64,000 bases of DNA, from NCBI GenBank assembly GCA_020072785.1, contig JAIQGG010000006.1:124001-188000 (forward strand). Direction: 5' to 3'. Positions within the stretch are counted from its first letter, which is position 1. Each line of letters begins with the position of its first letter. Below are positions 1-64,000 of this stretch, piece by piece. Under the pieces are notes generated by a model, which saw nothing but the letters and a program-made list of their open reading frames with translations, made no database searches and had not been told where the DNA came from. The DNA comes from Terriglobia bacterium (lineage in GTDB: Bacteria > Acidobacteriota > Terriglobia > Acidiferrales > UBA7541). Both the position numbers and the translations under genes were made by a program.

Positions 1-633
1 CGGGTCCATCGCCAGGTCGATCGCCCCCGTGTTTTCGTCATGAAACAGCACCCGCTGCCAGCTCTTCCCGCCATCCCGCGAACGAAACACTCCGCGCTCG
101 CGGTTCGGCCCGTAGGCATGTCCCAGCGCCGCGACGTACACCGTGTTCGCGTCCCCCGGATCCACCACTATTCGCGCGATCTGCCGCGTCTCGCCCAGCC
201 CGATGTGGCTCCAGCTCTTCCCCCCGTCGCTCGATTTGTACATTCCGTTGCCGTAGGTGATGTCCGAGCGCATGTCGGCTTCGCCCGATCCCGCGTAGAT
301 CACGCGGGCATCCGACGGCGCCACCGCGATCGCTCCGATGGAGGCAATCGGCTGTCCATCGAAAATCGGTTTCCACGTGCGCCCCGCGTCATTCGTGCGC
401 CACACTCCGCCGCCCACCGCTCCGAAATAGAAAACGTCCGCTTGCCCGCGCACGCCCGTGACCGCCAGCGCCCGTCCCCCGCGAAACGGCCCGATCGGTC
501 GCCAGCGCAGCTCTTGGAACAAACTCGGATCAACCGTCGGACTTTCCGCCGGCGCAGCCGCCACCCGCCCAAGCCCGAATAGAGATGCCAGCAGGAAAAA
601 AATGGCCAGCCACGCACCGTGCACTGTTTTCAC
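1..633 (-). CDS. Secreted BNR/VPS10-like propeller protein, N-terminal part (cut by window edge)
   Basis: These are the first 211 codons of a secreted beta-propeller protein; the rest lies beyond the left edge. The start is GTG at 633, preceded by GGAGAG. Residues 1-27 form a hydrophobic signal peptide. The mature part carries Asp-box-like motifs (KSSDGGKSW, RSRDGGKSW) and YAGSGE, as in sialidase/sortilin propellers. It is a clear paralogue of the complete gene at 5419-8673: both open with an LRW/MRW-x-x-IGPFR-x-GR segment and share AxLGHxYGPNxERGVFRS. Proteins of this type are common in Acidobacteriota, but their substrate is not known and none is assigned here. Confidence 0.8.
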   Translation of the reverse strand, partial: MKTVHGAWLAIFFLLASLFGLGRVAAAPAESPTVDPSLFQELRWRPIGPFRGGRALAVTGVRGQADVFYFGAVGGGVWRTNDAGRTWKPIFDGQPIASIGAIAVAPSDARVIYAGSGEADMRSDITYGNGMYKSSDGGKSWSHIGLGETRQIARIVVDPGDANTVYVAALGHAYGPNRERGVFRSRDGGKSWQRVLFHDENTGAIDLAMDP

Positions 634-782
634 GTCAGGTTCTCTCCGCGGAAGTAAGTATGGAACAAGTTTGTCTGGGATCGGGACACAGCGCAGGAAT
701 TTTAGAGGTCCCCGCCGGTCAAGTCAACGCGCGGGCTGCGGCTGCGCCGCGCCGGGGTTCGGAACAGAAAAGGCGGACGTCT

Positions 783-1244
783 CTACGCCGGCTGGCGACG
801 GTAGCGGCGATGGCGGCGCCGGTATTCGCGCCGTTCGCGCTCCCTGGCGCGCCAGATCTTCCGCTGGTGCGGATTCAGCGCGCTCATCACCTGCCGGTGC
901 ATGGTCCTCCGGATTTGCCGGATCCTCAGCCTCTTCTGCACCGGCGTCAGCGAAGGATTGTTGCGCACCGCCTGCACCTGCGCTCTCCCGTTTTCCCGGA
1001 TCTGCTGCAGTTGCTTCTTCTGCTCCGGGGACAGGTTCAGTTTCCGGTCGTCCACTTCCTCCGCCTCCGCGCCCGGGCCCTCCTCCTGCGGCGGGGCCTG
1101 GGTCTGCGGTTGATTCTGGGGCTCGCTCTGGGATGGGGCTGGCGCGGCGCCGGCGTCCTGCGCAGCCAGCGCCGTCCGCGGCAGCGCCGCGGCAAGAAGC
1201 GCAGCCGTCAGAACGGTAAGCAGCAGGGAAAATTGTTTTCGCAT
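783..1244 (-). CDS. Spy/CpxP-like periplasmic protein
   Basis: A 153-residue exported protein. ATG at 1244 is chosen because GAGG lies 6 nt upstream; an in-frame GTG at 1256 would add four residues. A signal peptide (about residues 1-28, ending near ALAA) is followed by an acidic, Pro/Gln-rich linker. The C-terminal half has three LxPxQ-type motifs (LSPEQKKQL, LTPVQKRLR, LNPHQRKIW), which resemble the LTxxQ motifs of Spy/CpxP periplasmic chaperone or stress proteins. It ends in a very Arg-rich tail. The family link rests on motif layout only. No partner gene is evident, and the gene lies between the truncated propeller gene and a permease, all on the same strand. Confidence 0.6.
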   Translation of the reverse strand: MRKQFSLLLTVLTAALLAAALPRTALAAQDAGAAPAPSQSEPQNQPQTQAPPQEEGPGAEAEEVDDRKLNLSPEQKKQLQQIRENGRAQVQAVRNNPSLTPVQKRLRIRQIRRTMHRQVMSALNPHQRKIWRARERERREYRRRHRRYRRQPA

Positions 1245-1363
1245 GATCGTCCTCACAGACCTCTATAGGACTCTAGCGGATTCCATGGAACCAAGGCTTG
1301 GCAGAAACCTCAATATGAATCAACAACCCTTCGGAAGGGGAAAAGTTTCGAAATGGGGCCGTA

Positions 1364-2791
1364 CTAGTCTGCGTGCTCGGTGGTGGCTTCCAACGAGCCG
1401 GCCACCACAGGCCCGGCAACCCGCGTCGCCGGCAGCAGCGTGCGCAGGCCATAGATCGCGAATCCCGCCGCGATGATGAGCACGCCAAAGACCAGCCCGT
1501 TCATCCCCAGGAACTCCTCGCGCTGGCTGCGCACTACCGAGAGGCTCAGCAGCAGCATGGGAAAGACGCCCAGAAGCACGGCCCCGGCCAGGCCCCCGGG
1601 CACGCGAAACGCCCGCCGCAGTTGCGGCTCGCGAATGCGCAGCGCCACCAGCGTCACGAATTCCAGCGACAGGCTGGCCCCGTACAGCATCACGTCCAGC
1701 GTCACCAGGCGCTCGAATCCCAGCCCCAGGCACAGCGCCCAGCCCGTCGCGCAGACCAGGATGGCCACCCACGGCGCCCTCGTCTTAGGGTGCACCTTCG
1801 CGAAAAACTTCGGCAGCATTCCATCCTGGGCCATGGCCAGCGGCAGCCGCGAATAGCTCATCACCAGGGCGTTGAACATCCCGAAGCCGCTCATCATTCC
1901 GCCCAGCACCAGGGCCACGCGCAGCCAGTTCCCGCCGATCAGCCCGGCCAGGTCGGCCCACGACCCGGTTTCGAACGCCGCGGCCGGGATCCCCGTGAGG
2001 TACACCGCCAGCACCGGCAGGATGTAAGTCAGCGAAACGAGGATCACCGCCGCCAGCATCGCCCGCGGATAGGTGCGGTGTGGCCGCTCCACTTCCTGCG
2101 CAATCGTCGAGGCGTTGTCCCAGCCCATGTAGTTCCACATGGCGATGAGCGTGCCCCCCAGCAGCCCCACCGTGGAGGTCACCGGCGCGGTATGCGCCGC
2201 GGCCAGCGCGCCCATCTTAAACGGCGATAACAGCACCACCAGCGCGAACGGCGCCGACAGCAGGAAGAACAGCCACAGCGAGGTCATCCCCACGATCCGG
2301 ATCCCCGCAATGTTCAGCGCCGCGCAGGCCACCACCACGCCCAGCGCCACCAGCACCCCGCGATGCCCGAAGCCGAACCACGGCTCCAGCCGCGTCAGGT
2401 AGGCTACGAACAGCGTCGGGTAGATGGCCATGTCAAATATGCTGGCCACCAGCGACAGCCACGCCTCCTGAAAGCCCCAGAAATTGCCCAGCCCCCGCCG
2501 CACCCACGCGTAGTAGCCGCCCTCGGCCGGCAGCGCACTCCCCAGTTCCCCGATCAGGAACGCCGTCGGCAGGCTCCACAGCAGCGGCGTGAACAGCAAA
2601 ATCAGGATCGCCCGCCCGTAGCCCGCCCCATGCACGATCTCTTCCGTGCCGTAGGTTCCCCCCGACACCATGAAAAACGTGGCGGCGACCAGCGGCCAAA
2701 GGGTCAGCTTGACGATTCGCTTTCTTGCTGGGGGGACTGCGGCGGTTGACCGCTTCGCGGTCACGCAGTCGGTTGACCGCTTCGCGGTCAC
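1364..2791 (-). CDS. APC-superfamily amino acid permease
   Basis: An inner-membrane permease of about 460-475 residues with about 12 hydrophobic segments. The first helix carries the glycine-rich substrate-site stretch MVSGGTYG, typical of APC cation-coupled amino acid or polyamine transporters; GGYYAWVRRGLG follows in helix 2. The substrate cannot be told. The start is uncertain: the frame is open far upstream, and the region just before KLTLWPL consists of two copies of the window's palindromic repeat, read as VTAKRST. GTG at 2791 (first codon of one copy) is used here; GTG at 2764 or TTG at 2833 are alternatives, and none has a good ribosome site. It is divergent from the S9 peptidase gene. 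Confidence 0.8.
   Translation of the reverse strand: MTAKRSTDCVTAKRSTAAVPPARKRIVKLTLWPLVAATFFMVSGGTYGTEEIVHGAGYGRAILILLFTPLLWSLPTAFLIGELGSALPAEGGYYAWVRRGLGNFWGFQEAWLSLVASIFDMAIYPTLFVAYLTRLEPWFGFGHRGVLVALGVVVACAALNIAGIRIVGMTSLWLFFLLSAPFALVVLLSPFKMGALAAAHTAPVTSTVGLLGGTLIAMWNYMGWDNASTIAQEVERPHRTYPRAMLAAVILVSLTYILPVLAVYLTGIPAAAFETGSWADLAGLIGGNWLRVALVLGGMMSGFGMFNALVMSYSRLPLAMAQDGMLPKFFAKVHPKTRAPWVAILVCATGWALCLGLGFERLVTLDVMLYGASLSLEFVTLVALRIREPQLRRAFRVPGGLAGAVLLGVFPMLLLSLSVVRSQREEFLGMNGLVFGVLIIAAGFAIYGLRTLLPATRVAGPVVAGSLEATTEHAD
2745..2791 (+). repeat. Tandem pair of 20-bp palindromic repeats (27-bp period)
   Basis: Two perfect copies of GTTGACCGCTTCGCGGTCAC at 2745-2764 and 2772-2791, separated by 7 nt. 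Each forms a 7-bp stem (TGACCGC/GCGGTCA) with a TTC loop. They lie at the 5' end of the permease gene, where the minus strand reads VTAKRST twice. The 27-bp period equals nine codons, so the pair keeps frame. Confidence 0.9.
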
Positions 2792-3112
2792 GCCTTCGGA
2801 GGATAGCGGGGCGGGAAGCGCTGTGGTTCTCAATTCTTGCTCTTGCGTCCTCCTCGGCGATTTTCGCTTTCGCTCTGAAGCGTGTTCGCATGCGCAGAAT
2901 ACAAGTTTCCTTCCGCCATGCAAGAAGAAAATGCCTTTAGTGACAACTTTTTTTGCGCTCTGAGTGGCGCTCACGTGCCGGCCATCGCCACCCTCCCTGT
3001 GCATGCGCTTTCCCGCATCTTTTTCTGGCTTTCCTCCGTCGCCGCTGGCCGGGCCCTGTGCTAAACTCCGCGCCTTGGTCCGGCATTTCCTGCGGTTTCG
3101 GGAGGCTTGCGT
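2792..3112. other. Divergent intergenic region between permease and S9 peptidase
   Basis: This 321-bp stretch separates the divergent permease and peptidase genes and must hold both promoters. No clear -35/-10 pair was recognised. The only firm signal is the GGAGG ribosome site at 3101-3105 for the peptidase. Open frames on the minus strand continue from the permease into this region, so part of it may be translated if the permease starts further upstream. Confidence 0.5.
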
Positions 3113-5212
3113 ATGAAGATCGCTTCTGGAGTGCTGTTTCTTGCTGCTCTTCTGGGTATTTCGGCCACAGTTTCCGCGCAAGCTCCGCCGCAAGCCCCGC
3201 GCCCCATCACCATTGACGACTACTTCCAGATCCGCGAAGTCAGCGACCCGCAATGGAGCCCGGAGGCCCGTTGGGTCGCCTACACCGTCAAGACGCCCCT
3301 GCTCAAGGACGACAAGAACGAAGAGCGCATCTGGATGGTCCCCGCCGCCGGCGGCGCGCCTGTCGCCCTGACCGCCGAAGGCGTCTCCTCCTCCCACCCG
3401 CGCTGGAGCCCCGACGGCAACTACCTCGCCTTCCTCTCCGCCCGCTCCGGCGGCAAGCAGCAGGTCTGGCTGCTCAACCGCCTGGGCGGCGAAGCCCAGC
3501 GCCTCACCGACACCCCGCAGGACGTCAACGACTTTGCCTGGTCTCCGGACAGCCGCCGCCTGGTCCTGGTTCTCCGCGACGCCTCTCCGGAAGAGCTGGA
3601 AGCCGCCAAAGAAGTTGACCGCTTCGCGGTCACACCTGACAAAGACAAAGACGCGAAGAAAGAGCCCAAAACGCCGCGTCCCTGGGTCATCGACCGCCTG
3701 CAGTTCAAGCGCGACACCGTCGGCTATCTCGACCGCCGCCGCACCCACCTCTATCTCTGCGACCTTGCCTCGAAGAGCCTCACCCAGGTCACCTCCGGCG
3801 ACTATGACGACAGCGATCCCGCCTGGTCGCCCGACGGCCGCTCCCTGGCCTTCACCAGCAACCGCTCCGTCCCCGACCCCGACCACAACTACAACACCGA
3901 CATCTGGGTCGTCGCCGCCGACAACACCGACAAGGGCGCGCATCTCACGCAAGTCTCCACGAACCCCGGCGAAGATCGTTCCCCTGCCTGGTCGCCCGAC
4001 GGCAAATCGATCGCTTTCGTCAGCCAAATCGAGCCGCGCCTGTTCCAGTACGCCACGAAACATCTCGCCGTGGCCCCCGCCGCCGGCGGCGCGGCGAAAC
4101 TCCTCACCTTGGCCCTGGACCGCAACGTCAGCGATCCACACTTCGCTCCCGATGGCGCCTCCGTCTATTTCATCGCCGACGACGACGGCACGCAAAATCT
4201 CTGCCGCATTCCGGTTGCAGGGGGCGAAGTCACGCGGCCCGTCGGCGGCCGGGTAATGGTGAATGGCTATGCCCTCGCCAAATCCGGAGAAATCGCCGCG
4301 CAGATGGCCACCGTTACGCGTCCCGACGAGATTTACGCTCTGTCCGCCGGCCAGCTCACCCAAATCACGCATACCAACGATGCGCTGATGGCGCAGTTGA
4401 AGCTTTCTGAGGGCGAGTACGTCCATTTCAAAAGCAAGGATGGCACCACCGTCAGCGGCTACCTCTATAAGCCCCTCGATTACACCCCTGGCAAAAAGTA
4501 CCCCACCATCCTCCGCCCCCACGGTGGCCCCGTCTGGGCCTACTACGCCGAATTCAGCCACCTCGCCCAGCTCTTCGCCGCCAACGGCTATGCCGTGCTC
4601 TTTCCGAATCCGCGCGGCTCTTCCGGCTACGGACAGAGCTATTGCCAGGCGATCTTTGCGGATTGGGGCAACAAGGACTACCAGGACGACATGGCCATGG
4701 TGGACTATGCCCTTGCCCAGGGGATTGCCGATCCGGACAAGCTCGCCGTCGGCGGCTGGTCCTACGGCGGCATCTCCACCAACTTCATCATCACCCAGAC
4801 CACGCGCTTCAAGGCCGCCATCTCCGGCGCCAGCGAGTTCCTCTACGTCACCAACTACGGCCACGACCACTATCAGCGGGATTGGGAGACCGAGCTGGGC
4901 CTGCCCTGGGAGAATCGCGCGCTGTGGGAAAAACTCTCGCCCTTCAATAAAGTCACGAAGATCGCCACGCCGACGCTGGTCATGGGCGGCAACATCGACT
5001 GGAATGTTCCAGTCATCAATTCCGAGCAGCTCTACCAGTCCCTCAAGCGCCTCGGCATCCCCACCGAGCTCGTCGTCTATCCCGGCGAGTACCACGAATT
5101 CCAGATTCCCTCGCACATCAAAGACCGCCTCGAGCGCTACCTCGCCTGGTACGCCCACTACGTCAAAGGCGATCCAACGCCGGCCAGGCCCGTCGCCAAG
5201 CCCGCAGACTGA
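3113..5212 (+). CDS. Secreted S9-family peptidase (prolyl oligopeptidase/acylaminoacyl-peptidase type)
   Basis: A 699-residue exported serine peptidase. ATG 3113 is chosen because GGAGG lies 7 nt upstream; an upstream TTG at 3107 is unlikely. After the signal peptide (to about residue 24) comes a TolB/WD40-like propeller with repeated WSPDG motifs (about residues 40-380). The C-terminal alpha/beta-hydrolase carries the S9 triad: Ser550 in GGWSYGG, Asp629 in NIDWNVP and His661 in YHEF. Enzymes of this family cut short peptides, often dipeptides or acylated residues, from the N-terminus. Residues 168-174 (VDRFAVT) are encoded exactly by one copy of the palindromic repeat, in a charged variable loop. 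Confidence 0.93.
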   Translation: MKIASGVLFLAALLGISATVSAQAPPQAPRPITIDDYFQIREVSDPQWSPEARWVAYTVKTPLLKDDKNEERIWMVPAAGGAPVALTAEGVSSSHPRWSPDGNYLAFLSARSGGKQQVWLLNRLGGEAQRLTDTPQDVNDFAWSPDSRRLVLVLRDASPEELEAAKEVDRFAVTPDKDKDAKKEPKTPRPWVIDRLQFKRDTVGYLDRRRTHLYLCDLASKSLTQVTSGDYDDSDPAWSPDGRSLAFTSNRSVPDPDHNYNTDIWVVAADNTDKGAHLTQVSTNPGEDRSPAWSPDGKSIAFVSQIEPRLFQYATKHLAVAPAAGGAAKLLTLALDRNVSDPHFAPDGASVYFIADDDGTQNLCRIPVAGGEVTRPVGGRVMVNGYALAKSGEIAAQMATVTRPDEIYALSAGQLTQITHTNDALMAQLKLSEGEYVHFKSKDGTTVSGYLYKPLDYTPGKKYPTILRPHGGPVWAYYAEFSHLAQLFAANGYAVLFPNPRGSSGYGQSYCQAIFADWGNKDYQDDMAMVDYALAQGIADPDKLAVGGWSYGGISTNFIITQTTRFKAAISGASEFLYVTNYGHDHYQRDWETELGLPWENRALWEKLSPFNKVTKIATPTLVMGGNIDWNVPVINSEQLYQSLKRLGIPTELVVYPGEYHEFQIPSHIKDRLERYLAWYAHYVKGDPTPARPVAKPAD
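3614..3633 (+). repeat. Palindromic repeat inside S9 peptidase coding sequence
   Basis: A copy of GTTGACCGCTTCGCGGTCAC with only 1 nt difference from context expected (ends CAC followed by ACC). It is read in frame as VDRFAVT (residues 168-174 of the peptidase) between ELEAAKE and a Lys/Asp-rich loop. Confidence 0.92.
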
Positions 5213-5255
5213 CTCAGGCGGCTCAACCCCGCCCTTTCGCCGGATGCTCCCCAGT

Positions 5256-5355
5256 AGCACAGGCGGAACTTGTCCCGACTCGGTCGGGAGCCTGTGCTCT
5301 GCGCCGCAGGGGCCCGGCACCGCCGTGTTCGTTCTTTCTTTTTCTCTTTTTTCCT
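5256..5355 (+). terminator. Nested stem-loop followed by pyrimidine-rich tract after the S9 peptidase gene
   Basis: The outer stem AGCACAGGC (5256-5264) pairs perfectly with GCCTGTGCT (5290-5298). An inner stem TCCCGAC/GTCGGGA (5273-5279, 5283-5289) has a TCG loop. A T/C-rich tract follows at about 5327-5356. It could terminate transcription of the peptidase gene, or be a dispersed structured repeat; the distance from hairpin to T tract makes a classical terminator uncertain. Confidence 0.45.
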
Positions 5356-5418
5356 CCGTCTCCGTCATTGCCCGCGCACCCCGCTCGCGCTATCCTCATC
5401 CCCTTCGGGGAGGCGAGC

Positions 5419-8400
5419 ATGATTCTTCAGCGCAACGTGGTGCGATTTCTGGCGGGGATACTCTTTTTCCTGGCGGCTGGCGGCGCGCCCGCCCGCGCCC
5501 GGCAGCTCGACCACCAGGTCGGTCAAAATTTCGACCCGAAGCTTTTCTCCGAGATGCGCTGGCGGAGCATCGGCCCGTTCCGCGCCGGGCGCACTGTGGC
5601 CATCACCGGCGTGCCGCACCAGCCCAACGTCTTCTACATGGCCGCGGTGAACGGCGGCATCTGGAAGACCACCGACTTTGGCCACACCTGGCAGCCCATC
5701 TTCGATGGCCAGCCCACCGGCTCAATCGGAGCGCTGGCGCTGGCGCCTTCCGACACCAACATTATCTATGCCGGCAGCGGCGAAAGCCTGCAGCGGCCGG
5801 ACCTGGCGGTTGGCGACGGCGTGTACAAATCCACCGACGCGGGCCAGACCTGGCAGCACCTCGGCCTTGCCGACGCCCAGCAGATCACTGCCATCCTCGT
5901 CGATCCCAAGGACGCCAGCCGGGTCTATGTCGCCGTCCTCGGCCATCCCTACGGCCCGAACGCGGAGCGCGGCGTCTTCCGCTCCACCGATGGCGGGCAG
6001 ACCTGGAAGAAAATTCTCTACAAGGACGAGAACACCGGCGCGGCCGATCTGCTCTTCGATCCCGCCAACCCGCAGACGCTCTACGCCGCTCTGTGGGCCG
6101 CGCGCGTCGCGCCCTGGGAAGTGCGCGACGGCCGCTCCATCAACGGCCCCGGCAGCGGCCTCTACAAGTCCACCGATGGCGGCGACACCTGGGTCCCGCT
6201 GACCAGGGGATTGCCCGCGTTCGCCGATGGCTTGGGCCGCATCGGCGTCGCTGTCGCGCCCAGCCGTCCCAACCGCCTCTATGCCACGGTTACGGCAGCG
6301 AAGAATCCCGGAGTCTATCGCTCGGAGGACGGCGGCGAGACGTGGCAGCACGTCAACGACGACCACCGCATCGGCGGGGAAGGCCCGGGTGCCATGGGCA
6401 TCGCCGTCGCCCCGGACAATCCGGACCTGCTCTACGTCGCCAACACCACCACCTGGCGCTCCAGCGACGCCGGCAAGACCTTCACAGGATTCAAGGGCGC
6501 GCCCGGCGGCGACGATTACCAGCACATCTGGATCAGCACGGAGAACCCGCAGATCATCGCGCTCACCAGCGACCAGGGCGCCACGATCAGCGTGAACGGC
6601 GGCGCAACCTGGAGCAGCTGGTACAACCAGCCCACCGCGCAGTTCTATCACGTCACCACCGACAACCGCTTCCCCTATTGGGTCTACGGCGCGCAGCAGG
6701 AGAGCGGCTCCGCCGGCGTCGCCAGCCGCAGCGACTACGGCGAGATCAGCTTCCGCGAATGGCACTCCGTCGGCGTCTTCGAGTACGGCGACATCGCCAT
6801 CGACCCGCTGGACTCCAACGTCGTTTACGGCGCGCGCCTCACGCGCACCAATCAGGCCCTCGGCGAAGTCGCGGACATTGCTCCCGAGCCGGTGCGCCGC
6901 GGCGAGTACCGCTACGACCGCACGTTGCCGGTCGTCTTTTCGCCGCGCAATCCGCACGCCCTCTATTTCGCCGCCAACGTCCTCTTCAAGACCACCGACG
7001 CCGGCCGCAGCTGGACCATCGTTAGCCCCGACCTCACCCGCGAGTCCTACGAGGTGCCCGCGAATCTCGGCGCTTTCACCGCGCTCGACCCGGAAAAGGG
7101 CCGGCACCGCGGCGTCATCTACGCCGTGGCGCCTTCCTTCCTGGAATCGAACACCATCTGGGCCGGGACCGACGATGGCCTGATCCACATCACCCGCGAC
7201 GCGGGAAAGAGCTGGCAGAACATCACCCCGCCGCAGCTCACCCCGTGGAGCAAGGTTTCCATTATCGAAGCGTCGCACTTCGACGCCGGCACCGCCTACG
7301 CCGCCGTCAACCGCTTCCGCCTCGACGACCTGCACCCGCACATCTACCGCACCCGCGACTTCGGCAAGTCCTGGCAGGAGATCACCGCGGGCCTGCCGGA
7401 GAATGCGCCGGTCAACGCCGTGCGCGAGGATCCCGGGCGCCAGGGCCTGCTCTTCGCCGGGACGGAGACTTCGGTCTATGTCTCCTTCAACGACGGCGGC
7501 GCCTGGCAGCCGTTGCAGCTCAATCTCCCGCATACTTCCATGCGCGACCTGGCCATTCACGGCGACGACCTGATCGCCGGTACGCATGGCCGCGGCTTCT
7601 GGATCCTCGACGACATCACCCCGCTGCGCCAGCTTTCCGCGGACGTCGCCGCCGCCGCTGTGCATCTCTTCGCCCCGCAGACGGCCATCCGCTTCCGCTG
7701 GAACCGCAACACCGATACGCCGCTGCCGCCGGAAATCCCCGCCGGGAAAAATCCTCCCGACGGCGCGATCATCGACTACTCCTTGCAAGCCGCCGCGGCC
7801 GGCCCCGTGACCCTCGAAATCCTCGATGCGGAAGGGAAGCTCGTGCGCCGCTACGCCAGCACGGACAAGCCCGAGCCTCTCGAAAAAATCGCCAAGGAAT
7901 ACCCCATCCCGCTGTATTGGGTGCGCCCGGCGCGGATTCTTTCCGCCGCAGCCGGCATGCACCGCTTCGTCTGGGATATGCATTACGCCGCGCCCGATGC
8001 TCTCGAAACCGAATTCCCCATCTCGGCGATCTACCGCGATACGCCGAAAGTTCCCCTCGGAGCGCGGGCGCTTCCGGGGCACTACACCGTGAAGCTCACC
8101 GCGGACGGCAAGAGCTATACTCAGCCGCTCACCGTGCGGATGGACCCGCGCATCACCACGCCGCTGGGCGAGCTCGCCCAGCAGTTTGCGATGCAAGCGG
8201 GTTGCGTGCAGGGCATGAACGAAAGCTACGCGGCGCTGCAGCAGGTGCAGGCGCTGCGCGCGCAATTGAAGGAGCGCGCCGCAAAGGCGGCGCAGGGCAA
8301 GCTCGCCGGGCCCATCGCCGCGCTCGACAAACAAGCCGCGGAACTCGAAGGTGAAGTCACGGACAGTTTTGCCGGGCTGCCTCCCAGCGGCAAGCAGCCG

Positions 8401-8673
8401 GAAAATCTAACGTCGCTCAACCAGCACTTCGGCAGCCTCCTGAATGTCGCCGACAGCGCCGACGCCGCGCCCACCACCCAGGCTGCGGCGCTCTTCGCCG
8501 AGCTGCAGGATGCTCGGAAATCGTTGCTGGCGCGCTGGGAGACGCTGAAGACCAGCGGCCTCGCCGGCCTCAACGAGCAGTTGAAGAAAGGAAAAGCCGT
8601 TCCAATCACGCTGGCGGAAGACGTCTCTGGGTTCCGCCCGTCCCGCGCCGCGGATGGCGACGACGAGCCGTAA
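5419..8673 (+). CDS. Secreted BNR/VPS10-like beta-propeller protein
   Basis: A 1084-residue exported protein. ATG 5419 has GGGGAGG 5-11 nt upstream and starts a signal peptide that ends near residue 30. The mature chain has many Asp-box motifs (STDGGQTW, TTDAGRSW, SEDGGETW, STDGGDTW) spread over about residues 60-700, as in sortilin/VPS10 and sialidase propellers. A C-terminal region (about 780-1084) has a beta-sandwich-like part with YTVKLTADGKSYTQPL and an Ala/Gln-rich helical stretch. It is a paralogue of the truncated gene at 1-633. A catalytic function is not evident; a binding or scaffold role for extracellular polymers is possible but unproven. Confidence 0.85.
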   Translation: MILQRNVVRFLAGILFFLAAGGAPARARQLDHQVGQNFDPKLFSEMRWRSIGPFRAGRTVAITGVPHQPNVFYMAAVNGGIWKTTDFGHTWQPIFDGQPTGSIGALALAPSDTNIIYAGSGESLQRPDLAVGDGVYKSTDAGQTWQHLGLADAQQITAILVDPKDASRVYVAVLGHPYGPNAERGVFRSTDGGQTWKKILYKDENTGAADLLFDPANPQTLYAALWAARVAPWEVRDGRSINGPGSGLYKSTDGGDTWVPLTRGLPAFADGLGRIGVAVAPSRPNRLYATVTAAKNPGVYRSEDGGETWQHVNDDHRIGGEGPGAMGIAVAPDNPDLLYVANTTTWRSSDAGKTFTGFKGAPGGDDYQHIWISTENPQIIALTSDQGATISVNGGATWSSWYNQPTAQFYHVTTDNRFPYWVYGAQQESGSAGVASRSDYGEISFREWHSVGVFEYGDIAIDPLDSNVVYGARLTRTNQALGEVADIAPEPVRRGEYRYDRTLPVVFSPRNPHALYFAANVLFKTTDAGRSWTIVSPDLTRESYEVPANLGAFTALDPEKGRHRGVIYAVAPSFLESNTIWAGTDDGLIHITRDAGKSWQNITPPQLTPWSKVSIIEASHFDAGTAYAAVNRFRLDDLHPHIYRTRDFGKSWQEITAGLPENAPVNAVREDPGRQGLLFAGTETSVYVSFNDGGAWQPLQLNLPHTSMRDLAIHGDDLIAGTHGRGFWILDDITPLRQLSADVAAAAVHLFAPQTAIRFRWNRNTDTPLPPEIPAGKNPPDGAIIDYSLQAAAAGPVTLEILDAEGKLVRRYASTDKPEPLEKIAKEYPIPLYWVRPARILSAAAGMHRFVWDMHYAAPDALETEFPISAIYRDTPKVPLGARALPGHYTVKLTADGKSYTQPLTVRMDPRITTPLGELAQQFAMQAGCVQGMNESYAALQQVQALRAQLKERAAKAAQGKLAGPIAALDKQAAELEGEVTDSFAGLPPSGKQPENLTSLNQHFGSLLNVADSADAAPTTQAAALFAELQDARKSLLARWETLKTSGLAGLNEQLKKGKAVPITLAEDVSGFRPSRAADGDDEP

Positions 8674-8686
8674 CGCGCCTTAGACG

Positions 8687-9442
8687 CTACTTGAGCTGCG
8701 CCTTGAAAAACGCCACCATGCGCTGCCAGGCGTCGGCGGCGGCCGCGGCGCGGTAGCCGGCGGTGTTGTTGGGGTTCTCGAAGGCATGCCCCGCGCCGTC
8801 GTAGACCTTCACGTCGGCGGTCTTTCCCGCCGCCTTCATCGCCGCGGCGAAGGCGCGCACCGCATCCGCCGGGATGCCGCGGTCCTCGGCGCCGAAATTG
8901 CCCAGCACCGGGGCCTTGATCTTCGCCAGGTTGGCCGCTTCGGTGGGCAGCGGGCCGTAGTTGACGATGCAGGCCGCGAGGCGCGGTTCGGCCACGGCGA
9001 ACTGAATCGAGTAGCCGCCGCCCATGCACCAGCCGGCCGCCCCGATCTTCTCTGCCTGCACGTCGGGGCGCGCGGCGAGGTAGTCGAAGGCCGCCTGGAG
9101 GTCGCGCATCCCGCGGTCCGGCGGGACGCCGCGCATCAGTTCATGGGCCTCCTCGGGCGTGGTGGCCACTTTGCCGCGGTAGAGGTCCACGGCCAGCACC
9201 ACGTAGCCTTCGGCGGCAAATTTCTGCGCCTGCTCCTTCACCCAGTCGTTCAGCCCCCACCATTCATGGATGATGACGATCGCCGGGTGCTTGCCCGGCG
9301 CCTCCGGCGCGGCCAGATAGCCGCTCACGGTCTCTTCGCCGCTCTTGTAGCGCACTGTTTCGGTTTTCGGTGCGGCCGCCAGGAGCAACGGCGCAACGAG
9401 CAGCAGCAGACTTGCACAGCAGGCAATGCGCATGCGGTTCAT
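8687..9442 (-). CDS. Dienelactone hydrolase family protein, exported
   Basis: A 251-residue alpha/beta-hydrolase with a signal peptide (about residues 1-24). ATG 9442 is supported by GGAGG 6 nt upstream. The dienelactone hydrolase triad is complete: Cys139 in GWCMGGG, Asp187 in GAEDRGI and His219 in GAGHAF; HEWWGLN near residue 59 is the usual oxyanion region. Family members open cyclic dienelactones or cleave other small esters. With an export signal and no catechol pathway nearby, the true substrate is unclear. It converges on the propeller gene, with stop codons only 13 bp apart. Confidence 0.88.
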   Translation of the reverse strand: MNRMRIACCASLLLLVAPLLLAAAPKTETVRYKSGEETVSGYLAAPEAPGKHPAIVIIHEWWGLNDWVKEQAQKFAAEGYVVLAVDLYRGKVATTPEEAHELMRGVPPDRGMRDLQAAFDYLAARPDVQAEKIGAAGWCMGGGYSIQFAVAEPRLAACIVNYGPLPTEAANLAKIKAPVLGNFGAEDRGIPADAVRAFAAAMKAAGKTADVKVYDGAGHAFENPNNTAGYRAAAAADAWQRMVAFFKAQLK

Positions 9443-9639
9443 GACGGTCCTCCGGATGGCGATTCGCCGGCCGCGATTGTACAGGGCCGGGAATTGTTTC
9501 GCCAGAGTCGTGAACCGCCCGCGCAGCGCAACTCCCGCCGCCCCGTCTCCAGCCGTTGATTACTTACGCAAAGGGCTGTGCATCCCGGTCTTGCCGGGGC
9601 CGGCTTTTTGCTACGCTGAAGCAACGGATGCACACACCA

Positions 9640-9659
9640 CTCCGCACTGACGTGCGGAG
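9640..9659. other. Hairpin upstream of the OmpA-like gene
   Basis: A perfect 8-bp inverted repeat CTCCGCAC-TGAC-GTGCGGAG lies 71 bp before the GTG start of the OmpA-domain gene. A GC-rich palindrome plus T5 (9593-9609) lies just upstream. Together they could form a leader structure or stop stray transcription, but function is not shown. Confidence 0.35.
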
Positions 9660-9730
9660 CCCTCGCTTCCACAGAGCGGGAGGAAAGCCAATCGGTCCAA
9701 TCGCCCGGAAGGGTGATGGGGGAGTGAAAC

Positions 9731-11461
9731 GTGAGAGTTTTCAATTTTGTACTGTCACAGATGGCCCTGTTCGGGCTCTTGGCTGCGGGAGCGCCCGCGC
9801 AGTTGACCGCTTCGCGGTCATCCATACAGTCGTCCAGCCAGGCGGCGCCGCCACAGCAAAAGGAGTCGAGCCCGCTCTATCGCATTACCGTCTCGGCGCG
9901 CACCACCAAGGCTATCAACTACCGGCACTTGAGCGGCCCCACGAAGATCGATTTCCGCGGCACCATCCTCCTGCCTTTCGCCCATGGCGTGGCCAAGGTG
10001 GAAAGCAAGCGCGGGGCGGTGCGCATCCAGGCGCAATTTGAAAAGGTCGATCCGGCGACGCGATTCGGGCCGGAATTCCTGACCTACGTGCTGTGGGCCA
10101 TCTCGCCGGAGGGCCGCCCCGACAATCTGGGCGAGGTTCTTCTGGACAATAAGGGAAAGTCCAAGCTGGACGTCACGGCTCAACTGCAGGCCTTTGCGCT
10201 GATTGTGACCGCGGAGCCCTATTTCGCGGTGACCCGGCCGAGCGAAGTGGTGGTCATGGAAAACGTGGTGCGCCCGGACACCGTCGGCAACGTGGAAGAG
10301 ATGGACGCCAAGTTCGACCTGCTGCAGCGCGGGCAGTACTCCTACGTGGAAGCCAGCGCGCAGCCCCCGGTGCTCGACCCGGGAACGCCGCTCGGACTTT
10401 TCGAGGCCCGCAACGCAGTGCAGATCGCGCGTGCCGCGGGAGGCGAGCATTACGCGGAAGACAGCTTTCGCAAGGCGGCGCAGCTCCTGCACCAGGCCGA
10501 GGACATGCACAAAGGCCGGGCCGACAAGAAGCAGGTGGAGATGACCGCGCGGGAAGCGGTGCAGACCGCGGAGGATGCACGCGCGATTACGGTCAAGCGC
10601 CGCGATGAGGAAAAAGTGGAGATGGAGCGGCGGGCGGCGGCGGAACGCGAGGCCCAGGCGCGGGCCGATGCCGAAGCGGCGCAGCGCGCGAAACTGGAGG
10701 CGCAACTGGCCACCGAGCGGGCGGCGCGGGAACGCGCGGAAGCGGAAGCCGCGCGTGCCGCGGCGCTGGCGCAGCAACAGGCGGCGCAGGCCCAGGCCGA
10801 GCAGTCGCGGCTGGCCGCGGAGCAGTCGGCGCGGGAAAAGGCGGAAGCCGACGCGGCGCGCGAGGCGGCGCAGGCCCAGCAACTGAAGGCCCAGGCCGAA
10901 GCCGAGCAGTCGCGGCTGGCCGCGGAACGCGCGGCCCGGGATAAGGCCGAGGCGGAAGCGGAAACGGCGAAGGCGCGCAAGGCCACGGAACAGGCGGAGG
11001 CGGAGAAGGCCGAGCTGCGCCAGCGGCTGCTGAACCAGCTCAATACCATCCTGCAGACCCGCGACAGCGCCCGCGGCCTCATCGTGAACATGTCCGATGT
11101 GCTCTTCGACACCGGGAGCTCGACGCTGAAACCCGGCGCGCGCGAGAAGCTGGCCAAGATCTCCGGCGTGGTCCTGGCCCATCCCGGCTTGAATTTGCAG
11201 GTGGAGGGGCATACCGACAGCGTGGGCAGCGACGAAATGAACCAGCAGCTCTCCGAACGCCGTGCCGCTTCGGTGCGCGACTTCCTGGTGCAAGAGGGGG
11301 TTCCGGAGGCTGCGGTCACCTCGCGGGGTTTCGGCAAGACGCAGCCGGTAGCCTCCAACGATACGGCCGAAGGGCGCCAGAGAAACCGCCGCGTCGAACT
11401 CGTGGTCACCGGCGACGCCATCGGCTCGACGGCCAAGGAAGCTGCCGCCTCCCCGAAGTAG
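9731..11461 (+). CDS. OmpA-family envelope protein with long coiled coil
   Basis: A 576-residue exported protein. GTG 9731 is the start, with GGAG 6 nt upstream. Signal peptide about 1-23 (ends GAPAQ). Residues 45-230 form a soluble domain of unknown fold. Residues 280-430 are a long Ala/Glu/Gln/Arg coiled coil (AEREAQARAD, AAREAAQAQQ). The C-terminal OmpA/MotB domain (about 445-565) has VLFDTGSSTLKP, VEGHTDSVGSDEMNQQLSERRA and GRQRNRRVEL, which bind peptidoglycan. It probably links the outer envelope to the cell wall. One palindromic-repeat copy encodes LTASRS right after the predicted signal cleavage site. Confidence 0.88.
   Translation: MRVFNFVLSQMALFGLLAAGAPAQLTASRSSIQSSSQAAPPQQKESSPLYRITVSARTTKAINYRHLSGPTKIDFRGTILLPFAHGVAKVESKRGAVRIQAQFEKVDPATRFGPEFLTYVLWAISPEGRPDNLGEVLLDNKGKSKLDVTAQLQAFALIVTAEPYFAVTRPSEVVVMENVVRPDTVGNVEEMDAKFDLLQRGQYSYVEASAQPPVLDPGTPLGLFEARNAVQIARAAGGEHYAEDSFRKAAQLLHQAEDMHKGRADKKQVEMTAREAVQTAEDARAITVKRRDEEKVEMERRAAAEREAQARADAEAAQRAKLEAQLATERAARERAEAEAARAAALAQQQAAQAQAEQSRLAAEQSAREKAEADAAREAAQAQQLKAQAEAEQSRLAAERAARDKAEAEAETAKARKATEQAEAEKAELRQRLLNQLNTILQTRDSARGLIVNMSDVLFDTGSSTLKPGAREKLAKISGVVLAHPGLNLQVEGHTDSVGSDEMNQQLSERRAASVRDFLVQEGVPEAAVTSRGFGKTQPVASNDTAEGRQRNRRVELVVTGDAIGSTAKEAAASPK
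9802..9821 (+). repeat. Palindromic repeat at the signal-peptide junction of the OmpA-like gene
   Basis: GTTGACCGCTTCGCGGTCAT, one mismatch (last base) from the consensus. The gene reads it in a second frame, as LTASRS at residues 25-30, directly after the predicted signal peptide. Confidence 0.9.
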
Positions 11462-11535
11462 AGACGGGAGCGGGCGGCATTAGCCCGTCGCCTGAAGCGG
11501 AAAATTACCGGCCAACAGAAGCGCTCATGCTTTGC

Positions 11536-11585
11536 AAACGCACCGGGCAAGGACCGCAAGGTTCCTGCCCGGTGCGTTTCCTTTT
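11536..11585 (+). terminator. Rho-independent terminator after the OmpA-like gene
   Basis: A perfect 14-bp stem, AAACGCACCGGGCA (11536-11549) with TGCCCGGTGCGTTT (11566-11579), is followed by CCTTTT. It lies 75 bp after the stop codon. Confidence 0.75.
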
Positions 11586-11631
11586 GCGGAAAGGGGATGT
11601 GGGGCACATGCCTCGCGACTGCAACGCATTT

Positions 11632-11684
11632 TATGAATACAAAGATCGAAGAGAGATTCCGCGCTTCGCTCGAATGACGGTGTT
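11632..11684 (-). repeat. Dispersed repeat, copy 1 (TCATTC-CGAACGAAG type)
   Basis: The minus strand reads AACACCGTCATTCGAGCGAAG..GGAATCTCTCTTCGATCTTTGTATTCAT, which matches the copy at 16631-16683 across about 50 bp with scattered changes and opposite orientation. A shorter relative lies at 35745-35795. It is non-coding repeat sequence between convergent genes. Confidence 0.7.
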
Positions 11685-11716
11685 GGGTCAAGCGTGCCGG
11701 TATCTAGGAGGACGGG

Positions 11717-13039
11717 CTAGTGGGCCGGTTGCGGAGCGCGGGCCAGGAGGGTTTCAGTGCCCTGCAGGTGGAGGACCAGGATCTTGCCGTTGGAACGATA
11801 GCTGCCGCCGGTGGCGGTGGTGGCTTCGAGGACCGGGTCCGCCGGCAAAAAGTAATGGGATTCCGCCAGGCGGCTTGCCGTGGCCAGGCATTCCCCGACG
11901 AAGTCGCGCTCCTGGTCCACTTCCGGATCGATCTTGTGGGTGAGGGACCATTTATGCTGGTCTTTCTCGATGCCGATGTCGTGCGTCGCGGCGCCCGCCC
12001 AGACCGGATAGCCGGCCACCTCGTAGCCGGTCTTCCAGATGCGCAGGTGGTGACGGCGGGTCACCGTGGAAGCGGTGTCTTCCTTGGCATAGCCGTAATC
12101 CTGGGGACGGCCGAAGAGGAAGAGACGGCTCATGGGCATGGCCACATTGTTTTTGGGATCGTGCGCGGCGTGCCAGAAGGCATGTGGTTTGGAGCGGATG
12201 GTTTCAATCCAGCCGGCCTGTGCGAAAGCCTCTTCGAGCTGCTCCTGGGTGCCGACGAAGACCAGGTTGACCATGTCCCCTTCGTGGCCCTGGCCGTTGA
12301 GAACGCGGCGGGGAAGCAGCGTGGTGAGTTGCTCTAGGGTGACTTGGTTTGCCGGGGTTGCCGCGGTGGGCATCGCTGTCGGCCCTGCAGGCTGGGCCGA
12401 TTCCGCCGTGAGCGCCCGGTTGAATCTGGCGGCATCCAGGGGGAAGTTCCCGTGCACGTGGGCGGTCACTTCCGTGCCCTGCAGCAGGACGCTTTCCTGA
12501 CCGCGCAAAAAGAGCAGCGCCGGGGCCGCCGGATAGAAAGCCAGGGCGGTGACGGCCATGCCCGTGGCCATAACGGTCTTGTGTCCTCCGCCGCGAACTT
12601 CTTTCTCCGAGCGCAGGGCCACGGTCTGGCCGGTGCTTAGACGGATGGAATCGAGGCGCAGTTTGAGCTTGCCGCCGCGCCCCATGCGGCGCTTCTTGTG
12701 CACGGCCGTGATGGTGGCTTGGGCCACGCTGCCGCGCGGGATCACCGGAAACCCGTTCAGCAGGACGTCGTAGATCACTTCAAAGTCCACCGTATCGCCG
12801 GGATGGGCGTCGGCGGAAGAGACGGTACGCAAGGCGCGCAGCTTGAGGGGCGTGCCGTTGGCGAGGACGAACGGGTGGGAGGCGCTGGCCGCGGCGGCCG
12901 TACGGGGAATTTCCGTGGCGGTTGACTGCTTTGCCGTCACACTGACAAGGGACTGCGCGGCGGCAGGAAGCGCGCCCGCCAGTAGCAGGCTCAGAAGTAT
13001 GGCCGGCCGAATTTGCAGAAGTCTACACACGGCTCTCAC
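11717..13039 (-). CDS. Exported LssY-C domain protein
   Basis: A 440-residue protein; GTG 13039 starts a hydrophobic signal peptide ending near AAAQ (residue 29). The middle (about 55-200) contains a conserved region of unknown fold with a Lys/Arg-rich segment (KKRRMGRGGKLK). The C-terminal part (about 250-410) matches the LssY-C domain: DMVNLVFVGTQEQLEEAF, FLFGRPQDYGY, RHHLRIW, VWAGAATHDIGI and HKIDPEVDQERD. In other bacteria this domain is often joined to membrane phosphatase or DedA regions; here it is secreted alone. Function unknown. Residues 34-40 (VTAKQST) come from a decayed palindromic repeat. Confidence 0.75.
   Translation of the reverse strand: MRAVCRLLQIRPAILLSLLLAGALPAAAQSLVSVTAKQSTATEIPRTAAAASASHPFVLANGTPLKLRALRTVSSADAHPGDTVDFEVIYDVLLNGFPVIPRGSVAQATITAVHKKRRMGRGGKLKLRLDSIRLSTGQTVALRSEKEVRGGGHKTVMATGMAVTALAFYPAAPALLFLRGQESVLLQGTEVTAHVHGNFPLDAARFNRALTAESAQPAGPTAMPTAATPANQVTLEQLTTLLPRRVLNGQGHEGDMVNLVFVGTQEQLEEAFAQAGWIETIRSKPHAFWHAAHDPKNNVAMPMSRLFLFGRPQDYGYAKEDTASTVTRRHHLRIWKTGYEVAGYPVWAGAATHDIGIEKDQHKWSLTHKIDPEVDQERDFVGECLATASRLAESHYFLPADPVLEATTATGGSYRSNGKILVLHLQGTETLLARAPQPAH
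12921..12940 (+). repeat. Decayed palindromic repeat inside the LssY-C gene
   Basis: GTTGACTGCTTTGCCGTCAC, three changes from the consensus, one of which breaks a stem pair. Read on the minus strand as VTAKQST at residues 34-40, just after the predicted signal cleavage site. Confidence 0.75.
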
Positions 13040-13287
13040 GCTCGGACAGGGAATGAGATGCGCTCGTTGCTTGGAACGTAGCTTACGCAGGCCCCGCGGC
13101 CGGGCCTATAGCCCCAAAGGACAGTTGTGGGACTGCTGGCCCCGGGGTCTACCAGAGCCCCTTCAAATAAAGTGCTGGGGCGCAAACCGGATTGAGTCGC
13201 CAGCGGTTTGCATGGGAAAACCACGCCCGGGTTTGACTTTGCTCACCACAAGTCGGAAGAAAGCGCCCATCGGGGCCGGCGCAGGTG

Positions 13288-13737
13288 TCAGACGGGGCCG
13301 GTTTCCTCGGAAGCTTTGACGAAGAGACGCGCCAGCTCCGCGTGCTCCAGGACCACGGCGGGGTCGCGCTGCAGGGCCTCGAAGTATTTTTTCTGCAGGG
13401 CGTCGCCGGATTCCTGGGGCGTGAACATCTTGCCGGCCACGGTGTATATTCCGCGCGCGTCTGCGGGGGTAACCGGCCCTTCCGCGTCCAGCATTTCATC
13501 GATGCGCACGACAAACTCCGAGATGCTGTGCAGCCAGGCGAATTGCGGGTGGTCCACCACCAGGCGGAAGAGCTCGCCGGTATTCACCCTCCCGTGCAGG
13601 CGCTCGTAGTCGCGGCGCTCCATCTCCAGGAGGGCCTTGTGCACGCGCAGCAGGGCGTGGCGCAGGGCCGTAAGTTCCAGCCGTGCGGGAGTCTCCGGCG
13701 CGCCGTCCTGTGCCGGGTTTGCGTCCGAAGGCGTCAT
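13288..13737 (-). CDS. Conserved hypothetical protein
   Basis: A 149-residue soluble protein of unrecognised family. ATG 13737 is preferred (GGAG just upstream); an in-frame start at 13773 would add a 12-residue poorly structured leader. The sequence is mostly helical: RHALLRVHKALLEMERRDYE, then FRLVVDHPQFAWLHSISEFVVRID and a C-terminal segment with YFEALQRDPAVVLEHAELA. No signal peptide, membrane segment or metal-binding motif is visible. It lies upstream of the LssY-C gene on the same strand, separated by 248 bp. Confidence 0.65.
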   Translation of the reverse strand: MTPSDANPAQDGAPETPARLELTALRHALLRVHKALLEMERRDYERLHGRVNTGELFRLVVDHPQFAWLHSISEFVVRIDEMLDAEGPVTPADARGIYTVAGKMFTPQESGDALQKKYFEALQRDPAVVLEHAELARLFVKASEETGPV

Positions 13738-13893
13738 GGTCTCCGCAGCATGCGGCGCAGGGCCGCGCCGCATCCAATTTCCTATTTTCCGCCACCCCGC
13801 CTCGATTTGCCAGATGCCCGCCCCGCGCCTGCTCCCGCAGCTTCTTCAGGTGACGCGAGCCGCGCCTTCAGGCAAAATAGTTGACGGGGACGC

Positions 13894-13918
13894 ATGCCCG
13901 CTCATTCGAAGCGGGCAT
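13894..13918. other. Hairpin upstream of aroF
   Basis: A perfect 8-bp inverted repeat ATGCCCGC/GCGGGCAT with a 9-nt loop lies directly before the first palindromic repeat of the pair at 13920. Its role is unknown; it may be part of a composite element. Confidence 0.4.
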
Positions 13919-13919
13919 T

Positions 13920-13966
13920 GTTGACCGCTTCGCGGTCACAGAAATAGTTGACCGCTTCGCGGTCAC
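13920..13966 (+). repeat. Tandem pair of palindromic repeats upstream of aroF (27-bp period)
   Basis: Two perfect copies of GTTGACCGCTTCGCGGTCAC at 13920-13939 and 13947-13966, separated by AGAAATA. The period of 27 bp is the same as in the 2745-2791 pair, though the 7-nt spacers differ. The last copy ends 47 bp before the aroF start. Confidence 0.9.
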
Positions 13967-14013
13967 ACGAAAAATCGTTTGCCGTCCCCAAAGTACTGTA
14001 AAGGGACCTGACC

Positions 14014-15060
14014 ATGATTATTTCCATGAAGCTCCATGCCACGCCGCAGGAAATCGACGAAGTGCGCAAGCAGGTGGAGCATTTTGGCTACAAGGTGCAC
14101 TCCATCGAAGGGGAAGAGCGCGTGGTCATCGCCGTCGTCGGCGTGGGGGACGTCACCCCCTGCCTGGAATCGGTCGAGGCCATGCCGCAAGTCGAAAATG
14201 TGGTGCGCATCACCGCGCCCTATAAGTTCGTCAGCAAGGAGTTCCGCAAGGAACGCACCCGCATCCGCGTCAACGGGGTCGAGATCGGCGGCGACCAATT
14301 CGTGGTCATGGCCGGCCCCTGTTCGGTGGAATCGGAAGAGCAGATCATGCGCGCGGCCGAGGGCGTGGCCCGGGCCGGGGCCAAGATCCTGCGCGGGGGG
14401 GCGTTCAAGCCGCGCACCTCGCCCTATGATTTTCAGGGCATGGAAGAAGAAGGCCTGAAGCTGCTGCGCAAGGCCAAGAAGGCCACCGGGCTGGCCATCA
14501 TCACGGAGATCATGGGCGACCGCGACGTGAACCTGGTCGCGGAATACGCGGATATCCTGCAGGTGGGCGCTCGCAACATGCAGAATTTCGTGCTGCTCAA
14601 GGCCCTGGGCAAATGCGGCAAGCCCATCCTGCTGAAACGCGGCATGAGCAGCACGGTGAAGGAGCTGCTGATGTCCGCGGAATATATCGTGGCCCATGGC
14701 AATCCCGAGGTGCTCCTGTGCGAGCGCGGCATCCGTACCTTCGAAACGATAACGCGCAACACCTGCGACATCGCCGCGATTCCCGCGCTGCAGGAGCTGA
14801 CCCACCTGCCCATCGTGCTGGATCCCAGCCACGCCACGGGGCGGCGCAGCCTGGTGCCGGCGCTCGCCCGCGCGGGCGTGGCCATCGGAGCCGACGGGCT
14901 GCTCGTCGAGGTGCACCCCGCGCCGGAGAAGGCGGTCAGCGACGGAGCGCAGTCCCTGGATATCCCACAGTTCCAGCATATGATGCAGGAGCTGAAGCCG
15001 TACATCCAGCTGTGGCAGGAGTCGCGGAAGAAAGAAGTGGCCGCCGCGGCGAGCCGCTGA
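14014..15060 (+). CDS. aroF: 3-deoxy-7-phosphoheptulonate (DAHP) synthase, type I beta
   Basis: A 348-residue cytosolic enzyme that joins phosphoenolpyruvate and erythrose 4-phosphate, the first step of the shikimate pathway. The start ATG 14014 follows AGGGA by about 7 nt. Residues 1-75 form a ferredoxin-like regulatory domain ([17 protein letters not shown]), as in Thermotoga-type DAHP synthases. The catalytic barrel follows with [39 protein letters not shown] and [10 protein letters not shown], all typical. No other aro gene is adjacent. Two palindromic repeats lie in the upstream region and may affect expression; this is inference. Confidence 0.95.
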
Positions 15061-15121
15061 GCGCTTTGCGCGCATATCCCTGGTGAGTGGGATCCGCGGT
15101 TGCGCTTCCTGGAGTGTGTGC

Positions 15122-15154
15122 CGGGCCCTTTTCGATGTGGGCCCGCCGTTTTGA
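15122..15154 (+). terminator. Possible terminator after aroF
   Basis: CGGGCCC (15122-15128) pairs with GGGCCCG (15139-15145) around a 10-nt loop and is followed by CCGTTTTG. It lies about 60 bp after the aroF stop; the T tract is short. Confidence 0.5.
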
Positions 15155-15221
15155 TGGAAGCTGAGAAATAACAGTAAATAAGCCCGTTGGCGGACGGGAG
15201 AAGCCGGGTATCCCTAGCGCT

Positions 15222-16502
15222 ATGCACCCCACCGCCGCCGCGGCACCGCAATCTCGCAAGAAACCCTTCTACACAAGTTTGTGGGCGCAAGTGCTGCTGG
15301 CCATTGCGGCGGCCGTCGCGCTCGGCTATTTCAGCCCCGCCAAAGCCATTGCCATGAAGCCGCTCGGCGATGCCTTCATCCGCCTGATCACCATGATCAT
15401 CACCCTGATCATTTTCTGCACCGTCGTCTCCGGCATCGCCGGCATGCAGGACATGAAGAAGGTCGGGCGGGTTGGCGGCAAGGCCCTGCTGTATTTCGAG
15501 ATCGTCTCCACGCTGGCGCTGTTCATCGGCCTGGTCGTCGGCAACGTGGTGCGCCCCGGCGGCGGCTTCAATGTGGATCCAGCCACCTTGGACGCCAGAG
15601 CCGTGGCCAGCTACGCCGGCCAGGCCAAGGCCCAGAGCGTGACCGAATTCCTGATGCACATCATTCCGACCACGCTGGTCGACGCCTTTGCCAAGGGCGA
15701 CATTCTCGAAGTTCTGCTCGTCTCCATCCTCTTCGGCCTCGCTTTATCGGCCGTCGCGCCGCGCTGCAAGCCGCTGCTCGATCTGTTTGACGCGCTCACC
15801 CATGCCGTCTTCGGCATAGTAAATATCGTGATGAAGTTTGCCCCCATCGGGGCATTCGGCGCGATCGCCTTCACCGTCGGCAAATATGGCATTGCTTCCT
15901 TGGGCCCGCTGCTCAAGGTGATCGGGACGTTCTATCTCACTTCCATTCTGTTTGTACTCCTCGTGCTGGGCGCGATTGCCGGCGCCGCGGGTTTCAGCAT
16001 TCTCAAATTCCTCGCCTATATCAAGGAAGAGATCCTCATCGTGGTGGGCGTGAATTCCTCGGAAGCGGCGCTGCCGACGCTGATGGCCAAAATGGAGAGG
16101 CTGGGCTGCTCGAAACCCCTCGTCGGACTCGTCGTGCCGGCCGGCTATACCTTCAACACCGACGGCAGCAGTCTGTACATGACGCTCGCTGCTCTGTTTG
16201 TGGCCCAGGCCACCAATACCCCTCTGACCCTCATGCAACAATTGACCATCCTGGCCGTGGCCACCCTGACCTCCAAGGGCGCCAGCGGTGTCCAGGGCGC
16301 TTCGTTCATCGCCCTTGTGGCCACGCTGACTGTCGTGCCCACCATTCCCGTGGCGGGCATGGCTCTGCTCCTCGGCATCGACCGCTTTATGAGCACCGGA
16401 CGCGCGCTGGTCAACATGATCGGCAACGGCGTAGCCACCCTGGTCGTGGCACGCTGGGAAGGCGAGTTCGATCGCAAAACTCTGCAGCGCGTTTTCGACT
16501 GA
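15222..16502 (+). CDS. dctA: Dicarboxylate/amino acid:cation symporter (DAACS family)
   Basis: A 426-residue inner-membrane symporter. It has about eight membrane helices plus re-entrant loops and the family signature residues: serine-rich [14 protein letters not shown] (hairpin 1), [10 protein letters not shown] (helix 7), and [18 protein letters not shown] (helix 8). Length matches DctA/GltP. It imports C4-dicarboxylates or glutamate/aspartate with H+ or Na+; the choice between these cannot be made from sequence by eye. It stands alone between terminators; its product would fit the glyoxylate-shunt genes 3 kb away, but no shared regulation is visible. Confidence 0.88.
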
Positions 16503-16548
16503 AACCAGAAACAGACGATGCGCAGGGAAAAAAAGTGCCGGGAAGAAT

Positions 16549-16590
16549 CAGAAGGGGGTCGCCTGTGGCCCCCTTCTGGTGTTTAGTTTT
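16549..16590 (+). terminator. Rho-independent terminator after dctA
   Basis: CAGAAGGGGG (16549-16558) pairs perfectly with CCCCCTTCTG (16569-16578), followed by the T-rich GTGTTTAGTTTT. It lies 47 bp after the dctA stop codon. Confidence 0.8.
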
Positions 16591-16630
16591 ACTAGAAGCT
16601 ATCTCCTAAATGCCCAGGACGACCGGCCAA

Positions 16631-16683
16631 ACACCGTCATTCCGAACGAAGTGAGGAATCTCTCTTCGGTTTTTGTATTTATG
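16631..16683 (+). repeat. Dispersed repeat, copy 2 (TCATTC-CGAACGAAG type)
   Basis: ACACCGTCATTCCGAACGAAG and the following GTGAGGAATCTCTCTTCGG..TTTGTATTTATGA match, in inverted orientation, the copy at 11632-11684. It lies in the dctA/beta-lactamase intergenic region together with an isocitrate lyase remnant. Confidence 0.7.
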
Positions 16684-16716
16684 AGCTGCCTTCCAGGAAG
16701 ATTTTTTTGGTACACC

Positions 16717-16820
16717 TCAGGCGGCGGCAGCGGATTCCGCGGTGTGCGCAATGGTGGCGCAGCCGCGGAACTCCTCGGTTTCGGTGGAGCCGGCCAGGGC
16801 GGTGGTGGAGGACTTGCCCT
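16717..16820 (-). pseudogene. Remnant of the 3' end of an isocitrate lyase gene
   Basis: About 34 codons on the minus strand, starting at [13 protein letters not shown] and ending in a TGA at 16717, match the last part of aceA (18080-19426): [17 protein letters not shown], then a related Ala-rich tail ending ESAAAA. The DNA is also alike, with differences mostly at third positions. There is no start codon or upstream lyase sequence, so this is a partial duplication or the last trace of a second aceA copy. It faces the same way as aceA, with the beta-lactamase gene between them on the other strand. Confidence 0.75.
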
Positions 16821-16893
16821 CCGCCCTTTTTTTTGCTTTTTCGAGTATCCTTTTACTTCTTCCCGCGTTTCTTAAGCCAGAGGTGAGAACCGT

Positions 16894-17919
16894 ATGAAAC
16901 CCATTTCGCGTGCAGTGACTCTCGTATTGTCGTTTATTTTGCTGGGTTCGCTGGCTCATGCGCAGTCGAAGCCCGCTCCCGCCGCCGGAGTGGAGCCGCT
17001 CAAATCGCAGATTCAGGCCATCCGCCGGGCATTTCCCGGCGACATGTCCGTTTATATGAAGAACCTGGCGAACGGGGAAGAGATCGCGCTCGACGCCGAT
17101 TCGACCTACGAAACCTTCAGCGTCATCAAACTCGCCATCATGGCGGAAGTCCTGCGCCAGGCCGAAGCCGGGAAGTTCTCTCTCGATGATCGCCTCGTCC
17201 TGAAACCCGGAGATCAGCGGCTGCCTTCCGGCGTGCTGTACACCCTGCAGCCGGGGCTGAATCCCTCCATTCGCGACCTCGTCACCCTGATGATCATCAT
17301 CAGCGACAACGCCGCCACGGACCTGCTCGCCGACAAGGTCGGCCGCGCCAGCGTCACCAGCACCATGCACGGCCTCGGCCTGAAGAACACCTCCATCCAA
17401 TTCTCCGACCTCGATTGGGACCGCACCTGGCTGGGCTCGCTCGACTCCAGCTACAAAAACGCCACCGGCGACAAGACCATCCAGTTTCCCTTCGGCCAAT
17501 ACACCGAAGCGCAGGTACAGCAGGCGTTCGGGAAAACCATCTGGGATGCGGGAATCTATTTCGGCCACAGCACGGCGCGTGAGATCGGCCGGTTGCTGGA
17601 GATGATCCAGCAGGGCAAGCTCGTTTCCAAGCCCGCCAGCGAATTCATGCTCGCTACGCTCGAAAAACAGCAGGTCAACAATCGCTTCCCGAAATATCTG
17701 CGCGACGTTACGGTCGCCCACAAAACCGGCGACGGCCAGCCCTTCATCGCCAATGACGCCGGCATCCTCTTCGTCAAGAATCAGCCCATCGTCCTCGTCG
17801 TCTTCACCGGTCACCATCGCGGCGAGACCGAGCCCCTCCACGACGCCATCGCCCGCGTCGCCGCCCTCGTCGCCAGCCACTACGGCGCCCAGCTCACTTC
17901 CGGCTACAAGCCGCAGTAG
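16894..17919 (+). CDS. Class A beta-lactamase-like serine hydrolase
   Basis: A 341-residue exported protein with a signal peptide ending near AHAQ (residue 24). The penicillin-recognising motifs are all present: S76-V-I-K79 (active serine and lysine), S137-D138-N139 and K277-T278-G279. A clear ExxLN omega-loop motif of true class A beta-lactamases was not found; the equivalent region (DLDWDRTWLGSL) has a long insert, and the protein is larger than typical class A enzymes (about 290). It may therefore be a beta-lactamase or a related serine hydrolase. A GC-rich hairpin at 17960-17974 lies just after the stop. Confidence 0.8.
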   Translation: MKPISRAVTLVLSFILLGSLAHAQSKPAPAAGVEPLKSQIQAIRRAFPGDMSVYMKNLANGEEIALDADSTYETFSVIKLAIMAEVLRQAEAGKFSLDDRLVLKPGDQRLPSGVLYTLQPGLNPSIRDLVTLMIIISDNAATDLLADKVGRASVTSTMHGLGLKNTSIQFSDLDWDRTWLGSLDSSYKNATGDKTIQFPFGQYTEAQVQQAFGKTIWDAGIYFGHSTAREIGRLLEMIQQGKLVSKPASEFMLATLEKQQVNNRFPKYLRDVTVAHKTGDGQPFIANDAGILFVKNQPIVLVVFTGHHRGETEPLHDAIARVAALVASHYGAQLTSGYKPQ

Positions 17920-18024
17920 GGGGATCGTTCCTGCTTCTCTGGGGGCGGGTGGAATTTGTCCCGGCGGGGCCGGGCTTCTGCCCTTTCCTAAGGGCTATGG
18001 TGCTGACTTTGCGCAGACGCTTCC

Positions 18025-18062
18025 CTGAAAAAAAAGAAAGGGGCACGAAATATCGTGCCCCT
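18025..18062 (-). terminator. Rho-independent terminator of aceA
   Basis: On the minus strand AGGGGCACGA (18062-18053) pairs perfectly with TCGTGCCCCT (18048-18039) around a TATT loop, followed by TTCTTTTTTTTC. It lies 18 bp after the aceA stop codon. Confidence 0.85.
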
Positions 18063-18079
18063 AGGAAGAAGGAGGTGCG

Positions 18080-19426
18080 TTACGCCGCGGAGCCGGCCGA
18101 TGCGGCGGCGGATTCCGCGGCGGCCGGAATGGCGGCGTGGCCGTGGAATTGCTCCCTCTCGGTGGAGCCGGCCAGGGCCGTGGTCGAGGACTTGCCCCCG
18201 GAGACCACTTGGGCGATTTCGTCGAAGTAGCCGGTGCCCACGAAGCGCTGGTGCGTCACCCCGCGGTAGCCCAGCTCCTGCGCGGCGAACTCCTCCTGCT
18301 GCAGCCTGGAGTAGGCGGTCATTCCGCTCTGTGCGTAGCCGCGCGCGAGATCGAACATGCTCAGGTTCAGGGCATGGAAGCCGGCCAGGGTCACGAACTG
18401 GAATTTGTAGCCCATCTTGCCCAGCTCCTGCTGGAAGCCGGCGATGCTGGCGTCGTCGAGCTTCTTCTTCCAGTTGAACGACGGCGAGCAGTTGTAGGCC
18501 AGCAGCTTGCCCGGAAACTGGGCGTGGATGGCGTCGGCGAATTTCTTCGCCTCGGCGAGATCCGGCTTGGAGGTTTCGCACCACAGCATGTCGGCATAGG
18601 GAGCATAGGCCAGCCCGCGGGCGATGGCCGCCTCGATGCCGCCGCGGAACTGGAAGAAGCCTTCCGGCGTGCGCTGGCCGTGAATGAATTCGCGGTCGCG
18701 CGGGTCGGCGTCGGAGAGCAGCAGGCCGGCGCTGTCGGCGTCGGTGCGCGCGATGAGGATGGTGGGCGCGCCGCAGACGTCGGCGGCCAGGCGCGCAGCG
18801 GTCAGCTTCTCGATGAATTCGCGCGTGGGCACGACGACCTTGCCGCCCAGGTGCCCGCACTTCTTGGCCGAGGAGAGCTGGTCTTCGAAGTGCACGGCTG
18901 CGGCGCCCGCTTCGATCATGGACTTCATCAGCTCGTAGGCGTTGAGGGAGCCGCCAAAGCCGGCCTCGGCGTCGGCGACGATGGGCGCGAGCCAGTGCGT
19001 GCCGTTTTTCCCCTCGACACTGTCGATCTGATCGGCGCGCAACAGGGCGCGGTTGAGCTTTTTCACCAGAGCGGGGGCGCTATCTGAGGGATAGAGGCTC
19101 TGGTCGGGGTAGACGTCGCCCGCGCTGTTGTTGTCCGCGGCGACCTGCCAGCCGCTGGCGTAGATGGCCTTCAGGCCGGCCTGGACCATCTCGATGGCCT
19201 GATTCCCGGTGATGGCCCCGAGTGCGGGAACGTAAGGTTCCGTGTGCATCAGCTCCCAGAGGCGCTCCGCGCCCAGGCGGGCCACCGTGTATTCGATCTG
19301 CACGGAGCCACGCAGGCGCAGCACGTCCTCGTGGCGGTACGAGCGGGTGATCCCTGCCCAGCGGGAACTGGTGCTCCACTCCGTGTGCGTTTTCCCGTTC
19401 TTGCCGTTTGCGCCGTTCGTGGACAT
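18080..19426 (-). CDS. aceA: Isocitrate lyase
   Basis: A 448-residue cytosolic enzyme that splits isocitrate to glyoxylate and succinate in the glyoxylate shunt. ATG 19426 has GGAAGGAG 7 nt upstream. The catalytic signature KKCGH is at residues 188-192 (Cys190), with [15 protein letters not shown] and [10 protein letters not shown] as further conserved blocks. The C-terminus ([14 protein letters not shown], then an Ala-rich tail) is the conserved lid region. It lies 143 bp downstream of aceB on the same strand, probably co-transcribed, and is followed by a strong terminator. A duplicated piece of its 3' end lies at 16717-16820. Confidence 0.96.
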
Positions 19427-19569
19427 CTGCTTTCTCCTTCCAGTGATCTGTGCTGCCCAATCAAAACCGTTCAAAGACTTTCTTCCGACCGGCCCGGAAT
19501 CTGCCATTGGCTGCATTCGCCTCGCTCACTCCATTCGGAATCACGGATTCCGGAAGCGGACATATGCCA

Positions 19570-21174
19570 TCACGCCGGGGTGAATTCGCCGCGCTGGATC
19601 ATGGCCTCGCTGATGCGGCGCGCCTCGCGGAGCTTTCTTGCTTCGCCGTTGGCATCCACCGGGAGCGGAGCCAGCAGGCGCTCCAGCTCCTCGTCGAAGA
19701 GGCGCGCGATCAGCTCCGGGGTGTGCGCCACGGGCTTGCCGTCGTCGCCGAGAATGTTTGCCTGCGCGGAGTGCTTCATGCGCTGCGCGATCATCAGACG
19801 GTAGATGCGGTCGGTGGCCAAGTCTTCCATGTAACCGTCGAGAAGGCTGGCGCCGCGGCCGTGCAGCACGCCGTTGCGGTAGCGGATGACGGTGCGTACG
19901 GCGGCCCGCGTGCCGGCCAGGGTGCGCTGTCCGACGCCCGCGGGCGCGGGGCGCAGATCGGGCCGCGCCGGGGGATTCTCCGGCCGGGCGTGGATCTGGT
20001 TCGGGCAGGGGAACTGGCTTACTGCAATTTCGTTTTGATCGGGATGCCCGGTCCAGGCGCCGTCCATGAAGCAGAGCGCCTCATTTTTTTTGTCTGCAGC
20101 CAGGACGGTGAGGGCCCGTGCGTTGAGCTCCGCATCCTCGCGGCTCGGATAGAGCGCGGTCATGCCGCCGATGGCCAGCAGGCCATGCTTGTGGCAGATC
20201 TCCGGCAAGCGCTCGCGCAGATTCTGGAAGAAAGCCACGTCATGCGGAATGGTATTGCGGTCGGGCAGCACCCACGCCGGATTTTCCAGATGGAAATGGA
20301 TGAGGCTGGCCATGTAGTCCCAGCGGCCGAGGTTCAAACCCAGAATGTGGTCGCGCAGGTGATAGGCGAACTCCTCCATCTGGTAGGCCAGGGGATGCGC
20401 TTCGACCAGCGCCATGCACTTGAAGGCATCGGCGGGGAGACCCTTGGCGCGCGCCGCCATCTCCAAGAGATCGCGCCACCACAGGGCCTCTTCCGCCGAT
20501 TCGGATTTCGGGATGTAGAACGCGAGCGGATGTTTCAGTGCCGTGAAGTCCGCCTGATAGGCGATCAGCGCCACGTCAAACAGCGCTGCCGGCAGCAGAA
20601 CCCCGGGGAAAATCCCGCCCTGGTGGAGATGCAGGCCGCGCGGGCGGGTGAAGATCACCGTCGCGCTCGGCTGAATCGCCACGCTGCGGTTGCGCTTGCG
20701 ATCGAAATAGTTGAGGCGCCCGGTCAGGGCTTCCAGAATGTTGCGCACGCCGCGCTGCAGGTTGCTCCAGGTGTTGGCGGTGGAGTCCTCGAGATCGAGC
20801 ATGACGCCGGGTGCGCCGCTGTTCAGCATCTTGACCACCAGTTCGGCGTCGTCGGCCGGCCCGGTCATCTGGTTGCGCTGATCCCGGCACCAGGCCGGCA
20901 GTTCGATCTGCCAGGGGGTGGTGGTGGCCGGCGAAGCCAAGAGGTAGTCCGGCAGGCGCCCGGCGTGCGCGGCGGCCAGGGCCTGCTCGCGGCGGGCCAC
21001 CAGGGCTTGCTGCCGCGCGGTCAGCGCTTCGTGCAGGGGCGCGAGGAAGTCCAGGAAGCCGCGCGGCAGCTCGCCGGCGAGATCGCAGCCCGCGGGAGCG
21101 TAGTTCACCGGGACGATGCGCTCGGAGAAGGGCAGCATCTCCGTCGAAATGGTTTTCGTGGTTGCGGTCGCCAT
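19570..21174 (-). CDS. aceB: Malate synthase A
   Basis: A 534-residue cytosolic enzyme condensing glyoxylate with acetyl-CoA to malate. ATG 21174 is chosen since the AAGGGG site directly abuts an alternative ATG at 21180. Length and motifs fit the A-type enzyme: GVMLDLEDSTANTW, FTRPRGLHL, the C-terminal FMDGAWTGHPD and VLHGRGASLLDGYMEDLATDRIYRLMI. It is first in the aceB-aceA unit and diverges from an IclR-type regulator gene. The 169-bp gap holds two similar palindromes that are likely operators. Confidence 0.95.
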   Translation of the reverse strand: MATATTKTISTEMLPFSERIVPVNYAPAGCDLAGELPRGFLDFLAPLHEALTARQQALVARREQALAAAHAGRLPDYLLASPATTTPWQIELPAWCRDQRNQMTGPADDAELVVKMLNSGAPGVMLDLEDSTANTWSNLQRGVRNILEALTGRLNYFDRKRNRSVAIQPSATVIFTRPRGLHLHQGGIFPGVLLPAALFDVALIAYQADFTALKHPLAFYIPKSESAEEALWWRDLLEMAARAKGLPADAFKCMALVEAHPLAYQMEEFAYHLRDHILGLNLGRWDYMASLIHFHLENPAWVLPDRNTIPHDVAFFQNLRERLPEICHKHGLLAIGGMTALYPSREDAELNARALTVLAADKKNEALCFMDGAWTGHPDQNEIAVSQFPCPNQIHARPENPPARPDLRPAPAGVGQRTLAGTRAAVRTVIRYRNGVLHGRGASLLDGYMEDLATDRIYRLMIAQRMKHSAQANILGDDGKPVAHTPELIARLFDEELERLLAPLPVDANGEARKLREARRISEAMIQRGEFTPA

Positions 21175-21218
21175 GGCCATCCCCTTCGTTTCTTAGACTC
21201 TGACGAGCGTTCCATATG

Positions 21219-21234
21219 TTGAACACTAGTTCAG
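21219..21234. promoter_or_regulatory. Putative IclR operator near aceB
   Basis: TTGAACACTAGTTCAG contains the inverted repeat TGAAC/GTTCA around ACTA. It is 45 bp upstream of aceB and resembles the second site at 21293-21308; their starts are 74 bp apart, about seven helical turns, which would suit DNA looping. Confidence 0.5.
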
Positions 21235-21283
21235 AATGCGATGTTCCCTTGTAGCCCCAGCGGAAATCGGGCGCAAGCCCGCG

Positions 21284-21312
21284 TTCACGATATTGAACAA
21301 ATATTCTATATG
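21284..21312 (+). promoter_or_regulatory. Putative iclR promoter with embedded operator palindrome
   Basis: TTCACG (21284-21289) and TATATG (21307-21312) with a 17-bp spacer form a plausible sigma-70 promoter for the regulator gene. The spacer holds the palindrome-like TTGAACAAATATTCTA (21293-21308), related to the site at 21219. A repressor bound here would block both its own gene and, by looping, aceB. Confidence 0.5.
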
Positions 21313-21343
21313 CTGTACCTTATCCTCGGGAGGCCTTTTGCTT

Positions 21344-22132
21344 ATGACCCTCGCTGAAACCAGCCCCGCCACCGCCGTGGAGCGCGCCCTGAACATCCTG
21401 GAAGCCGCGGCCCACCGCCGCGAAGGGCTCACCAATTCCGAAATCAGCCGCCGCCTGAGCATTCCCAAGAGTTCGGCGAGCTATATCCTGCGCACCCTGG
21501 AGCGGCGTGGCTACCTGCGGCGGGATGCCGAGAACGGCCGCTACCGCCTGGGGCTGAAGATCCTGAGCCTGGGGCGGGACGCGCAGGCCAATCTGGACAT
21601 CGCCGCAGTGGCCCAGCCGTTCATGCGCGCGCTCGTGGAGCGCGTGCACTTGACGTGTCACTTGGCGGTGCTGGACCAGGGCGAAGCGGTGTACATCGAG
21701 AAGGTGGACGCGCCGGGGTTCTTCAAGGTCAACACCTGGGTGGGCCGGCGGATGTTCCTGCACTCCACGAGCGTGGGCAAGGCGCTGCTGGCCTGGCTGC
21801 CGAAGGCCGAGGCGGAAGCGATCGTGCGCGCGCACGGGCTGAAGAAGCGCACGCCGAAAACCATCGCGACGCTGACCCGCTTTCTGACGGAACTGGATAC
21901 GGTGCGGATGCAGGGCTACGCGGTGGACGACGAGGAGAACAGCCTGGGGGCGCGGTGCCTGGGCGCGCCGATCTTCGACGCGCTGGGCGGGGTGCCGGCG
22001 GCGCTGGGGGTGAGCGGGACGATCACCCAAGTGAGCGAGGCGGAACTCCCGCGCATCGCCGAGGCCCTCAAGGAAACGACGCGGCGGATCTCGCGCCAGT
22101 TGCTGCGCACGGGAACCACCGGGCCGGCGTGA
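21344..22132 (+). CDS. IclR-family transcriptional regulator of the glyoxylate shunt (putative)
   Basis: A 262-residue cytosolic regulator. ATG 21344 is used, with GGGAGG about 10 nt upstream. The N-terminal winged helix-turn-helix (about residues 10-75) contains LTNSEISRRLSIPKSSASYI and LERRGYLRRD. The C-terminal effector domain (about 90-255) has GEAVYIEKVD, FLHSTSVGKALLAWLP and GYAVDDEENSLGARCLGAPIFD, all standard for IclR proteins. It is divergent from aceB-aceA, the arrangement expected for a local regulator of acetate/glyoxylate metabolism. The target is inferred from position and from paired palindromes. Confidence 0.9.
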   Translation: MTLAETSPATAVERALNILEAAAHRREGLTNSEISRRLSIPKSSASYILRTLERRGYLRRDAENGRYRLGLKILSLGRDAQANLDIAAVAQPFMRALVERVHLTCHLAVLDQGEAVYIEKVDAPGFFKVNTWVGRRMFLHSTSVGKALLAWLPKAEAEAIVRAHGLKKRTPKTIATLTRFLTELDTVRMQGYAVDDEENSLGARCLGAPIFDALGGVPAALGVSGTITQVSEAELPRIAEALKETTRRISRQLLRTGTTGPA

Positions 22133-22294
22133 TCCGCCGGGGAGTTCCGGCGCCTTCCGGGTTTAGCAACAAGACGCACGGCGCCGGCAATTCCGGCGAG
22201 GCGGACAGCGGTCTGGTAGCATACGATTGCCCGTGCGGAAGCGCGCGGGCTCGCTTGCAAATTATGATCAACCTGCCCATGCGGAGAAGATGAC

Positions 22295-23026
22295 GTGCTG
22301 GTGATTGCGCACCGCGGGGCCTCCGGCCATGCCCCGGAAAACACGCTGGCGGCGTTTCGCCGCGCGCTGACCTGCGGAGCCGGATTCATCGAGACCGACC
22401 TGCACCTCTCGCGCGACGCGCATTTCGTGGCCATCCATGACGATACGCTGGAGCGCACGACGAATGGGCAGGGTCTGATCCACGACCATTCGCTGGCGGA
22501 GCTGCGGCGGCTGGATGCCGGGTCGTGGTTCGGAAGCGAATTTGCCGGCGAGCGCATTCCGACGCTGGACGAGATCTTCGAGTTTTCGCGGCAGAACGAC
22601 GTGGTGTTCTATCTGGAATTGAAGCTCGCCGGTACTTGGGGAGCGGAGCACGCGCTGGTGAGCGCGCTGCGGCAGTCGGGGGAAATTCCCCGGGCCGTGG
22701 TGATGTCGTTCGACCCGCGCGTGCTGGTGTCGCTGCGGGGGAGCGAGCCGATGCTGATGACCGCGCTGCTCTACGACGGCACACTGGCCGAGCCCTTCGA
22801 GCAGGCGATCTCCTCCGGGGTGCGGCAGATTGCCGCGCGCAGCGACCTGGTGACACCCGCGCTGCTCCGCGAGGCGCGGCGGCGGGACCTGCAGGTGGTG
22901 TGCTGGACGGTGAACCACCCGGCGCAGATGCGCGCGCTGGTAGCCGCGGGAGTGGACGGAATCATCAGCGACTACCCCGATCGCGTGGTCGCCGCAGCCA
23001 AGGAAAAGCGCGGCAGCAGAAGCTGA
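22295..23026 (+). CDS. Glycerophosphodiester phosphodiesterase
   Basis: A 243-residue enzyme releasing glycerol 3-phosphate from glycerophosphodiesters. GTG 22295 is preceded by GGAGAAG. Active-site residues of the GDPD barrel are present: His6-Arg7 (AHRG), Glu15 (PENT), Glu33 and Asp35 (ETDLHLS), His48 (IHDDTLERTTNG), with Glu and Lys in YLELKL and the C-terminal WTVNHPAQM. No signal peptide, so it resembles cytosolic UgpQ rather than periplasmic GlpQ. No glycerol-phosphate transport genes lie nearby. Confidence 0.92.
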   Translation: MLVIAHRGASGHAPENTLAAFRRALTCGAGFIETDLHLSRDAHFVAIHDDTLERTTNGQGLIHDHSLAELRRLDAGSWFGSEFAGERIPTLDEIFEFSRQNDVVFYLELKLAGTWGAEHALVSALRQSGEIPRAVVMSFDPRVLVSLRGSEPMLMTALLYDGTLAEPFEQAISSGVRQIAARSDLVTPALLREARRRDLQVVCWTVNHPAQMRALVAAGVDGIISDYPDRVVAAAKEKRGSRS

Positions 23027-23067
23027 TTTCCGCTGGGCCGCGCGGGTTCGGACGAAACTCCCCCAAA

Positions 23068-23090
23068 AAAACGCAGAGGCGCAGAGAGAG
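23068..23090 (+). repeat. CACAGAG-type short dispersed repeat, copy 1
   Basis: AAACGCAGAGGCGCAGAGAG, a relative of the repeats at 47391-47419 and 51487-51513. It lies between the convergent phosphodiesterase and rsmA genes. Confidence 0.5.
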
Positions 23091-23161
23091 AAGAGAAGAA
23101 CTATTTTTCTTTCTGCAATCGCTGTGTCCTGGCGTTTGTTCATTGTTCTTTTCCGGCCGGG

Positions 23162-23980
23162 CTATCCGGGGATGAGGCGGCGGAAGAGGGCGGCGAACTG
23201 CTCGACGCTGAGCTGCTCGGCGCGGGCGTCGGGGCGGAGGCCGAGGGAGGCGAGGGCTTCGCGGACCAGCTCCGGGCCGGCGAGGGCGCGCAGGTTGTTG
23301 ACCAGGGTTTTTCTCTTCTGAGCGAAAGACAATTTCACGAAATCGAGGAAGCGCTGCTCGTCTTGCAGGCCGAGCGCGGCCCCGGCGCCGGGCAGGCGCA
23401 GGGAGACGAGCGCGGAGGTGACTTCCGGCGGGGGCTGGAAGGCGCCGCGGGGAATCTGCAGGGCGATTTCGGGGCGGGAGTAGTACTGGGTGAGGACGGA
23501 GAGGTAGCCGTAGTCGCGGGAGCCGGGGCGGGCGGCAAGGCGCTGGGCGACTTCGAGCTGGATGACGATGTGGATGGCTTCGATGTTTGCGGCGTGCTCG
23601 AAGAGGCGGTGCAGGATGGGCGAGGTGATGTAGTAGGGGAGGTTGCCGTAGACGCGCACGCGCCGGTTGGCGAGGAGTTTTGCGAGATCGAGCTGGAGGA
23701 TGTCGCCGGAGACGACGGTGAGGTTGGGGAATTTTTCGGCGAGGCGCTGGAGGCCGGCGACGAGCGGGGGATCGAGCTCGATGGTGGTGACGGGAAGACC
23801 GGTGGCGAGAAGGTGTTCGGTCATTTCGCCGTGGCCGGCGCCGATTTCGAGCCAGGGGGTTTGCGAGGGCGGGGCGGCGGCGAGGCCGGCGGCGTGGCGG
23901 GAGATGCCGATGGCGCGCGCGATCTTTTCGCGCCAGGCGGCGTCGGCGAGGAAATGTTGTCCGAGGCGTTGGCGGGCCAT
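23162..23980 (-). CDS. rsmA: 16S rRNA (adenine(1518)-N(6)/adenine(1519)-N(6))-dimethyltransferase
   Basis: A 272-residue SAM-dependent enzyme that dimethylates two adjacent adenines in the 3' hairpin of 16S rRNA (KsgA). The start at ATG 23980 gives the canonical MARQRLGQHFL opening. Motif I is LEIGAGHGEMTEHLL, motif IV is NLPYYITSPI, and the C-terminal domain has FAQKRKTLVNNLRAL. No obvious ribosome-binding site precedes the start, so it may be leaderless or weakly translated. It converges on the phosphodiesterase gene. Confidence 0.94.
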   Translation of the reverse strand: MARQRLGQHFLADAAWREKIARAIGISRHAAGLAAAPPSQTPWLEIGAGHGEMTEHLLATGLPVTTIELDPPLVAGLQRLAEKFPNLTVVSGDILQLDLAKLLANRRVRVYGNLPYYITSPILHRLFEHAANIEAIHIVIQLEVAQRLAARPGSRDYGYLSVLTQYYSRPEIALQIPRGAFQPPPEVTSALVSLRLPGAGAALGLQDEQRFLDFVKLSFAQKRKTLVNNLRALAGPELVREALASLGLRPDARAEQLSVEQFAALFRRLIPG

Positions 23981-24316
23981 GCGGGAGACAGTGTAGCAGG
24001 AGGCGGGGCGTGGTTTATCTTTAGAGCATGCGAAGAGCAAGAGAGATCCCTCGACACCCGATGGTCGCTCTCCGAGAAGCTCGGAGCAGGCGGGATAGAT
24101 ACCCTTCGCCGGGTATCTAGTAAACAGAATGACTCCCACCCCCCTGGTTTTCTTGTAACTGCAGATTGCAAAGGGTTTTAAGTCCAATGATTTGGAACTG
24201 CTGATTCCACAAGGGTTGCAGGGGGAATTTTTGGAACTGCAGAAAAGAAAAGGGATAGTGGCGAGTGAGGAGTAGCGAGTGGCGAAGTGGAGGAAGCAAA
24301 GCGCGGGCATGGGGGA
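23981..24316. other. Intergenic region with two adjacent perfect hairpins
   Basis: A 336-bp non-coding stretch. CTCCGAG-AAG-CTCGGAG (24070-24086) is followed 10 bp later by AGATACCC-TTCGCC-GGGTATCT (24097-24118). The rest is AT-richer than its surroundings. It forms the left margin of the accessory patch. The hairpins could be terminators, part of a small RNA or repeat remnants; none has a good T tract. Confidence 0.45.
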
Positions 24317-24739
24317 TCAGGATTCGGAGGGGATGGGGGGCAAGGCGCGGCGGAGGGTGTCCTCCCAGGCGGAGAAGCCGTGGGTTTGCTGGATTTCGAG
24401 CTGGACGGAATGGCGGTTGTGGAGAAGAAGCTGGGCGATATAGGCGAGGGTGGCGGCCTTGCGGCGGGGGACGCGGTCCTGGGCGAGGAGGTGGAAGAGT
24501 TTTCCGAGGACGTGGGAGAGGTCGCTGGCAGTGGTGAATTCGCCGGAAAGGGAGGCGAGTTCGGCGGCGATGGCGGCGGAGTCGAGGAGCTGGCGCTCCT
24601 GGCGGGCGTGGAAGGGGCAGAGGGAGGGGTGGGATTCGTGGCGCAGCATGGTGCATTGGCGGCCGTCGGAGGTGGAGAAAAGACAGCGGTCGGCTTGGGT
24701 GGGGGAGGGGCGATCTTGGGCAGGGCGGTTTGTTTTCAT
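24317..24739 (-). CDS. Small Cys/His-rich protein of unknown function
   Basis: A 140-residue protein of no recognised function. ATG 24739 is assumed because a consensus promoter at 24852-24880 excludes starts further upstream. Near the N-terminus is a putative zinc site: C19 in RCLFSTSDGRQC, then C28, H32, H35, C39 and H42 (RHESHPSLCPFH), that is a Cys/His cluster within 24 residues. The remainder is helical (SAAIAAELASLSGEF, ATLAYIAQLLLHNRHSV). Similar short SDGR-C proteins occur, as far as I recall, in Acidobacteriota genomes as hypotheticals. It opens the low-GC accessory patch. Confidence 0.6.
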   Translation of the reverse strand: MKTNRPAQDRPSPTQADRCLFSTSDGRQCTMLRHESHPSLCPFHARQERQLLDSAAIAAELASLSGEFTTASDLSHVLGKLFHLLAQDRVPRRKAATLAYIAQLLLHNRHSVQLEIQQTHGFSAWEDTLRRALPPIPSES

Positions 24740-24851
24740 GGAGATGGTCAGGAGGAAGGAAGTGATGAGGTAAAGAGGTAAGGAGGTAACGAAACGGAAC
24801 AGGGACAAGGGATGTCGGCGCAGAGCCGCTGAGGGCGAAAATTCATACGGA

Positions 24852-24880
24852 ATTTTAGCATCAGTTTTACTAACTGTCAA
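24852..24880 (-). promoter_or_regulatory. Consensus sigma-70 promoter for the Cys/His-rich gene
   Basis: On the minus strand: TTGACA (24880-24875), a 17-bp spacer, TAAAAT (24857-24852). This matches the sigma-70 consensus in 11 of 12 positions and would give a leader of roughly 100 nt before ATG 24739. Confidence 0.75.
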
Positions 24881-25060
24881 TAAAACACTATGTTATTTAT
24901 TAGTAGTTTTCGAATGGTTGTGGAAAAGCGTTCGAAAATTTGAATGCGGGCCAGTGTATCTCGCGTTGATCGTGGTCGAAAAAGTCAAAATCCCCACATG
25001 TAAAATCGACGTGTTGGGCACCCAAGTCCTTCTCCTCATTTTGCGCCCGGGCCACCCGCC

Positions 25061-25123
25061 GCTGGGGATTCTTCCGGGAAAAGTCGGAAGACCCACCCTC
25101 AAAAACGGAAATGGGGCACCCGG
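25061..25123 (+). repeat. 63-bp direct repeat, left copy
   Basis: GCTGGGGATTCTTCC through GGGGCACCCGG; nearly identical to 26027-26090, with one substitution, one 1-nt indel and a few changes near the end. The two copies flank the PD-(D/E)XK-like gene in direct orientation. Confidence 0.85.
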
Positions 25124-25333
25124 CAGAAGGAAATTCATAGAATTGAATGTGCCACCCAGTTGGTCTACTAAACTGAGTCGAAATGATCAAGACTTCGGAA
25201 TAGAGGATCGCTCTACGATATTTCCTCCAACGGGGCTTCAAGAACGTGTTGGCGATGAACCCGACGCCGCCTCGACTCGCAAAAGACGCTCGTCTAGGCA
25301 TGCGTTGACGTTAGAATGGTTAGAGGTTATTAA

Positions 25334-25882
25334 TTGAAGCCGCTCTTCACCATCCATGCTGGCGAGTTCGTCTCGGGCGACTATATCGAGCGCACGTTTC
25401 GGCACGTGAATGTATGGGTCCCAGCGAAAGACACTGGCGTCGATCTTTTAGTTTCGGACAGGAAAAACAAGAAGACAGTGTCTCTTCAAGTGAAATTCTC
25501 GCGGGACTTCCTAGCTACGCACATGGCCGCTATTTTTCAGAAGCCGTTGCGTGCTTGCGGGTGGTGGTCGCTGAACCGTCAGAAAATCGTGACCTCTGCT
25601 GCCGACTATTGGGTCTTTGTCCTTGTCGGATTCGCACGCCGCAGCACCGACTTCGTGATCATCACGCCTGCTGAGCTGTTGAGGCGGCTTGATGCCATTC
25701 ATGGAAAGCAGAGAACGGTTCAAAGTTACCTCTGGGTCACTGAAAAGCGCACGTGCTGGGAAACGCGGGGGCTTAGGCGTCAGGATCAACTGTCGATTGC
25801 ACAAGGCCAGTTCAAGAGTGATGAGCGCGACTTCACCGCGCATCTCAACAACTGGGAGCCGATCAAAGAACTCAACCGGTGA
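25334..25882 (+). CDS. PD-(D/E)XK-nuclease-like protein of unknown function
   Basis: A 182-residue soluble protein. TTG 25334 is the start, with GAGG 7 nt upstream. Residues 8-55 contain the elements of a PD-(D/E)XK nuclease fold: HAGEFVSGDYIERTF (helix with Glu), KDTGVDLLVSD (Asp) and VSLQVKFSRDF (Q-x-K), spaced as in restriction-endonuclease-like domains. A tryptophan-rich middle and WVFVLVGF strand follow. The fold call is by motif only. The gene is AT-richer than the core and flanked by direct repeats at 25061 and 26027, which points to acquisition. No methylase or known defence partner is adjacent. Confidence 0.55.
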   Translation: MKPLFTIHAGEFVSGDYIERTFRHVNVWVPAKDTGVDLLVSDRKNKKTVSLQVKFSRDFLATHMAAIFQKPLRACGWWSLNRQKIVTSAADYWVFVLVGFARRSTDFVIITPAELLRRLDAIHGKQRTVQSYLWVTEKRTCWETRGLRRQDQLSIAQGQFKSDERDFTAHLNNWEPIKELNR

Positions 25883-25983
25883 CGAACCGATAACCCCTAC
25901 ATTCGATCTGGGCCTGTTGCCAGCGCGATTCCGGGGTATCGTCGCGAACTCGGAAGCTATCCGGAAACGGGGATCTGCGAAGT

Positions 25984-26090
25984 CCCAACGCTTCCGCGCT
26001 GGGCTAACGTGTGTCGCGCCTATGGCGCTGGGGATTCTTCCAGGAAAAGTCGGAAGACCCACCCTCAAAAACGGTAGGTGGGGCACCCGG
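25984..26090 (+). repeat. Long composite dispersed repeat (hairpin unit plus 63-bp unit)
   Basis: This copy joins two units found apart elsewhere: the hairpin unit CCCAACGCTTCCGCGCTGGG-CTAACGTGTGTCGCGCC (as at 27410 and 27453) and the 63-bp unit starting GCTGGGGATTCTTCC (as at 25061). It lies between the nuclease-like gene and higA. Confidence 0.8.
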
Positions 26091-26136
26091 CTTCAAGGCG
26101 GTCGGCCTGCCGGCGGCTTGCCTTTTGTTCTCGAAT

Positions 26137-26544
26137 TTAGATGAATAGCTCCGCGCCAACGTGAAAAAACTCCGCCAGTCTCTTCGCCTGTGCTTTGCTA
26201 ATGGAACGCTTGCCGTGAAACACCTCGGAGGTAATTCCTTTCGACCCGAAAATCTTCCAGAGATCCTTCTGTGTCAGCTTGCGGGCCTCCATTAAATGCT
26301 GAAGCGTCTGCTGTGGGCTGGCTTTCCGAATGGGATAGCGGCGCGCTTCATACTCATCAATCAGTACGGTCAGAAGTTCGGCAAGCTCCTTTTCTTCTGG
26401 TGTAAGGTCTTCACGCTCGTCGAGGCGCATCAGTTCGGCGGTCAGGCGATCGCATTCTTCATCCGTATGGAGCACGCGGGGAAGCGTTCGCCGCAACAGT
26501 TGCCCATAAGTTTTTTCGTCCAGCTCTGTCGTCATCGTGCTCAT
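26137..26544 (-). CDS. higA: HigA-type antitoxin
   Basis: A 135-residue antitoxin with a C-terminal helix-turn-helix (about residues 78-130: LQHLMEARKLTQKDLWKIFGSKGITSEVF, GKRSISKAQAKRLAEFF) and an N-terminal acidic helical region that should bind the toxin. The start ATG 26544 overlaps the toxin stop by 4 bp (ATGA), so the two are translationally coupled, toxin first, as in higBA loci. It neutralises HigB and, through its HTH, probably represses the operon at the palindrome 26839-26855. Confidence 0.88.
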   Translation of the reverse strand: MSTMTTELDEKTYGQLLRRTLPRVLHTDEECDRLTAELMRLDEREDLTPEEKELAELLTVLIDEYEARRYPIRKASPQQTLQHLMEARKLTQKDLWKIFGSKGITSEVFHGKRSISKAQAKRLAEFFHVGAELFI

Positions 26545-26828
26545 TGTTTCCAAGCCCCTTTGTCGTATTCCGCGTGCGTCAACAGGTACAGGACGAAGAC
26601 TCGCTGGGTTTGGTAGTTCACGCGTGCGATCAGGCGGTACTTGTTGCCAGCGATGTTGAACACCGTTCTCCGTCCGACCAAATCGGCATTGCGGTACACC
26701 TGTTTCAATTCCGCAGGGGTTTTCCAATTCGCCCTGCGCACCACCGCGTACCAAGATTCGAGGCTCGTTTTCGCGTCCGGGTGCTGTTGCCAGAATTGTT
26801 CGAGAGCGCCGCGCTTTATGATGCGCAT
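26541..26828 (-). CDS. higB: HigB-type toxin (mRNA interferase)
   Basis: A 95-residue basic protein of the RelE/HigB superfamily: MRIIKRGALEQFWQQHPDA, SLESWYAVVRRANWKTPAEL, GNKYRLIARVNY and VFVLYLLTHAEYDKG are typical HigB segments. Such toxins cleave mRNA on the ribosome when the antitoxin is lost. It is first in the higB-higA unit on the minus strand; the start is 10 bp from a perfect operator palindrome. It lies in the accessory patch. Confidence 0.9.
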   Translation of the reverse strand: MRIIKRGALEQFWQQHPDAKTSLESWYAVVRRANWKTPAELKQVYRNADLVGRRTVFNIAGNKYRLIARVNYQTQRVFVLYLLTHAEYDKGAWKQ

Positions 26829-26838
26829 CGAGGGTTAG

Positions 26839-26855
26839 GTTCTCACAATGAGAAC
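26839..26855 (-). promoter_or_regulatory. HigA operator palindrome upstream of higB
   Basis: GTTCTCA-CAA-TGAGAAC is a perfect 7-bp inverted repeat, 10 bp upstream of the higB start. A TTGACT (-35-like, minus strand 26865-26860) abuts it, so a bound antitoxin would cover the promoter. Confidence 0.75.
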
Positions 26856-26907
26856 AGAAAGTCAAGCGGCGTCAGGTGTACGCCACTCCGGTGCTTGTAC
26901 GAGGGTT

Positions 26908-27300
26908 TTAGGTTCGGGCAAAGGTGGCGCCGCGTTCGGCAAGCAACTGCCGCAAGATCAATCTGTGGCAGCGGCTCTCGTCGTGGCAGTAGCATCCCAC
27001 CGAAAAATCAGTCCGATGGGAGAGCGCGGCCAAAAGATCGAGAATCTTTCCAGCGTCAGGGGCATTCATTTCCGACCGGAACTTGCGCTCAAAAATAGAC
27101 CACGATCTTTCGTCGTGCGCCGCCTGGCCTGCTTTCATGAGCGCTGGACTGGGCGAAAGATTGGGCAACCAAACATCGTAAAAATCCCTCCTGGCATATT
27201 CGGACTTCGGAACTCCTCTGGGGGGTCTGCGAACCGTGCCTAGACGCAAACCTTCCTTTGCTTTTCTCGGGGAACCAAGTCTTACGATAGTGATGGGCAT
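26908..27300 (-). CDS. DUF488 family protein
   Basis: A 130-residue protein; ATG 27300 gives the usual short N-terminus (MPITIVRLGSPRK). Conserved DUF488 features are present: GTVRRPPRGVPKSEYARRDF, DVWLPNLSPSPAL, and the C-terminal VGCYCHDESRCHRLILRQLL with Cys/His residues. The biochemical role of DUF488 is not established. It is upstream of higBA on the same strand with a gap of about 80 bp, but higB has its own operator, so co-transcription is not required. Confidence 0.8.
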   Translation of the reverse strand: MPITIVRLGSPRKAKEGLRLGTVRRPPRGVPKSEYARRDFYDVWLPNLSPSPALMKAGQAAHDERSWSIFERKFRSEMNAPDAGKILDLLAALSHRTDFSVGCYCHDESRCHRLILRQLLAERGATFART

Positions 27301-27409
27301 CGTGCTGGGCCTCACGGTTTGAAATAAGTGGGAATCTGTTGAAAGCTGTTTCTTCCAGAAGCCGCAATTATATGACCTCATTGTTCGTTCGCAAGGATTT
27401 CCAAGCGGA

Positions 27410-27495
27410 CCCAGCGCTTGCGCGCTGGGCTAACGTGTGGCGCGCCTCCGGACCCAGCGCTTCCGCGCTGGGCTAACGTGTGGCGCGCCTACGGC
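27410..27495 (+). repeat. Two tandem 43-bp hairpin repeats
   Basis: Units at 27410-27452 and 27453-27495. Each begins with the hairpin CCCAGCGC-TT(G/C)C-GCGCTGGG, then CTAACGTGTGGCGCGCCT and CGGA/CGGC. They differ at only a few bases. The same unit is part of the composite copy at 25984. The rest of the gap 27301-27594 shows a possible glgA promoter only. Confidence 0.85.
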
Positions 27496-27544
27496 GCCGG
27501 GGGAGGCGCGTGCGACTCCACGGAAAAAGGCGGGATGGGCGGCC

Positions 27545-27573
27545 TTGACGGGGTGGCGGGGGTCCGGTAGCGT
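27545..27573 (+). promoter_or_regulatory. Possible glgA promoter
   Basis: TTGACG and TAGCGT with a 17-bp GC-rich spacer, ending 22 bp before the glgA start. The -35 is near consensus; the -10 matches weakly. Confidence 0.3.
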
Positions 27574-27594
27574 AGGCCGGTTGCGGACCGGACC

Positions 27595-29079
27595 ATGAAA
27601 ATTCTGTTTGTTGCCAGCGAAGGATTGCCGTATTCGAAGACCGGTGGGCTTGCCGACGTCATCGAAGGGCTGCCCAAGGCGCTGGGGGAGCTGAGGCACG
27701 AAGTGGCGGTGGTGCTGCCGCGCTACCGGGGAACGAAGCCGGGGGCGGCGCTGCGCAGCCTGACGATACCGATGGGCGGGCAACTGCGCTTTCCGGTGAT
27801 TGAAGACGGCGGGACGCAGCACGGGGTGCGCTACTTTTTCGTGGACGATCCGGCGTACTTCGACCGCGGGCATCTGTACGGGGAGCACGGCAAGGATTAT
27901 CCGGACAACGCGGAACGCTTCGCGGAATTCAGCCGGGCGGCGATCGAGATCGTGAAGCAGGTGTGGCCGGCGGATGTGGTGCACTGCCACGACTGGCAGA
28001 CGGCGCTGGTGCCGGTGCTGCTGCGCTCGCAGTACGCGGAAGATCCGCAGGTGAAGAATCTGCCGGTGGTCTTCACGGTCCACAACATCGGGTATCAGGG
28101 GCAGTGCGGCCGGGAGGCGATCCAAGATGCGGGGATACCGGAAAGCGTGTATCACCCGGGAGGACTGGAGTTCTACGGCAAGGTGAATCTGCTGAAAGGC
28201 GGGCTGGTGTATGCGGATTACCTGACGACGGTGAGCCGGAAATACGCGGAGGAGATTCAGACGGCGGAATACGGGCACGGGCTGGACGGCGTGGTGCGGG
28301 AGCGGCGGGAGCGGCTGCGCGGGATACTGAACGGAGCGGACTATGGGGTGTGGAATCCGGAGACGGACGAGCACCTCGCGGCGAAATATTCGGCGCAGGA
28401 CCTGAGCGGCAAGCAGGCGTGCAAGCAGGAGCTGCGGAAGATCTTCCGGCTGCGCGCGGAGGATGGGGAGCGGGCGCTGATCGGGATGGTGTCGCGCTTC
28501 GCGGGCCAGAAGGGCTTCGATCTGATCGCGGAGCAGGCGCAGGAATTGATGAAGGAAGAGGTGTCCGTGGTGGCGCTGGGGACGGGCGAGGCGCGCTACG
28601 AGAAGCTGTTCCGGGAGCTGGCGAAGGAGTTTCCGGGGCGGTTCGGGGTGAAGATCGCCTACGACAACGCGCTGGCGCACAAGATCGAGGCCGGGGCGGA
28701 TATTTTCCTGATGCCGTCGCACTACGAGCCGTGCGGGCTGAACCAGATCTACAGCCTGCGCTACGGGACGGTGCCGGTAGTGCGCGCAACAGGCGGGCTG
28801 GATGATACCATTGAGGAGTTTGACCTGGAGCACGGGACGGGGACGGGGTTCAAGTTCGCGGAGTACACGGGAGCGGCGATGCTGGAGTGCCTGCGGCGCG
28901 CGCTGGAGGCGCACGCGGATGAGCGCATCTGGCGGCGCATCCAGCTGAACGGCATGGCCCGGGATTTTTCGTGGAAGGCCTCGGCCGCGGAATATGCGAA
29001 GCTGTACGAGGCGGCACGAAGGCTGCGCGGATCCGGACAGCCGGCACGAAACCAAATTTCATCGGCAACATCCAAGTAG
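27595..29079 (+). CDS. glgA: Glycogen synthase (ADP-glucose, GT5)
   Basis: A 494-residue cytosolic glycosyltransferase that extends alpha-1,4-glucan from ADP-glucose. The N-terminus has the donor-binding motif K15-T-G-G-L, followed by VVHCHDWQTALVPV and FTVHNIGYQG. The C-terminal Rossmann domain has MVSRFAGQKGFDLI and MPSHYEPCGLNQ (catalytic Glu), then GGLDDTIEEFD. Length is normal. No other glg gene is adjacent; trxA follows after 48 bp on the same strand and might share transcripts. Confidence 0.95.
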   Translation: MKILFVASEGLPYSKTGGLADVIEGLPKALGELRHEVAVVLPRYRGTKPGAALRSLTIPMGGQLRFPVIEDGGTQHGVRYFFVDDPAYFDRGHLYGEHGKDYPDNAERFAEFSRAAIEIVKQVWPADVVHCHDWQTALVPVLLRSQYAEDPQVKNLPVVFTVHNIGYQGQCGREAIQDAGIPESVYHPGGLEFYGKVNLLKGGLVYADYLTTVSRKYAEEIQTAEYGHGLDGVVRERRERLRGILNGADYGVWNPETDEHLAAKYSAQDLSGKQACKQELRKIFRLRAEDGERALIGMVSRFAGQKGFDLIAEQAQELMKEEVSVVALGTGEARYEKLFRELAKEFPGRFGVKIAYDNALAHKIEAGADIFLMPSHYEPCGLNQIYSLRYGTVPVVRATGGLDDTIEEFDLEHGTGTGFKFAEYTGAAMLECLRRALEAHADERIWRRIQLNGMARDFSWKASAAEYAKLYEAARRLRGSGQPARNQISSATSK

Positions 29080-29127
29080 AAGGAAAAAAACGGGGTCGCT
29101 TACGGCAACCCATCGAGGATAACGAAC

Positions 29128-29463
29128 ATGGCAGAAAACGTTCTGGCAGTGAACGACGGAAATTTCGAAGCCGAGGTGATCGCGGCGAGCAAGACGCAGC
29201 CGGTGGTGGTGGACTTCTGGGCGGAATGGTGCCGGCCGTGCAAGATGCTGGCGCCCACGGTGGCGGAAGTGGCCCACGACTACGCGGGCAAGGTGAAGGT
29301 GACCAAGCTGAACGTGGACGAGGCGATGAATTCGGCGGGGCGCTTCAACATCCGCGGGATTCCGACGCTGCTGGTGTTCAAGGATGGGCAGGTGGTGGAC
29401 CAGATTGTGGGCGCGGTGCCCAAGGATCAGATCACCAAGACGCTGGACCGGCATCTGGGGTAA
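29128..29463 (+). CDS. trxA: Thioredoxin
   Basis: A 111-residue cytosolic disulfide reductase with the thioredoxin fold. ATG 29128 has GAGG about 8 nt upstream. The active site reads W-C35-R-P-C38-K, with Arg where Escherichia coli TrxA has Gly; this alters the usual WCGPC. The cis-proline (RGIPTLLVF) and VVDFWAEW are conserved. A GC-rich hairpin follows the stop (29497-29513). Confidence 0.93.
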
Positions 29464-29581
29464 GGCAGCCGGCGGATGCGGCAGTAGCGAGAGGCCGGCG
29501 GGACATGCCCGCCGTCACAGGGAGCAAGAGGGAGGGCGGACTTCCGGCTTTGCCGGGATAGATTGCGCCCCATCAGGAAAA

Positions 29582-30382
29582 ATGGCGACAGCGGAACCGG
29601 CTACACGAAAGATAAAACCACCCTCGCACCCGCCGATGCTGGCTGGGGAGCGCGGCCCGCAGGCGATGTCGCGGCCGGGGCTGCACTCCACGGTGATGCA
29701 GATCCTGGAGCCGATGCCGCGGGGAAGAATCCTGGACTGCCCGGCGGGCGAAGGCGCGCTGGCGGAGCGCCTGGTGGCCGCGGGGTTTGAGGTGCGCAGC
29801 TGCGACCTCTATTCCGAGCTGTTCCGGCTGGACGGGGTGGAGATCAAGCGCGGGGACCTCTCGGGGACGCTGCCGTACGCCTCGGAATCGTTCGATTACA
29901 TCGCCTCGCTGGACGGGCTGGAGCATATCGACTCGCCGCCGAACGCCTTCCGGGAATACCAGAGGCTGCTGAAGCCGGGCGGGCACCTGATCCTCAGCGT
30001 GCCGAACATCATGAATATCGAGGAGCGATTGAAGTGGCTGCTCTTCGGGTATACGTCGCATTTCAAGCCGCTCTCCGACCAGTCGAAGACGAAGATCAAT
30101 TTTGACTATGCCGGGAAGGATGAAATCGCGGTGCACGCGAATCCCATCGGCTACAACGAGATCCGCTACTACCTGGAAAAGAACGGGTTTGCGATTCAGA
30201 GCGTCTACCGGGACCGCAAGAAGGCCAACCAGTGGCTGTACTGGCCGATCGTGGCGTTCATCCGTCTGCTGGCGAAGCTGACGCCGGAAGCGCGGCGCAA
30301 GGATCGCTGGACGGAAGAGCTGGCGTCCGATGCGGTGCTGCTCGGCGGGAACACAATTATTATCCACTCCATCAAGCAGTAG
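29582..30382 (+). CDS. SAM-dependent methyltransferase (class I)
   Basis: A 266-residue cytosolic protein. ATG 29582 follows AGGAAAA. The Rossmann motif I is ILDCPAGEGALAERL (D-x-x-x-G-x-G), followed by SCDLYSELF, then SFDYIASLDGLEHID (motif with HID like ubiE/Methyltransf_11) and LKPGGHLILSVPN. The C-terminal part (GYTSHFKPLSD, KANQWLYWPIV) resembles methyltransferases acting on lipids or glycans, but the acceptor is unknown. It lies between trxA and tag, all on the plus strand. Confidence 0.85.
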   Translation: MATAEPATRKIKPPSHPPMLAGERGPQAMSRPGLHSTVMQILEPMPRGRILDCPAGEGALAERLVAAGFEVRSCDLYSELFRLDGVEIKRGDLSGTLPYASESFDYIASLDGLEHIDSPPNAFREYQRLLKPGGHLILSVPNIMNIEERLKWLLFGYTSHFKPLSDQSKTKINFDYAGKDEIAVHANPIGYNEIRYYLEKNGFAIQSVYRDRKKANQWLYWPIVAFIRLLAKLTPEARRKDRWTEELASDAVLLGGNTIIIHSIKQ

Positions 30383-30424
30383 CCGATACGGAAAGCTTTT
30401 GCCCGCTTGTTTTAGGTGGTGATG

Positions 30425-31006
30425 ATGAGTGTGTCCGAAAAGCCGGTGATTCGCTGTCCCTGGGCGAAGAATGCGCTGAACATTCCCTACCACGACGAAG
30501 AGTGGGGTGTGCCGCTGCACGACGACCGGGCACTGTTCGAGTTCCTCATCCTGGAGGGGGCGCAGGCGGGGCTGAGCTGGGACACGATCCTGCGCAAGCG
30601 CGAGCGCTACCGGGAAGTGCTTGACGGCTTCGATGCGGAGCGCGTGGCGCGGTACGGCAAGTCCAAGGTGCAGGCGCTGCTGAAGGACGCCGGGATCATC
30701 CGCAACCGCATGAAGATTGCGGCGGCGATCGGGAATGCGCGGGCGTTTTTGAAGGTGCAGGAGGAGTTTGGGACGTTTGACGCCTACATCTGGCGGTTTG
30801 TGGGCGGGCGGCCGAAGCAGAACGCGTGGAAGACGCTGCAGCAGGTGCCGGCGAAGACGGCGGAATCCGATGCGCTGAGCAAGGATCTGAAGAAGCGGGG
30901 GTTCGCGTTCGTGGGCTCAACGATCTGCTATGCGCACATGCAGGCGACGGGGATGGTGAACGACCACCTGGTGAATTGTTTCCGGTATCGGGAAGTTTCC
31001 CGGTAG
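30425..31006 (+). CDS. tag: DNA-3-methyladenine glycosylase I
   Basis: A 193-residue DNA repair enzyme excising 3-methyladenine. Two GTG and two ATG codons sit at the start; ATG 30425 is best placed after AGGTGG. Family motifs are present: RCPWAKN, YHDEEWGVPLHDDRALFE, LEGAQAGLSWDTIL, and the C-terminal FVGSTICYAHMQATGMVNDH with the Cys/His zinc residues. Length is typical. It stands in a plus-strand series with no obvious functional partner. Confidence 0.95.
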   Translation: MSVSEKPVIRCPWAKNALNIPYHDEEWGVPLHDDRALFEFLILEGAQAGLSWDTILRKRERYREVLDGFDAERVARYGKSKVQALLKDAGIIRNRMKIAAAIGNARAFLKVQEEFGTFDAYIWRFVGGRPKQNAWKTLQQVPAKTAESDALSKDLKKRGFAFVGSTICYAHMQATGMVNDHLVNCFRYREVSR

Positions 31007-31159
31007 GGCCGGCGTCACGCCGCGGGTACCGCTTGCTTGCGTTGGCGGCGGGGCGGGCGTAGGATGCTGTTTCTGCAGTTTTTGCGAGGATTCCCACCTG
31101 AAGTTTCCCTGGAGTGCAGAGTTGAAGGGGAAGGGTGCGAGTGGTTCGAGAGGCCAAGG

Positions 31160-32458
31160 ATGAAATCGGTCGTGGTGGTAGGCGCGCAGTGGGGAGACGA
31201 GGGCAAAGGCAAGGTGGTGGACTACCTGGCCGCGTCGTTTGATTACATCGCGCGCTGCGCGGGCGGGCACAACGCCGGGCATACGGTCATTTTTGACGGG
31301 CAGCGCTTCGTGCTGCAATTGATTCCGTGCGGAATTTTGCGGCCACAGCAGCAGGCGGTGATCGGGACGGGTGTGGTGGTGGACCCGGGAGCGCTGGTGA
31401 ATGAGATCGAGACGCTGGCGAAGGCCGGGATCGATGTGAACGGGCGGCTGCACGTGAGCAACCGCGCGCACCTGATTTTCCCGTATCACCGGGAGCTGGA
31501 CAAAGCGGCGGAGACCGCGCGGGGCGAGAACAAGATCGGCACGACGTCGCGGGGGATTGGTCCGGCGTACGAGGACAAGATGGCGCGGCGCGGGCTGCGC
31601 GTGTGCGACCTGCTGGATGCGCAATTGTTCCGGGAGAAGGCGCAGCGGGTGATCGCGGAAAAGAACGCGCTGGCCAAGGGCGCTTACGGCGTGGCGCTGA
31701 ATTTCAGCGGGGCTATCGAAGAGACGCTGCAGATGGGCGAGAAGATCCGCGGGTACATCACGGACACCTCGGCATTGCTGAACGGGGCGCTGGATTCCGG
31801 GAAGTCGGTGCTGTTCGAGGGCGCCCAGGGGACGATGCTGGACATCGATCACGGAACCTATCCGTACGTGACGTCGTCGAATGCGACGTCGGGCGGGGCC
31901 AGCACGGGGCTGGGTGTGGCGCCGACGAAGATCAAGGCGGTGCTGAACGTCTCGAAGGCCTATACGACGCGCGTGGGCGGCGGGCCGTTCCCCACGGAGA
32001 TGCCGGACCTGGACGCGAAGGAAGTGCGGGACCGGGGCAAGGAGTACGGAGCGGTGACCGGGCGTCCGCGGCGCTGCGGGTGGCTGGACCTGGTGGTGCT
32101 GCGCTACGCGAAGATGATCAACGGGATGGATTCGCTGGTGATCACCAAGCTGGACGTTTTCGATACGCAAAGCGAGATTCAGGTGTGCACCGGGTACAAG
32201 TACAAGGGGACGCCGCTGCGGGAGATGCCGGCCTCGGCGGAGGAGTTCGCCCACGTGACGCCGGAATACAAGGCCATGCCCGGGTGGCGCGAGTCCACGT
32301 ACGGCGCGCGCGACGGGGGAAAGCTGCCGAAGGCGGCCCTGGATTATCTGCAGTTCATCGGGGAGTTTCTGCAAGTGGAGATCGGGATGATCTCGACGGG
32401 GCCGGAGCGCGACGCGACCATCATTCCCGCCGGGACGCTGTTTGCCTCGTGGTTGTGA
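31160..32458 (+). CDS. purA: Adenylosuccinate synthetase
   Basis: A 432-residue cytosolic enzyme that converts IMP, aspartate and GTP to adenylosuccinate, the first committed step to AMP. ATG 31160 has GAGAGG 6 nt upstream. The P-loop-like QWGDEGKGK holds catalytic Asp13; GGHNAGHTV, TSRGIGPAYEDKMARRGLR, SNATSGGASTGLG and ITKLDVFD are all standard. Full length. It is followed by a perfect hairpin terminator before moeA. Confidence 0.97.
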   Translation: MKSVVVVGAQWGDEGKGKVVDYLAASFDYIARCAGGHNAGHTVIFDGQRFVLQLIPCGILRPQQQAVIGTGVVVDPGALVNEIETLAKAGIDVNGRLHVSNRAHLIFPYHRELDKAAETARGENKIGTTSRGIGPAYEDKMARRGLRVCDLLDAQLFREKAQRVIAEKNALAKGAYGVALNFSGAIEETLQMGEKIRGYITDTSALLNGALDSGKSVLFEGAQGTMLDIDHGTYPYVTSSNATSGGASTGLGVAPTKIKAVLNVSKAYTTRVGGGPFPTEMPDLDAKEVRDRGKEYGAVTGRPRRCGWLDLVVLRYAKMINGMDSLVITKLDVFDTQSEIQVCTGYKYKGTPLREMPASAEEFAHVTPEYKAMPGWRESTYGARDGGKLPKAALDYLQFIGEFLQVEIGMISTGPERDATIIPAGTLFASWL

Positions 32459-32513
32459 AGGGCAGGCAGCCAGGAGCGGATGGCGGGATAAAACCGCCAC
32501 TATGAAGGAACGG

Positions 32514-32540
32514 ATGGCGGGCGGAGCCCGCCATATTTTC
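32514..32540 (+). terminator. Hairpin terminator after purA
   Basis: ATGGCGGGC (32514-32522) pairs perfectly with GCCCGCCAT (32526-32534) around GGA, followed by ATTTTC. It lies directly before the moeA start codon, which may need a separate promoter or readthrough. Confidence 0.55.
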
Positions 32541-32549
32541 ATGCAAGCC

Positions 32550-33761
32550 ATGATTTCCTACCAACAGGCGCGGCAGCTGGTGATTCGCGAAGTCTCCGCG
32601 CTGCGGAAGACGACGGGGGCGGAGCGCCGCGCGCTGCGCGAGGCGCTGGGGTATGTGCTGGCGGAGAGCGTGGCGGCGGACCGGGAGTATCCGCCGTTTG
32701 ACCGGGCGACGCGCGACGGGTATGCGGTGCGCGCGGCGGAGGCCCAGCCGGGAGCGGCGCTGCCGTGCTTCGGGGAATGGAAGGCGGGCGATGCGTCGCT
32801 GGTACCGCTGGTGCCGGGGAGCTGCGTGCAAATCATGACCGGAGCGGGTGTGCCGCCGGGGGCGGATGCCGTGGTGATGGTCGAGCACACGTCGCGCGAG
32901 GGCGAGCGCGTGAAGTTTGCGCGCGCGGCGGTGGCGGGGCAGAACATCGTGCCGCGGGGCAGCGAGGCCAGCGCGGGGGCGATCCTCCTGCGGGCGGGGC
33001 AGCGGCTGGGCTTTGCGGAGATCGGGCTGGCGGCGCAGGCGGGGGCCTGCGAGGTGGCGGTGCACCGGAAGCCGCGGGTGGCCATCCTTTCCACGGGTGA
33101 CGAAGTGGTGGCGATGGAGGATACGCCCGGAGCGTTTCAGATCCGCAACAGCAACAGCCTTTCGCTGGCGGCGCAGGTGCGCATCGCGGGTGGCGAACCG
33201 GTGGAACTGGGCAACGCGCCGGACCGCATGGAGGTGCTGCGCTCGCACATCGAGGAGGGGTTGCAGGCGGATGTGCTGGTACTTTCGGGCGGGGTGTCCA
33301 TGGGGAAGTATGATCTGGTGGAGCCGGTGCTGCGCGAACTGGGGGCGGAATTCTTCTTCGATGCGGTGGCCATCCGGCCCGGCAAGCCGGCGGTGTTCGC
33401 AATCTGCCAGGGCAAGCCGGTGTTCGGGCTGCCGGGGAATCCGGTGTCCACGATGGTGACCTTTGAGCTGTTCGCGACGGCGGCGGTGGACCTCTTGAGC
33501 GGGATGGAGGCGCGGGAACTGCCCCTGCTGCGGGCGCGCCTGGGCGAGGCGGTGCGGCAGAAGAATGCGCTGACGCATTTTCTGCCTGCGCGGCTGGAGT
33601 GGAGCAGCGGAGAAGCGGTAGTGCGGGAGTTGCACTGGAAAGGGTCGGGGGATGTGGCGGCGCTGGGGCGCGCCAACTGCTTTCTGGTGGTGGATGGCGA
33701 CCAAGGCGAGCTGGCGGCGGGGGAGTGGGGGGTGGTGTTGCCGCGGCGGGATGTGCTCTGA
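32550..33761 (+). CDS. moeA: Molybdopterin molybdenumtransferase
   Basis: A 403-residue cytosolic enzyme that inserts molybdate into adenylylated molybdopterin. ATG 32550 gives the typical MISYQQARQLVI start; ATG 32541 would add three residues. Conserved blocks: FDRATRDGYAVRA, GDASLVPLVPGSCVQIMTGA, DAVVMVEHTS, RVAILSTGDEVV, SGGVSMGKYDLVEP and VFGLPGNPVSTMV. It opens a molybdenum-cofactor unit with moaC, a response regulator and mog, all co-oriented. Confidence 0.94.
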   Translation: MISYQQARQLVIREVSALRKTTGAERRALREALGYVLAESVAADREYPPFDRATRDGYAVRAAEAQPGAALPCFGEWKAGDASLVPLVPGSCVQIMTGAGVPPGADAVVMVEHTSREGERVKFARAAVAGQNIVPRGSEASAGAILLRAGQRLGFAEIGLAAQAGACEVAVHRKPRVAILSTGDEVVAMEDTPGAFQIRNSNSLSLAAQVRIAGGEPVELGNAPDRMEVLRSHIEEGLQADVLVLSGGVSMGKYDLVEPVLRELGAEFFFDAVAIRPGKPAVFAICQGKPVFGLPGNPVSTMVTFELFATAAVDLLSGMEARELPLLRARLGEAVRQKNALTHFLPARLEWSSGEAVVRELHWKGSGDVAALGRANCFLVVDGDQGELAAGEWGVVLPRRDVL

Positions 33762-33771
33762 TGGGGCGAGA

Positions 33772-33864
33772 CGAAATTCGAAATACGAAATGCGAAACTC
33801 GAAATAGGAAATTCGAAATACGAAATTCGAAACGCGAAATACGAAACTCGAAATTCGAAATTCG
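33772..33864 (+). repeat. GAAATTC/GAAATAC short-period repeat between moeA and moaC
   Basis: About 93 bp built from near-repeats of (T/A)CGAAAT-type units, mostly 7-9 bp apart (CGAAATTCGAAATACGAAA and so on). It is AT-rich within GC-rich sequence. The frame has no sensible protein. It increases the moeA-moaC gap to 168 bp. Confidence 0.85.
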
Positions 33865-33929
33865 GCCGGCAGTGGAACAGGTAGAAGAGAGGGGCGAAGA
33901 AGACAGGCAGGAATGCCGGTCCTGGTGAG

Positions 33930-34436
33930 ATGAGCAAACTGACGCATTACGGGAAGAGCGGGGAAGTGCGCATGGTGGACGTGACGGGGAAAGCGGTGAC
34001 GTCGCGGACGGCAGTGGCGCAGGGGTTTGTGAAGATGGCGCCGCGGGTGGTGCGGGAGGTACGGCGGTTGCGGAACCCCAAGGGCAATCCGCTGGAGATC
34101 GCGCGGATTGCGGGAATCGCGGCGGCCAAGCGCACAGCGGAGTGGATACCTCTTTGTCACCCTCTGCCCCTCACGCGGATTGATGTGACTGCGCGGCTAT
34201 GCCAGAATGGCGTGGAACTTCGCTCCCGGGTGACAGCCACGGCCCAGACGGGCGTGGAGATGGAAGCGCTGGTCGCGGTCTCCGCCGCAGCCCTCACGGT
34301 CTACGACATGTGCAAAGCTCTCGATAAGAGCATGGAAATCCGGGAGATCTTTCTGGTCGAGAAGACGGGCGGGAAGAGCGGGCCGTATTTGCGGAAGAGG
34401 CCAGAGGCGAAGGGCGCGAGGAGCGGAAAGCGATGA
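33930..34436 (+). CDS. moaC: Cyclic pyranopterin monophosphate synthase
   Basis: A 168-residue cytosolic enzyme forming cyclic pyranopterin monophosphate with MoaA. The conserved MVDVTGKAVTSRTAVAQG, IPLCHPLPLT, TGVEMEALVAVSAAALTVYDMCKALDKSM and LVEKTGGKSG blocks are all present. The C-terminal extension is basic. Its stop overlaps the ATG of the response regulator gene by 4 bp, so the two are likely translationally coupled. moaA is not in the window. Confidence 0.96.
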   Translation: MSKLTHYGKSGEVRMVDVTGKAVTSRTAVAQGFVKMAPRVVREVRRLRNPKGNPLEIARIAGIAAAKRTAEWIPLCHPLPLTRIDVTARLCQNGVELRSRVTATAQTGVEMEALVAVSAAALTVYDMCKALDKSMEIREIFLVEKTGGKSGPYLRKRPEAKGARSGKR

Positions 34437-35191
34437 GCGCGGCGGGGTCCACAACGGTACGGCTGCTGGTGGCGGAGGACAATCCGCTGGTGCTGGAGCT
34501 GATCGTCAAGGGCCTCGAGCCGCACTGCGAAGTGACCGCCGCGAAGGACGGGGGCGACGCGCTGCTGAAGATCGTGGATTCCCCGCCGGACGTGATTCTC
34601 TGCGATTACAAGATGCCGGGGCTGGACGGGCGGCAACTCTACGAGAAGCTGCGGGCGCGGGAGCAGACGCGGCAGATACCATTTCTGTTCATCGCCAGCC
34701 GCGCGGATATCGAAGAGAAGCTGCGGCCGCTGGTGGAGGGCGTCGAGGAGTTCATCCCCAAACCGTTTTTCGTGAAGGACCTGGTGCGCATCGCGAAGAA
34801 GGTGGTGGACCGGCTGCACCTGGAGAAATTGCAGAAACGGGCGTCACGGCCGGGTGTGATCCAAGGGCGGCTGGAAGAGATGAGCATCATCGACCTGATG
34901 CAGTCGCTGGAAATCGGCGCGAAGTCCTGCCGGCTGCTGGTGCGCCGCGGGAATGAGCAGGGGGAGATGTACTTCGCGAACGGGCAGTGCAACGACGCGA
35001 AGCTGGGGGCTCTGGAGGGCGACGAGGCGGCCTACAAGGTCATCCTGTGGACCGCCGGCGAATTCGAAATCGATTTCAACGCGGCGAATGCTTCGACGCG
35101 GACCACCACCACGAAAAACACCACGGGCCTCCTGATGGAAGCGATGCGGCTGATGGACGAAGCCAACCGCGACGCGGTCGAAACGCAGTAA
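34433..35191 (+). CDS. Response regulator with receiver and DUF4388 domains
   Basis: A 252-residue cytosolic protein. Residues 8-125 are a CheY-like receiver with the acidic pair E15-D16, phospho-acceptor Asp58 (ILCDYKMPG), Ser89 and Lys110 (FIPKPF). Residues about 140-240 match DUF4388 (PatA-like: GRLEEMSIIDLMQSLEIGAKSC, RGNEQGEMYFANGQC). There is no DNA-binding domain. ATG 34433 overlaps the end of moaC, and mog follows 8 bp after the stop, so this signalling protein sits inside a molybdenum-cofactor operon. No histidine kinase is adjacent. Confidence 0.87.
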   Translation: MSAAGSTTVRLLVAEDNPLVLELIVKGLEPHCEVTAAKDGGDALLKIVDSPPDVILCDYKMPGLDGRQLYEKLRAREQTRQIPFLFIASRADIEEKLRPLVEGVEEFIPKPFFVKDLVRIAKKVVDRLHLEKLQKRASRPGVIQGRLEEMSIIDLMQSLEIGAKSCRLLVRRGNEQGEMYFANGQCNDAKLGALEGDEAAYKVILWTAGEFEIDFNAANASTRTTTTKNTTGLLMEAMRLMDEANRDAVETQ

Positions 35192-35199
35192 CCCCTCCC

Positions 35200-35676
35200 A
35201 TGCGAGTAGCCGTCCTTACAGTGAGCGATTCGGTGAGCCGCGGCGAGTACGAAGACCGCTCCGGGCCGGCCGTGGGCGATTTCTGCCGCGCGCGGCTGTG
35301 GACCGTGGGGGTAAGCGCGGTGGTGCCGGACGAGCGGGAACAGATTGAAGGGCGGCTGCGCGAGTGGGCGGACTCCGGCGCGTATGACGTGCTCTTGACC
35401 ACCGGGGGAACTGGCATTGGGCCGCGCGATCTGACGCCGGAAGCGACCACGGCGCTGTGCCAGCGGCTGATCCCGGGACTGGCGGAAGAGATGCGGCGCC
35501 GGGGCGTGCAGTCCACGCCGCGGGCGGTGCTGTCGCGCTCGGTGGCCGGGGTGCGCGGCACCACGCTGATCGTGAACCTGCCGGGAAGCCCGAAGGGAGC
35601 GGTGGAGTCGCTGGCCGCTATTGCCGATTTGCTGCCGCACTGCGCCAAGGTAGTGCGCGGCGCCCGCCACGAGTAG
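35200..35676 (+). CDS. mog: Molybdopterin adenylyltransferase
   Basis: A 158-residue cytosolic enzyme that adenylylates molybdopterin before molybdate insertion by MoeA. Motifs of the MogA/MoaB fold: VLTVSDSVSRGEYEDRSGP, LLTTGGTGIGPRDLTPEAT, STPRAVLSRSVAGVRGTTLIVNLPGSPKGA. MogA and MoaB cannot be told apart firmly by eye. It closes the moeA-moaC-regulator-mog unit. Confidence 0.9.
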   Translation: MRVAVLTVSDSVSRGEYEDRSGPAVGDFCRARLWTVGVSAVVPDEREQIEGRLREWADSGAYDVLLTTGGTGIGPRDLTPEATTALCQRLIPGLAEEMRRRGVQSTPRAVLSRSVAGVRGTTLIVNLPGSPKGAVESLAAIADLLPHCAKVVRGARHE

Positions 35677-35744
35677 GACCCTTTCCCTCCAAAGCACAGA
35701 TTGATTCTTGTTCCGAACAGAGTGGGTTCGTTTCATCGGCGAAC

Positions 35745-35795
35745 GAAGAGAGATTCCCCGACTTCGCGAGCCGATACGGCCGGGGAATGACGAAG
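35745..35795 (+). repeat. Dispersed repeat, degenerate copy 3
   Basis: AACGAAGAGAGATTCCCCGA then CTTCGCGAG and GGGGAATGACGAAG share the AGAGAGATTCC..CTTCG..AATGACG skeleton of the copies at 11632 and 16631, here in the same orientation as the first. It lies in the gap between the convergent mog and CocE-type genes. Confidence 0.55.
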
Positions 35796-35856
35796 CCGCT
35801 CATTAGAAATTTGTGAGGCAGCAGGCAGGACGGCGCAGCCATTCTTATTGAAGATG

Positions 35857-37632
35857 TCAGCGGGGAACGATGGGGAAAACGATGCGGGAGGGGTGGCGGG
35901 GGTCGTGGAGGATGCGGATGTGGCCGAGTCGCGAACGGGCGGAGGTCATCTCCGATTCGCCGGTTTGCAGGTTGCGGGAGAAATGGGGGTGGAAGGCGGC
36001 GGAGATCTGCACGCGGATGCGGTGGCCGGCGCGGAAGAGGTTGCTGGTGAGCATGCGGTCGAGGACCAGGCGGTAAGGGCGGCCGGGAACGAGGAGTTGA
36101 GGCTGCCGGGTGTTGTTGCGGGAGCTGGCGCGGAGGACGTCGAGGCCGGGGCTCATGAGGTTCCAGGCGGAGCCGTCGGGGGCGACATCAAGAACGCGGA
36201 CCCACAGGTCGAGGTCGGGAACGTCGGCGGAGAGGAACATTTCGGCGCGGATGGGGCCGGTGACTTCGGTGTCGGCGGGGAGCGGCGTGGAGTCGAAGAC
36301 GAGGACGTCGTCGCGGCCGGCGAGCGAGCGGTAGTCGTGGGCGCCGAAGGAGTCGTAGGGGTCGGTGACGGGGTGCGCGGGGTCGGAGCGGAATTCGCTG
36401 TAGGCGGCGGAGGATTTCGGCGGAGCGGGACGCAATTGCCCGGCGCGTGCGGCGGTGGAATCCGCGGCGAGATAGAGGGGCCGGGAATGAGCGCGGGCGA
36501 GGGGCCAGGCGTCTTCGTCGCGCCAGGCATTTTCGCCCATGATGAAAAGACGCACGGGCTTTTCGGTATCCGTTCCGTTAGCGATGCCCCGGAGGTAGTG
36601 GTCCATCCAGCGGAGAATCAGTTCGTCGTAGTCGATGGCGGCGCCAGGGCCGAAGCCGACGTCGCCGGCTTTCGACTTTTCCTGGCCGCCATGCGTCCAG
36701 GCGCCGATGATGGTGCGGGTGCGGGGATTTTTCCCGGCGCGGCGGGCGGCGCGCAGGCCGTTGAAATTGGTGGTGGCGCCGTCGGGGCCGTAGGCCTCGT
36801 CGTACCAGCCGGAGAGGTTGAGCACGGCGGCTGTGACGCGGGAGTATTTGGTGCGCAACTCGGCCCAATCCCACCAGGGATCGGCGGGCGGGTGGGCGAG
36901 CCAGTCGTAATAGAAGGGCGCGGCGTCCTTGAAGTCGGGGAGGTCGCGCAGAGGCAGGAAACCCTGCAGGCGCGGGGCTTCACGCTTCCAGGAGGCGGCG
37001 GCCTCGTCGCGAGTGCGATCGCCGGGGAGATTTTTGCGGCGGCGGGCGTCGGGAGCGATGTTCAGCCAGATCCAGTCGAGCCAGGAGCAGTCGAAGACGC
37101 CGCCGGAATAGAAGAAATTGCGCGGGGTGGAGAAGGTCATGGCGGGAACCATGGCTTTGAGGTGTGGAGGGTTCTCGACGGCGGCGAGCCACTGCACGGC
37201 GCCGGGATAGGAGAGACCGAAGGTGCCGATGTTGCCGTCGGACCAGGGCTGGCGTGCGGCCCACTCGATGGTGTCGTAGCCGTCGCGCCCTTCGTTCTGG
37301 TAGGCGCGGAATTCGCCGCCGGAGGCGTAGCGCCCGCGGACGTCCTGGACGACGACAGCGTAGCCGCGGGCGACGGCTTTGGAAAAGGTGGAGTATTCGG
37401 CGAGCGCGGCTTCTTTGCCGTAAGGGGTGCGATAAACGAGGACGGGGAATTTCCCGGCGGCCTGGGGGAGGAGGAGGTCGGCCCGGAGGATGACGGCGTC
37501 GCGCATGGGGACGGGGACGTCTCTGGTGACGACGGCGGCGCCTGGCAGCGCGGAAGGCTGCTGGGCGCGCGGGGTGAGAGGGAGGATGGCGGCGAAGAGG
37601 AGTACGCCGGTGAGATAGAGAAGTCTGCGCAT
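35857..37632 (-). CDS. Exported CocE/NonD-type (S15) hydrolase
   Basis: A 591-residue alpha/beta-hydrolase of the X-Pro dipeptidyl-peptidase/cocaine-esterase family. ATG 37632 starts a signal peptide (to about residue 24); an in-frame ATG nine codons upstream is possible. Catalytic Ser141 lies in GLSYPGA; a conserved LNLSGWYDEA segment carries the aspartate, and the histidine is in WTHGGQ. The C-terminal jelly-roll domain has VFDSTPLPADTEVTGP and GHRIRVQISAAFHPHFSRN. Substrate unknown (acyl amino acids, esters or peptides). Confidence 0.9.
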   Translation of the reverse strand: MRRLLYLTGVLLFAAILPLTPRAQQPSALPGAAVVTRDVPVPMRDAVILRADLLLPQAAGKFPVLVYRTPYGKEAALAEYSTFSKAVARGYAVVVQDVRGRYASGGEFRAYQNEGRDGYDTIEWAARQPWSDGNIGTFGLSYPGAVQWLAAVENPPHLKAMVPAMTFSTPRNFFYSGGVFDCSWLDWIWLNIAPDARRRKNLPGDRTRDEAAASWKREAPRLQGFLPLRDLPDFKDAAPFYYDWLAHPPADPWWDWAELRTKYSRVTAAVLNLSGWYDEAYGPDGATTNFNGLRAARRAGKNPRTRTIIGAWTHGGQEKSKAGDVGFGPGAAIDYDELILRWMDHYLRGIANGTDTEKPVRLFIMGENAWRDEDAWPLARAHSRPLYLAADSTAARAGQLRPAPPKSSAAYSEFRSDPAHPVTDPYDSFGAHDYRSLAGRDDVLVFDSTPLPADTEVTGPIRAEMFLSADVPDLDLWVRVLDVAPDGSAWNLMSPGLDVLRASSRNNTRQPQLLVPGRPYRLVLDRMLTSNLFRAGHRIRVQISAAFHPHFSRNLQTGESEMTSARSRLGHIRILHDPRHPSRIVFPIVPR

Positions 37633-37783
37633 GGCGGGGAAAGTCCTCCGGAAATGCATCGTGGGGCAGCCGGCCACGCGGCAGATTGTACTAGAAGAGG
37701 AGGAGAAATGCCCGCGGGAGAAAGGATCGGAGCCAAAAAGGTTGATTGACGTTCGTGCCGCCGTCGTCAAGAATAGTTGTATC

Positions 37784-38611
37784 ATGGCCAAAAAACTTTC
37801 GGAACGGAAACTGGCGGTGCTGGGCGCAGGCAAGCTGGGCGGAATCCTGTTGCGCGCGTATCTGAAGCAAGGGCTGTTTGCGCCCAGGCACGTGACCGCG
37901 ACGGTGCACCACGGGGAGAAGGCGGCGGCGCTCGGCAAAGAACTGGGCGTGGCGGTGAGCACGGACAACCGCAAAGCGGTGCAGGGCGCGGAGATCGTGT
38001 TGCTGTGCGTGAAGCCGCAGGTGGTGGGCGAAGTGCTCAAGGAGATCCGGCCGAAGCTGGGGCCGAAGACGCTGGTGATCTCGGTGGCCGCATCGGTGCC
38101 AACGAGCTACATGGAAAGGCACCTGGGCGGGAAAATTCCCGTGGTGCGGGCGATGCCCAATACCTGCTCGACCGTGGGTTGCGGGATGACCGGCATCTGC
38201 CGCGGGTCGCACGCGACGGCGGAGGACCTGGAGACGGCGCGGGCGATGTTCGAAGCGGTGGGGCGCACCGTGGTGGTGGACGAGAAGCACATGGATGCGG
38301 TGACCGGGCTGTCGGCCAGCGGGCCGGCGTTTGCCTACATCATTCTGGAGTCGCTGGCGGAGGCGGGGGTGAAGGTGGGCCTGCCGCGAGACGTGGCCAC
38401 GCTGCTGGCGGCCCAGACCATGAAGGGTGCGGCCAGCGTGGTGCTGGAGACGGGCGAGCACCCGGCGCAACTGAAGGACGCGGTGACGACGCCGGCGGGC
38501 TGCACCATCGACGGAATCCTGGAGCTGGAAGAAGGCAAGCTGCGGGTGACGCTGATCAAGGCGGTGGTGAAGGCCACGCACCGCGCGGGAGAGCTGCTGT
38601 TCGAAAAGTAG
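37784..38611 (+). CDS. proC: Pyrroline-5-carboxylate reductase
   Basis: A 275-residue cytosolic enzyme that makes proline from pyrroline-5-carboxylate with NAD(P)H. The dinucleotide motif is VLGAGKLGG (residues about 12-20). VLLCVKPQVVGEVL, PVVRAMPNTCSTVGCGMT, VTGLSASGPAFAYI and the C-terminal DAVTTPAGCTIDGI are standard. It diverges from the CocE gene with a 151-bp gap. nuoA follows after 92 bp and a GC-rich hairpin (38629-38657). Confidence 0.95.
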   Translation: MAKKLSERKLAVLGAGKLGGILLRAYLKQGLFAPRHVTATVHHGEKAAALGKELGVAVSTDNRKAVQGAEIVLLCVKPQVVGEVLKEIRPKLGPKTLVISVAASVPTSYMERHLGGKIPVVRAMPNTCSTVGCGMTGICRGSHATAEDLETARAMFEAVGRTVVVDEKHMDAVTGLSASGPAFAYIILESLAEAGVKVGLPRDVATLLAAQTMKGAASVVLETGEHPAQLKDAVTTPAGCTIDGILELEEGKLRVTLIKAVVKATHRAGELLFEK

Positions 38612-38628
38612 AGCCAACCGGGTTGTGG

Positions 38629-38657
38629 CCGTGCCCGCGTAAATGCCCCGGGCACGG
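38629..38657. terminator. GC-rich hairpin between proC and nuoA
   Basis: CCGTGCCCG (38629-38637) pairs with CGGGCACGG (38649-38657). It lacks a T tract, so terminator function is doubtful. Confidence 0.35.
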
Positions 38658-38703
38658 GCGGGTGTGGTAGGATGCGGCGCAGGCAGGAAGCAGAGAGAGA
38701 CTT

Positions 38704-39063
38704 ATGCCCAGTGCATACATTCCGGTGCTGATCTTCGCGGTGCTGGTGGCGGCCTTTCCGGCGGTGACGCTGCTGCTGTTCAAGTTCATCCGGCCCGAGG
38801 CGCGAGCGGTGGGGGACAAGCTGAAGCCGTATGAGTGCGGCGTGCTGCCCGAGGGCGGATCGCGCGGGCGCTATTCGGTGCGCTTTTACATTATCGCGAT
38901 GCTCTTCGTGATTTTTGACGTGGAGACGATGTTCCTGTTTCCGTGGGCCATCCAGTTCAAGGCCCTTGGAATGCTGGGGCTGGTTTCCATGTTTGTGTTC
39001 CTGGGGATCCTCCTCGTTGGTTACGTGTGGTTGTACAAGAAGGGCGCGCTGGAGTGGGTGTAG
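38704..39063 (+). CDS. nuoA: NADH-quinone oxidoreductase subunit A
   Basis: A 119-residue subunit of complex I with three membrane helices (about 5-27, 60-82, 88-110). Conserved features: KLKPYECGVLPEG and RFYIIAMLFVIFDVETMFLFPWA. AGAGAGA precedes the start. Oddly it stands alone here: nuoB and other subunit genes are not next to it, and the main nuo cluster in this window begins 14 kb away at 52899. It must assemble with those gene products in the membrane. Confidence 0.95.
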   Translation: MPSAYIPVLIFAVLVAAFPAVTLLLFKFIRPEARAVGDKLKPYECGVLPEGGSRGRYSVRFYIIAMLFVIFDVETMFLFPWAIQFKALGMLGLVSMFVFLGILLVGYVWLYKKGALEWV

Positions 39064-39210
39064 GGTGCGTTCCCGGCGGCTGGTGCGGCTTCTTCTTCCT
39101 TCCTAAGCGGACACGGTGACGTGCCGTCCTACTTCTAGAAGCGAAATTCGAAGAGCGGAAAAGGCCGCAGGGCTGCGCCCTGCGCTACAGGGTCCGTTAC
39201 AAGTTGTGGG

Positions 39211-40680
39211 TCAGGGCTGAAGGGCGGTTCTGACGGCGGGCTTGATCTGCGCGGAGGCGAGGCTCCCGGCGTCCCAGCCGCCGCCGAGGGCTTTCACCAG
39301 CAGGACGGAGGTGACCAGGCGCTCGCCCTGCAGCTGGGCGGCCTGGCGCTCGCTGTTCAGCAGGGTCTGCTGCGCGGAGACGACGTCGAGGTAGCTGACC
39401 AGGCCGCCGGTGTAGCGGCTGGTGGCGATGTCCAAGGCACGGCGCGCGGCGGCCACGGCGCGCGCCTGGGTTTCCGTGGCGTCGTTGAGGACGCGCAGGC
39501 CGGAGAGATCGTCTTCGACTTCGCGGAAAGAGTTGAGGACGGTCTCGCGGTAGTCGGCGACGGCCGCATCGTAGCCGGATTTGGCGTATTGCACCTGGGC
39601 GCGGCGGGCGCCGCCGGTGAAAATGGCCTCGGCGGCGGTGGCGCCGAGAGCCCAGAACGTGCTGGAGACATTGAGGAGCTTGGCGACGTCGGCGGTCTGC
39701 CAGCCGCCGTTGGCGAAGAGATTGAGCGAGGGGAAGTAGGCGCTGCGGGCCACGCCGATCTGGGCGTTGGCGCGGGCCATGCGGCGCTCGGCGGAGGCCA
39801 CGTCGGTGCGGCGCTCCAGCAGGTCGGAGGGGAGGCCGGTGTCGAGGGATGGCGGGGCGATAGCCAGTTCTTGCGCGGGCAGATGAAATTCCGGGGCGGG
39901 GGCGCCGGTAAGGACGGCCAGGGCGTTTTCGAATTCGTCGCGGTTCTGCACGAGAAGGGTAGCCTGGGTGCGGGTGGATTCGAGGAGGGTTTCTTCCTGG
40001 GCCACGTCGAGGCCGGAGGCGATGCCGCCGTCGTGGCGGGCGCGAACGAGTTGCAGGCCCTTTTCCAGCGATGCGATGGTGCGCTGGAGAATGGTCAGCT
40101 CGGAATCGAGGCGGCGGAGCGAGTAGTAATCGGCGGCCAGCTCGGCGGTGATGACCAGGCGGACGTTTTCGAGATCCGCGGCGGATTCCTGCAGGGCGGC
40201 CTGCGAGGCTTCGATGCTGCGGCGTCGGTGGCCGAAGAGGTCGGCTTCGTAGCTGACGGTAAAGGGCAGCAGGACGTTGTTCTGCGAGATGGGGATGAGG
40301 TTTTGCTGGCTGGTGTTGCGCGGGCGGTTGCCGGAGAGGCGCTGGCGCTCGGCGAGGGGCGCGACGCCCATCTGGGGGTAGAGCGAGGAAAGGGCGAGGG
40401 TGGTGAGCGCGCGGGCCTGTTCGTAGCGCGCGGCAGCGGAGTGCAAAGTTTCGTTGGCGGCGAGCGCTTTGGTTTCCAGGGCGTTGAGCTCCGCATCCTG
40501 AAACACTTTCCACCACTCCCCTTTGGGAATGGCGTCCTTGGGAGCGCCCGGGCGCCAGGGTTGCGGCGCTTGCCACTGCGGGGGAACGGGCACGGCGGCG
40601 CGCTGGTATTTCGGTCCCGTCGTGCAGCCGGAGAGTGCGAGAGCGAGAAGGCCAGGGAGGAGAGCGAGGCGAGCGCTCAC
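39211..40680 (-). CDS. RND efflux system outer-membrane lipoprotein (OprM/NodT, TolC-like)
   Basis: A 489-residue outer-membrane channel. GTG 40680 overlaps the membrane-fusion gene stop (GTGA). The signal peptide ends in a lipobox (LALSGC, Cys19), followed by TTGPKYQRAAVPVPPQW. Two duplicated TolC halves with long helices show the usual YEADLFGHRRRSIEAS and FREVEDDLSGLRVL/ARRALDIATSRYTGGLVSYLDV motifs. It is third in the RND operon and exports the pump's substrates across the outer membrane. Confidence 0.92.
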   Translation of the reverse strand: MSARLALLPGLLALALSGCTTGPKYQRAAVPVPPQWQAPQPWRPGAPKDAIPKGEWWKVFQDAELNALETKALAANETLHSAAARYEQARALTTLALSSLYPQMGVAPLAERQRLSGNRPRNTSQQNLIPISQNNVLLPFTVSYEADLFGHRRRSIEASQAALQESAADLENVRLVITAELAADYYSLRRLDSELTILQRTIASLEKGLQLVRARHDGGIASGLDVAQEETLLESTRTQATLLVQNRDEFENALAVLTGAPAPEFHLPAQELAIAPPSLDTGLPSDLLERRTDVASAERRMARANAQIGVARSAYFPSLNLFANGGWQTADVAKLLNVSSTFWALGATAAEAIFTGGARRAQVQYAKSGYDAAVADYRETVLNSFREVEDDLSGLRVLNDATETQARAVAAARRALDIATSRYTGGLVSYLDVVSAQQTLLNSERQAAQLQGERLVTSVLLVKALGGGWDAGSLASAQIKPAVRTALQP

Positions 40681-41879
40681 CGGCGCGCTCCGGCGGGTGC
40701 GGGCTGTTGTGGGAGTTCCCTGGTGCGCACTTCCTGGCCGTCTTCGAGCGAGTCCGGAGGATTGAGGACGATCCAGTCGTCCTTGGAAAGGCCCTGCAGG
40801 ATTTCGAGGGAGGTGCCGTAGTCGCGGCCGATGACGAGCGGGCGGAGATGGACGCGATGCTGGGCGTCGACGGTGACGGCGCGGAGGCCCTCGGAGCGGA
40901 AGAGCAGGGCGTTAACGGGAACTTGCAGGCGGGTGCTGGCGGCGCGCACCTGCAGGTGGACCTGAGCGTAGCCGCCGGGGAGCAGCTGGCCCTGGTGGTT
41001 GGGAACGTCCACTTCGGTGAGCAGGGTGCGGGATGCCTGGTCGATGGCGTTGGCGGTGCGCACGACGCGGCCTTCGAAGCGCTGCCCGGGAAACTGCGCG
41101 AGCTCCAGCCAGGCGGCGAGCCCGGTGCGAATGGAGGCGGCTTCCACCTCCGGAACGGAAAGGTAGACGCGGATGGGATCGATCTGCGCGAGGTAGAAGA
41201 GCTCCTGGCGCGTGCCGGTGTTGCCGGCGTTGATCAGCGTGCCCACGTCGACGTTGCGGCGGGTGATCACCCCGCTGAAAGGAGCGTCGATGTGCCCGAA
41301 GGACTCCATATCCTGTAGGCGGCGGACGTTGGCGTCTGCGGCGGCGAGGCTGGCCTGTATCTGGGTGTAGTGGCTGGCGCGCTCGTCAGCTTCCTGCTGG
41401 GAGACGGAGTCGGATTTGCGCAAGCCGGCCCAGCGCTCGGCGGAGGACTTGGCGAGCTCGAGGTTGGCGGCGATCTCCTGGCGCGCGGCGCGGGCCTGCG
41501 AGAGCTCCTGATCGATTTCCGGGGTTTCGATATCGGCGAGGCGCGCGCCCTGCTTCACCCGGCTGCCGATGTCGTGGTACCAGCGCTGGAGGTAGCCGTT
41601 GGTGCGGGCATAGATGGGCGACTCGACGTAAGCCTGCAGGTTGCCGGGAAGAACGAGGTCTTCCTGTCCGGCTTGCGCCGTGGCGTGGGTGACGGCGACG
41701 GTGGGGATGGCCAGGGTTTCCGTTTCTTTGGCCAGGGCCCGGAATTCCGAGCGGCGCTGCAACAGGCGGAAGGCGCCGGCAACGGCGAGCAGGAGCAGCG
41801 CGGCGATAGCCACGGTGAGCAGGCGTCCGGCGCCGGCCTGACTCCCGGAAGAAGCATGTCTGCGAAAACCCTGATTCAT
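40677..41879 (-). CDS. RND efflux membrane-fusion protein (HlyD/AcrA type)
   Basis: A periplasmic adaptor of about 400 residues with one N-terminal membrane helix (LLTVAIAALLLLAVAGAF). The start is ambiguous: ATG 41879 (MNQGFRRH) is used; ATG 41915 or 41924 would extend it. Typical barrel-sandwich and hairpin motifs follow: VESPIYARTNGYLQRWYHDIGSRVKQGARLADIE and DAPFSGVITRRNVDVGTLIN. It lies between the pump gene (upstream, 49 bp) and the outer-membrane gene (4-bp overlap), which fixes its role in a tripartite pump. Confidence 0.9.
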   Translation of the reverse strand: MNQGFRRHASSGSQAGAGRLLTVAIAALLLLAVAGAFRLLQRRSEFRALAKETETLAIPTVAVTHATAQAGQEDLVLPGNLQAYVESPIYARTNGYLQRWYHDIGSRVKQGARLADIETPEIDQELSQARAARQEIAANLELAKSSAERWAGLRKSDSVSQQEADERASHYTQIQASLAAADANVRRLQDMESFGHIDAPFSGVITRRNVDVGTLINAGNTGTRQELFYLAQIDPIRVYLSVPEVEAASIRTGLAAWLELAQFPGQRFEGRVVRTANAIDQASRTLLTEVDVPNHQGQLLPGGYAQVHLQVRAASTRLQVPVNALLFRSEGLRAVTVDAQHRVHLRPLVIGRDYGTSLEILQGLSKDDWIVLNPPDSLEDGQEVRTRELPQQPAPAGARR

Positions 41880-41928
41880 TTCCTGTGTCCCCAAACCTCG
41901 CGAAAGTGTGTGCATCTGCGCCATGGGC

Positions 41929-44900
41929 TCAGACCCCCGCCGGTGCCGCAGATGGCGCGCCGGGCCGGTTTCTCTTTTCGCGCCGCCCATGAATGATACT
42001 GAAGACGCAAGGCACGAAGAAGAGCGTGGCGACGGTGGCAAAGATCAGGCCGCCGATAACCGCGCGGCCCAGCGGCGCGTTCTGTTCGCCGCCTTCGCCG
42101 AGGCCTACGGCCATGGGTACCATGCCGATGATCATGGCCAGAGCGGTCATGAGCACGGGGCGGATGCGGACGAAACCCGCTTCCAGGGCGGCGTCGAAGG
42201 CGCTGCGCCCGAGGCGCATCTGCTCGCGCGCGAAGGAGACGAGGAGGATGCTATTGGCGGTGGCCACGCCCATGCACATGATGGCCCCGGTGAGCGAGGG
42301 CACATTGAGCGTGGTCTGGGTGAGAAGGAGCATCCACAGGATGCCGGCGAGCGCGCCGGGCAGCGCGGTGATGATGATGAAGGGATCGAGCCAGGACTGG
42401 AAATTCACGACGATGAGCAGGTAGATGAGGATGATGGCGCCGAGCAGGCCGAGGCCGAGGCCGGCGAAAGAGGTCTGCATGGTCTGCACCTGGCCGCGGA
42501 TGGCGATGCCGCTGCCCCGCGGGAGATCCTTTTCCGCGCCCTGCACCAGGCGGGTGACTTCGCCGGAGACGCCGCCGAGGTCGCGGCCGTCCACCGCGGC
42601 GTACACGTTGATCATGGGCTGCACGTTGTAGTGAGAGATGGCCGCGGGGCGGGCCACAGCGCTGGTGCGGACGAGATTGCCGAGAATCTGGCTGGGCGCG
42701 CTGGCGGCGCGGACGGGAGTGTTCTGCAGGGCCTGGAAGGAGTCCATGCGGTACTGCGGAGTCTGCACGGCGACGTTGTAGCTGACGCCGTTCTTGGGGT
42801 CCACCCAGAAGGTCGGGGCGGTCTGAAAACTGGAGCTGAGGGAGACCAGGACGTTCTGGGCGACATCGCGGGCGTTGAGGCCCACGGACTGCAGGCGCGA
42901 GCGGTCGAACTCCATGCGCAGGGCGGGCTCATCGAAGGCCTGCTGGACGTGGATATCCACGGCGCCGGGGATGTGGCGCATCTGGTTGGCAAGTTTCTGG
43001 GCGGCGGCATAATTGCCGGCCTCGTCCATGCCCACGATCTCCACGTCGATGGGAGCAGGGGTGCCGAAATTGAGGATCTGCGCGACGATATCCGCGGGCT
43101 GAAAGAAAAATTGAACCCCGGGAAATTTCCGGGGCAGGATCTGGCGCAACTGCTGGACGTATTCGCGGGTGGGGCGGCCGTGTTCCTTTTGGAGCTGCAG
43201 GAGGATTTCGGCGTCTTCGGTGCCGATGGTGCCGCTGCTGCTGTAGACCAGATTGATGCCGCTATAGGGGAGGCCGATGTTGTCGAGGACGGTAACCAGA
43301 TCGCGCCTGGGGATGTTCTCGCGGATGACGGATTCGACTTCATCGCAGAGACGCGCGGTTTCCTCGATGCGCAGGCCGGTGCGGGTGCGGACGTGCAGGC
43401 GAATCAGGCCGGCGTCCACGCCGGGAAAGAAGTCGCGGCCGAGGCCCAGGCCGATGCCCGCGGAGGCGCCGCAAAAAAGGATAAAAATGAGGGCGACAAG
43501 AGGCGCGTGATGCAGCGCGGACTCCAGGGAGCGGCGGTAACCCTCGCGGAAGGAGTGGAAGCGGCGCTCGAAGCCCTGCTGGTAGCGGCGAAAGAGGCCG
43601 GGGCGGCGGCCGGGTTCGTCGTGCCCCTCGTGGCGGAGCAGGTACATGACCAGAGTGGGCACGAGGGTGCGGGAGAGGATATACGAAGCCAGCATGGCGA
43701 AGATGACGGCTTCGGCCAGGGGCACGAAGAGAAATTTGGCCACTCCGGTGAGAAGAAACATGGGCACGAAGACGATGCAGATGCACAGGGTGGAGACGAA
43801 AGCGGGAGTGGCGATCTCTTCGGCCCCGGCGAGAATGGACTCGATCAGTTCCTTGCCCATGGCGCTGTGGCGCTCAATGCTTTCGATGGTGACGGTGGCG
43901 TCGTCGACGAGAATGCCGACGGCGAGGGCCAGGCCGCCGAGGGTCATGATGTTGATGGTCTGGCCGAGGGCGCTGAGGGCCAGGACGGAGCTGAGGATGG
44001 ACAGGGGAATGGAGATGGCGATGATGAGCGTACTGCGCCAGCTGCCGAGAAAGAGCAGGATCATGATCGCGGTGAGGCAGGCGGCGATGATGGCTTCGTT
44101 GAGCACGCCCTGAACGGCGGCGCGCACGAAAAGGGACTGGTCGAAAAGCTGGGCGATGTGCAGGCCCTCGGGGAAGGATTTGGAGGTCTGCCGCAGGAGG
44201 GCGTTGACGCGGGCGACGATGTCCAGAGTGGAGGCGCTGCCCGTCTTGTAGATGCTCATGAGCACGCCGCGCTGCCCGTTAACGCGGACGATGTTGGTTT
44301 GCGGGGAAAAACCATCGCGGATGTGCGCGACGTCGCGCATGTAGATGGTGGCGCCGTTCACGGTGCGGATCGGCAGGTCGTTCATTTCGGCGATGGTTTG
44401 CGGGCTGCCGTTCATCTCCACGGAGTATTCGAGAGGGCCGATCTTGGCGGTGCCGGAGGGCAGGATAAGGTTCTGTGCGCTGACGGCGTTGACGACGTCC
44501 ACAGGGGAGAGGCCCTTGGCCTGGAGGGCGGCGGGATCGATGTCCACGGAGATGAGGCGCTGCTTGCCTCCGTAAGGAAAGGGCATGGCGGCGCCCTGGA
44601 CGGTGGCGAGCTGGGTGCGGATAAAGTTGTTGCCGTAATCAAAGAGCTGCTGCTCGCTCATGGTGTCGCTGGTCATGCCGATCTGCAGGACCGGGACGGT
44701 GGAAGCGGAATAAATGATGACCAACGGGGGGGTCGCGCCCGGGGGCAGAAACTTCAGGATGGATTGGGAGATGGCCGTCGTCTGGGCCATGGCGGTCGAA
44801 ATGTTGGCGCCGGGCTGAAAAAAGATCTTGATGACGGAGGTTCCTGGCAAGGATTGCGATTCGATGTGCTCGACATCGCTGACCAGAACGGTGGTGGCGC

Positions 44901-45105
44901 GCTCCGACATGTTGGTGATGCGCTGCTCCATCTCCTGAGGAGCGAGGCCGGTGTAGGTCCAGACGACGCTGATGACGGGGATGTTGATGTCGGGGAAAAT
45001 GTCGGTGGGGGTGCGCTGGAGGGCCACCGGCGCGAGCAGCAGGATGACCAGCGCCAGCACGAGGAACGTGTAGGGGCGGGATAGAGCGATGCGAACGATC
45101 CACAT
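41929..45105 (-). CDS. RND multidrug efflux pump, inner-membrane transporter (AcrB-like)
   Basis: A 1058-residue proton-driven transporter with 12 membrane helices and two large periplasmic loops. The first loop begins after ALQRTPTDIFPDINIPVISV. The proton-relay aspartates are in GILVDDATVTIE, and SWRSTLIIAISIPLSIL precedes them; GAIMCMGVATANSILLVSFA marks helix 10-11. The usual trimeric-pump features fit the hydrophobe/amphiphile RND subfamily rather than heavy-metal pumps. It is first in the operon with the adaptor and outer-membrane lipoprotein. No tetR-type regulator is adjacent. Confidence 0.94.
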   Translation of the reverse strand: MWIVRIALSRPYTFLVLALVILLLAPVALQRTPTDIFPDINIPVISVVWTYTGLAPQEMEQRITNMSERATTVLVSDVEHIESQSLPGTSVIKIFFQPGANISTAMAQTTAISQSILKFLPPGATPPLVIIYSASTVPVLQIGMTSDTMSEQQLFDYGNNFIRTQLATVQGAAMPFPYGGKQRLISVDIDPAALQAKGLSPVDVVNAVSAQNLILPSGTAKIGPLEYSVEMNGSPQTIAEMNDLPIRTVNGATIYMRDVAHIRDGFSPQTNIVRVNGQRGVLMSIYKTGSASTLDIVARVNALLRQTSKSFPEGLHIAQLFDQSLFVRAAVQGVLNEAIIAACLTAIMILLFLGSWRSTLIIAISIPLSILSSVLALSALGQTINIMTLGGLALAVGILVDDATVTIESIERHSAMGKELIESILAGAEEIATPAFVSTLCICIVFVPMFLLTGVAKFLFVPLAEAVIFAMLASYILSRTLVPTLVMYLLRHEGHDEPGRRPGLFRRYQQGFERRFHSFREGYRRSLESALHHAPLVALIFILFCGASAGIGLGLGRDFFPGVDAGLIRLHVRTRTGLRIEETARLCDEVESVIRENIPRRDLVTVLDNIGLPYSGINLVYSSSGTIGTEDAEILLQLQKEHGRPTREYVQQLRQILPRKFPGVQFFFQPADIVAQILNFGTPAPIDVEIVGMDEAGNYAAAQKLANQMRHIPGAVDIHVQQAFDEPALRMEFDRSRLQSVGLNARDVAQNVLVSLSSSFQTAPTFWVDPKNGVSYNVAVQTPQYRMDSFQALQNTPVRAASAPSQILGNLVRTSAVARPAAISHYNVQPMINVYAAVDGRDLGGVSGEVTRLVQGAEKDLPRGSGIAIRGQVQTMQTSFAGLGLGLLGAIILIYLLIVVNFQSWLDPFIIITALPGALAGILWMLLLTQTTLNVPSLTGAIMCMGVATANSILLVSFAREQMRLGRSAFDAALEAGFVRIRPVLMTALAMIIGMVPMAVGLGEGGEQNAPLGRAVIGGLIFATVATLFFVPCVFSIIHGRREKRNRPGAPSAAPAGV

Positions 45106-45294
45106 AAAGCTTCGAGTCCACCTGTCAGGGGGGCACCGTCCAGCGGCCCACGGCCCGGTATTTCGTTAGATTCGCGGCGCGGCCTCGCGGGTACGGAGTA
45201 CTTCTGCCATGCGCACCGCTCCCGGCGGCGGCCCAGGCGAATTTTCCGGCGCGTTGCGGCAAGCCGGAGCGAACTGCGCGCGACTATTGTATGC

Positions 45295-45314
45295 GTGACC
45301 GCGAAGCGGTCAAC
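45295..45314 (-). repeat. Palindromic repeat, intergenic copy
   Basis: GTGACCGCGAAGCGGTCAAC, the exact reverse complement of the consensus. Flanking GTATG and CATAC extend the inverted repeat with one bulge, giving a longer hairpin than other copies. Confidence 0.9.
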
Positions 45315-45453
45315 ATACGATACCGCGTTTTCGGCTGGAAATTCGACAGGCAGCGTGTGACCCCGCGCCGCGGAAGGGCCGTCCGGGGAAACCCCTGCGA
45401 AGATGCGCGGGGAAAAAACCGCGCCCGCGCGGCTGTGCTATGATGTCTCCGGC

Positions 45454-45473
45454 GTGACCGCACCGCGGTCAGC
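45454..45473 (-). repeat. Palindromic repeat, loop-variant copy
   Basis: GTGACCGC-ACC-GCGGTCAGC keeps both 7-bp stem arms perfectly, but the loop is ACC instead of GAA and the outer bases differ. It lies 53 bp before the AsmA-like start codon. Confidence 0.6.
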
Positions 45474-45525
45474 GCTGTTGTTCTTGCCTCGAGAAGCACG
45501 TTCCGGCCTCGCGCTGGAGGTTCCC

Positions 45526-47265
45526 ATGAGCACCAATCGCATTCGTACCCTCGCCATCGTTCTGGGTGTCTTGGTTGTACTACTGCTGCTGCTGCCTTCC
45601 CTCATCCCCGTGAATCAATTTCGTTCCACCGTCGAGGAGAAACTTTCCGCCGCGCTGGACCGCAAGGTGCATGTCGGGAATCTAAGTCTTTCGCTCTGGT
45701 CCGGCGCCCTGGCGGCCGAGGAGCTGTCTATCGCGGACGATGCGAAGTTCAGCGCCGCGCCGTTTTTGACGGCCAAGGCCCTCAAGGTCAAGGTCGAGGT
45801 CATGGCGCTGATTTTCTCGCGTGCGCTGCACATCACCGGTCTGACGATCGAGAAGCCCGAAGTGACGCTGCTGCGCGACGCGGCCGGGCGCTGGAATTTC
45901 TCGTCGCTGGGCGGGGCGCCGGCAAAGTCCGAGCCGCGGCGGGCGGCGCAAGCGCCGGCGCAGTCGTCGGATGCCGCCGCGGAACTTCTGGTGCAGAAAA
46001 TGGAGTTGAAGGACGGGCGGCTGCTGATCGGGACCATGGGGTCGGCGAAGCGCGCCAGCTATGACAATGTGAACGCGGAAGCCTCGGATGTGTCCATGAG
46101 CGCGGCGTTTCCGGCGAAGGTGACGGCGAGCCTGCCGGGCGGGGGGAGCTTCAAGCTGGAGGGGCGTGTGGGCCCGCTGAACCCGAACGACGCCTCGCTT
46201 TCCCCGGTGGACGCGAAGATTTCCATCGACGGGCTGGACCTGGCTTCGACCGGGGTGATTGATGCCGCGGCGGGGCTTGGCGGAATCCTGGACCTGGATG
46301 CCACGCTCACCTCGCAGAAAGGCGAAGTGCAGACCAAAGGCACGATGAAGCTGAAGAAGCTGCTGCTAGTGGCGGGCGGGTCTCCGTCCACGGTTCCCGT
46401 TACGCTGGATTTTTCCACGAAATCGGATATGCAGAGAAATACGGGGGTGCTGAACCCCTCGGCGATCAAGGTGGGCAACGCGGCCGCGCGCATCGCAGGA
46501 ACCTACGAGACGCGCGGAGAAGCCACGGTCGTGAATCTCAAGTTCGCCGGCCAGGACATGCCGGCGCGCGACCTGCAGGGCTTTCTCCCGGCGCTGGGCA
46601 TCAACCTGCCCAAGGGGGCGTCGCTCTCATCGGGCATGCTCAGCGGGGATCTGAACATTCAGGGGCCGACGAACCGCCTGATCACCTCGGGGACCCTGGG
46701 GCTGGCGAATGCCCGGGTGAGCGGGTTCGATCTGGGTTCGAAGCTCGCCGTGATTTCCGCGCTGGCCGGCGTGAAGACGGGATCGGACCTGGACATCGAG
46801 AAGCTGACCACGAAAATCCGCATGGCCCCGGACGGGCTGCGCGCCGAGAATTTCAATGCGGTCATCCCCGCGCTGGGCACGCTGGTGGGCGCGGGGACGG
46901 TAGACGCGAAGAACAACCTGGACTTCAAAATGCTGGCGACGCTGACGGGCGGGCCGGCAGCCGCTGGTACAACGGGAGGTGCGGGCGCGGCGCCCGCGGG
47001 AGGAGCAGCTACGACTGGCGGGGGAGGAGTGGCCGGGATGCTCGGCGCGCTGCTCGGCCCGGCCAAGGGCGGACAGGCGCGGCGCATTCCGTTCCTGATT
47101 CAGGGCACGGCCTCCGATCCCAAATTTGTTCCCGATGTGCAGGGGCTGGCCACGGAAATGCTGAAGTCGCAGTTCAGCGGAAGCGGGGCGCAGAAGGACA
47201 CCCAGCAGCCGGACAGCGGTCCCCTGGGCGGGCTGGGGGAACTGTTTAAGAAGAAAAAGCCGTGA
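45526..47265 (+). CDS. AsmA-family envelope protein
   Basis: A 579-residue protein anchored by one N-terminal membrane helix (IVLGVLVVLLLLLPSLIPV). ATG 45526 has GGAGG 5 nt upstream. The N-terminal AsmA domain shows VEEKLSAALDRKVHVGNLSLSLWSGALAAEELSI, and a C-terminal AsmA-like part contains GMLSGDLNIQG and ARVSGFDLGSKLA. A Gly/Ala-rich linker (about residues 485-515) precedes the tail. AsmA-like proteins are elongated lipid-transport or outer-membrane assembly factors in the periplasm; the exact role here is unknown. Confidence 0.87.
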   Translation: MSTNRIRTLAIVLGVLVVLLLLLPSLIPVNQFRSTVEEKLSAALDRKVHVGNLSLSLWSGALAAEELSIADDAKFSAAPFLTAKALKVKVEVMALIFSRALHITGLTIEKPEVTLLRDAAGRWNFSSLGGAPAKSEPRRAAQAPAQSSDAAAELLVQKMELKDGRLLIGTMGSAKRASYDNVNAEASDVSMSAAFPAKVTASLPGGGSFKLEGRVGPLNPNDASLSPVDAKISIDGLDLASTGVIDAAAGLGGILDLDATLTSQKGEVQTKGTMKLKKLLLVAGGSPSTVPVTLDFSTKSDMQRNTGVLNPSAIKVGNAAARIAGTYETRGEATVVNLKFAGQDMPARDLQGFLPALGINLPKGASLSSGMLSGDLNIQGPTNRLITSGTLGLANARVSGFDLGSKLAVISALAGVKTGSDLDIEKLTTKIRMAPDGLRAENFNAVIPALGTLVGAGTVDAKNNLDFKMLATLTGGPAAAGTTGGAGAAPAGGAATTGGGGVAGMLGALLGPAKGGQARRIPFLIQGTASDPKFVPDVQGLATEMLKSQFSGSGAQKDTQQPDSGPLGGLGELFKKKKP

Positions 47266-47390
47266 AGAGCGTGAGCCGTGACCCTGGTTGGTGACTTGTA
47301 GGCAGGGAGTGCTCGCTGTGCGGGGGCGCGGGTAATCGTTTGCGCGCTTTTTCCTTTGCCGTCTATTCCGGTCCCTTTTTTTCTCCGTGA

Positions 47391-47419
47391 CCTCTGTGAC
47401 TCGGTGGCTATCCCATCTT
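47391..47419 (-). repeat. CACAGAG-type short dispersed repeat, copy 2
   Basis: TTCTCCGTGACCTCTGTGAC then TCGGTGGC; on the minus strand GCCACCGAGTCACAGAGGTC, a relative of the copy at 51487. It lies in the gap before the thiolase gene. Confidence 0.55.
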
Positions 47420-47477
47420 GCTTTTTCTGGCGCTGGGGCATCCAATATGAGGCAGAGTTTATGGAGCGAGGTGGGGC

Positions 47478-48686
47478 ATGGCTGAAGCCGTGATTGTTTC
47501 CTCGATACGCACGCCGGTGGGCAGGGCGTTCAAGGGCGCGCTGCGCGCGACGCGCCCGGACGATCTTGCCGCGGAAGCCATCAAGGCGGCCCTGGCGCGG
47601 GTGCCGGGGCTGGATGCCAAGGAGATCGAGGACGTCATCCTGGGCTGCGCCATGCCCGAGGCCGAGCAGGGGATGAACGTGGCGCGCATCGCTTCGCTGC
47701 GCGCGGGCTTGCCTGTCGAGTGTTCGGCGATGACCATCAACCGCTTCTGCTCGTCGGGGCTGCAGGCCATCGCCATCGCGGCGGAACGCATCCGCTGCGG
47801 CGCGGCGGAGGTGATCCTCGCGGGCGGCACGGAGTCCATGAGCCTGGTGCCCATGGGCGGGAACAAGATTTCCCCGAATCCCTGGCTGGTGGACAATAAT
47901 CCGGATTCTTACATCAGCATGGGCCTGGGCACGGAGCATGTCGCCCGGAAGTACGGGATTACGCGCGAGGCGGCGGACAAGTTTTCCTACGCGAGCCACC
48001 AGAAGGCCCTGGCCGCGATTGCCGCCGGGAAGTTCAAGGACGAGACCGTGCCCGTGGAAGTGAGGATCACGGCGTGGCCCAGCGGCAACGGCGCCGGAAA
48101 AGGGAAGGGCGCGGCCAAGGCGGCGACGCAGACCTTTGTGTTTGACACCGACGACGGCCCGCGCGCGGATACTTCCATGGAAGCGCTGGCCAAGCTGAAG
48201 GCCGCGTTTCACGTGCAGGGCACGGTGACAGCAGGGAACAGCTCGCAGATGAGCGACGGTGCGGCGGCGGCGGTGGTGATGAGCGAGGCGCGCGCCAAGG
48301 CGCTGGGGCTGAAGCCGCTGGCGCGCTTTGTGTCGTTCGCCACGGCAGGGTGCCCGCCGGAGGAGTTCGGCGTCGGGCCGGTCTATGCGATCCCCAAGGC
48401 GCTGAAGCTGGCGGGGCTGAAGCTGGACGACATCGCGGTGATCGAGCTGAACGAAGCCTTCGCGGCGCAGTCGCTGGCGGTGATCCAACAGGCGGGGCTC
48501 GATCCGGCGCGGGTCAATCCCAACGGCGGCGCGATCGCTTTGGGCCATCCGCTCGGCTGCACCGGAGCGAAGCTGACGGCTTCGATCATCCGCGAGTTGC
48601 AGAGGCGCAATGCGCGCTACGGTCTGGTGACCATGTGCATCGGCGGCGGCATGGGCGCCGCGGGCATCCTCGAGCGGGTGTCGTAG
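47478..48686 (+). CDS. Acetyl-CoA acyltransferase (3-ketoacyl-CoA thiolase)
   Basis: A 402-residue thiolase that cleaves 3-ketoacyl-CoA in beta-oxidation (degradative type by length and neighbours). Active-site Cys91 is in [12 protein letters not shown]; the C-terminal [29 protein letters not shown] (His) and [13 protein letters not shown] (second Cys) are all present. The next gene starts 1 nt after its stop, and a long-chain acyl-CoA dehydrogenase follows, so the three may form one unit. The matching FadB-type protein is not in the window. Confidence 0.94.
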
Positions 48687-48687
48687 G

Positions 48688-49464
48688 ATGCGCTCCACGA
48701 AATCAGCCTGGTTCCTTGCAACGATTCTGTTGCTTTGCGGCGGGATGCTGCGCGGGCAGGCGCCGGCCGCGCCACCTGCTGCGGCGCCGCAGGCGGTTCC
48801 AGTGCGGGGCGAGCCGCGGCATCACCTGGCGTTTGAAAACGGCTACGTGCGGGTGTTCGCGGTGGAGGTGGCGCCGCACGACGCCACGCTGCTGCACGAG
48901 CACGCTCTCGACTATGTCTACGTCACGCTGGGCACGGCGGACATCGTCAACGCAGTTTTCGGCAAGCCGGAGGTCCATGCGCAGTTGAAGGACGGGGAGG
49001 TGCACTTCGCGCGCGGGGGATTCGCGCATGTGGCGCGCAACCTGAGCGACCTGCCCTTCCGCAATCTCACCATTGAGTTCTTGAAGCCCCAGGGCGAGGT
49101 GCACAACCTCTGCGAGAAAATCGTGCCCGGCGACGCGGGGCCGTGCGAGAAAGTCCAGGGGAAAGGCCATGTGACCACGCCGCTGATGGAGACGGCGGAA
49201 ATGCGCATCGAGTTGGTTCGGCTGGACCCGCAAGCGCAGAAGATCGAAATGGCGCCCGGCACAGGAACCCTGGTGGCCGCGCTGGAACAGGCCGGTATCG
49301 AAGTGGAATCCGAGGGGCAGCCGCCGGCGAGCATCGCCACCGGGGGACTCTTGTGGCTTCCGGCCGGGTCGCGGCAAGTTTTCTCCAATCTTCGCAACAC
49401 GCCTGCAAATTTTCTGCGGATCGCTTTCAAGGACAGCGGGGCGCAGGAAACAACCGTGCACTGA
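48688..49464 (+). CDS. Exported cupin-like protein of unknown function
   Basis: A 258-residue protein with a signal peptide (to about residue 23). The body shows two cupin-like repeats: FENGYVRVFAVEVAPHDATLLHEHALDYVYVTL (with H/E/H residues suggesting a metal site in the first) and a second repeat around IELVRLDPQ, with LLWLPAGSR and GAQ at its end. It is closely coupled to the thiolase gene (ATG 1 nt after the stop), yet an exported cupin has no clear tie to beta-oxidation. The family was not identified further. Confidence 0.7.
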   Translation: MRSTKSAWFLATILLLCGGMLRGQAPAAPPAAAPQAVPVRGEPRHHLAFENGYVRVFAVEVAPHDATLLHEHALDYVYVTLGTADIVNAVFGKPEVHAQLKDGEVHFARGGFAHVARNLSDLPFRNLTIEFLKPQGEVHNLCEKIVPGDAGPCEKVQGKGHVTTPLMETAEMRIELVRLDPQAQKIEMAPGTGTLVAALEQAGIEVESEGQPPASIATGGLLWLPAGSRQVFSNLRNTPANFLRIAFKDSGAQETTVH

Positions 49465-49648
49465 GGATTTCCCCCGGCCTTCCGGAGTTTTTCCCGGTGA
49501 TATACCGTGTGGCAAACCTGTACTGCACGGCGTTTGCCGGGCGGGCAGACCCGGGAGTAAGATACCTTCCCAGCGGGCTCCTCGCACCCGCTTGGCACGC
49601 ACGCGGCCTGGCCGCGTACCAGTTCACCACGCGCACCCGGAGGCAATC

Positions 49649-51448
<1,800 letters not shown>

Positions 51449-51452
51449 GAAA

Positions 51453-51472
51453 GTTGACCGCTTCGGGGTCAC
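51453..51472 (+). repeat. Palindromic repeat just after the acyl-CoA dehydrogenase stop
   Basis: GTTGACCGCTTCGGGGTCAC, one base from the consensus; the change breaks one stem pair. It begins 5 bp after the stop codon. Confidence 0.85.
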
Positions 51473-51486
51473 GCCTACGGAAGATT

Positions 51487-51513
51487 AGCCACAGAGACGC
51501 AGAGCCACGGAGT
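51487..51513 (+). repeat. CACAGAG-type short dispersed repeat, copy 3
   Basis: AGCCACAGAGACGCAGAGCC then ACGGAG. Related to copies at 23068 and 47391 (the latter in opposite orientation). It abuts the terminator at 51516. Confidence 0.6.
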
Positions 51514-51515
51514 TC

Positions 51516-51556
51516 AAAGAGGAAGCCCAGGAAACAACGGGCTTCCTCTTTTTGTT
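51516..51556. terminator. Strong terminator between the convergent dehydrogenase and potassium-channel genes
   Basis: AAAGAGGAAGCCC (51516-51528) pairs perfectly with GGGCTTCCTCTTT (51539-51551), loop AGGAAACAAC, followed by TT and a T-rich tail on the plus strand. The minus strand has the mirrored pattern with a shorter T tract (TTTG), so it may work both ways. Confidence 0.85.
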
Positions 51557-51605
51557 TGTGCCGGTACCGTAGCCAGCGGCTGGCAGCGCCGCAAATTCGT
51601 CAGCG

Positions 51606-52610
51606 TCAGGCGGAAGCGCTGGCCAGGGCTTCGAGTTTCTTGATTTGGGTGTCGCCGCCGATGACGATGAGGTTGTCGTTGGGGCGGATGGGGGTATCGG
51701 GGGCGGGGTTGAAGAGCATGGCGCCGTCGGCGGGCTTCAAGCCGAGGATGATGACGCCGGCCTGCTCGCGGATCCGGGCATCGGCGAGGGTTTTGCCGAC
51801 CAGCGCGGACTTGGGGCGAATCTCGACCTCGCTGATTTCCACGTCCAGGCGCTCGGTGCCGAAAGCGGCGTCTATGAAATCGAGGACGTTGGGGCGCAGC
51901 AGAAGCTGGGCGATGCGGTGGCCGACGAAGTAGTAGGGAGAAATGACCTGGGAGGCGCCGGCGCGCAGCAGCTTGGAGGTGGCTTCTTCTTCGCTGGCCC
52001 GGGCGATGATCTTGAGGTCGGAGCGGAAGCCGCGCGCGGTCAGGACGATATAGAGATTTTCGGCGTCGGAGCTGACGGCGGCGACAAAGCCCTGCGCGCG
52101 GTCGATATGCGCCTGCTTGAGGTTTTCTTCCGAGGAAGCGTTTCCGACGATCACGGGGATCTTTTCGTTGATGGCCCACTGCGCGCGGTTGGCATCGCGC
52201 TCGATGAAGATGCAGCTCTGCCCGCGGGTGAGCAGTTCCCGCGCCACGGTGCGCCCCACGCGCCCGGCGCCGCAGATGATGTAGTGGCCCTTGAGCTTGG
52301 CGATTTCCCGTTCCATGCGGCGGCGCCCGAAAACCTTTCCGAACTCGAATTCTAGCAACGCCTGGGTGAAGGTGGCAATCGTGAAGCCGCCGGCAATCAC
52401 GGAGGCCACGATGAGGAAGCTGTTGAAGACCCGGCCGGCATGGGAGAGCGGGTGGATCTCACCGTAGCCGACGGTGGTCATGGTGGTCAGGGTCATGTAG
52501 AAGGCGTCGAACCAGGGCCAGCCTTCGAGGTAGTGGAAGCCGGCGCAGCCGCTGAAGACCACCAAAGCGAGGAGAATCAAGACCAGGCTGATGCGGTTGC
52601 GGAGGCTCAT
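51606..52610 (-). CDS. Potassium channel with RCK (TrkA-N/TrkA-C) domains
   Basis: A 334-residue inner-membrane channel with two helices around the pore (about 8-25 and 58-85). The selectivity filter is TTVGYGE. RCK domain 1 follows (about 105-225; HYIICGAGRVGRTVA nucleotide motif), then a TrkA-C domain (about 245-330; VEISEVEIRPKSALVGKTLADARIREQAG). It regulates K+ flow through ligand binding to RCK. It is a single-gene unit on the minus strand, opposite the acyl-CoA dehydrogenase. Confidence 0.92.
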   Translation of the reverse strand: MSLRNRISLVLILLALVVFSGCAGFHYLEGWPWFDAFYMTLTTMTTVGYGEIHPLSHAGRVFNSFLIVASVIAGGFTIATFTQALLEFEFGKVFGRRRMEREIAKLKGHYIICGAGRVGRTVARELLTRGQSCIFIERDANRAQWAINEKIPVIVGNASSEENLKQAHIDRAQGFVAAVSSDAENLYIVLTARGFRSDLKIIARASEEEATSKLLRAGASQVISPYYFVGHRIAQLLLRPNVLDFIDAAFGTERLDVEISEVEIRPKSALVGKTLADARIREQAGVIILGLKPADGAMLFNPAPDTPIRPNDNLIVIGGDTQIKKLEALASASA

Positions 52611-52898
52611 CGGGTCACCGGAGATGGCCAGGCATGGTGTTCCGCGGAGAAGGGAAAGTCAAGATGAGGGAAAGAAAGTGCCGGGAGGCGGGCGAAGGAT
52701 TTGCGCCAAGAGAATAGGCCGGAGTGCGCAACAAAGCGGGAGACTCGGCGAACTTTCGCGCGTCCTTCCCGGGTCATTCCTTCGGCGATCTTCAGGCTGC
52801 GGTGCGTTCTTGATTGACGCGGTTTGTGCGCCTGTGTTAGAAACGGCACGATGGTTCTCCGCGCTGCTCGTGTGTAAGCAGCTCATTCCGCTGGGGCT

Positions 52899-53528
52899 AT
52901 GGCCGACGATCCAAAGGAACAAAAACCACCTGTAAGTTCTGCGGGCGAACAACCCGTGGCGCCGAGTGCTGCCCCGGCACCACCCAAATCGGCCGCACCG
53001 CCCGCGCCCAAAGCCCCGCCCGTGGGCCCCGCCCCGCTCGAAAATGACCTGGTGCAGCGCTACCGCGCGCGGTTTGGCGATGCCCTTCGCGAAGCCGTGG
53101 AAGACCGCAAGCAGGCCATCCTGGTGGTGGAGCGTGAGCGCCTGGCGGAGATCGCCCGCTATACCCGCGACGAAGAAAAATTCGATCTGCTCAGCGACCT
53201 GACGGCGGTGGACTGGCCGAAGCGCGAGAAGCGCTTCGACGTGGTGCTGAACCTCTATTCGTTCGCGCACAACACGCGGCTGCGCCTCAAGGTGCAGGCG
53301 GGCGCGGATGAAAGCGTGGCCAGCGTGAGCGGGGTGTGGGCCACGGCGAACTGGCTGGAGCGCGAAGTCTATGACATGTTCGGGATCGACTTTGCCGGGC
53401 ACCCGAACCTCAAGCGTATCCTGCTGCCGGAGGAGTGGCAGGGCTTTCCGCTGCGCAAGGATTACGACATTTTGACGCAGGATCAGGCGTGGGTGCGGGA
53501 GAATTTGGGGATTGAGAGCGGGCAGTAG
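52899..53528 (+). CDS. nuoC: NADH-quinone oxidoreductase subunit C
   Basis: A 209-residue peripheral subunit of complex I. A Pro/Ala-rich N-terminal extension (about residues 1-48) precedes the 30-kDa domain. Conserved [24 protein letters not shown] and [11 protein letters not shown] lead the C-terminus; the second block has GFPLRKDY where GHPLRKDY is usual. It opens the nuoC-D-H-J-K-L-M-N run; no nuoB precedes it. nuoD starts 26 bp downstream. Confidence 0.93.
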
Positions 53529-53554
53529 CGGAAGAAGGGTCGAAGAGCCAGAGA

Positions 53555-54685
53555 GTGGAGAACACGCTAAAAGCCGGACCGGGGACGCTGCTGGGGGCGG
53601 ACGAGCTCATTCTGAACATGGGGCCGCAGCATCCCTCGACGCACGGCGTGCTGCGGGTGAAGCTCAAGCTCGACGGGGAGCGGGTGGTCGGGTCGGAGTG
53701 CGTGATCGGGTACCTGCACCGCGGCGTGGAGAAGATCGCGGAGCACCGCACCTACCAGCAGTTCGCCCCCTACGTGGACCGCATGGACTACGTCGCGGCG
53801 GTGAGCAACGGGCTGGGCTACTGCGAAGCCGTGGAGAAGCTGCTGGGAGTGGAAGCGCCGCCGCGGGCCAGGGTCATCCGCACGATCCTCACGGAGCTGC
53901 AGCGCGTCGCCAGCCACCTGCTCTGGCTGGGCACGCACGCGCTGGATATCGGCGCGCTGACCCCGCTTTTTTACTGCCTGCGCGAGCGCGAAGAGATCCT
54001 CAAGATTTTCGAAAAATACTGCGGGGCGCGGCTGACCACGCACGCCTTCCGCATCGGCGGGCTGCAGTACGACGCCTACGACACGCTGGAGAAGGACACC
54101 GAGCGCTTCTGCAACGATTTTCACCGGCGCGTCGCGGAATACGAAGAGCTGCTGACGGGCAACCGCATCTGGATCGCGCGCACCAGGGGCGTCGGCATTC
54201 TTTCCGCCAAGGACGCCATCGCCATGGGCGTGACCGGCCCGGTACTGCGCGCCAGCGGCGTGCCGTGGGACATCCGCAAGGCCATGCCCTATGCGGCCTA
54301 CGACCAGTTCGAATTCGACATTCCGGTGGGCAAGACCGGCGACACCTACGACCGGTATCTGGTGCGCATGGAGGAGATGCGGCAGTCGGTGCGCATCTGC
54401 ATGCAGGCGATTCAGAGCATCCCCGCGGGGCCGATCCTCGGCAAGGTCGGCAAGGTCCTGAAGCCGCCGGTGGGGGAGGTCTATCACGCGATTGAGGCGC
54501 CCAAGGGCGAGCTGGGCTATTACGTGGTCAGCGACGGCACCGTGCAGCCCTACCGCGTGCGCATCCGGCCGCCGTCGTTCGTGAATCTGCAGGCTTTCGA
54601 CAAGATGGTGCGCGGGCATCTGGTGGCCGACGTGGTGGCCATCATCGGCACGCTGGATATCGTGCTGGGGGAGGTCGACCGCTGA
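53555..54685 (+). CDS. nuoD: NADH-quinone oxidoreductase subunit D
   Basis: A 376-residue peripheral quinone-site subunit. The likely start is GTG 53555; the conserved [13 protein letters not shown] lies near residue 23, followed by [18 protein letters not shown]. The C-terminus has [16 protein letters not shown] and [14 protein letters not shown]. Length is a little short for the family (about 390-420). The stop overlaps the nuoH start by 1 nt. Confidence 0.95.
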
Positions 54686-56043
54686 TGCCGGCCGCTCTGC
54701 ACGCCACGCTGGAATTTCTGCGCGCCTACGCGGGGCCGCTCATCGCGGCGCTGGTGATCGTGGGAGTGCTGCCGCTGATCGCCGGCTACGTGGTGCTGGT
54801 GGAGCGCAAGGTGATGGCGGACATGCAGGCGCGGCTGGGCCCCATGCGCGTGGGCCCCCACGGGCTGCTGCAGCCGATCGCCGACGCGGTGAAGCTGCTG
54901 CTGAAGGAAGACATCATCCCGGAGCAGGCCGATTTCTGGATCTTCTGGCTGGCGCCGCTGGTTTCGGTGACCGCGGCGATGCTGTCCATGGCCGCGCTGG
55001 CCTTCGGCCCGGCGTTTCAGATTGCCCGCGACATCAACGTGGGCATCCTCTTCGTGGTGGGGATCAGCGCGCTGGGTATTTTCGGCATTGTGCTGGGGGG
55101 CTGGGCGTCGAACAGCCACTATTCGCTGATTGGGGCGCTGCGCAGCGCGGCGCAGTTGGTGAGCTACGAAACCGCCGCGGGGATGGCGCTGGTGAGCGGC
55201 TTGCTCCTGGGAGGCAGCCTGCAGATCCGCGCGATTGTGGAAGAGCAGGCCCGCCAGGGCGTGTGGTTCATTTTTCTCGCGCCGGTGGCCTTCTTCACTT
55301 ATCTCGTGGCTTCCATCGCGGAGACCAACCGTGCGCCGTTCGATCTGCCGGAAGCGGAATCGGAGCTGGTGGCGGGCTACATGACCGAGTACAGCGGCTT
55401 CCGCTGGTCGCTCTATTTCCTGGCGGAGTACGCGAATATGATCGTGGTGGCCTCGGTGGCCACCACGCTGTTCCTGGGCGGCTGGATGCGGCCGTTCGCG
55501 GGCGTGCGCTGGATGGGCTGGGTGGATTTCGCGCCGCCGCTGCTGGCGCTGGGGGTGGCGGGGTATTGCGTGTACCGCGCGCCGCGGCAGCCGGTGCCGG
55601 TTCAGAAGCTGGTGATGCTGGGCGTGGCCGGGCTGTGCGCGCTGGTGGCGCTGCTGCTGGCGGCGCCGCTGCTGCTGCCCGCCGCCTATTTCCTGAAGGC
55701 CGGAATTCACGGGGCCTTCTGGTTTCTGGCCAAGGTGGGCGCGTACATTTTCGTGTTCATGTGGCTGCGCTTCACGCTGCCACGCTACCGCTTTGACCAG
55801 TTGATGCGGCTGGGCTGGTATTTTCTGATTCCGGTGTCCATCGTGAACGTGATGGCCGTCGGGGTGGGGCTGGTGCTGCACTGGCAGTACCAGGTAAACC
55901 TCTGGCTGGCGCTGGGAGCCACGACGCTGCTCACCCTGCTGATCGCCCTGTGGCTGGTGTGGGCGGATCGCAAGCGCGAGGCGGAGGAGCTGCAGGCGCG
56001 CAGCGGGCCGGGCGCGCCGGCGACGGATTCCTATGCTGGATAA
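54685..56043 (+). CDS. nuoH: NADH-quinone oxidoreductase subunit H
   Basis: A 452-residue membrane subunit forming the quinone-channel floor, with about eight or nine helices. Diagnostic stretches: ERKVMADMQARLGPMRVGPHG, QLVSYETAAGMAL and SIAETNRAPFDLPEAESELVAGY. The protein has an extra insert and extended C-terminus (about 100 residues more than short bacterial NuoH). ATG overlaps nuoD by 1 nt, and nuoJ begins 11 nt before its stop. nuoI, normally next, is absent. Confidence 0.95.
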   Translation: MPAALHATLEFLRAYAGPLIAALVIVGVLPLIAGYVVLVERKVMADMQARLGPMRVGPHGLLQPIADAVKLLLKEDIIPEQADFWIFWLAPLVSVTAAMLSMAALAFGPAFQIARDINVGILFVVGISALGIFGIVLGGWASNSHYSLIGALRSAAQLVSYETAAGMALVSGLLLGGSLQIRAIVEEQARQGVWFIFLAPVAFFTYLVASIAETNRAPFDLPEAESELVAGYMTEYSGFRWSLYFLAEYANMIVVASVATTLFLGGWMRPFAGVRWMGWVDFAPPLLALGVAGYCVYRAPRQPVPVQKLVMLGVAGLCALVALLLAAPLLLPAAYFLKAGIHGAFWFLAKVGAYIFVFMWLRFTLPRYRFDQLMRLGWYFLIPVSIVNVMAVGVGLVLHWQYQVNLWLALGATTLLTLLIALWLVWADRKREAEELQARSGPGAPATDSYAG

Positions 56044-56557
56044 GGTGATTTTCTACATTTTCGCGGGGATCGCGGTGGTTTCCGCGGCGCTGGTGGTGAC
56101 GCGGCGCAACGCGGTGCACAGCGCGGTCTTCCTGATCACCGCGCTGCTGGCCACCGCGGGGATTTTCCTGCAGTTGCGCGCCGAGTTTCTCTTCGTCGTG
56201 CAGATCATCCTGTACGTCGGCGGGATCATGGTGCTGTTCGTCTTCGTGATCATGCTGGTCAATCTGGACGTGGCCCTGCAGCAGATCCAGTTCAGCCGCC
56301 AGAAGTGGGTGGCGCTGCTGGTGACCCTGGCGCTGGCCGGGCAGGTGGGGGCCATGCTGTGGTGGGCGGGACAGCCGGGGAAGAAGACGCTGCCGCTGCC
56401 CGTCTCCGTGGCGGCGGCCGCGGAGAAGCTGCCGCCCAATGCCGAGGCGGTGGCGCACAGCCTGTTCGGGCCGTACCTGCTGCCGTTTGAGATTGCCTCT
56501 CTGCTGCTGCTGGTGGCCATGATCGGCGCGGTGGTGATGGCCAAGAAGAAGTTGTGA
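56033..56557 (+). CDS. nuoJ: NADH-quinone oxidoreductase subunit J
   Basis: A 174-residue membrane subunit with five predicted helices. [20 protein letters not shown] and [24 protein letters not shown] are the conserved core. The gene overlaps nuoH by 11 nt, so nuoI is not located between them. nuoK follows after 7 bp. Confidence 0.94.
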
Positions 56558-56564
56558 GGCGACG

Positions 56565-56867
56565 ATGCTGTCCGTGAACCACTATCTGTTTCTGAGCCTG
56601 GCCCTGTTCACCATCGGGGTGATCGGGGTGCTGACGCGGCGCAACGTCATCGTCATCCTGATGTCCATCGAGCTGATTCTGAACGCGGTGAACATCAACC
56701 TGGTGGCCTTTTCGCGGATGTTCGGAGACGTGGCCGGGCAGGTCTTCGCGATTTTCATCATTACCGATGCGGCGGCCGAGGCCGCGGTGGGGCTGGGCAT
56801 CATCATCGCGTTTTTCCGGAACCGCGAGACCGTGCTGGCGGATGAAATGGATTTGTTGAAGTGGTAG
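56565..56867 (+). CDS. nuoK: NADH-quinone oxidoreductase subunit K
   Basis: A 100-residue membrane subunit with three helices, MrpC-like. The conserved helix 2 glutamate ([21 protein letters not shown]) and the helix 3 [15 protein letters not shown] segment are present. GAGG precedes the ATG. It lies between nuoJ and nuoL. Confidence 0.96.
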
Positions 56868-56907
56868 CAGCGCAGGCCAAAGTTCGCAGGAAAGAAAAGA
56901 CACAGGC

Positions 56908-59016
<2,109 letters not shown>

Positions 59017-59028
59017 AAGGCAAAGAGT

Positions 59029-60669
59029 ATGGGTCTTTTCGAGAATCATCTGCTGAGCGTGATCCTGTTTACGCCGCTCGCGGGGGCCATCCTGCTGCTG
59101 CTGGTGCCGCGCGCGTGGGACGACGCGCACCGCATCCTCGGCAACGTCTTCGGGGTTCTCGGCTTTGTGGTCTCCCTGCCGCTGCTCGCGCGCTTCCATG
59201 CCGGCCTGGCGGGGTATCAGCTCGGGGAGTCCGCGGAGTGGATTCCCTCCATCGGAGCGCGCTTCACGCTGGGGATTGACGGCATCAGCTTCCTGCTGGT
59301 GCTGCTGACCACGCTGCTGGGAATGATCTCCATCCTCTCCTCGTGGAGCGCCATCCAGACGCGCAAGAAGGAATACTACATCCTGTTTCTTCTGCTGCAG
59401 ACGGGCATGCTGGGCGTCTTCATGGCCCTCGATTTCTTCCTCTTCTACGTCTTCTGGGAAGTGATGCTGGTGCCTATGTACTTCCTGATCGGCGTGTGGG
59501 GCAGCGAGCGGCGGCTGTACGCGGCCATCAAGTTCTTCCTGTACACCCTGGCGGGCTCGGTGCTGATGCTGCTGGCGATCCTGGCCGTCTATTTCAACGC
59601 GGCCAAGACGGGCGCGCCGTACACCTTCGACGTGCCCACGCTGCTCGCGGCGGTGCAGCAGTTCCCAGATTCGCTGAAGGTCTGGCTGTTCTGGGGTTTC
59701 TTCTTCGCCTTCGCCATCAAGGTGCCGATGTTCCCGTTCCACACCTGGCTGCCGGACGCGCACACCGAAGCGCCCACCGCGGGCTCGGTGATCCTGGCCG
59801 GCGTTCTGCTGAAGATGGGCACCTACGGTTTCCTCCGCTTCTCGCTGCCGCTCCTGCCCGGAGATCCCGCACTGCGCGCGCGCATCATTCACATCGTCAT
59901 CGTGCTCTCCCTCATCGGCATCATCTACGGCGCGCTGGTGTGCATGATGCAGAAGGACATGAAGCGGCTGATCGCCTACAGCTCGGTCAGCCACCTGGGC
60001 TTCTGCACGCTGGGGATTTTCGCGCTGACCCCGCACGCCCTTTCCGGCAGCGTGCTCCAGCAGATCAACCACGGCATCTCCACCGGGGCGCTCTTCCTCA
60101 TCGTGGGCGTGCTCTACGAGCGCCGGCACACCCGCTTGATCTCCGAATTCGGCGGGCTCTCCACGCCCATGCCGAATTTCGCGGCGGTCTATCTGATCAT
60201 CACCCTGAGCTCGCTGGGCATGCCGCTGCTGAACGGTTTCATCGGAGAGTTCACCATTCTGCGCGGCACGTTTGAGGTCAACAAGGCCTGGGCGGCGTGG
60301 GGCGCGCTCGGCGTGATCCTCGGTGCGGCCTACCTGCTGTGGCTCTTCCAGCGGGTGATGTTCGGCCCGGTGACCAAGGCGGAAAACGAAAAGCTGCCGG
60401 ATTTGAACTGGCGCGAGTATGCCACGCTGCTGCCGCTCATTGCCCTGGCCTTCTGGATCGGCATCTACCCCAAGCCCTTCTTCCGGTACCTGGAGAAGCC
60501 GGTGCAGCAGATCGTGGAGCGGGTAAATCCCGGCTACTACAAGGCCGAGCCGGCCAAGCTGCCCGCGGCGGCAGTTGCTGCCCAGCCGGCGGCGGAAACC
60601 GCCCCGGCGGCTGCGGCTCCAGTAAGCGCCCCAGCGGCGGAAGCGAAGCCGACCGGGACGGCGAGGTAG
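59029..60669 (+). CDS. nuoM: NADH-quinone oxidoreductase subunit M
   Basis: A 546-residue antiporter-like pumping subunit with about 14 helices. Conserved: FFLFYVFWEVMLVPMYFLIG, KVPMFPFHTWLPDAHTEAPTAGSVILAG, and AYSSVSHLGFCTLGIFAL. The last 35 residues are an Ala/Pro/Glu-rich tail absent from most homologues and poorly structured. nuoN starts 9 bp downstream. Confidence 0.95.
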   Translation: MGLFENHLLSVILFTPLAGAILLLLVPRAWDDAHRILGNVFGVLGFVVSLPLLARFHAGLAGYQLGESAEWIPSIGARFTLGIDGISFLLVLLTTLLGMISILSSWSAIQTRKKEYYILFLLLQTGMLGVFMALDFFLFYVFWEVMLVPMYFLIGVWGSERRLYAAIKFFLYTLAGSVLMLLAILAVYFNAAKTGAPYTFDVPTLLAAVQQFPDSLKVWLFWGFFFAFAIKVPMFPFHTWLPDAHTEAPTAGSVILAGVLLKMGTYGFLRFSLPLLPGDPALRARIIHIVIVLSLIGIIYGALVCMMQKDMKRLIAYSSVSHLGFCTLGIFALTPHALSGSVLQQINHGISTGALFLIVGVLYERRHTRLISEFGGLSTPMPNFAAVYLIITLSSLGMPLLNGFIGEFTILRGTFEVNKAWAAWGALGVILGAAYLLWLFQRVMFGPVTKAENEKLPDLNWREYATLLPLIALAFWIGIYPKPFFRYLEKPVQQIVERVNPGYYKAEPAKLPAAAVAAQPAAETAPAAAAPVSAPAAEAKPTGTAR

Positions 60670-60678
60670 CCTACGGCG

Positions 60679-62199
60679 ATGCCCAGCGCGCTCACCCCAT
60701 TCACCTTCAACCGGCAGGACTTTAACCTCATCCTGCCGCAGCTTGAACTCACGCTGTTCGGGCTGGGCATCCTGCTGATCGATTTCTTCGTGGAAGCCCG
60801 CGTGAAGTATCTGAACGCGGTGCTGGCGGTACTGGGCACGCTCTTCAGCGCCTTCACGCTGTGGCGGCTGCGCGTGCAGTTGCAGATTGTGACCGAGCTG
60901 AGCCCGCAGCACCCCGATCTTCTCGGTTTTCACAATACGCTGCTGGTGGATTCTTTCTTCCTCTATTTCGCGGCGATTTTTCTGGCGGCCACGGCGCTGG
61001 TGGTGCTCCTCTCAGTGCGCTACATGGAAATCGAGGAAGAGCACCACGGCGAATACTACGCGCTGATCCTCTTCGCCTGCGTGGGCATGATGTTCATGGC
61101 CTCGGGCATCGACCTGCTGGTGCTCTTCCTGGGGCTGGAGACGATGGCCCTGAGCTTCTACGCGCTCACGGGCTTTCTGCGCCGCGACAAGCGCTCCAAC
61201 GAGGCCGCGCTGAAATACGTTTTGCTGGGCGCGTTCAGCTCCGGGATTCTGGCCTACGGTTTCTCGCTGCTCTACGGCATGAGCGGTTCGACGAACATCG
61301 GGCAGATCGGGCAGATGCTGGGGCGGCGGGCGATGATCTCGCAGATGGGCGGCCTGACGGACTGGTTCACCATCATAGCCTTCGTGACCGTGGCCGCGGG
61401 CCTGTTCTTCAAGATCGCCGCCGTGCCCTTCCACCAGTGGGCGCCGGACGTCTACGAAGGCGCGCCGACGCCGATCACCGCGTACGTCAGCGTGGCGTCC
61501 AAGACGGCCAGCTTCGCGCTGCTGCTGCGGCTGTTCATCGCGGTCTTCGGGGCCACGCACCAGAGCTGGATGTACCTCGTGGCCGGCGTGGCCGTGGCCT
61601 CGCTCACCTGGGGCAACTTTGCGGCCATTACCCAGACCAACGTCAAGCGCCTGCTGGCCTACTCCTCGATCGCCCACGTGGGCTTCATCCTGCTGGGCCT
61701 GGTGGGCGGCAACGACACCGGCTTCCAGGGCATCGCCTACTACCTCTTCGTCTACGTGTTCATGACCCTCGGGGCGTTCGCCGTAGTGATCGTGCTGCGC
61801 CGCAAGGGACTGATCGGCGACGAGCTTGAGGACCTCAACGGCCTCTACCAGCGCAGCCCCGCGGCGGCGCTGCTGCTGCTGATCTTCATGCTCTCGCTCG
61901 CGGGCATTCCGCCGACGGCGGGCTTCATGGGCAAGTACTACATTCTGCAGTCGCTGATCGAGACGCATCACCCGGTGCTGGCGGTGCTGGCGGCGCTGTA
62001 CATCGTGCCGGCGCTGTACTACTACTTCCGCATCGTGGTGCACGCCTGGATGAAGCAGCCGGGCGACGCCCCGCTCCCGGAGATCACCGCGGCGCAGACC
62101 GTGGCGCTGACCGTCACCGTGTTTGTATCCCTCGCCGCAGGGGTTTATCCTGAACCCTTCGCGCAACTGGCGCGCTACGCGTTTGCCATTGGACGATAA
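60679..62199 (+). CDS. nuoN: NADH-quinone oxidoreductase subunit N
   Basis: A 506-residue antiporter-like pumping subunit with about 14 helices. Conserved: FLGLETMALSFYALTGFLRRDKRSNEAALKY, PFHQWAPDVYEGAPTPITAY and LLAYSSIAHVGFILLGL, then FMLSLAGIPPTAGFMGKYYI. It closes the nuo run. Its stop overlaps the probable start of the atpZ-like gene, joining complex I and ATP synthase genes. Confidence 0.95.
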   Translation: MPSALTPFTFNRQDFNLILPQLELTLFGLGILLIDFFVEARVKYLNAVLAVLGTLFSAFTLWRLRVQLQIVTELSPQHPDLLGFHNTLLVDSFFLYFAAIFLAATALVVLLSVRYMEIEEEHHGEYYALILFACVGMMFMASGIDLLVLFLGLETMALSFYALTGFLRRDKRSNEAALKYVLLGAFSSGILAYGFSLLYGMSGSTNIGQIGQMLGRRAMISQMGGLTDWFTIIAFVTVAAGLFFKIAAVPFHQWAPDVYEGAPTPITAYVSVASKTASFALLLRLFIAVFGATHQSWMYLVAGVAVASLTWGNFAAITQTNVKRLLAYSSIAHVGFILLGLVGGNDTGFQGIAYYLFVYVFMTLGAFAVVIVLRRKGLIGDELEDLNGLYQRSPAAALLLLIFMLSLAGIPPTAGFMGKYYILQSLIETHHPVLAVLAALYIVPALYYYFRIVVHAWMKQPGDAPLPEITAAQTVALTVTVFVSLAAGVYPEPFAQLARYAFAIGR

Positions 62200-62461
62200 G
62201 CCCTCCACCACCGGAACCACACCGCCGCCGGGCAAGCGGCCCGCGCCGACCGCTGCGCAGCAGCTCGCCATGGCCATGGAACTGCCGTTCGTGCTCGTCT
62301 CGGCGATCGTCGTGGGCGGGCTGATGGGTTATTTTCTTGACCGCTGGCTGCACACCAAGCCCATTCTCATGCTGGTCTTTGGCGCGCTGGGCTTCTTCGC
62401 CGGCGTGCGGGACGTCCTGCGGCGGCTGCCGGGCAACGGCGGCGGAAGCCAGGGGCGCTGA
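62189..62461 (+). CDS. AtpZ/AtpI-like ATP synthase accessory protein
   Basis: A membrane protein of about 90 residues with two helices (FVLVSAIVVGGLMGYFLD, PILMLVFGALGFFAGV) and the AtpZ-type motif GGLMGYFLDRWLHTKP. The start is unclear: TTG 62189 (or TTG 62183) overlaps nuoN; a later ATG at 62269 would give a short form. Such proteins precede ATP synthase operons and may aid Fo assembly or Mg2+ handling. It is followed 4 bp later by an AtpI-like gene. Confidence 0.75.
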   Translation: MDDKPSTTGTTPPPGKRPAPTAAQQLAMAMELPFVLVSAIVVGGLMGYFLDRWLHTKPILMLVFGALGFFAGVRDVLRRLPGNGGGSQGR

Positions 62462-62465
62462 GGGC

Positions 62466-62858
62466 GTGCAATTCCAACACATCGAAAAGAGGATACTCTG
62501 GCTGACGCCTGTTTTTGGCGCTGTGGCGGGCGTGACCGTGGGGTTGCGCTACGGCTGGCGCTGGGGCCTGGGTCTGTTCGTGGGCGCCATTTTGGCCTGG
62601 CTGAATTTCCGCTGGCTGCAGGACGCTTTGGACGGGCTGCAGTTGCTCTCCACGGCGCAGGGGGACGCGCCCAAGCCGCGCGTTCCGGTGGGGACCTGGG
62701 TGCGCTTTGCGGGCCGCTACGGCTTGATCGGGATCGCGATCTATGTTAATTTTAAAATCCTTAAGGTTCCCATTTTGAGTATGTTAGTGGGTCTGTGTGC
62801 TTTGGGAGCCGCGACGCTGGCGGCGAGTGTGTACGAAATCCTGCATCCCCTGGAATAG
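62466..62858 (+). CDS. atpI: ATP synthase subunit I-like protein
   Basis: A 130-residue membrane protein with four predicted helices (LTPVFGAVAGVTVGL, LGLFVGAILAWLNFRWLQDAL, YGLIGIAIYVNFKI, SMLVGLCALGAATLAASVYE). GTG 62466 follows GAGGGC. Size, hydrophobicity and location directly before atpB fit the poorly conserved AtpI family, thought to help c-ring assembly. Assignment rests mainly on position and topology. Confidence 0.75.
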   Translation: MQFQHIEKRILWLTPVFGAVAGVTVGLRYGWRWGLGLFVGAILAWLNFRWLQDALDGLQLLSTAQGDAPKPRVPVGTWVRFAGRYGLIGIAIYVNFKILKVPILSMLVGLCALGAATLAASVYEILHPLE

Positions 62859-62863
62859 AGAGA

Positions 62864-63679
62864 ATGGAACATCACGTAAGCGGGCTGACTCACTTCGTCA
62901 ATCACTACCTGGGCTCCCTGGCCCTCGCGCTGCTCTCCGCGCTGCATATCCATCCGGCAAACCCCGAACTCCCCATTCCCGAGCATGTCGTGATGGCCCT
63001 GGTTGTGCTTCTCCTGGGGACAGTCCTGGCGCTCTGGCTGCGTTCCCGGCTCTCGGTGGAGCGCCCAGGCGGCGCGCAGCAGGTCGCCGAACTGCTGCTC
63101 ACCAATCCCATTGGCTTTGGGATCCGCGACTTGCTGGAAGAAAACGCCGGCCATGAGGGGTTGCGCTGCGTGCCGGTGGTTGGCTCGATTTCCATCTTCA
63201 TCCTGCTGTCCAGCGTCCTGGGCATTTTTCCGCTCTTCTCTTCGCCGACCACGGAGAAGACCGTGCCGCTCGCCTGCGCCATTCTCACGTTTTTCTATTT
63301 CAATTGGCAGGGCATTCGCCATCACGGTGTCGGCGGCTATTTGAAATCGTTCGCGGGGCCGGTCAAGGCCCTGTCCGGGCTGATTTTCCCCGTGGAGATC
63401 ATCAGCACCTGCTCGCGCGTGCTTTCACTCACGGTTCGTCTGTGGGCCAATATTTTTGCCAGCGAGCTGCTGTATGTGATTTTCCTGGGCCTCCTGGTCC
63501 AGCCGGTGGCCTGGGGCTGGTCCAAGAGTCCGGTGCTGGGCGTGCTTCTGGGGGTCTTCCCGGCCAGCATCCCGCTGATCTTTATCGGCCTGCACCTCTT
63601 CGTTGCGATCATTCAGAGCTACGTGTTCACGCTGCTCCCGGCGATCTATATCGGGATGGCCACCGCGGAAGAGCACTAG
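62864..63679 (+). CDS. atpB: ATP synthase Fo subunit a
   Basis: A 271-residue membrane subunit that forms the proton half-channels next to the c-ring. ATG 62864 follows AGAGAGA and lies 5 bp after the atpI stop. The essential arginine is in SLTVRLWANIFASELL, and the last helices have HLFVAIIQSYVFTLLPAIYIGMA. About five to six helices. It lies between atpI-like and atpE, in standard order. Confidence 0.95.
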   Translation: MEHHVSGLTHFVNHYLGSLALALLSALHIHPANPELPIPEHVVMALVVLLLGTVLALWLRSRLSVERPGGAQQVAELLLTNPIGFGIRDLLEENAGHEGLRCVPVVGSISIFILLSSVLGIFPLFSSPTTEKTVPLACAILTFFYFNWQGIRHHGVGGYLKSFAGPVKALSGLIFPVEIISTCSRVLSLTVRLWANIFASELLYVIFLGLLVQPVAWGWSKSPVLGVLLGVFPASIPLIFIGLHLFVAIIQSYVFTLLPAIYIGMATAEEH

Positions 63680-63783
63680 ACGCGCGCGTTTTTCGGGTTT
63701 GTTCGGCCGCTCCAGTGTGAGACCTGTTTGCAGCACGTGGAACCGGAAACCACCTCCTGGCGGCCATTTCAAAGGAGGCAGTG

Positions 63784-64000
63784 ATGAAGAAAGTAACGTT
63801 CATGCTCAGTGCGCTCGTGACGGCTCTGCTGGTGGCGCCGGCCGCGTTTGCGCAGGGTACGGAAGCGGCAGGCAGCGGCAAGAGCGGGATCGCCATCGCG
63901 GCGGCGTTCGGTATGGCGCTGGCGGCCTTCGGCGGCGCGCTGGGGCAGTCCAGGGTGGCCTCCGCGGCTTGCGAAGGCATGGCGCGGAATCCCGGAGCAG
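63784..64000 (+). CDS. atpE: ATP synthase Fo subunit c, N-terminal part (cut by window edge)
   Basis: The first 72 codons of the c-ring subunit. ATG 63784 has AGGAGG 6 nt upstream. The chain begins with a signal-peptide-like segment (MKKVTFMLSALVTALLVAPAAFAQG), a known variation in some phyla, then helix 1 with the glycine motif GMALAAFGGALGQ and the polar loop region ARNPGA. The proton-binding carboxylate of helix 2 lies beyond the edge. Confidence 0.93.
   Translation, partial: MKKVTFMLSALVTALLVAPAAFAQGTEAAGSGKSGIAIAAAFGMALAAFGGALGQSRVASAACEGMARNPGA

What the first reader, a model, noticed from the sequence alone, without database searches (positions are those of the whole stretch)
2745..51472. 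A 20-bp palindromic repeat scattered through genes and intergenic DNA
GTTGACCGCTTCGCGGTCAC (stem TGACCGC/GCGGTCA, loop TTC) occurs at 2745, 2772, 3614, 9802, 13920, 13947, 45295 (inverse), 51453 and, decayed, at 12921 and 45454. A given 20-mer is not expected by chance to recur in 64 kb. Copies occur in coding sequence in several frames (VDRFAVT, LTASRS, VTAKRST) and in gaps. It behaves like a very short mobile palindrome tolerated in proteins, similar in concept to Rickettsia palindromic elements or REP sequences, but no transposase (for example RAYT) is seen here.
Basis: partly seen in the sequence, partly recalled or inferred. Interest (0 to 1): 0.78.

Follow-up and report, generated by a model that had tools for sequence, protein, structure and literature searches.

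The report
A 27-bp mobile DNA hairpin
One genus of soil Acidobacteria carries a 27-base-pair DNA hairpin that has spread to about 300 places in this genome, entering with no flanking duplication and often adding exactly nine amino acids to a protein, which makes it one of the smallest mobile DNA units seen; the enzyme that moves it is not identified.

Summary
The repeat is a 27-bp unit: a conserved 20-mer hairpin (GTTGACCGCTTCGCGGTCAC) plus a 7-nt variable tail. The genome (Acidobacteriota gp2) holds about 300 copies. The repeat is abundant in three species of one genus, sparse and decayed in others of that genus, and at chance level elsewhere. Neighbouring copies lie head to tail at exactly 27 bp. 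Against a syntenic relative about 90% identical, occupied and empty sites differ by exactly 27, 54 or 81 bp, with no target-site duplication. Two in-gene copies (window 3614, an S9 peptidase; and tilS, outside the window) are 9-residue insertions absent from all relatives aligned, so they are gains. Insertion favours positions just 5' of RAKGA. Stems show compensatory changes. Copies are strongly depleted in genes. Strand orientation anticorrelates with GC skew. No reverse transcriptase was found in this genome or in its closest relative. RAYT-type HUH transposases exist in the genome but are flanked by other hairpins. Best reading: a non-autonomous, SDR/REP-like hairpin moved as single-stranded DNA by a trans-acting HUH-type enzyme. 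Mobility is shown; the mechanism is inferred. It fails the tested defining features of GTAG- and CGTC-tagged REPs.

The parts
2745..2771 (+). 27-bp unit, first of a head-to-tail pair (core 2745-2764 + tail GCAGTCG)
   Evidence: Exact core; this 27-bp unit is absent at the orthologous site of G007, which has one unit
2772..2798 (+). 27-bp unit, second of the pair
   Evidence: Exact core; ortholog present in G007
3614..3640 (+). 27-bp unit inserted in frame (VDRFAVTPD) in an S9 prolyl-oligopeptidase-family gene
   Evidence: Exact core; absent from G007 and from 29 relatives; Pfam PF00326
3107..5212 (+). host gene: Peptidase_S9 / PD40 protein carrying the 9-aa insertion
9802..9828 (+). 27-bp unit, one mismatch, near the start of an OmpA-family ORF (9731-11461)
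12921..12947 (+). decayed 27-bp unit (3 core mismatches)
   Evidence: 27-bp gap in G007 ortholog, weak flanks 28/40
13920..13946 (+). 27-bp unit, first of an intergenic pair upstream of a DAHP synthase gene (14014-)
   Evidence: Exact core; both units of the pair also present in G007
13947..13973 (+). 27-bp unit, second of the intergenic pair
   Evidence: Exact core; ortholog in G007
45288..45314 (-). 27-bp unit on the minus strand (core 45295-45314)
   Evidence: Exact core; G007 has two units here
45447..45473 (-). old, decayed unit (core 45454-45473)
   Evidence: degenerate ortholog in G007
51453..51479 (+). 27-bp unit, one mismatch, intergenic just after an acyl-CoA dehydrogenase ORF
   Evidence: G007 ortholog has a perfect core

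Best explanation
A non-autonomous mobile DNA element with a 27-bp transposing unit: GT + 7-bp stem / 3-nt loop + C + a heritable 7-nt tail. SHOWN: it has been gained recently at many sites as exactly 27 bp, with no target duplication, just 5' of RAKGA-like sequence. It adds 9 codons in frame when it lands in genes in one of the four stop-free frames, and otherwise it sits between genes. It builds head-to-tail arrays of period 27. INFERRED: a trans-acting HUH-type (Y1-like) nuclease acts on single-stranded DNA of the complementary strand, 5'-TCMTY^-tail-GTGACC-GCGAAGC-GGTCAAC^. It cuts after TCMTY in the target and after the similar GTCAAC at the element end, and pastes the 27-nt hairpin strand preferentially into the lagging-strand template. 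Because the element's own 5' end (GTTGAC) resembles the target (RAKGAC), new copies land directly in front of old ones, which would explain the arrays.
For: Copy number and controls. Exact 27-bp period. 18 clean junctions differing by 27, 54, 81 or 162 bp with no duplication. Lineage-specific gains polarised by 29 relatives (S9 peptidase) and about 28 relatives (tilS). G005-only 27-bp insertions at other sites. Target preference RAKGA 22% against 0.4% genome, present before insertion in several empty alleles. Compensatory stem changes, 21 cells against 6.5 +/- 2.3 in shuffles, none of 500 reaching it. Strong ssDNA hairpin, z about -4.5, with a GAA triloop inside GCGAAGC on the bottom strand. 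GTTGAC strand prefers the negative GC-skew strand: sign-flip p 0.0008 in G000 and 0.02 in G007, same direction in G005 (p 0.13, weighted 0.04), while RAKGA supply is skewed the opposite way, r 0.94. No reverse transcriptase in G000 or G007. Published behaviour of Y1 elements, which excise from and insert into the lagging-strand template (PMC6006769).
Against: No cognate transposase was found. The Y1 genes in G000 and G007 are flanked by different hairpins, and RAYT numbers do not follow element copy number: G034 has 18 matches and 1 element copy. No gene flanked by the element is shared by the three rich genomes. GC skew is noisy and only a proxy for replication direction. In C2 425-1180 kb (positive skew) no bias is seen (my count). 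A single hairpin serving both ends is not the known IS200/IS605 layout. The faster divergence of the tail at shared sites (73.5% against 88% identity in intergenic flanks) is not predicted by simple insertion.
Confidence: 0.5

Rival explanations
1. Same 27-bp mobile element, but moved by another no-duplication mechanism: a Y2 HUH (IS91/Helitron-like) nuclease acting on the top strand with the target at its 3' end, or a recombinase that makes no duplication.
For: A one-sided target lying 3' of the top strand and absence of duplication fit IS91-like systems too (IS91 layout from general knowledge).
Against: The strand bias puts the top strand preferentially on the negative-skew strand. No IS91-type element was searched for specifically. 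The 27-bp size is far below known IS91 derivatives.
Confidence: 0.2
2. RNA-mediated spread: the hairpin is transcribed, reverse transcribed and inserted (as has been proposed for the Nostoc SDR elements), with the A-rich tail and RAKGA target acting in target priming.
For: A-rich tail next to an A/G-rich target; hairpin with compensatory changes.
Against: No PF00078 reverse transcriptase in G000 (98.9% complete) or G007. Tail sequences vary widely.
Confidence: 0.1
3. The 27-bp differences are precise losses of an ancestral repeat rather than gains.
For: Pairwise comparison alone cannot polarise most sites.
Against: Two in-gene cases are absent from 29 and about 28 relatives. The repeat is confined to one genus and abundant in three species.
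Confidence: 0.03
4. A conserved functional site (protein-binding site, terminator or promoter element) or chance sequence, multiplied only by tandem slippage.
For: Mostly intergenic (149 of 212 copies). Tandem arrays can grow by slippage (7 units, six with an identical tail, in L076).
Against: Sites are not conserved between relatives. Orientation to genes follows the background. New copies arise at unrelated sites inside unrelated proteins.
Confidence: 0.02

Closest known systems
SDR elements (small dispersed repeats) of Nostoc punctiforme, Elhai et al. 2008 Genome Res 18:1484 (known here from memory and from citations in PMC3116915 and PMC4390886)
   Same: 21-27 nt, dispersed, hairpin-forming with compensatory changes, precise insertion (SDR5 inside the HIP1 octamer), insertion into or next to their own copies, mobiliser unknown
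   Different: Different phylum. Here a strict 27-bp head-to-tail unit, a one-sided RAKGA target, in-frame protein insertions and no reverse transcriptase.
GTAG-tagged REP sequences with RAYT/TnpA_REP (PMC3733652, PMC6006769, PMC2817692)
   Same: High-copy 20-40 bp hairpins, mostly intergenic, sometimes inside proteins; RAYT-like genes exist in the same genome
   Different: No GT[AG]G foot, no RAYT flanked by the repeat, no inverted doublets (REPINs), exact direct tandem period instead
CGTC-tagged REPs, including Rickettsia RPE-4 and RPE-6 (PMC3733652)
   Same: Palindromes without a dedicated transposase, in-frame inside proteins
   Different: No CGTC tag; 7-bp stem and 3-nt loop rather than 8-9 bp and 4-5 nt; head-to-tail rather than head-to-head dimers
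IS200/IS605 (IS608, ISDra2) single-strand transposons
   Same: Hairpin recognition, one-sided target, no target duplication, lagging-strand preference (here indirect)
   Different: No encoded transposase, one hairpin instead of two, 27 nt long, cognate enzyme not found
Class 3 TnpA_Y1 and their hairpins in Acidobacteria (PMC6006769; about 600 copies in Solibacter usitatus)
   Same: Acidobacteria, high-copy atypical hairpins
   Different: Published foot is CnGA; not seen here, and no class 3 motif in the parts of G000, G007 and G005 scanned

Membership tests
GTAG REP / RAYT | short palindromic hairpin in high copy, mainly intergenic | tested here: met
   about 300 copies; 149 of 212 intergenic although about 84% of the held sequence is coding
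GTAG REP / RAYT | GT[AG]G tetranucleotide at the foot of the hairpin | tested here: not met
   5' foot is GT directly before TGACCGC; column profile
GTAG REP / RAYT | cognate RAYT gene flanked by the repeat | tested here: not met
   G000 and G007 Y1 genes are flanked by GTAG-GCGCCGGGCTTTAGCCCGGC or GGGTGCCCCAC hairpins, not the 27-mer
GTAG REP / RAYT | inverted doublets (REPIN/BIME) | tested here: not met
   67 same-strand and 2 opposite-strand neighbours within 150 bp; 57 at exactly 27 bp
CGTC REP / RPE-4, RPE-6 | CGTC tag, 8-9 bp stem, 4-5 nt loop, head-to-head dimers | tested here: not met
   against PMC3733652 section 6
SDR (very small mobile repeats) | 21-27 bp dispersed unit with precise insertion | tested here: met
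   27-bp insertions at empty sites
SDR (very small mobile repeats) | secondary structure with compensatory changes | tested here: met
   21 double changes against 6.5 +/- 2.3 in shuffles
SDR (very small mobile repeats) | sequence relationship to the published SDR families | not testable with these tools
   the paper is not held
SDR (very small mobile repeats) | RNA intermediate (proposed) | tested here: inconclusive
   no PF00078 reverse transcriptase in G000 or G007; other enzymes not excluded
IS200/IS605 (Y1 single-strand) element | insertion without target duplication next to a fixed target on one side | tested here: met
   the target is a preference, not an invariant sequence
IS200/IS605 (Y1 single-strand) element | lagging-strand orientation bias | tested here: inconclusive
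   anticorrelation with GC skew in three genomes, but skew is only a proxy
IS200/IS605 (Y1 single-strand) element | cognate TnpA acting on its ends | tested here: inconclusive
   Y1 genes present but none linked to the element

The most novel reading that the evidence does not exclude
A 27-nt single hairpin is the complete transposing unit of a new class of single-strand DNA element. One hairpin serves both ends, the enzyme in trans is not a RAYT of known linkage, and the unit length is a multiple of three, so proteins gain 9-residue modules.
Probability: 0.35. Interest if true: 0.85.

Novelty: new variant of a known kind. Interest (0 to 1): 0.64.

Why it matters
If right, this is among the smallest mobile DNA units with precise empty sites documented, in a phylum where such elements are little described. 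It comes with a syntenic sister genome (about 90% identical) that gives many occupied/empty pairs. That makes an open question testable: how repeats far too small to encode anything spread, and whether a single hairpin suffices for HUH-type single-strand transposition. It also shows recent nine-residue insertions in genes such as tilS and an S9 peptidase, a source of protein variation usually missed in annotation.

Tried and rejected
Virus, phage and plasmid collections: no match in viral contigs or phages, and only two weak chance-like plasmid matches. Literature search for the 17-mer and 15-mer sequences: none. RAYT as linked mobiliser: rejected for flanking hairpins; the fourth Y1 gene (G000 C2:1033014) was not found in G007. 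Reverse transcriptase as mobiliser: absent. An element-flanked carrier gene shared by the three rich genomes: none; in this genome the flanked genes include RNase HII, a TPR protein and an enoyl-CoA hydratase. Sibling hairpin families in G020 and G022: none in 200 kb each. Functional site near promoters or terminators: orientation to genes follows background. Exact matches in Paenarthrobacter and a Blastocatellia MAG are single copies and look like chance; the Nitrospirae MAG copy carries a CCATAAA tail like G005 and bears the same sample label as a gp2 MAG, so it is probably mis-binned. A covariation test with up to 6 mismatches was swamped by background; repeated at up to 4.

Full report
OBSERVATION. 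The 20-mer GTTGACCGCTTCGCGGTCAC occurs at all positions listed, with 0-3 mismatches, against zero in shuffles. The window is part of a 3.73-Mb, 98.9% complete genome. Its relatives in the same genus are named in public records as Acidobacteriota subdivision 2 MAGs. The genome has 302 copies of the 17-bp core at up to 2 mismatches, against 1 for the reversed control.

UNIT. Aligning 157-220 copies from stretches of the genome shows a sharp 5' edge at GTTGAC, random sequence before it, a conserved 20-mer, then a 7-nt degenerate tail (GCATACA, AGAAATA, ACATACA and others). Of 58 neighbouring same-strand copies closer than 100 bp, 54 are exactly 27 bp apart; inverted neighbours are nearly absent (2 against 67 within 150 bp). 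Tail positions covary strongly (positions 21 and 23, z about 20), so the tail appears to be inherited with the unit and not taken from each target.

MOBILITY. G007 is about 90% identical and syntenic. Comparing orthologous sites gives 18 clean junctions where one genome has 27, 54, 81 or 162 bp more, exactly the element, with no target duplication. In the window, 3614-3640 is inserted in an S9 peptidase gene (AAKE-VDRFAVTPD-KDKD against AAKE-KDKD); the nine residues are absent from all 29 relatives aligned. In tilS the same holds for VDRLAVTHA. Three insertions of exactly 27 bp are specific to the more distant G005. The two in-gene cases are gains; most other sites are polarised only by analogy.

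DISTRIBUTION. In the genus the numbers at up to 3 mismatches are 310 (G000), 307 (G007), 121 (G005), then 28 and fewer, often in degraded form but still with 27-bp spacing. In 299 genomes of the class, copies outside the genus are 0-1 per genome, chance level. None in viral contigs or phage records.

CONTEXT. Using gene calls from my own codon-usage script (84% coding), 149 of 212 copies are intergenic, 45 inside genes and 18 partly. The frames read VDRFAVTxx (23), DREAVN (12), LTASRS (7) and VTAKRST (3). The two frames with TGA never occur, as expected. Orientation to flanking genes follows the background, which argues against a terminator or promoter role. Host genes of in-gene copies include tilS, comEC, a TonB protein and an asparaginase.

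TARGET AND STRAND. Downstream of the last unit the sequence RAKGA is found in 22% of cases against 0.4% of the genome, and several empty alleles already have it or something close. The element's own start, GTTGAC, resembles this target, which would place new copies directly in front of old ones at 27 bp. The GTTGAC strand prefers the strand with negative GC skew in G000 (34+/54- where skew is positive, 58+/24- where it is not; sign-flip by locus p 0.0008), G007 (p 0.02) and, more weakly, G005 (p 0.13; weighted 0.04), although RAKGA is commoner on the positive strand (r 0.94). G000 and G007 share many insertions, so they are not fully independent. If GC skew follows replication as in most bacteria, the complementary strand lies preferentially in the lagging-strand template, where Y1 transposases of the IS200/IS605 family work (PMC6006769). 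That strand carries GCGAAGC, known as an extraordinarily stable DNA mini-hairpin (general knowledge; papers found). This is indirect support only.

STRUCTURE. Distinct cores show 21 paired double changes in the stem against 6.5 +/- 2.3 in shuffles. ssDNA folding z is about -4.5.

MOBILISER. Not found. No reverse transcriptase in G000 or G007. G000 has three Y1 transposase genes plus one weak one, G007 one. Their flanks carry other hairpins: GTAG-GCGCCGGGCTTTAGCCCGGC, and GGGTGCCCCAC.... RAYT numbers do not follow element numbers. Genes flanked by the element are ordinary.

UNEXPLAINED. At sites occupied in both G000 and G007 the tail is only 73.5% identical while intergenic flanks are 88% and the core 91%. 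Repeated replacement or gene conversion between copies, or parallel insertions at the same target, could do this; not resolved.

COMPARISON. It works like the Nostoc SDR elements and like REPs. Tested features exclude membership of GTAG REPs (no GT[AG]G foot, no linked RAYT, no inverted doublets) and of CGTC REPs (tag, stem, loop, dimer type). Membership of a published SDR family could not be tested.

VERDICT. A real, recently mobile 27-bp element, a new variant of very small mobile repeats. Mobility, unit length, lack of duplication and lineage-specific gains are shown (confidence about 0.95). The HUH single-strand mechanism is inferred (about 0.5).

Noticed in passing
window 25984-26029 and 27453-27498 (+): Two Acido-Lenti-1 RNAs (RF01687) above the gathering score.
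   Followed up: no
window 51480-51520: Second repeat type GCCACAGAGACGCAGAG just after the 51453 copy, with a length difference to G007.
   Followed up: no
L020 5390-6300 (G000 C1:420390-421300): A RAYT-type transposase gene flanked by several GTAG-tagged hairpins containing GCCGGGCTTTAGCCCGGC: an ordinary REPtron with its own REP family.
   Followed up: partly
L264, L280, L266: RAYT-like genes flanked by GGGTGCCCCAC hairpins, with relatives across the genus.
   Followed up: partly
L041 1713-7381 (G000 C3:121713-127381): 5.7-kb stretch 99.98% identical between G000 and G007, which are about 90% identical elsewhere: recent transfer, a mobile element, or a binning artefact.
   Followed up: no
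orthologous copies G000/G007: The 7-nt tail diverges faster (73.5% identity) than intergenic flanks (88%) at shared sites.
   Followed up: partly
L076 1198- (G007): Array of seven units, all but the last with tail ACTTATC, against one unit in G000: tandem amplification in one lineage.
   Followed up: no

Follow-up and report, generated by a model that had tools for sequence, protein, structure and literature searches.

The window (the whole 64,000-nt stretch of DNA that was analysed) contains an S9 peptidase gene with an exact palindrome in its reading frame, which raised the question of whether this segment is inserted DNA and, if so, of what kind. A sequence-only reading had proposed an in-frame insertion at window 3614-3633, encoding VDRFAVT as residues 168-174 and lying in a variable loop. 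The open reading frame, which runs from an ATG at 3113 to a stop at 5212, placed the palindrome and the peptide exactly there. The protein was assigned to the prolyl oligopeptidases by Pfam PF00326 (E 2.8e-48) and PD40 propeller repeats, and the best Foldseek match of its model was 8wt1, an S9 carboxypeptidase of Geobacillus (E 1.4e-47). The features of the locus are:

3113..5212, + strand: S9 prolyl-oligopeptidase gene with the insertion, 699 aa (ORF, Pfam PF00326 and PD40, Foldseek).
3614..3640, + strand: inserted 27-bp unit, with hairpin part 3614-3633 (GTTGACCGCTTCGCGGTCAC) and 7-nt tail 3634-3640 (ACCTGAC), coding VDRFAVTPD; exactly these 27 bp are absent from the G007 orthologue.
3641..3646, + strand: target flank AAAGAC, matching RWNGAY and also found in the empty site (flank comparison with G007).

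Alignment with S9 orthologues from the genus or family (about 30 loci) supported the insertion, as every one of them lacked VDRFAVT and the opposite outcome, a peptide carried by all, did not occur. The nearest orthologue, in the sister genome G007 (91% amino acid identity), was without exactly 27 bp, the nine codons VDRFAVTPD. At the DNA level, G007 read GCCGCCAAAGAG joined directly to AAAGACAAG, whereas the window read GCCGCCAAAGAA, the insert GTTGACCGCTTCGCGGTCACACCTGAC and then AAAGACAAA; in a longer reading, AAGCCGCCAAAGAG-AAAGACAAGGAC in G007 corresponded to AAGCCGCCAAAGAA-GTTGACCGCTTCGCGGTCACACCTGAC-AAAGACAAAGAC in the window. The gain was a multiple of three, as the earlier reading had argued it must be, but by 27 bp and not by the 21 bp it had derived, and its hint at a target site also failed, with no target-site duplication seen and the seven extra bases forming part of the unit. 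The 27-bp gain at the empty site ruled out a 21-bp unit or a 21-bp target duplication, and a seven-base target duplication was ruled out as the 7 nt after the hairpin were unlike the 7 nt before it.

The placement in a variable loop agreed with structure prediction. In the AlphaFold model of the S9 protein (23-sequence alignment; mean pLDDT 78), pLDDT was below 50 at residues 170-208, with the surrounding propeller strands at about 85-95. The insert started where a predicted helix (159-172) ends and continued into the low-confidence stretch, and length and sequence varied freely among the S9 orthologues around this position. The model suggested that the insert stretch is probably disordered, and we infer that the peptidase tolerates the nine additional residues.

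Alignment of sampled copies defined the unit as 27 bp, consisting of a 20-nt hairpin part and a looser 7-nt tail with the weak consensus RCATACA; the copies read, about 145 with the stretches around them, came from contigs C1-C3 and the window. The palindrome, GTTGACCGC-TTC-GCGGTCAC (TGACCGC-TTC-GCGGTCA), formed a 7-bp stem and a 3-nt loop. Adjacent copies were direct and 27 bp apart in 42 of 45 pairs. Stem pairs were changed on both sides in 16 cases against 4.0 expected in this genome, and in 18 against 4.5 at related loci, and 22 of the 34 two-sided stem changes resulted in Watson-Crick pairs; slid controls gave 2 to 9. The counts include related copies and do not represent independent events. 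Genus relatives held versions with both variable stem pairs changed, e.g., GTCGGCCGC..GCGGCCGC. The stem is thus maintained by compensatory changes. The unit was open in four reading frames out of six, with TGA closing one frame per strand. No Rfam family covered the unit; the only Rfam matches in the window were two Acido-Lenti-1 RNAs (RF01687; 25984-26029 and 27453-27498, + strand), members of a repeat family that has another copy at 27410.

The 17-nt palindrome core was present in the window in 7 exact copies, as TGACCGCTTCGCGGTCA on either strand, and a degenerate pattern with up to 2 mismatches gave 10 matches against 0.69 expected, a number that none of 100 shuffles reached. Besides the S9 copy, the following units were located:

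2745..2771, + strand: 27-bp unit that opens a direct doublet; G007 has a single unit at this place, a difference of 27 bp from the two present in this genome.
2772..2798, + strand: 27-bp unit, second of the doublet, then GAGGAT at 2799 (from sequence).
9802..9828, + strand: 27-bp unit, tail CCATACA, then GTCGTC (from sequence).
12921..12947, + strand: degenerate unit with 3 mismatches in 20 (from sequence).
13920..13946, + strand: 27-bp unit with tail AGAAATA that opens a direct doublet (from sequence).
13947..13973, + strand: 27-bp unit, second of the doublet, tail ACGAAAA, then ATCGTT; the sister genome also has a doublet at this position.
45288..45314, - strand: 27-bp unit, tail GCATACA, then ATAGTC; two units here in the sister genome.
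51453..51479, + strand: 27-bp unit with one mismatch, tail GCCTACG, then GAAGAT; shared with the sister genome and perfect there.

Other repeats in the window included short tandem repeats of ACGAAATNCGAAAT type (period 7/14; 33757-33864) and a 54-nt inverted repeat, 80% complementary, with its arms 5 kb apart (11619-11672 and 16643-16696).

Across the whole genome (3.73 Mb, 11 contigs), the 15-nt core with up to 1 mismatch was found in 263 copies compared to 5 for the reversed control, and the 20-mer with up to 1 mismatch in 203 compared to 0. Copies were mostly intergenic, on both strands and dispersed over the genome. On C2, the stretch from about 230 to 723 kb held two unit places among those listed in about 490 kb, against approximately one per 15-20 kb elsewhere on that contig. 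The 20-mer count was 203 in this genome (G000), 167 in G007 and 55 in G005, with 0-6 in the other 33 genus members and zero in the remaining 25 genomes from the family, order and class; a relaxed pattern raised the other genus members to at most 18 and left genomes outside the genus at control level. In 84,980 species genomes, matches to the exact 20-mer were nearly confined to acidobacterial MAGs with the labels gp2 and SRVP_26, apart from isolated ones elsewhere. G007 itself appears to be isolate SRVP_26 (JAIQEV contigs), as the SRVP_26 loci fall on its contigs. Single exact 20-mers at L110, L121 and L124 belonged to Paenarthrobacter, Blastocatellia and a Nitrospirae-labelled MAG contig, and chance, transfer or misbinning may account for them. 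The exact match was absent from the viral contigs searched for a phage carrier. GC skew gave no consistent signal of replication-strand bias after smoothing, and the raw local correlation with skew probably reflects co-orientation with genes. The literature searched mentioned neither the unit sequence nor the VDRFAVT peptide.

Comparison with the sister genome, in which both assemblies probably derive from metagenomes, indicated how copy number changes. Indels of at least 15 nt next to copies were multiples of 27 in 17 of 25 cases (15 of 23 without two double-counted sites), as opposed to 1 of 30 elsewhere in the same alignments, and the modal indel at copies was 27. Clean single-unit differences were found at unrelated places, namely the S9 gene, L168/L058 and L185/L129; an alignment read by eye gave another at L150/L073, and a 3-unit array (81 bp) at L149 was wholly absent from the sister genome. 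Differences ran both ways, as the sister genome had two units against one here at window 45288-45314. Elsewhere in the comparison, a 682-bp segment (L188 1-682, L117 5064-5745) was 100% identical between the sisters, with adjoining sequence at 87%.

The sequence that followed the units was also informative. RWNG stood at +27 in 69 of 105 terminal copies compared to a background of 5.9% in the same flanks, and RWNGAY followed 30 of 105 compared to 0.8%. The target, RWNG, is short and degenerate, a point against the mobile-element reading. The 5' flank of the aligned sampled copies showed no conserved signal, and the empty sites examined showed no target duplication. Copies were gained or lost in 27-bp steps directly 5' of RWNG(A), with the target present in empty sites. 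Since the first six bases of the unit, GTTGAC, themselves fit RWNGAY, an existing unit can serve as the target of a new one, which gives rise to direct arrays with a 27-bp period. Adjacent tails were more alike than random pairs (0.59 compared to 0.42) and identical in 4 of 39 cases, indicating that tandem duplication, as opposed to new insertion, accounts for part of the array growth.

We regard the palindrome as probably a copy of a non-autonomous, very small mobile element with a unit of 27 bp, which would act while folded as a single strand. Read on the complementary strand, it runs RTCNWY, first border, TGTATGY-GTGACCGC-GAA-GCGGTCA-AC, second border; both borders carry RTCNWY, from the host flank on the left and from the unit's own last bases, GTCAAC, on the right. 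By this symmetry, an HUH-type enzyme would cut on both sides of the hairpin. A single-strand nuclease or transposase of that type, supplied in trans, could cut the folded strand 3' of RTCNWY on each side, whereupon the 27-nt strand would be released or copied and then joined behind another RTCNWY. With such a site at its own end, the element would allow a new unit to land beside an old one, producing head-to-tail 27-bp arrays, the size of which slippage or unequal exchange may also alter. Insertions within genes would persist as nine-residue VDRFAVTxx inserts in tolerant loops, as in the S9 peptidase. Considerably more tentative is the further proposal that this single 27-nt hairpin is complete as a transposition unit, targets itself by its first bases and so stacks head to tail, is moved in trans by an enzyme outside the recognised REP/IS200 Y1 transposases, and seeds in-frame nine-codon peptides.

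Copies inside genes were assessed with gene calls based on open frame and GC3. By a strict test (open frame, high GC3), 7 of 103 sampled arrays scored as intragenic, six clearly in frame and the seventh on the opposite strand (L139). Five single units used the VDRFAVT frame, in the S9 peptidase, an S15/CocE-like hydrolase, a TilS-like protein (where the copy reads VDRLAVT), a YdjM-like membrane protein and an MFS transporter; the S9 name alone came from a profile search, and the others from sequence reading. An isoaspartyl-peptidase-like gene carried two units as a 54-bp insertion in a different frame, and its orthologues in G005 and G016 were without exactly the 18 residues of those two units. 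A length of nine codons (27 = 9 x 3), together with the four open frames, lets insertions into genes survive as nine-residue inserts. Arrays stood directly before a Shine-Dalgarno-like motif and start codon in 10 of 103 cases (e.g., L137, L148, L015) compared to 1.4% of random positions. This excess may arise because RAGGA resembles the target, together with the intergenic bias, and arrays before start codons could affect translation of the next gene.

The enzyme is the point at which the main alternative enters, that of an ordinary REP moved by the genome's own RAYT/TnpA-Y1 through a link not visible as flanking copies. We hold this to be possible, albeit doubtful. The unit is a short hairpin with hundreds of copies and an intergenic bias, and a cut on either side of one hairpin would resemble TnpA-REP, whose in vitro cleavage sites on the two sides of a single hairpin are the same dinucleotide (PMC8266576). 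The genome also encodes Y1 proteins that match NCBIfam REP_Tyr_transpos. Three Y1 genes exceeded the Pfam cut-off, and a fourth, weak one at L261 1294-1845 (genome C2:1033050-1033598) encoded a divergent Y1-like protein, below that cut-off, with a partial match to the same NCBIfam family. L021 and L023 had terminal inverted repeats GGGTGCCCCA.., and RAYTs with such repeats (TIRYT type) have been described for Acidobacteria (PMC3733652); L022 was bounded by GTAG-type hairpins ATGTAG..GCCGGGCTTTAGCCCGGC.

Against this alternative, the unit has no GTAG tag and forms no inverted doublets, and no Y1 locus checked was bounded by it, the nearest copies being more than 1.2 kb away at a spacing not unlikely by chance. 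Searches with PF01797 at E up to 10 likewise found no gene bounded by the repeat. The L023-type RAYT was present in all copy-rich genomes (G000, G007 and G005), which favours the link, but genes of this type are bounded by terminal inverted repeats and also occurred in the copy-poor genomes G002, G003, G008, G011-G013 and G022. Despite nearly as many copies, G007 had only one detected Y1 gene, flanked by terminal inverted repeats, and no orthologue of the L022- and L261-type genes. A RAYT as mobiliser, whether judged by flanking copies or by presence and absence, was not supported by the Y1 loci and the gene content of G007, and Y1/RAYT searches of this genome and the sister genome found no enzyme tied to the unit.

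Several RAYT-related loci were observed along the way. RAYT-like genes at L021, L196 and L197 had terminal inverted repeats GGGTGCCCCA.. of 31-38 nt (TIRYT type). A GTAG-type REPtron was found at L226 1319-2239, with its RAYT at genome C1 420545-421063 bounded by ATGTAGNNGCCGGGCTTTAGCCCGGC hairpins, and at L182 a 27-bp unit adjoined a GTAG-type hairpin of the ATGTAGNNGCCGGGCTTTAGCCCGGC type.

A route through an RNA intermediate or without a transposase, or by enzymes of another family (a tyrosine recombinase or a reverse transcriptase, for example), appeared unlikely to us. It would fit the finding that no DNA transposase was linked to the unit, and the size and structure match SDRs; spread through RNA or without a transposase was reportedly proposed for the cyanobacterial SDR elements of Elhai et al. 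2008. The matching RTCNWY borders, however, would suit strand transfer better than RNA retro-insertion.

It is highly improbable that the unit is immobile, a minisatellite changing by slippage only with old dispersed copies. The identical adjacent tails in 4 of 39 pairs and the array sizes that differ between sisters would agree with slippage, yet presence or absence of single units at the unique sites S9, L168 and L185 contradicts it, and such sites, together with the flank site preference and lineage-restricted copy number, require dispersal. That VDRFAVT is a selected protein motif and not inserted DNA can practically be dismissed. Use of one frame in five genes would favour it, but the copies are identical as DNA, lie on both strands, mostly between genes and in at least two frames, and are absent from all S9 orthologues.

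A mobile 27-bp element was our preferred reading, and it can be set against known systems. The unit behaves like a variant of very small palindromic mobile elements of the REP, RPE or SDR kind. It is too short for a MITE, and the empty sites examined had no target-site duplication. A CRISPR array occupies one locus with unique spacers of 20-40 nt, whereas this unit is dispersed, mostly as 1-3 units, with 7-nt tails that share a consensus. IS200/IS605 elements are similar in that a matching short sequence serves as left flank and right element end on one strand and in that no target is duplicated; they differ in having two ends around a transposase gene, where the unit is one hairpin of 27 nt.

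The hairpins of class 3 TnpA-Y1 have a 5' foot CnGA and number about 600 in Solibacter usitatus (PMC6006769). Compared by description, they share with the unit the occurrence in Acidobacteria, the high copy number and a short 5' foot ending in GA (here TTGA); the foot differs (TTGA, not CnGA), and our Y1 searches recognised no class 3 gene. A relationship between the Solibacter CnGA hairpins and the unit is possible. GTAG REPs and REPINs with RAYT (PMC3733652, PMC3116915, PMC8266576) are likewise hairpins of 20-30 nt in hundreds of copies, mostly intergenic and sometimes intragenic, but the unit has ends GTT.. and ..CRCATACA without GTAG, no inverted doublet and no RAYT flanked by it. The CGTC REPs and the Rickettsia RPE-4 and RPE-6 (PMC3733652) are similar in being short palindromes without a dedicated transposase that insert in frame into ORFs. 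CGTC REPs have stems of 8-9 bp with AT pairs at the base, loops of 4-5 nt, a CGTC tag and HH dimers, and direct dimers are absent or negligible in REPs (PMC3733652); the unit has 7 bp, 3 nt, no CGTC and HT arrays.

Mobile DNA of a length divisible by three adds peptides to proteins, as in Rickettsia and here in a free-living soil phylum, and VDRFAVT-like inserts in unrelated proteins will be encountered when such genomes are annotated automatically. The cyanobacterial SDRs of Elhai et al. 2008 are said to be 21-27 nt long, dispersed and recently mobile, with a hairpin under compensatory changes and no known enzyme. By this description, they resemble the unit, which is 27 nt, dispersed, recently mobile by its empty sites and likewise folded into a hairpin with compensatory changes. 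Other accounts describe SDRs as about 20 bp and possibly mobile (PMC2884548) or cite Elhai et al. 2008 on those of cyanobacteria (PMC3116915). The differences lie in the host, Acidobacteriota and not cyanobacteria, and in a single 27-bp type with a 3' target RWNG(A), head-to-tail arrays arising from its own target and in-frame insertions for which empty sites are documented. Since such sites define its ends, length and target, the unit would be among the smallest mobile units so characterised, and it offers a tractable case for how REP-, SDR- and RPE-like palindromes without a dedicated transposase spread.
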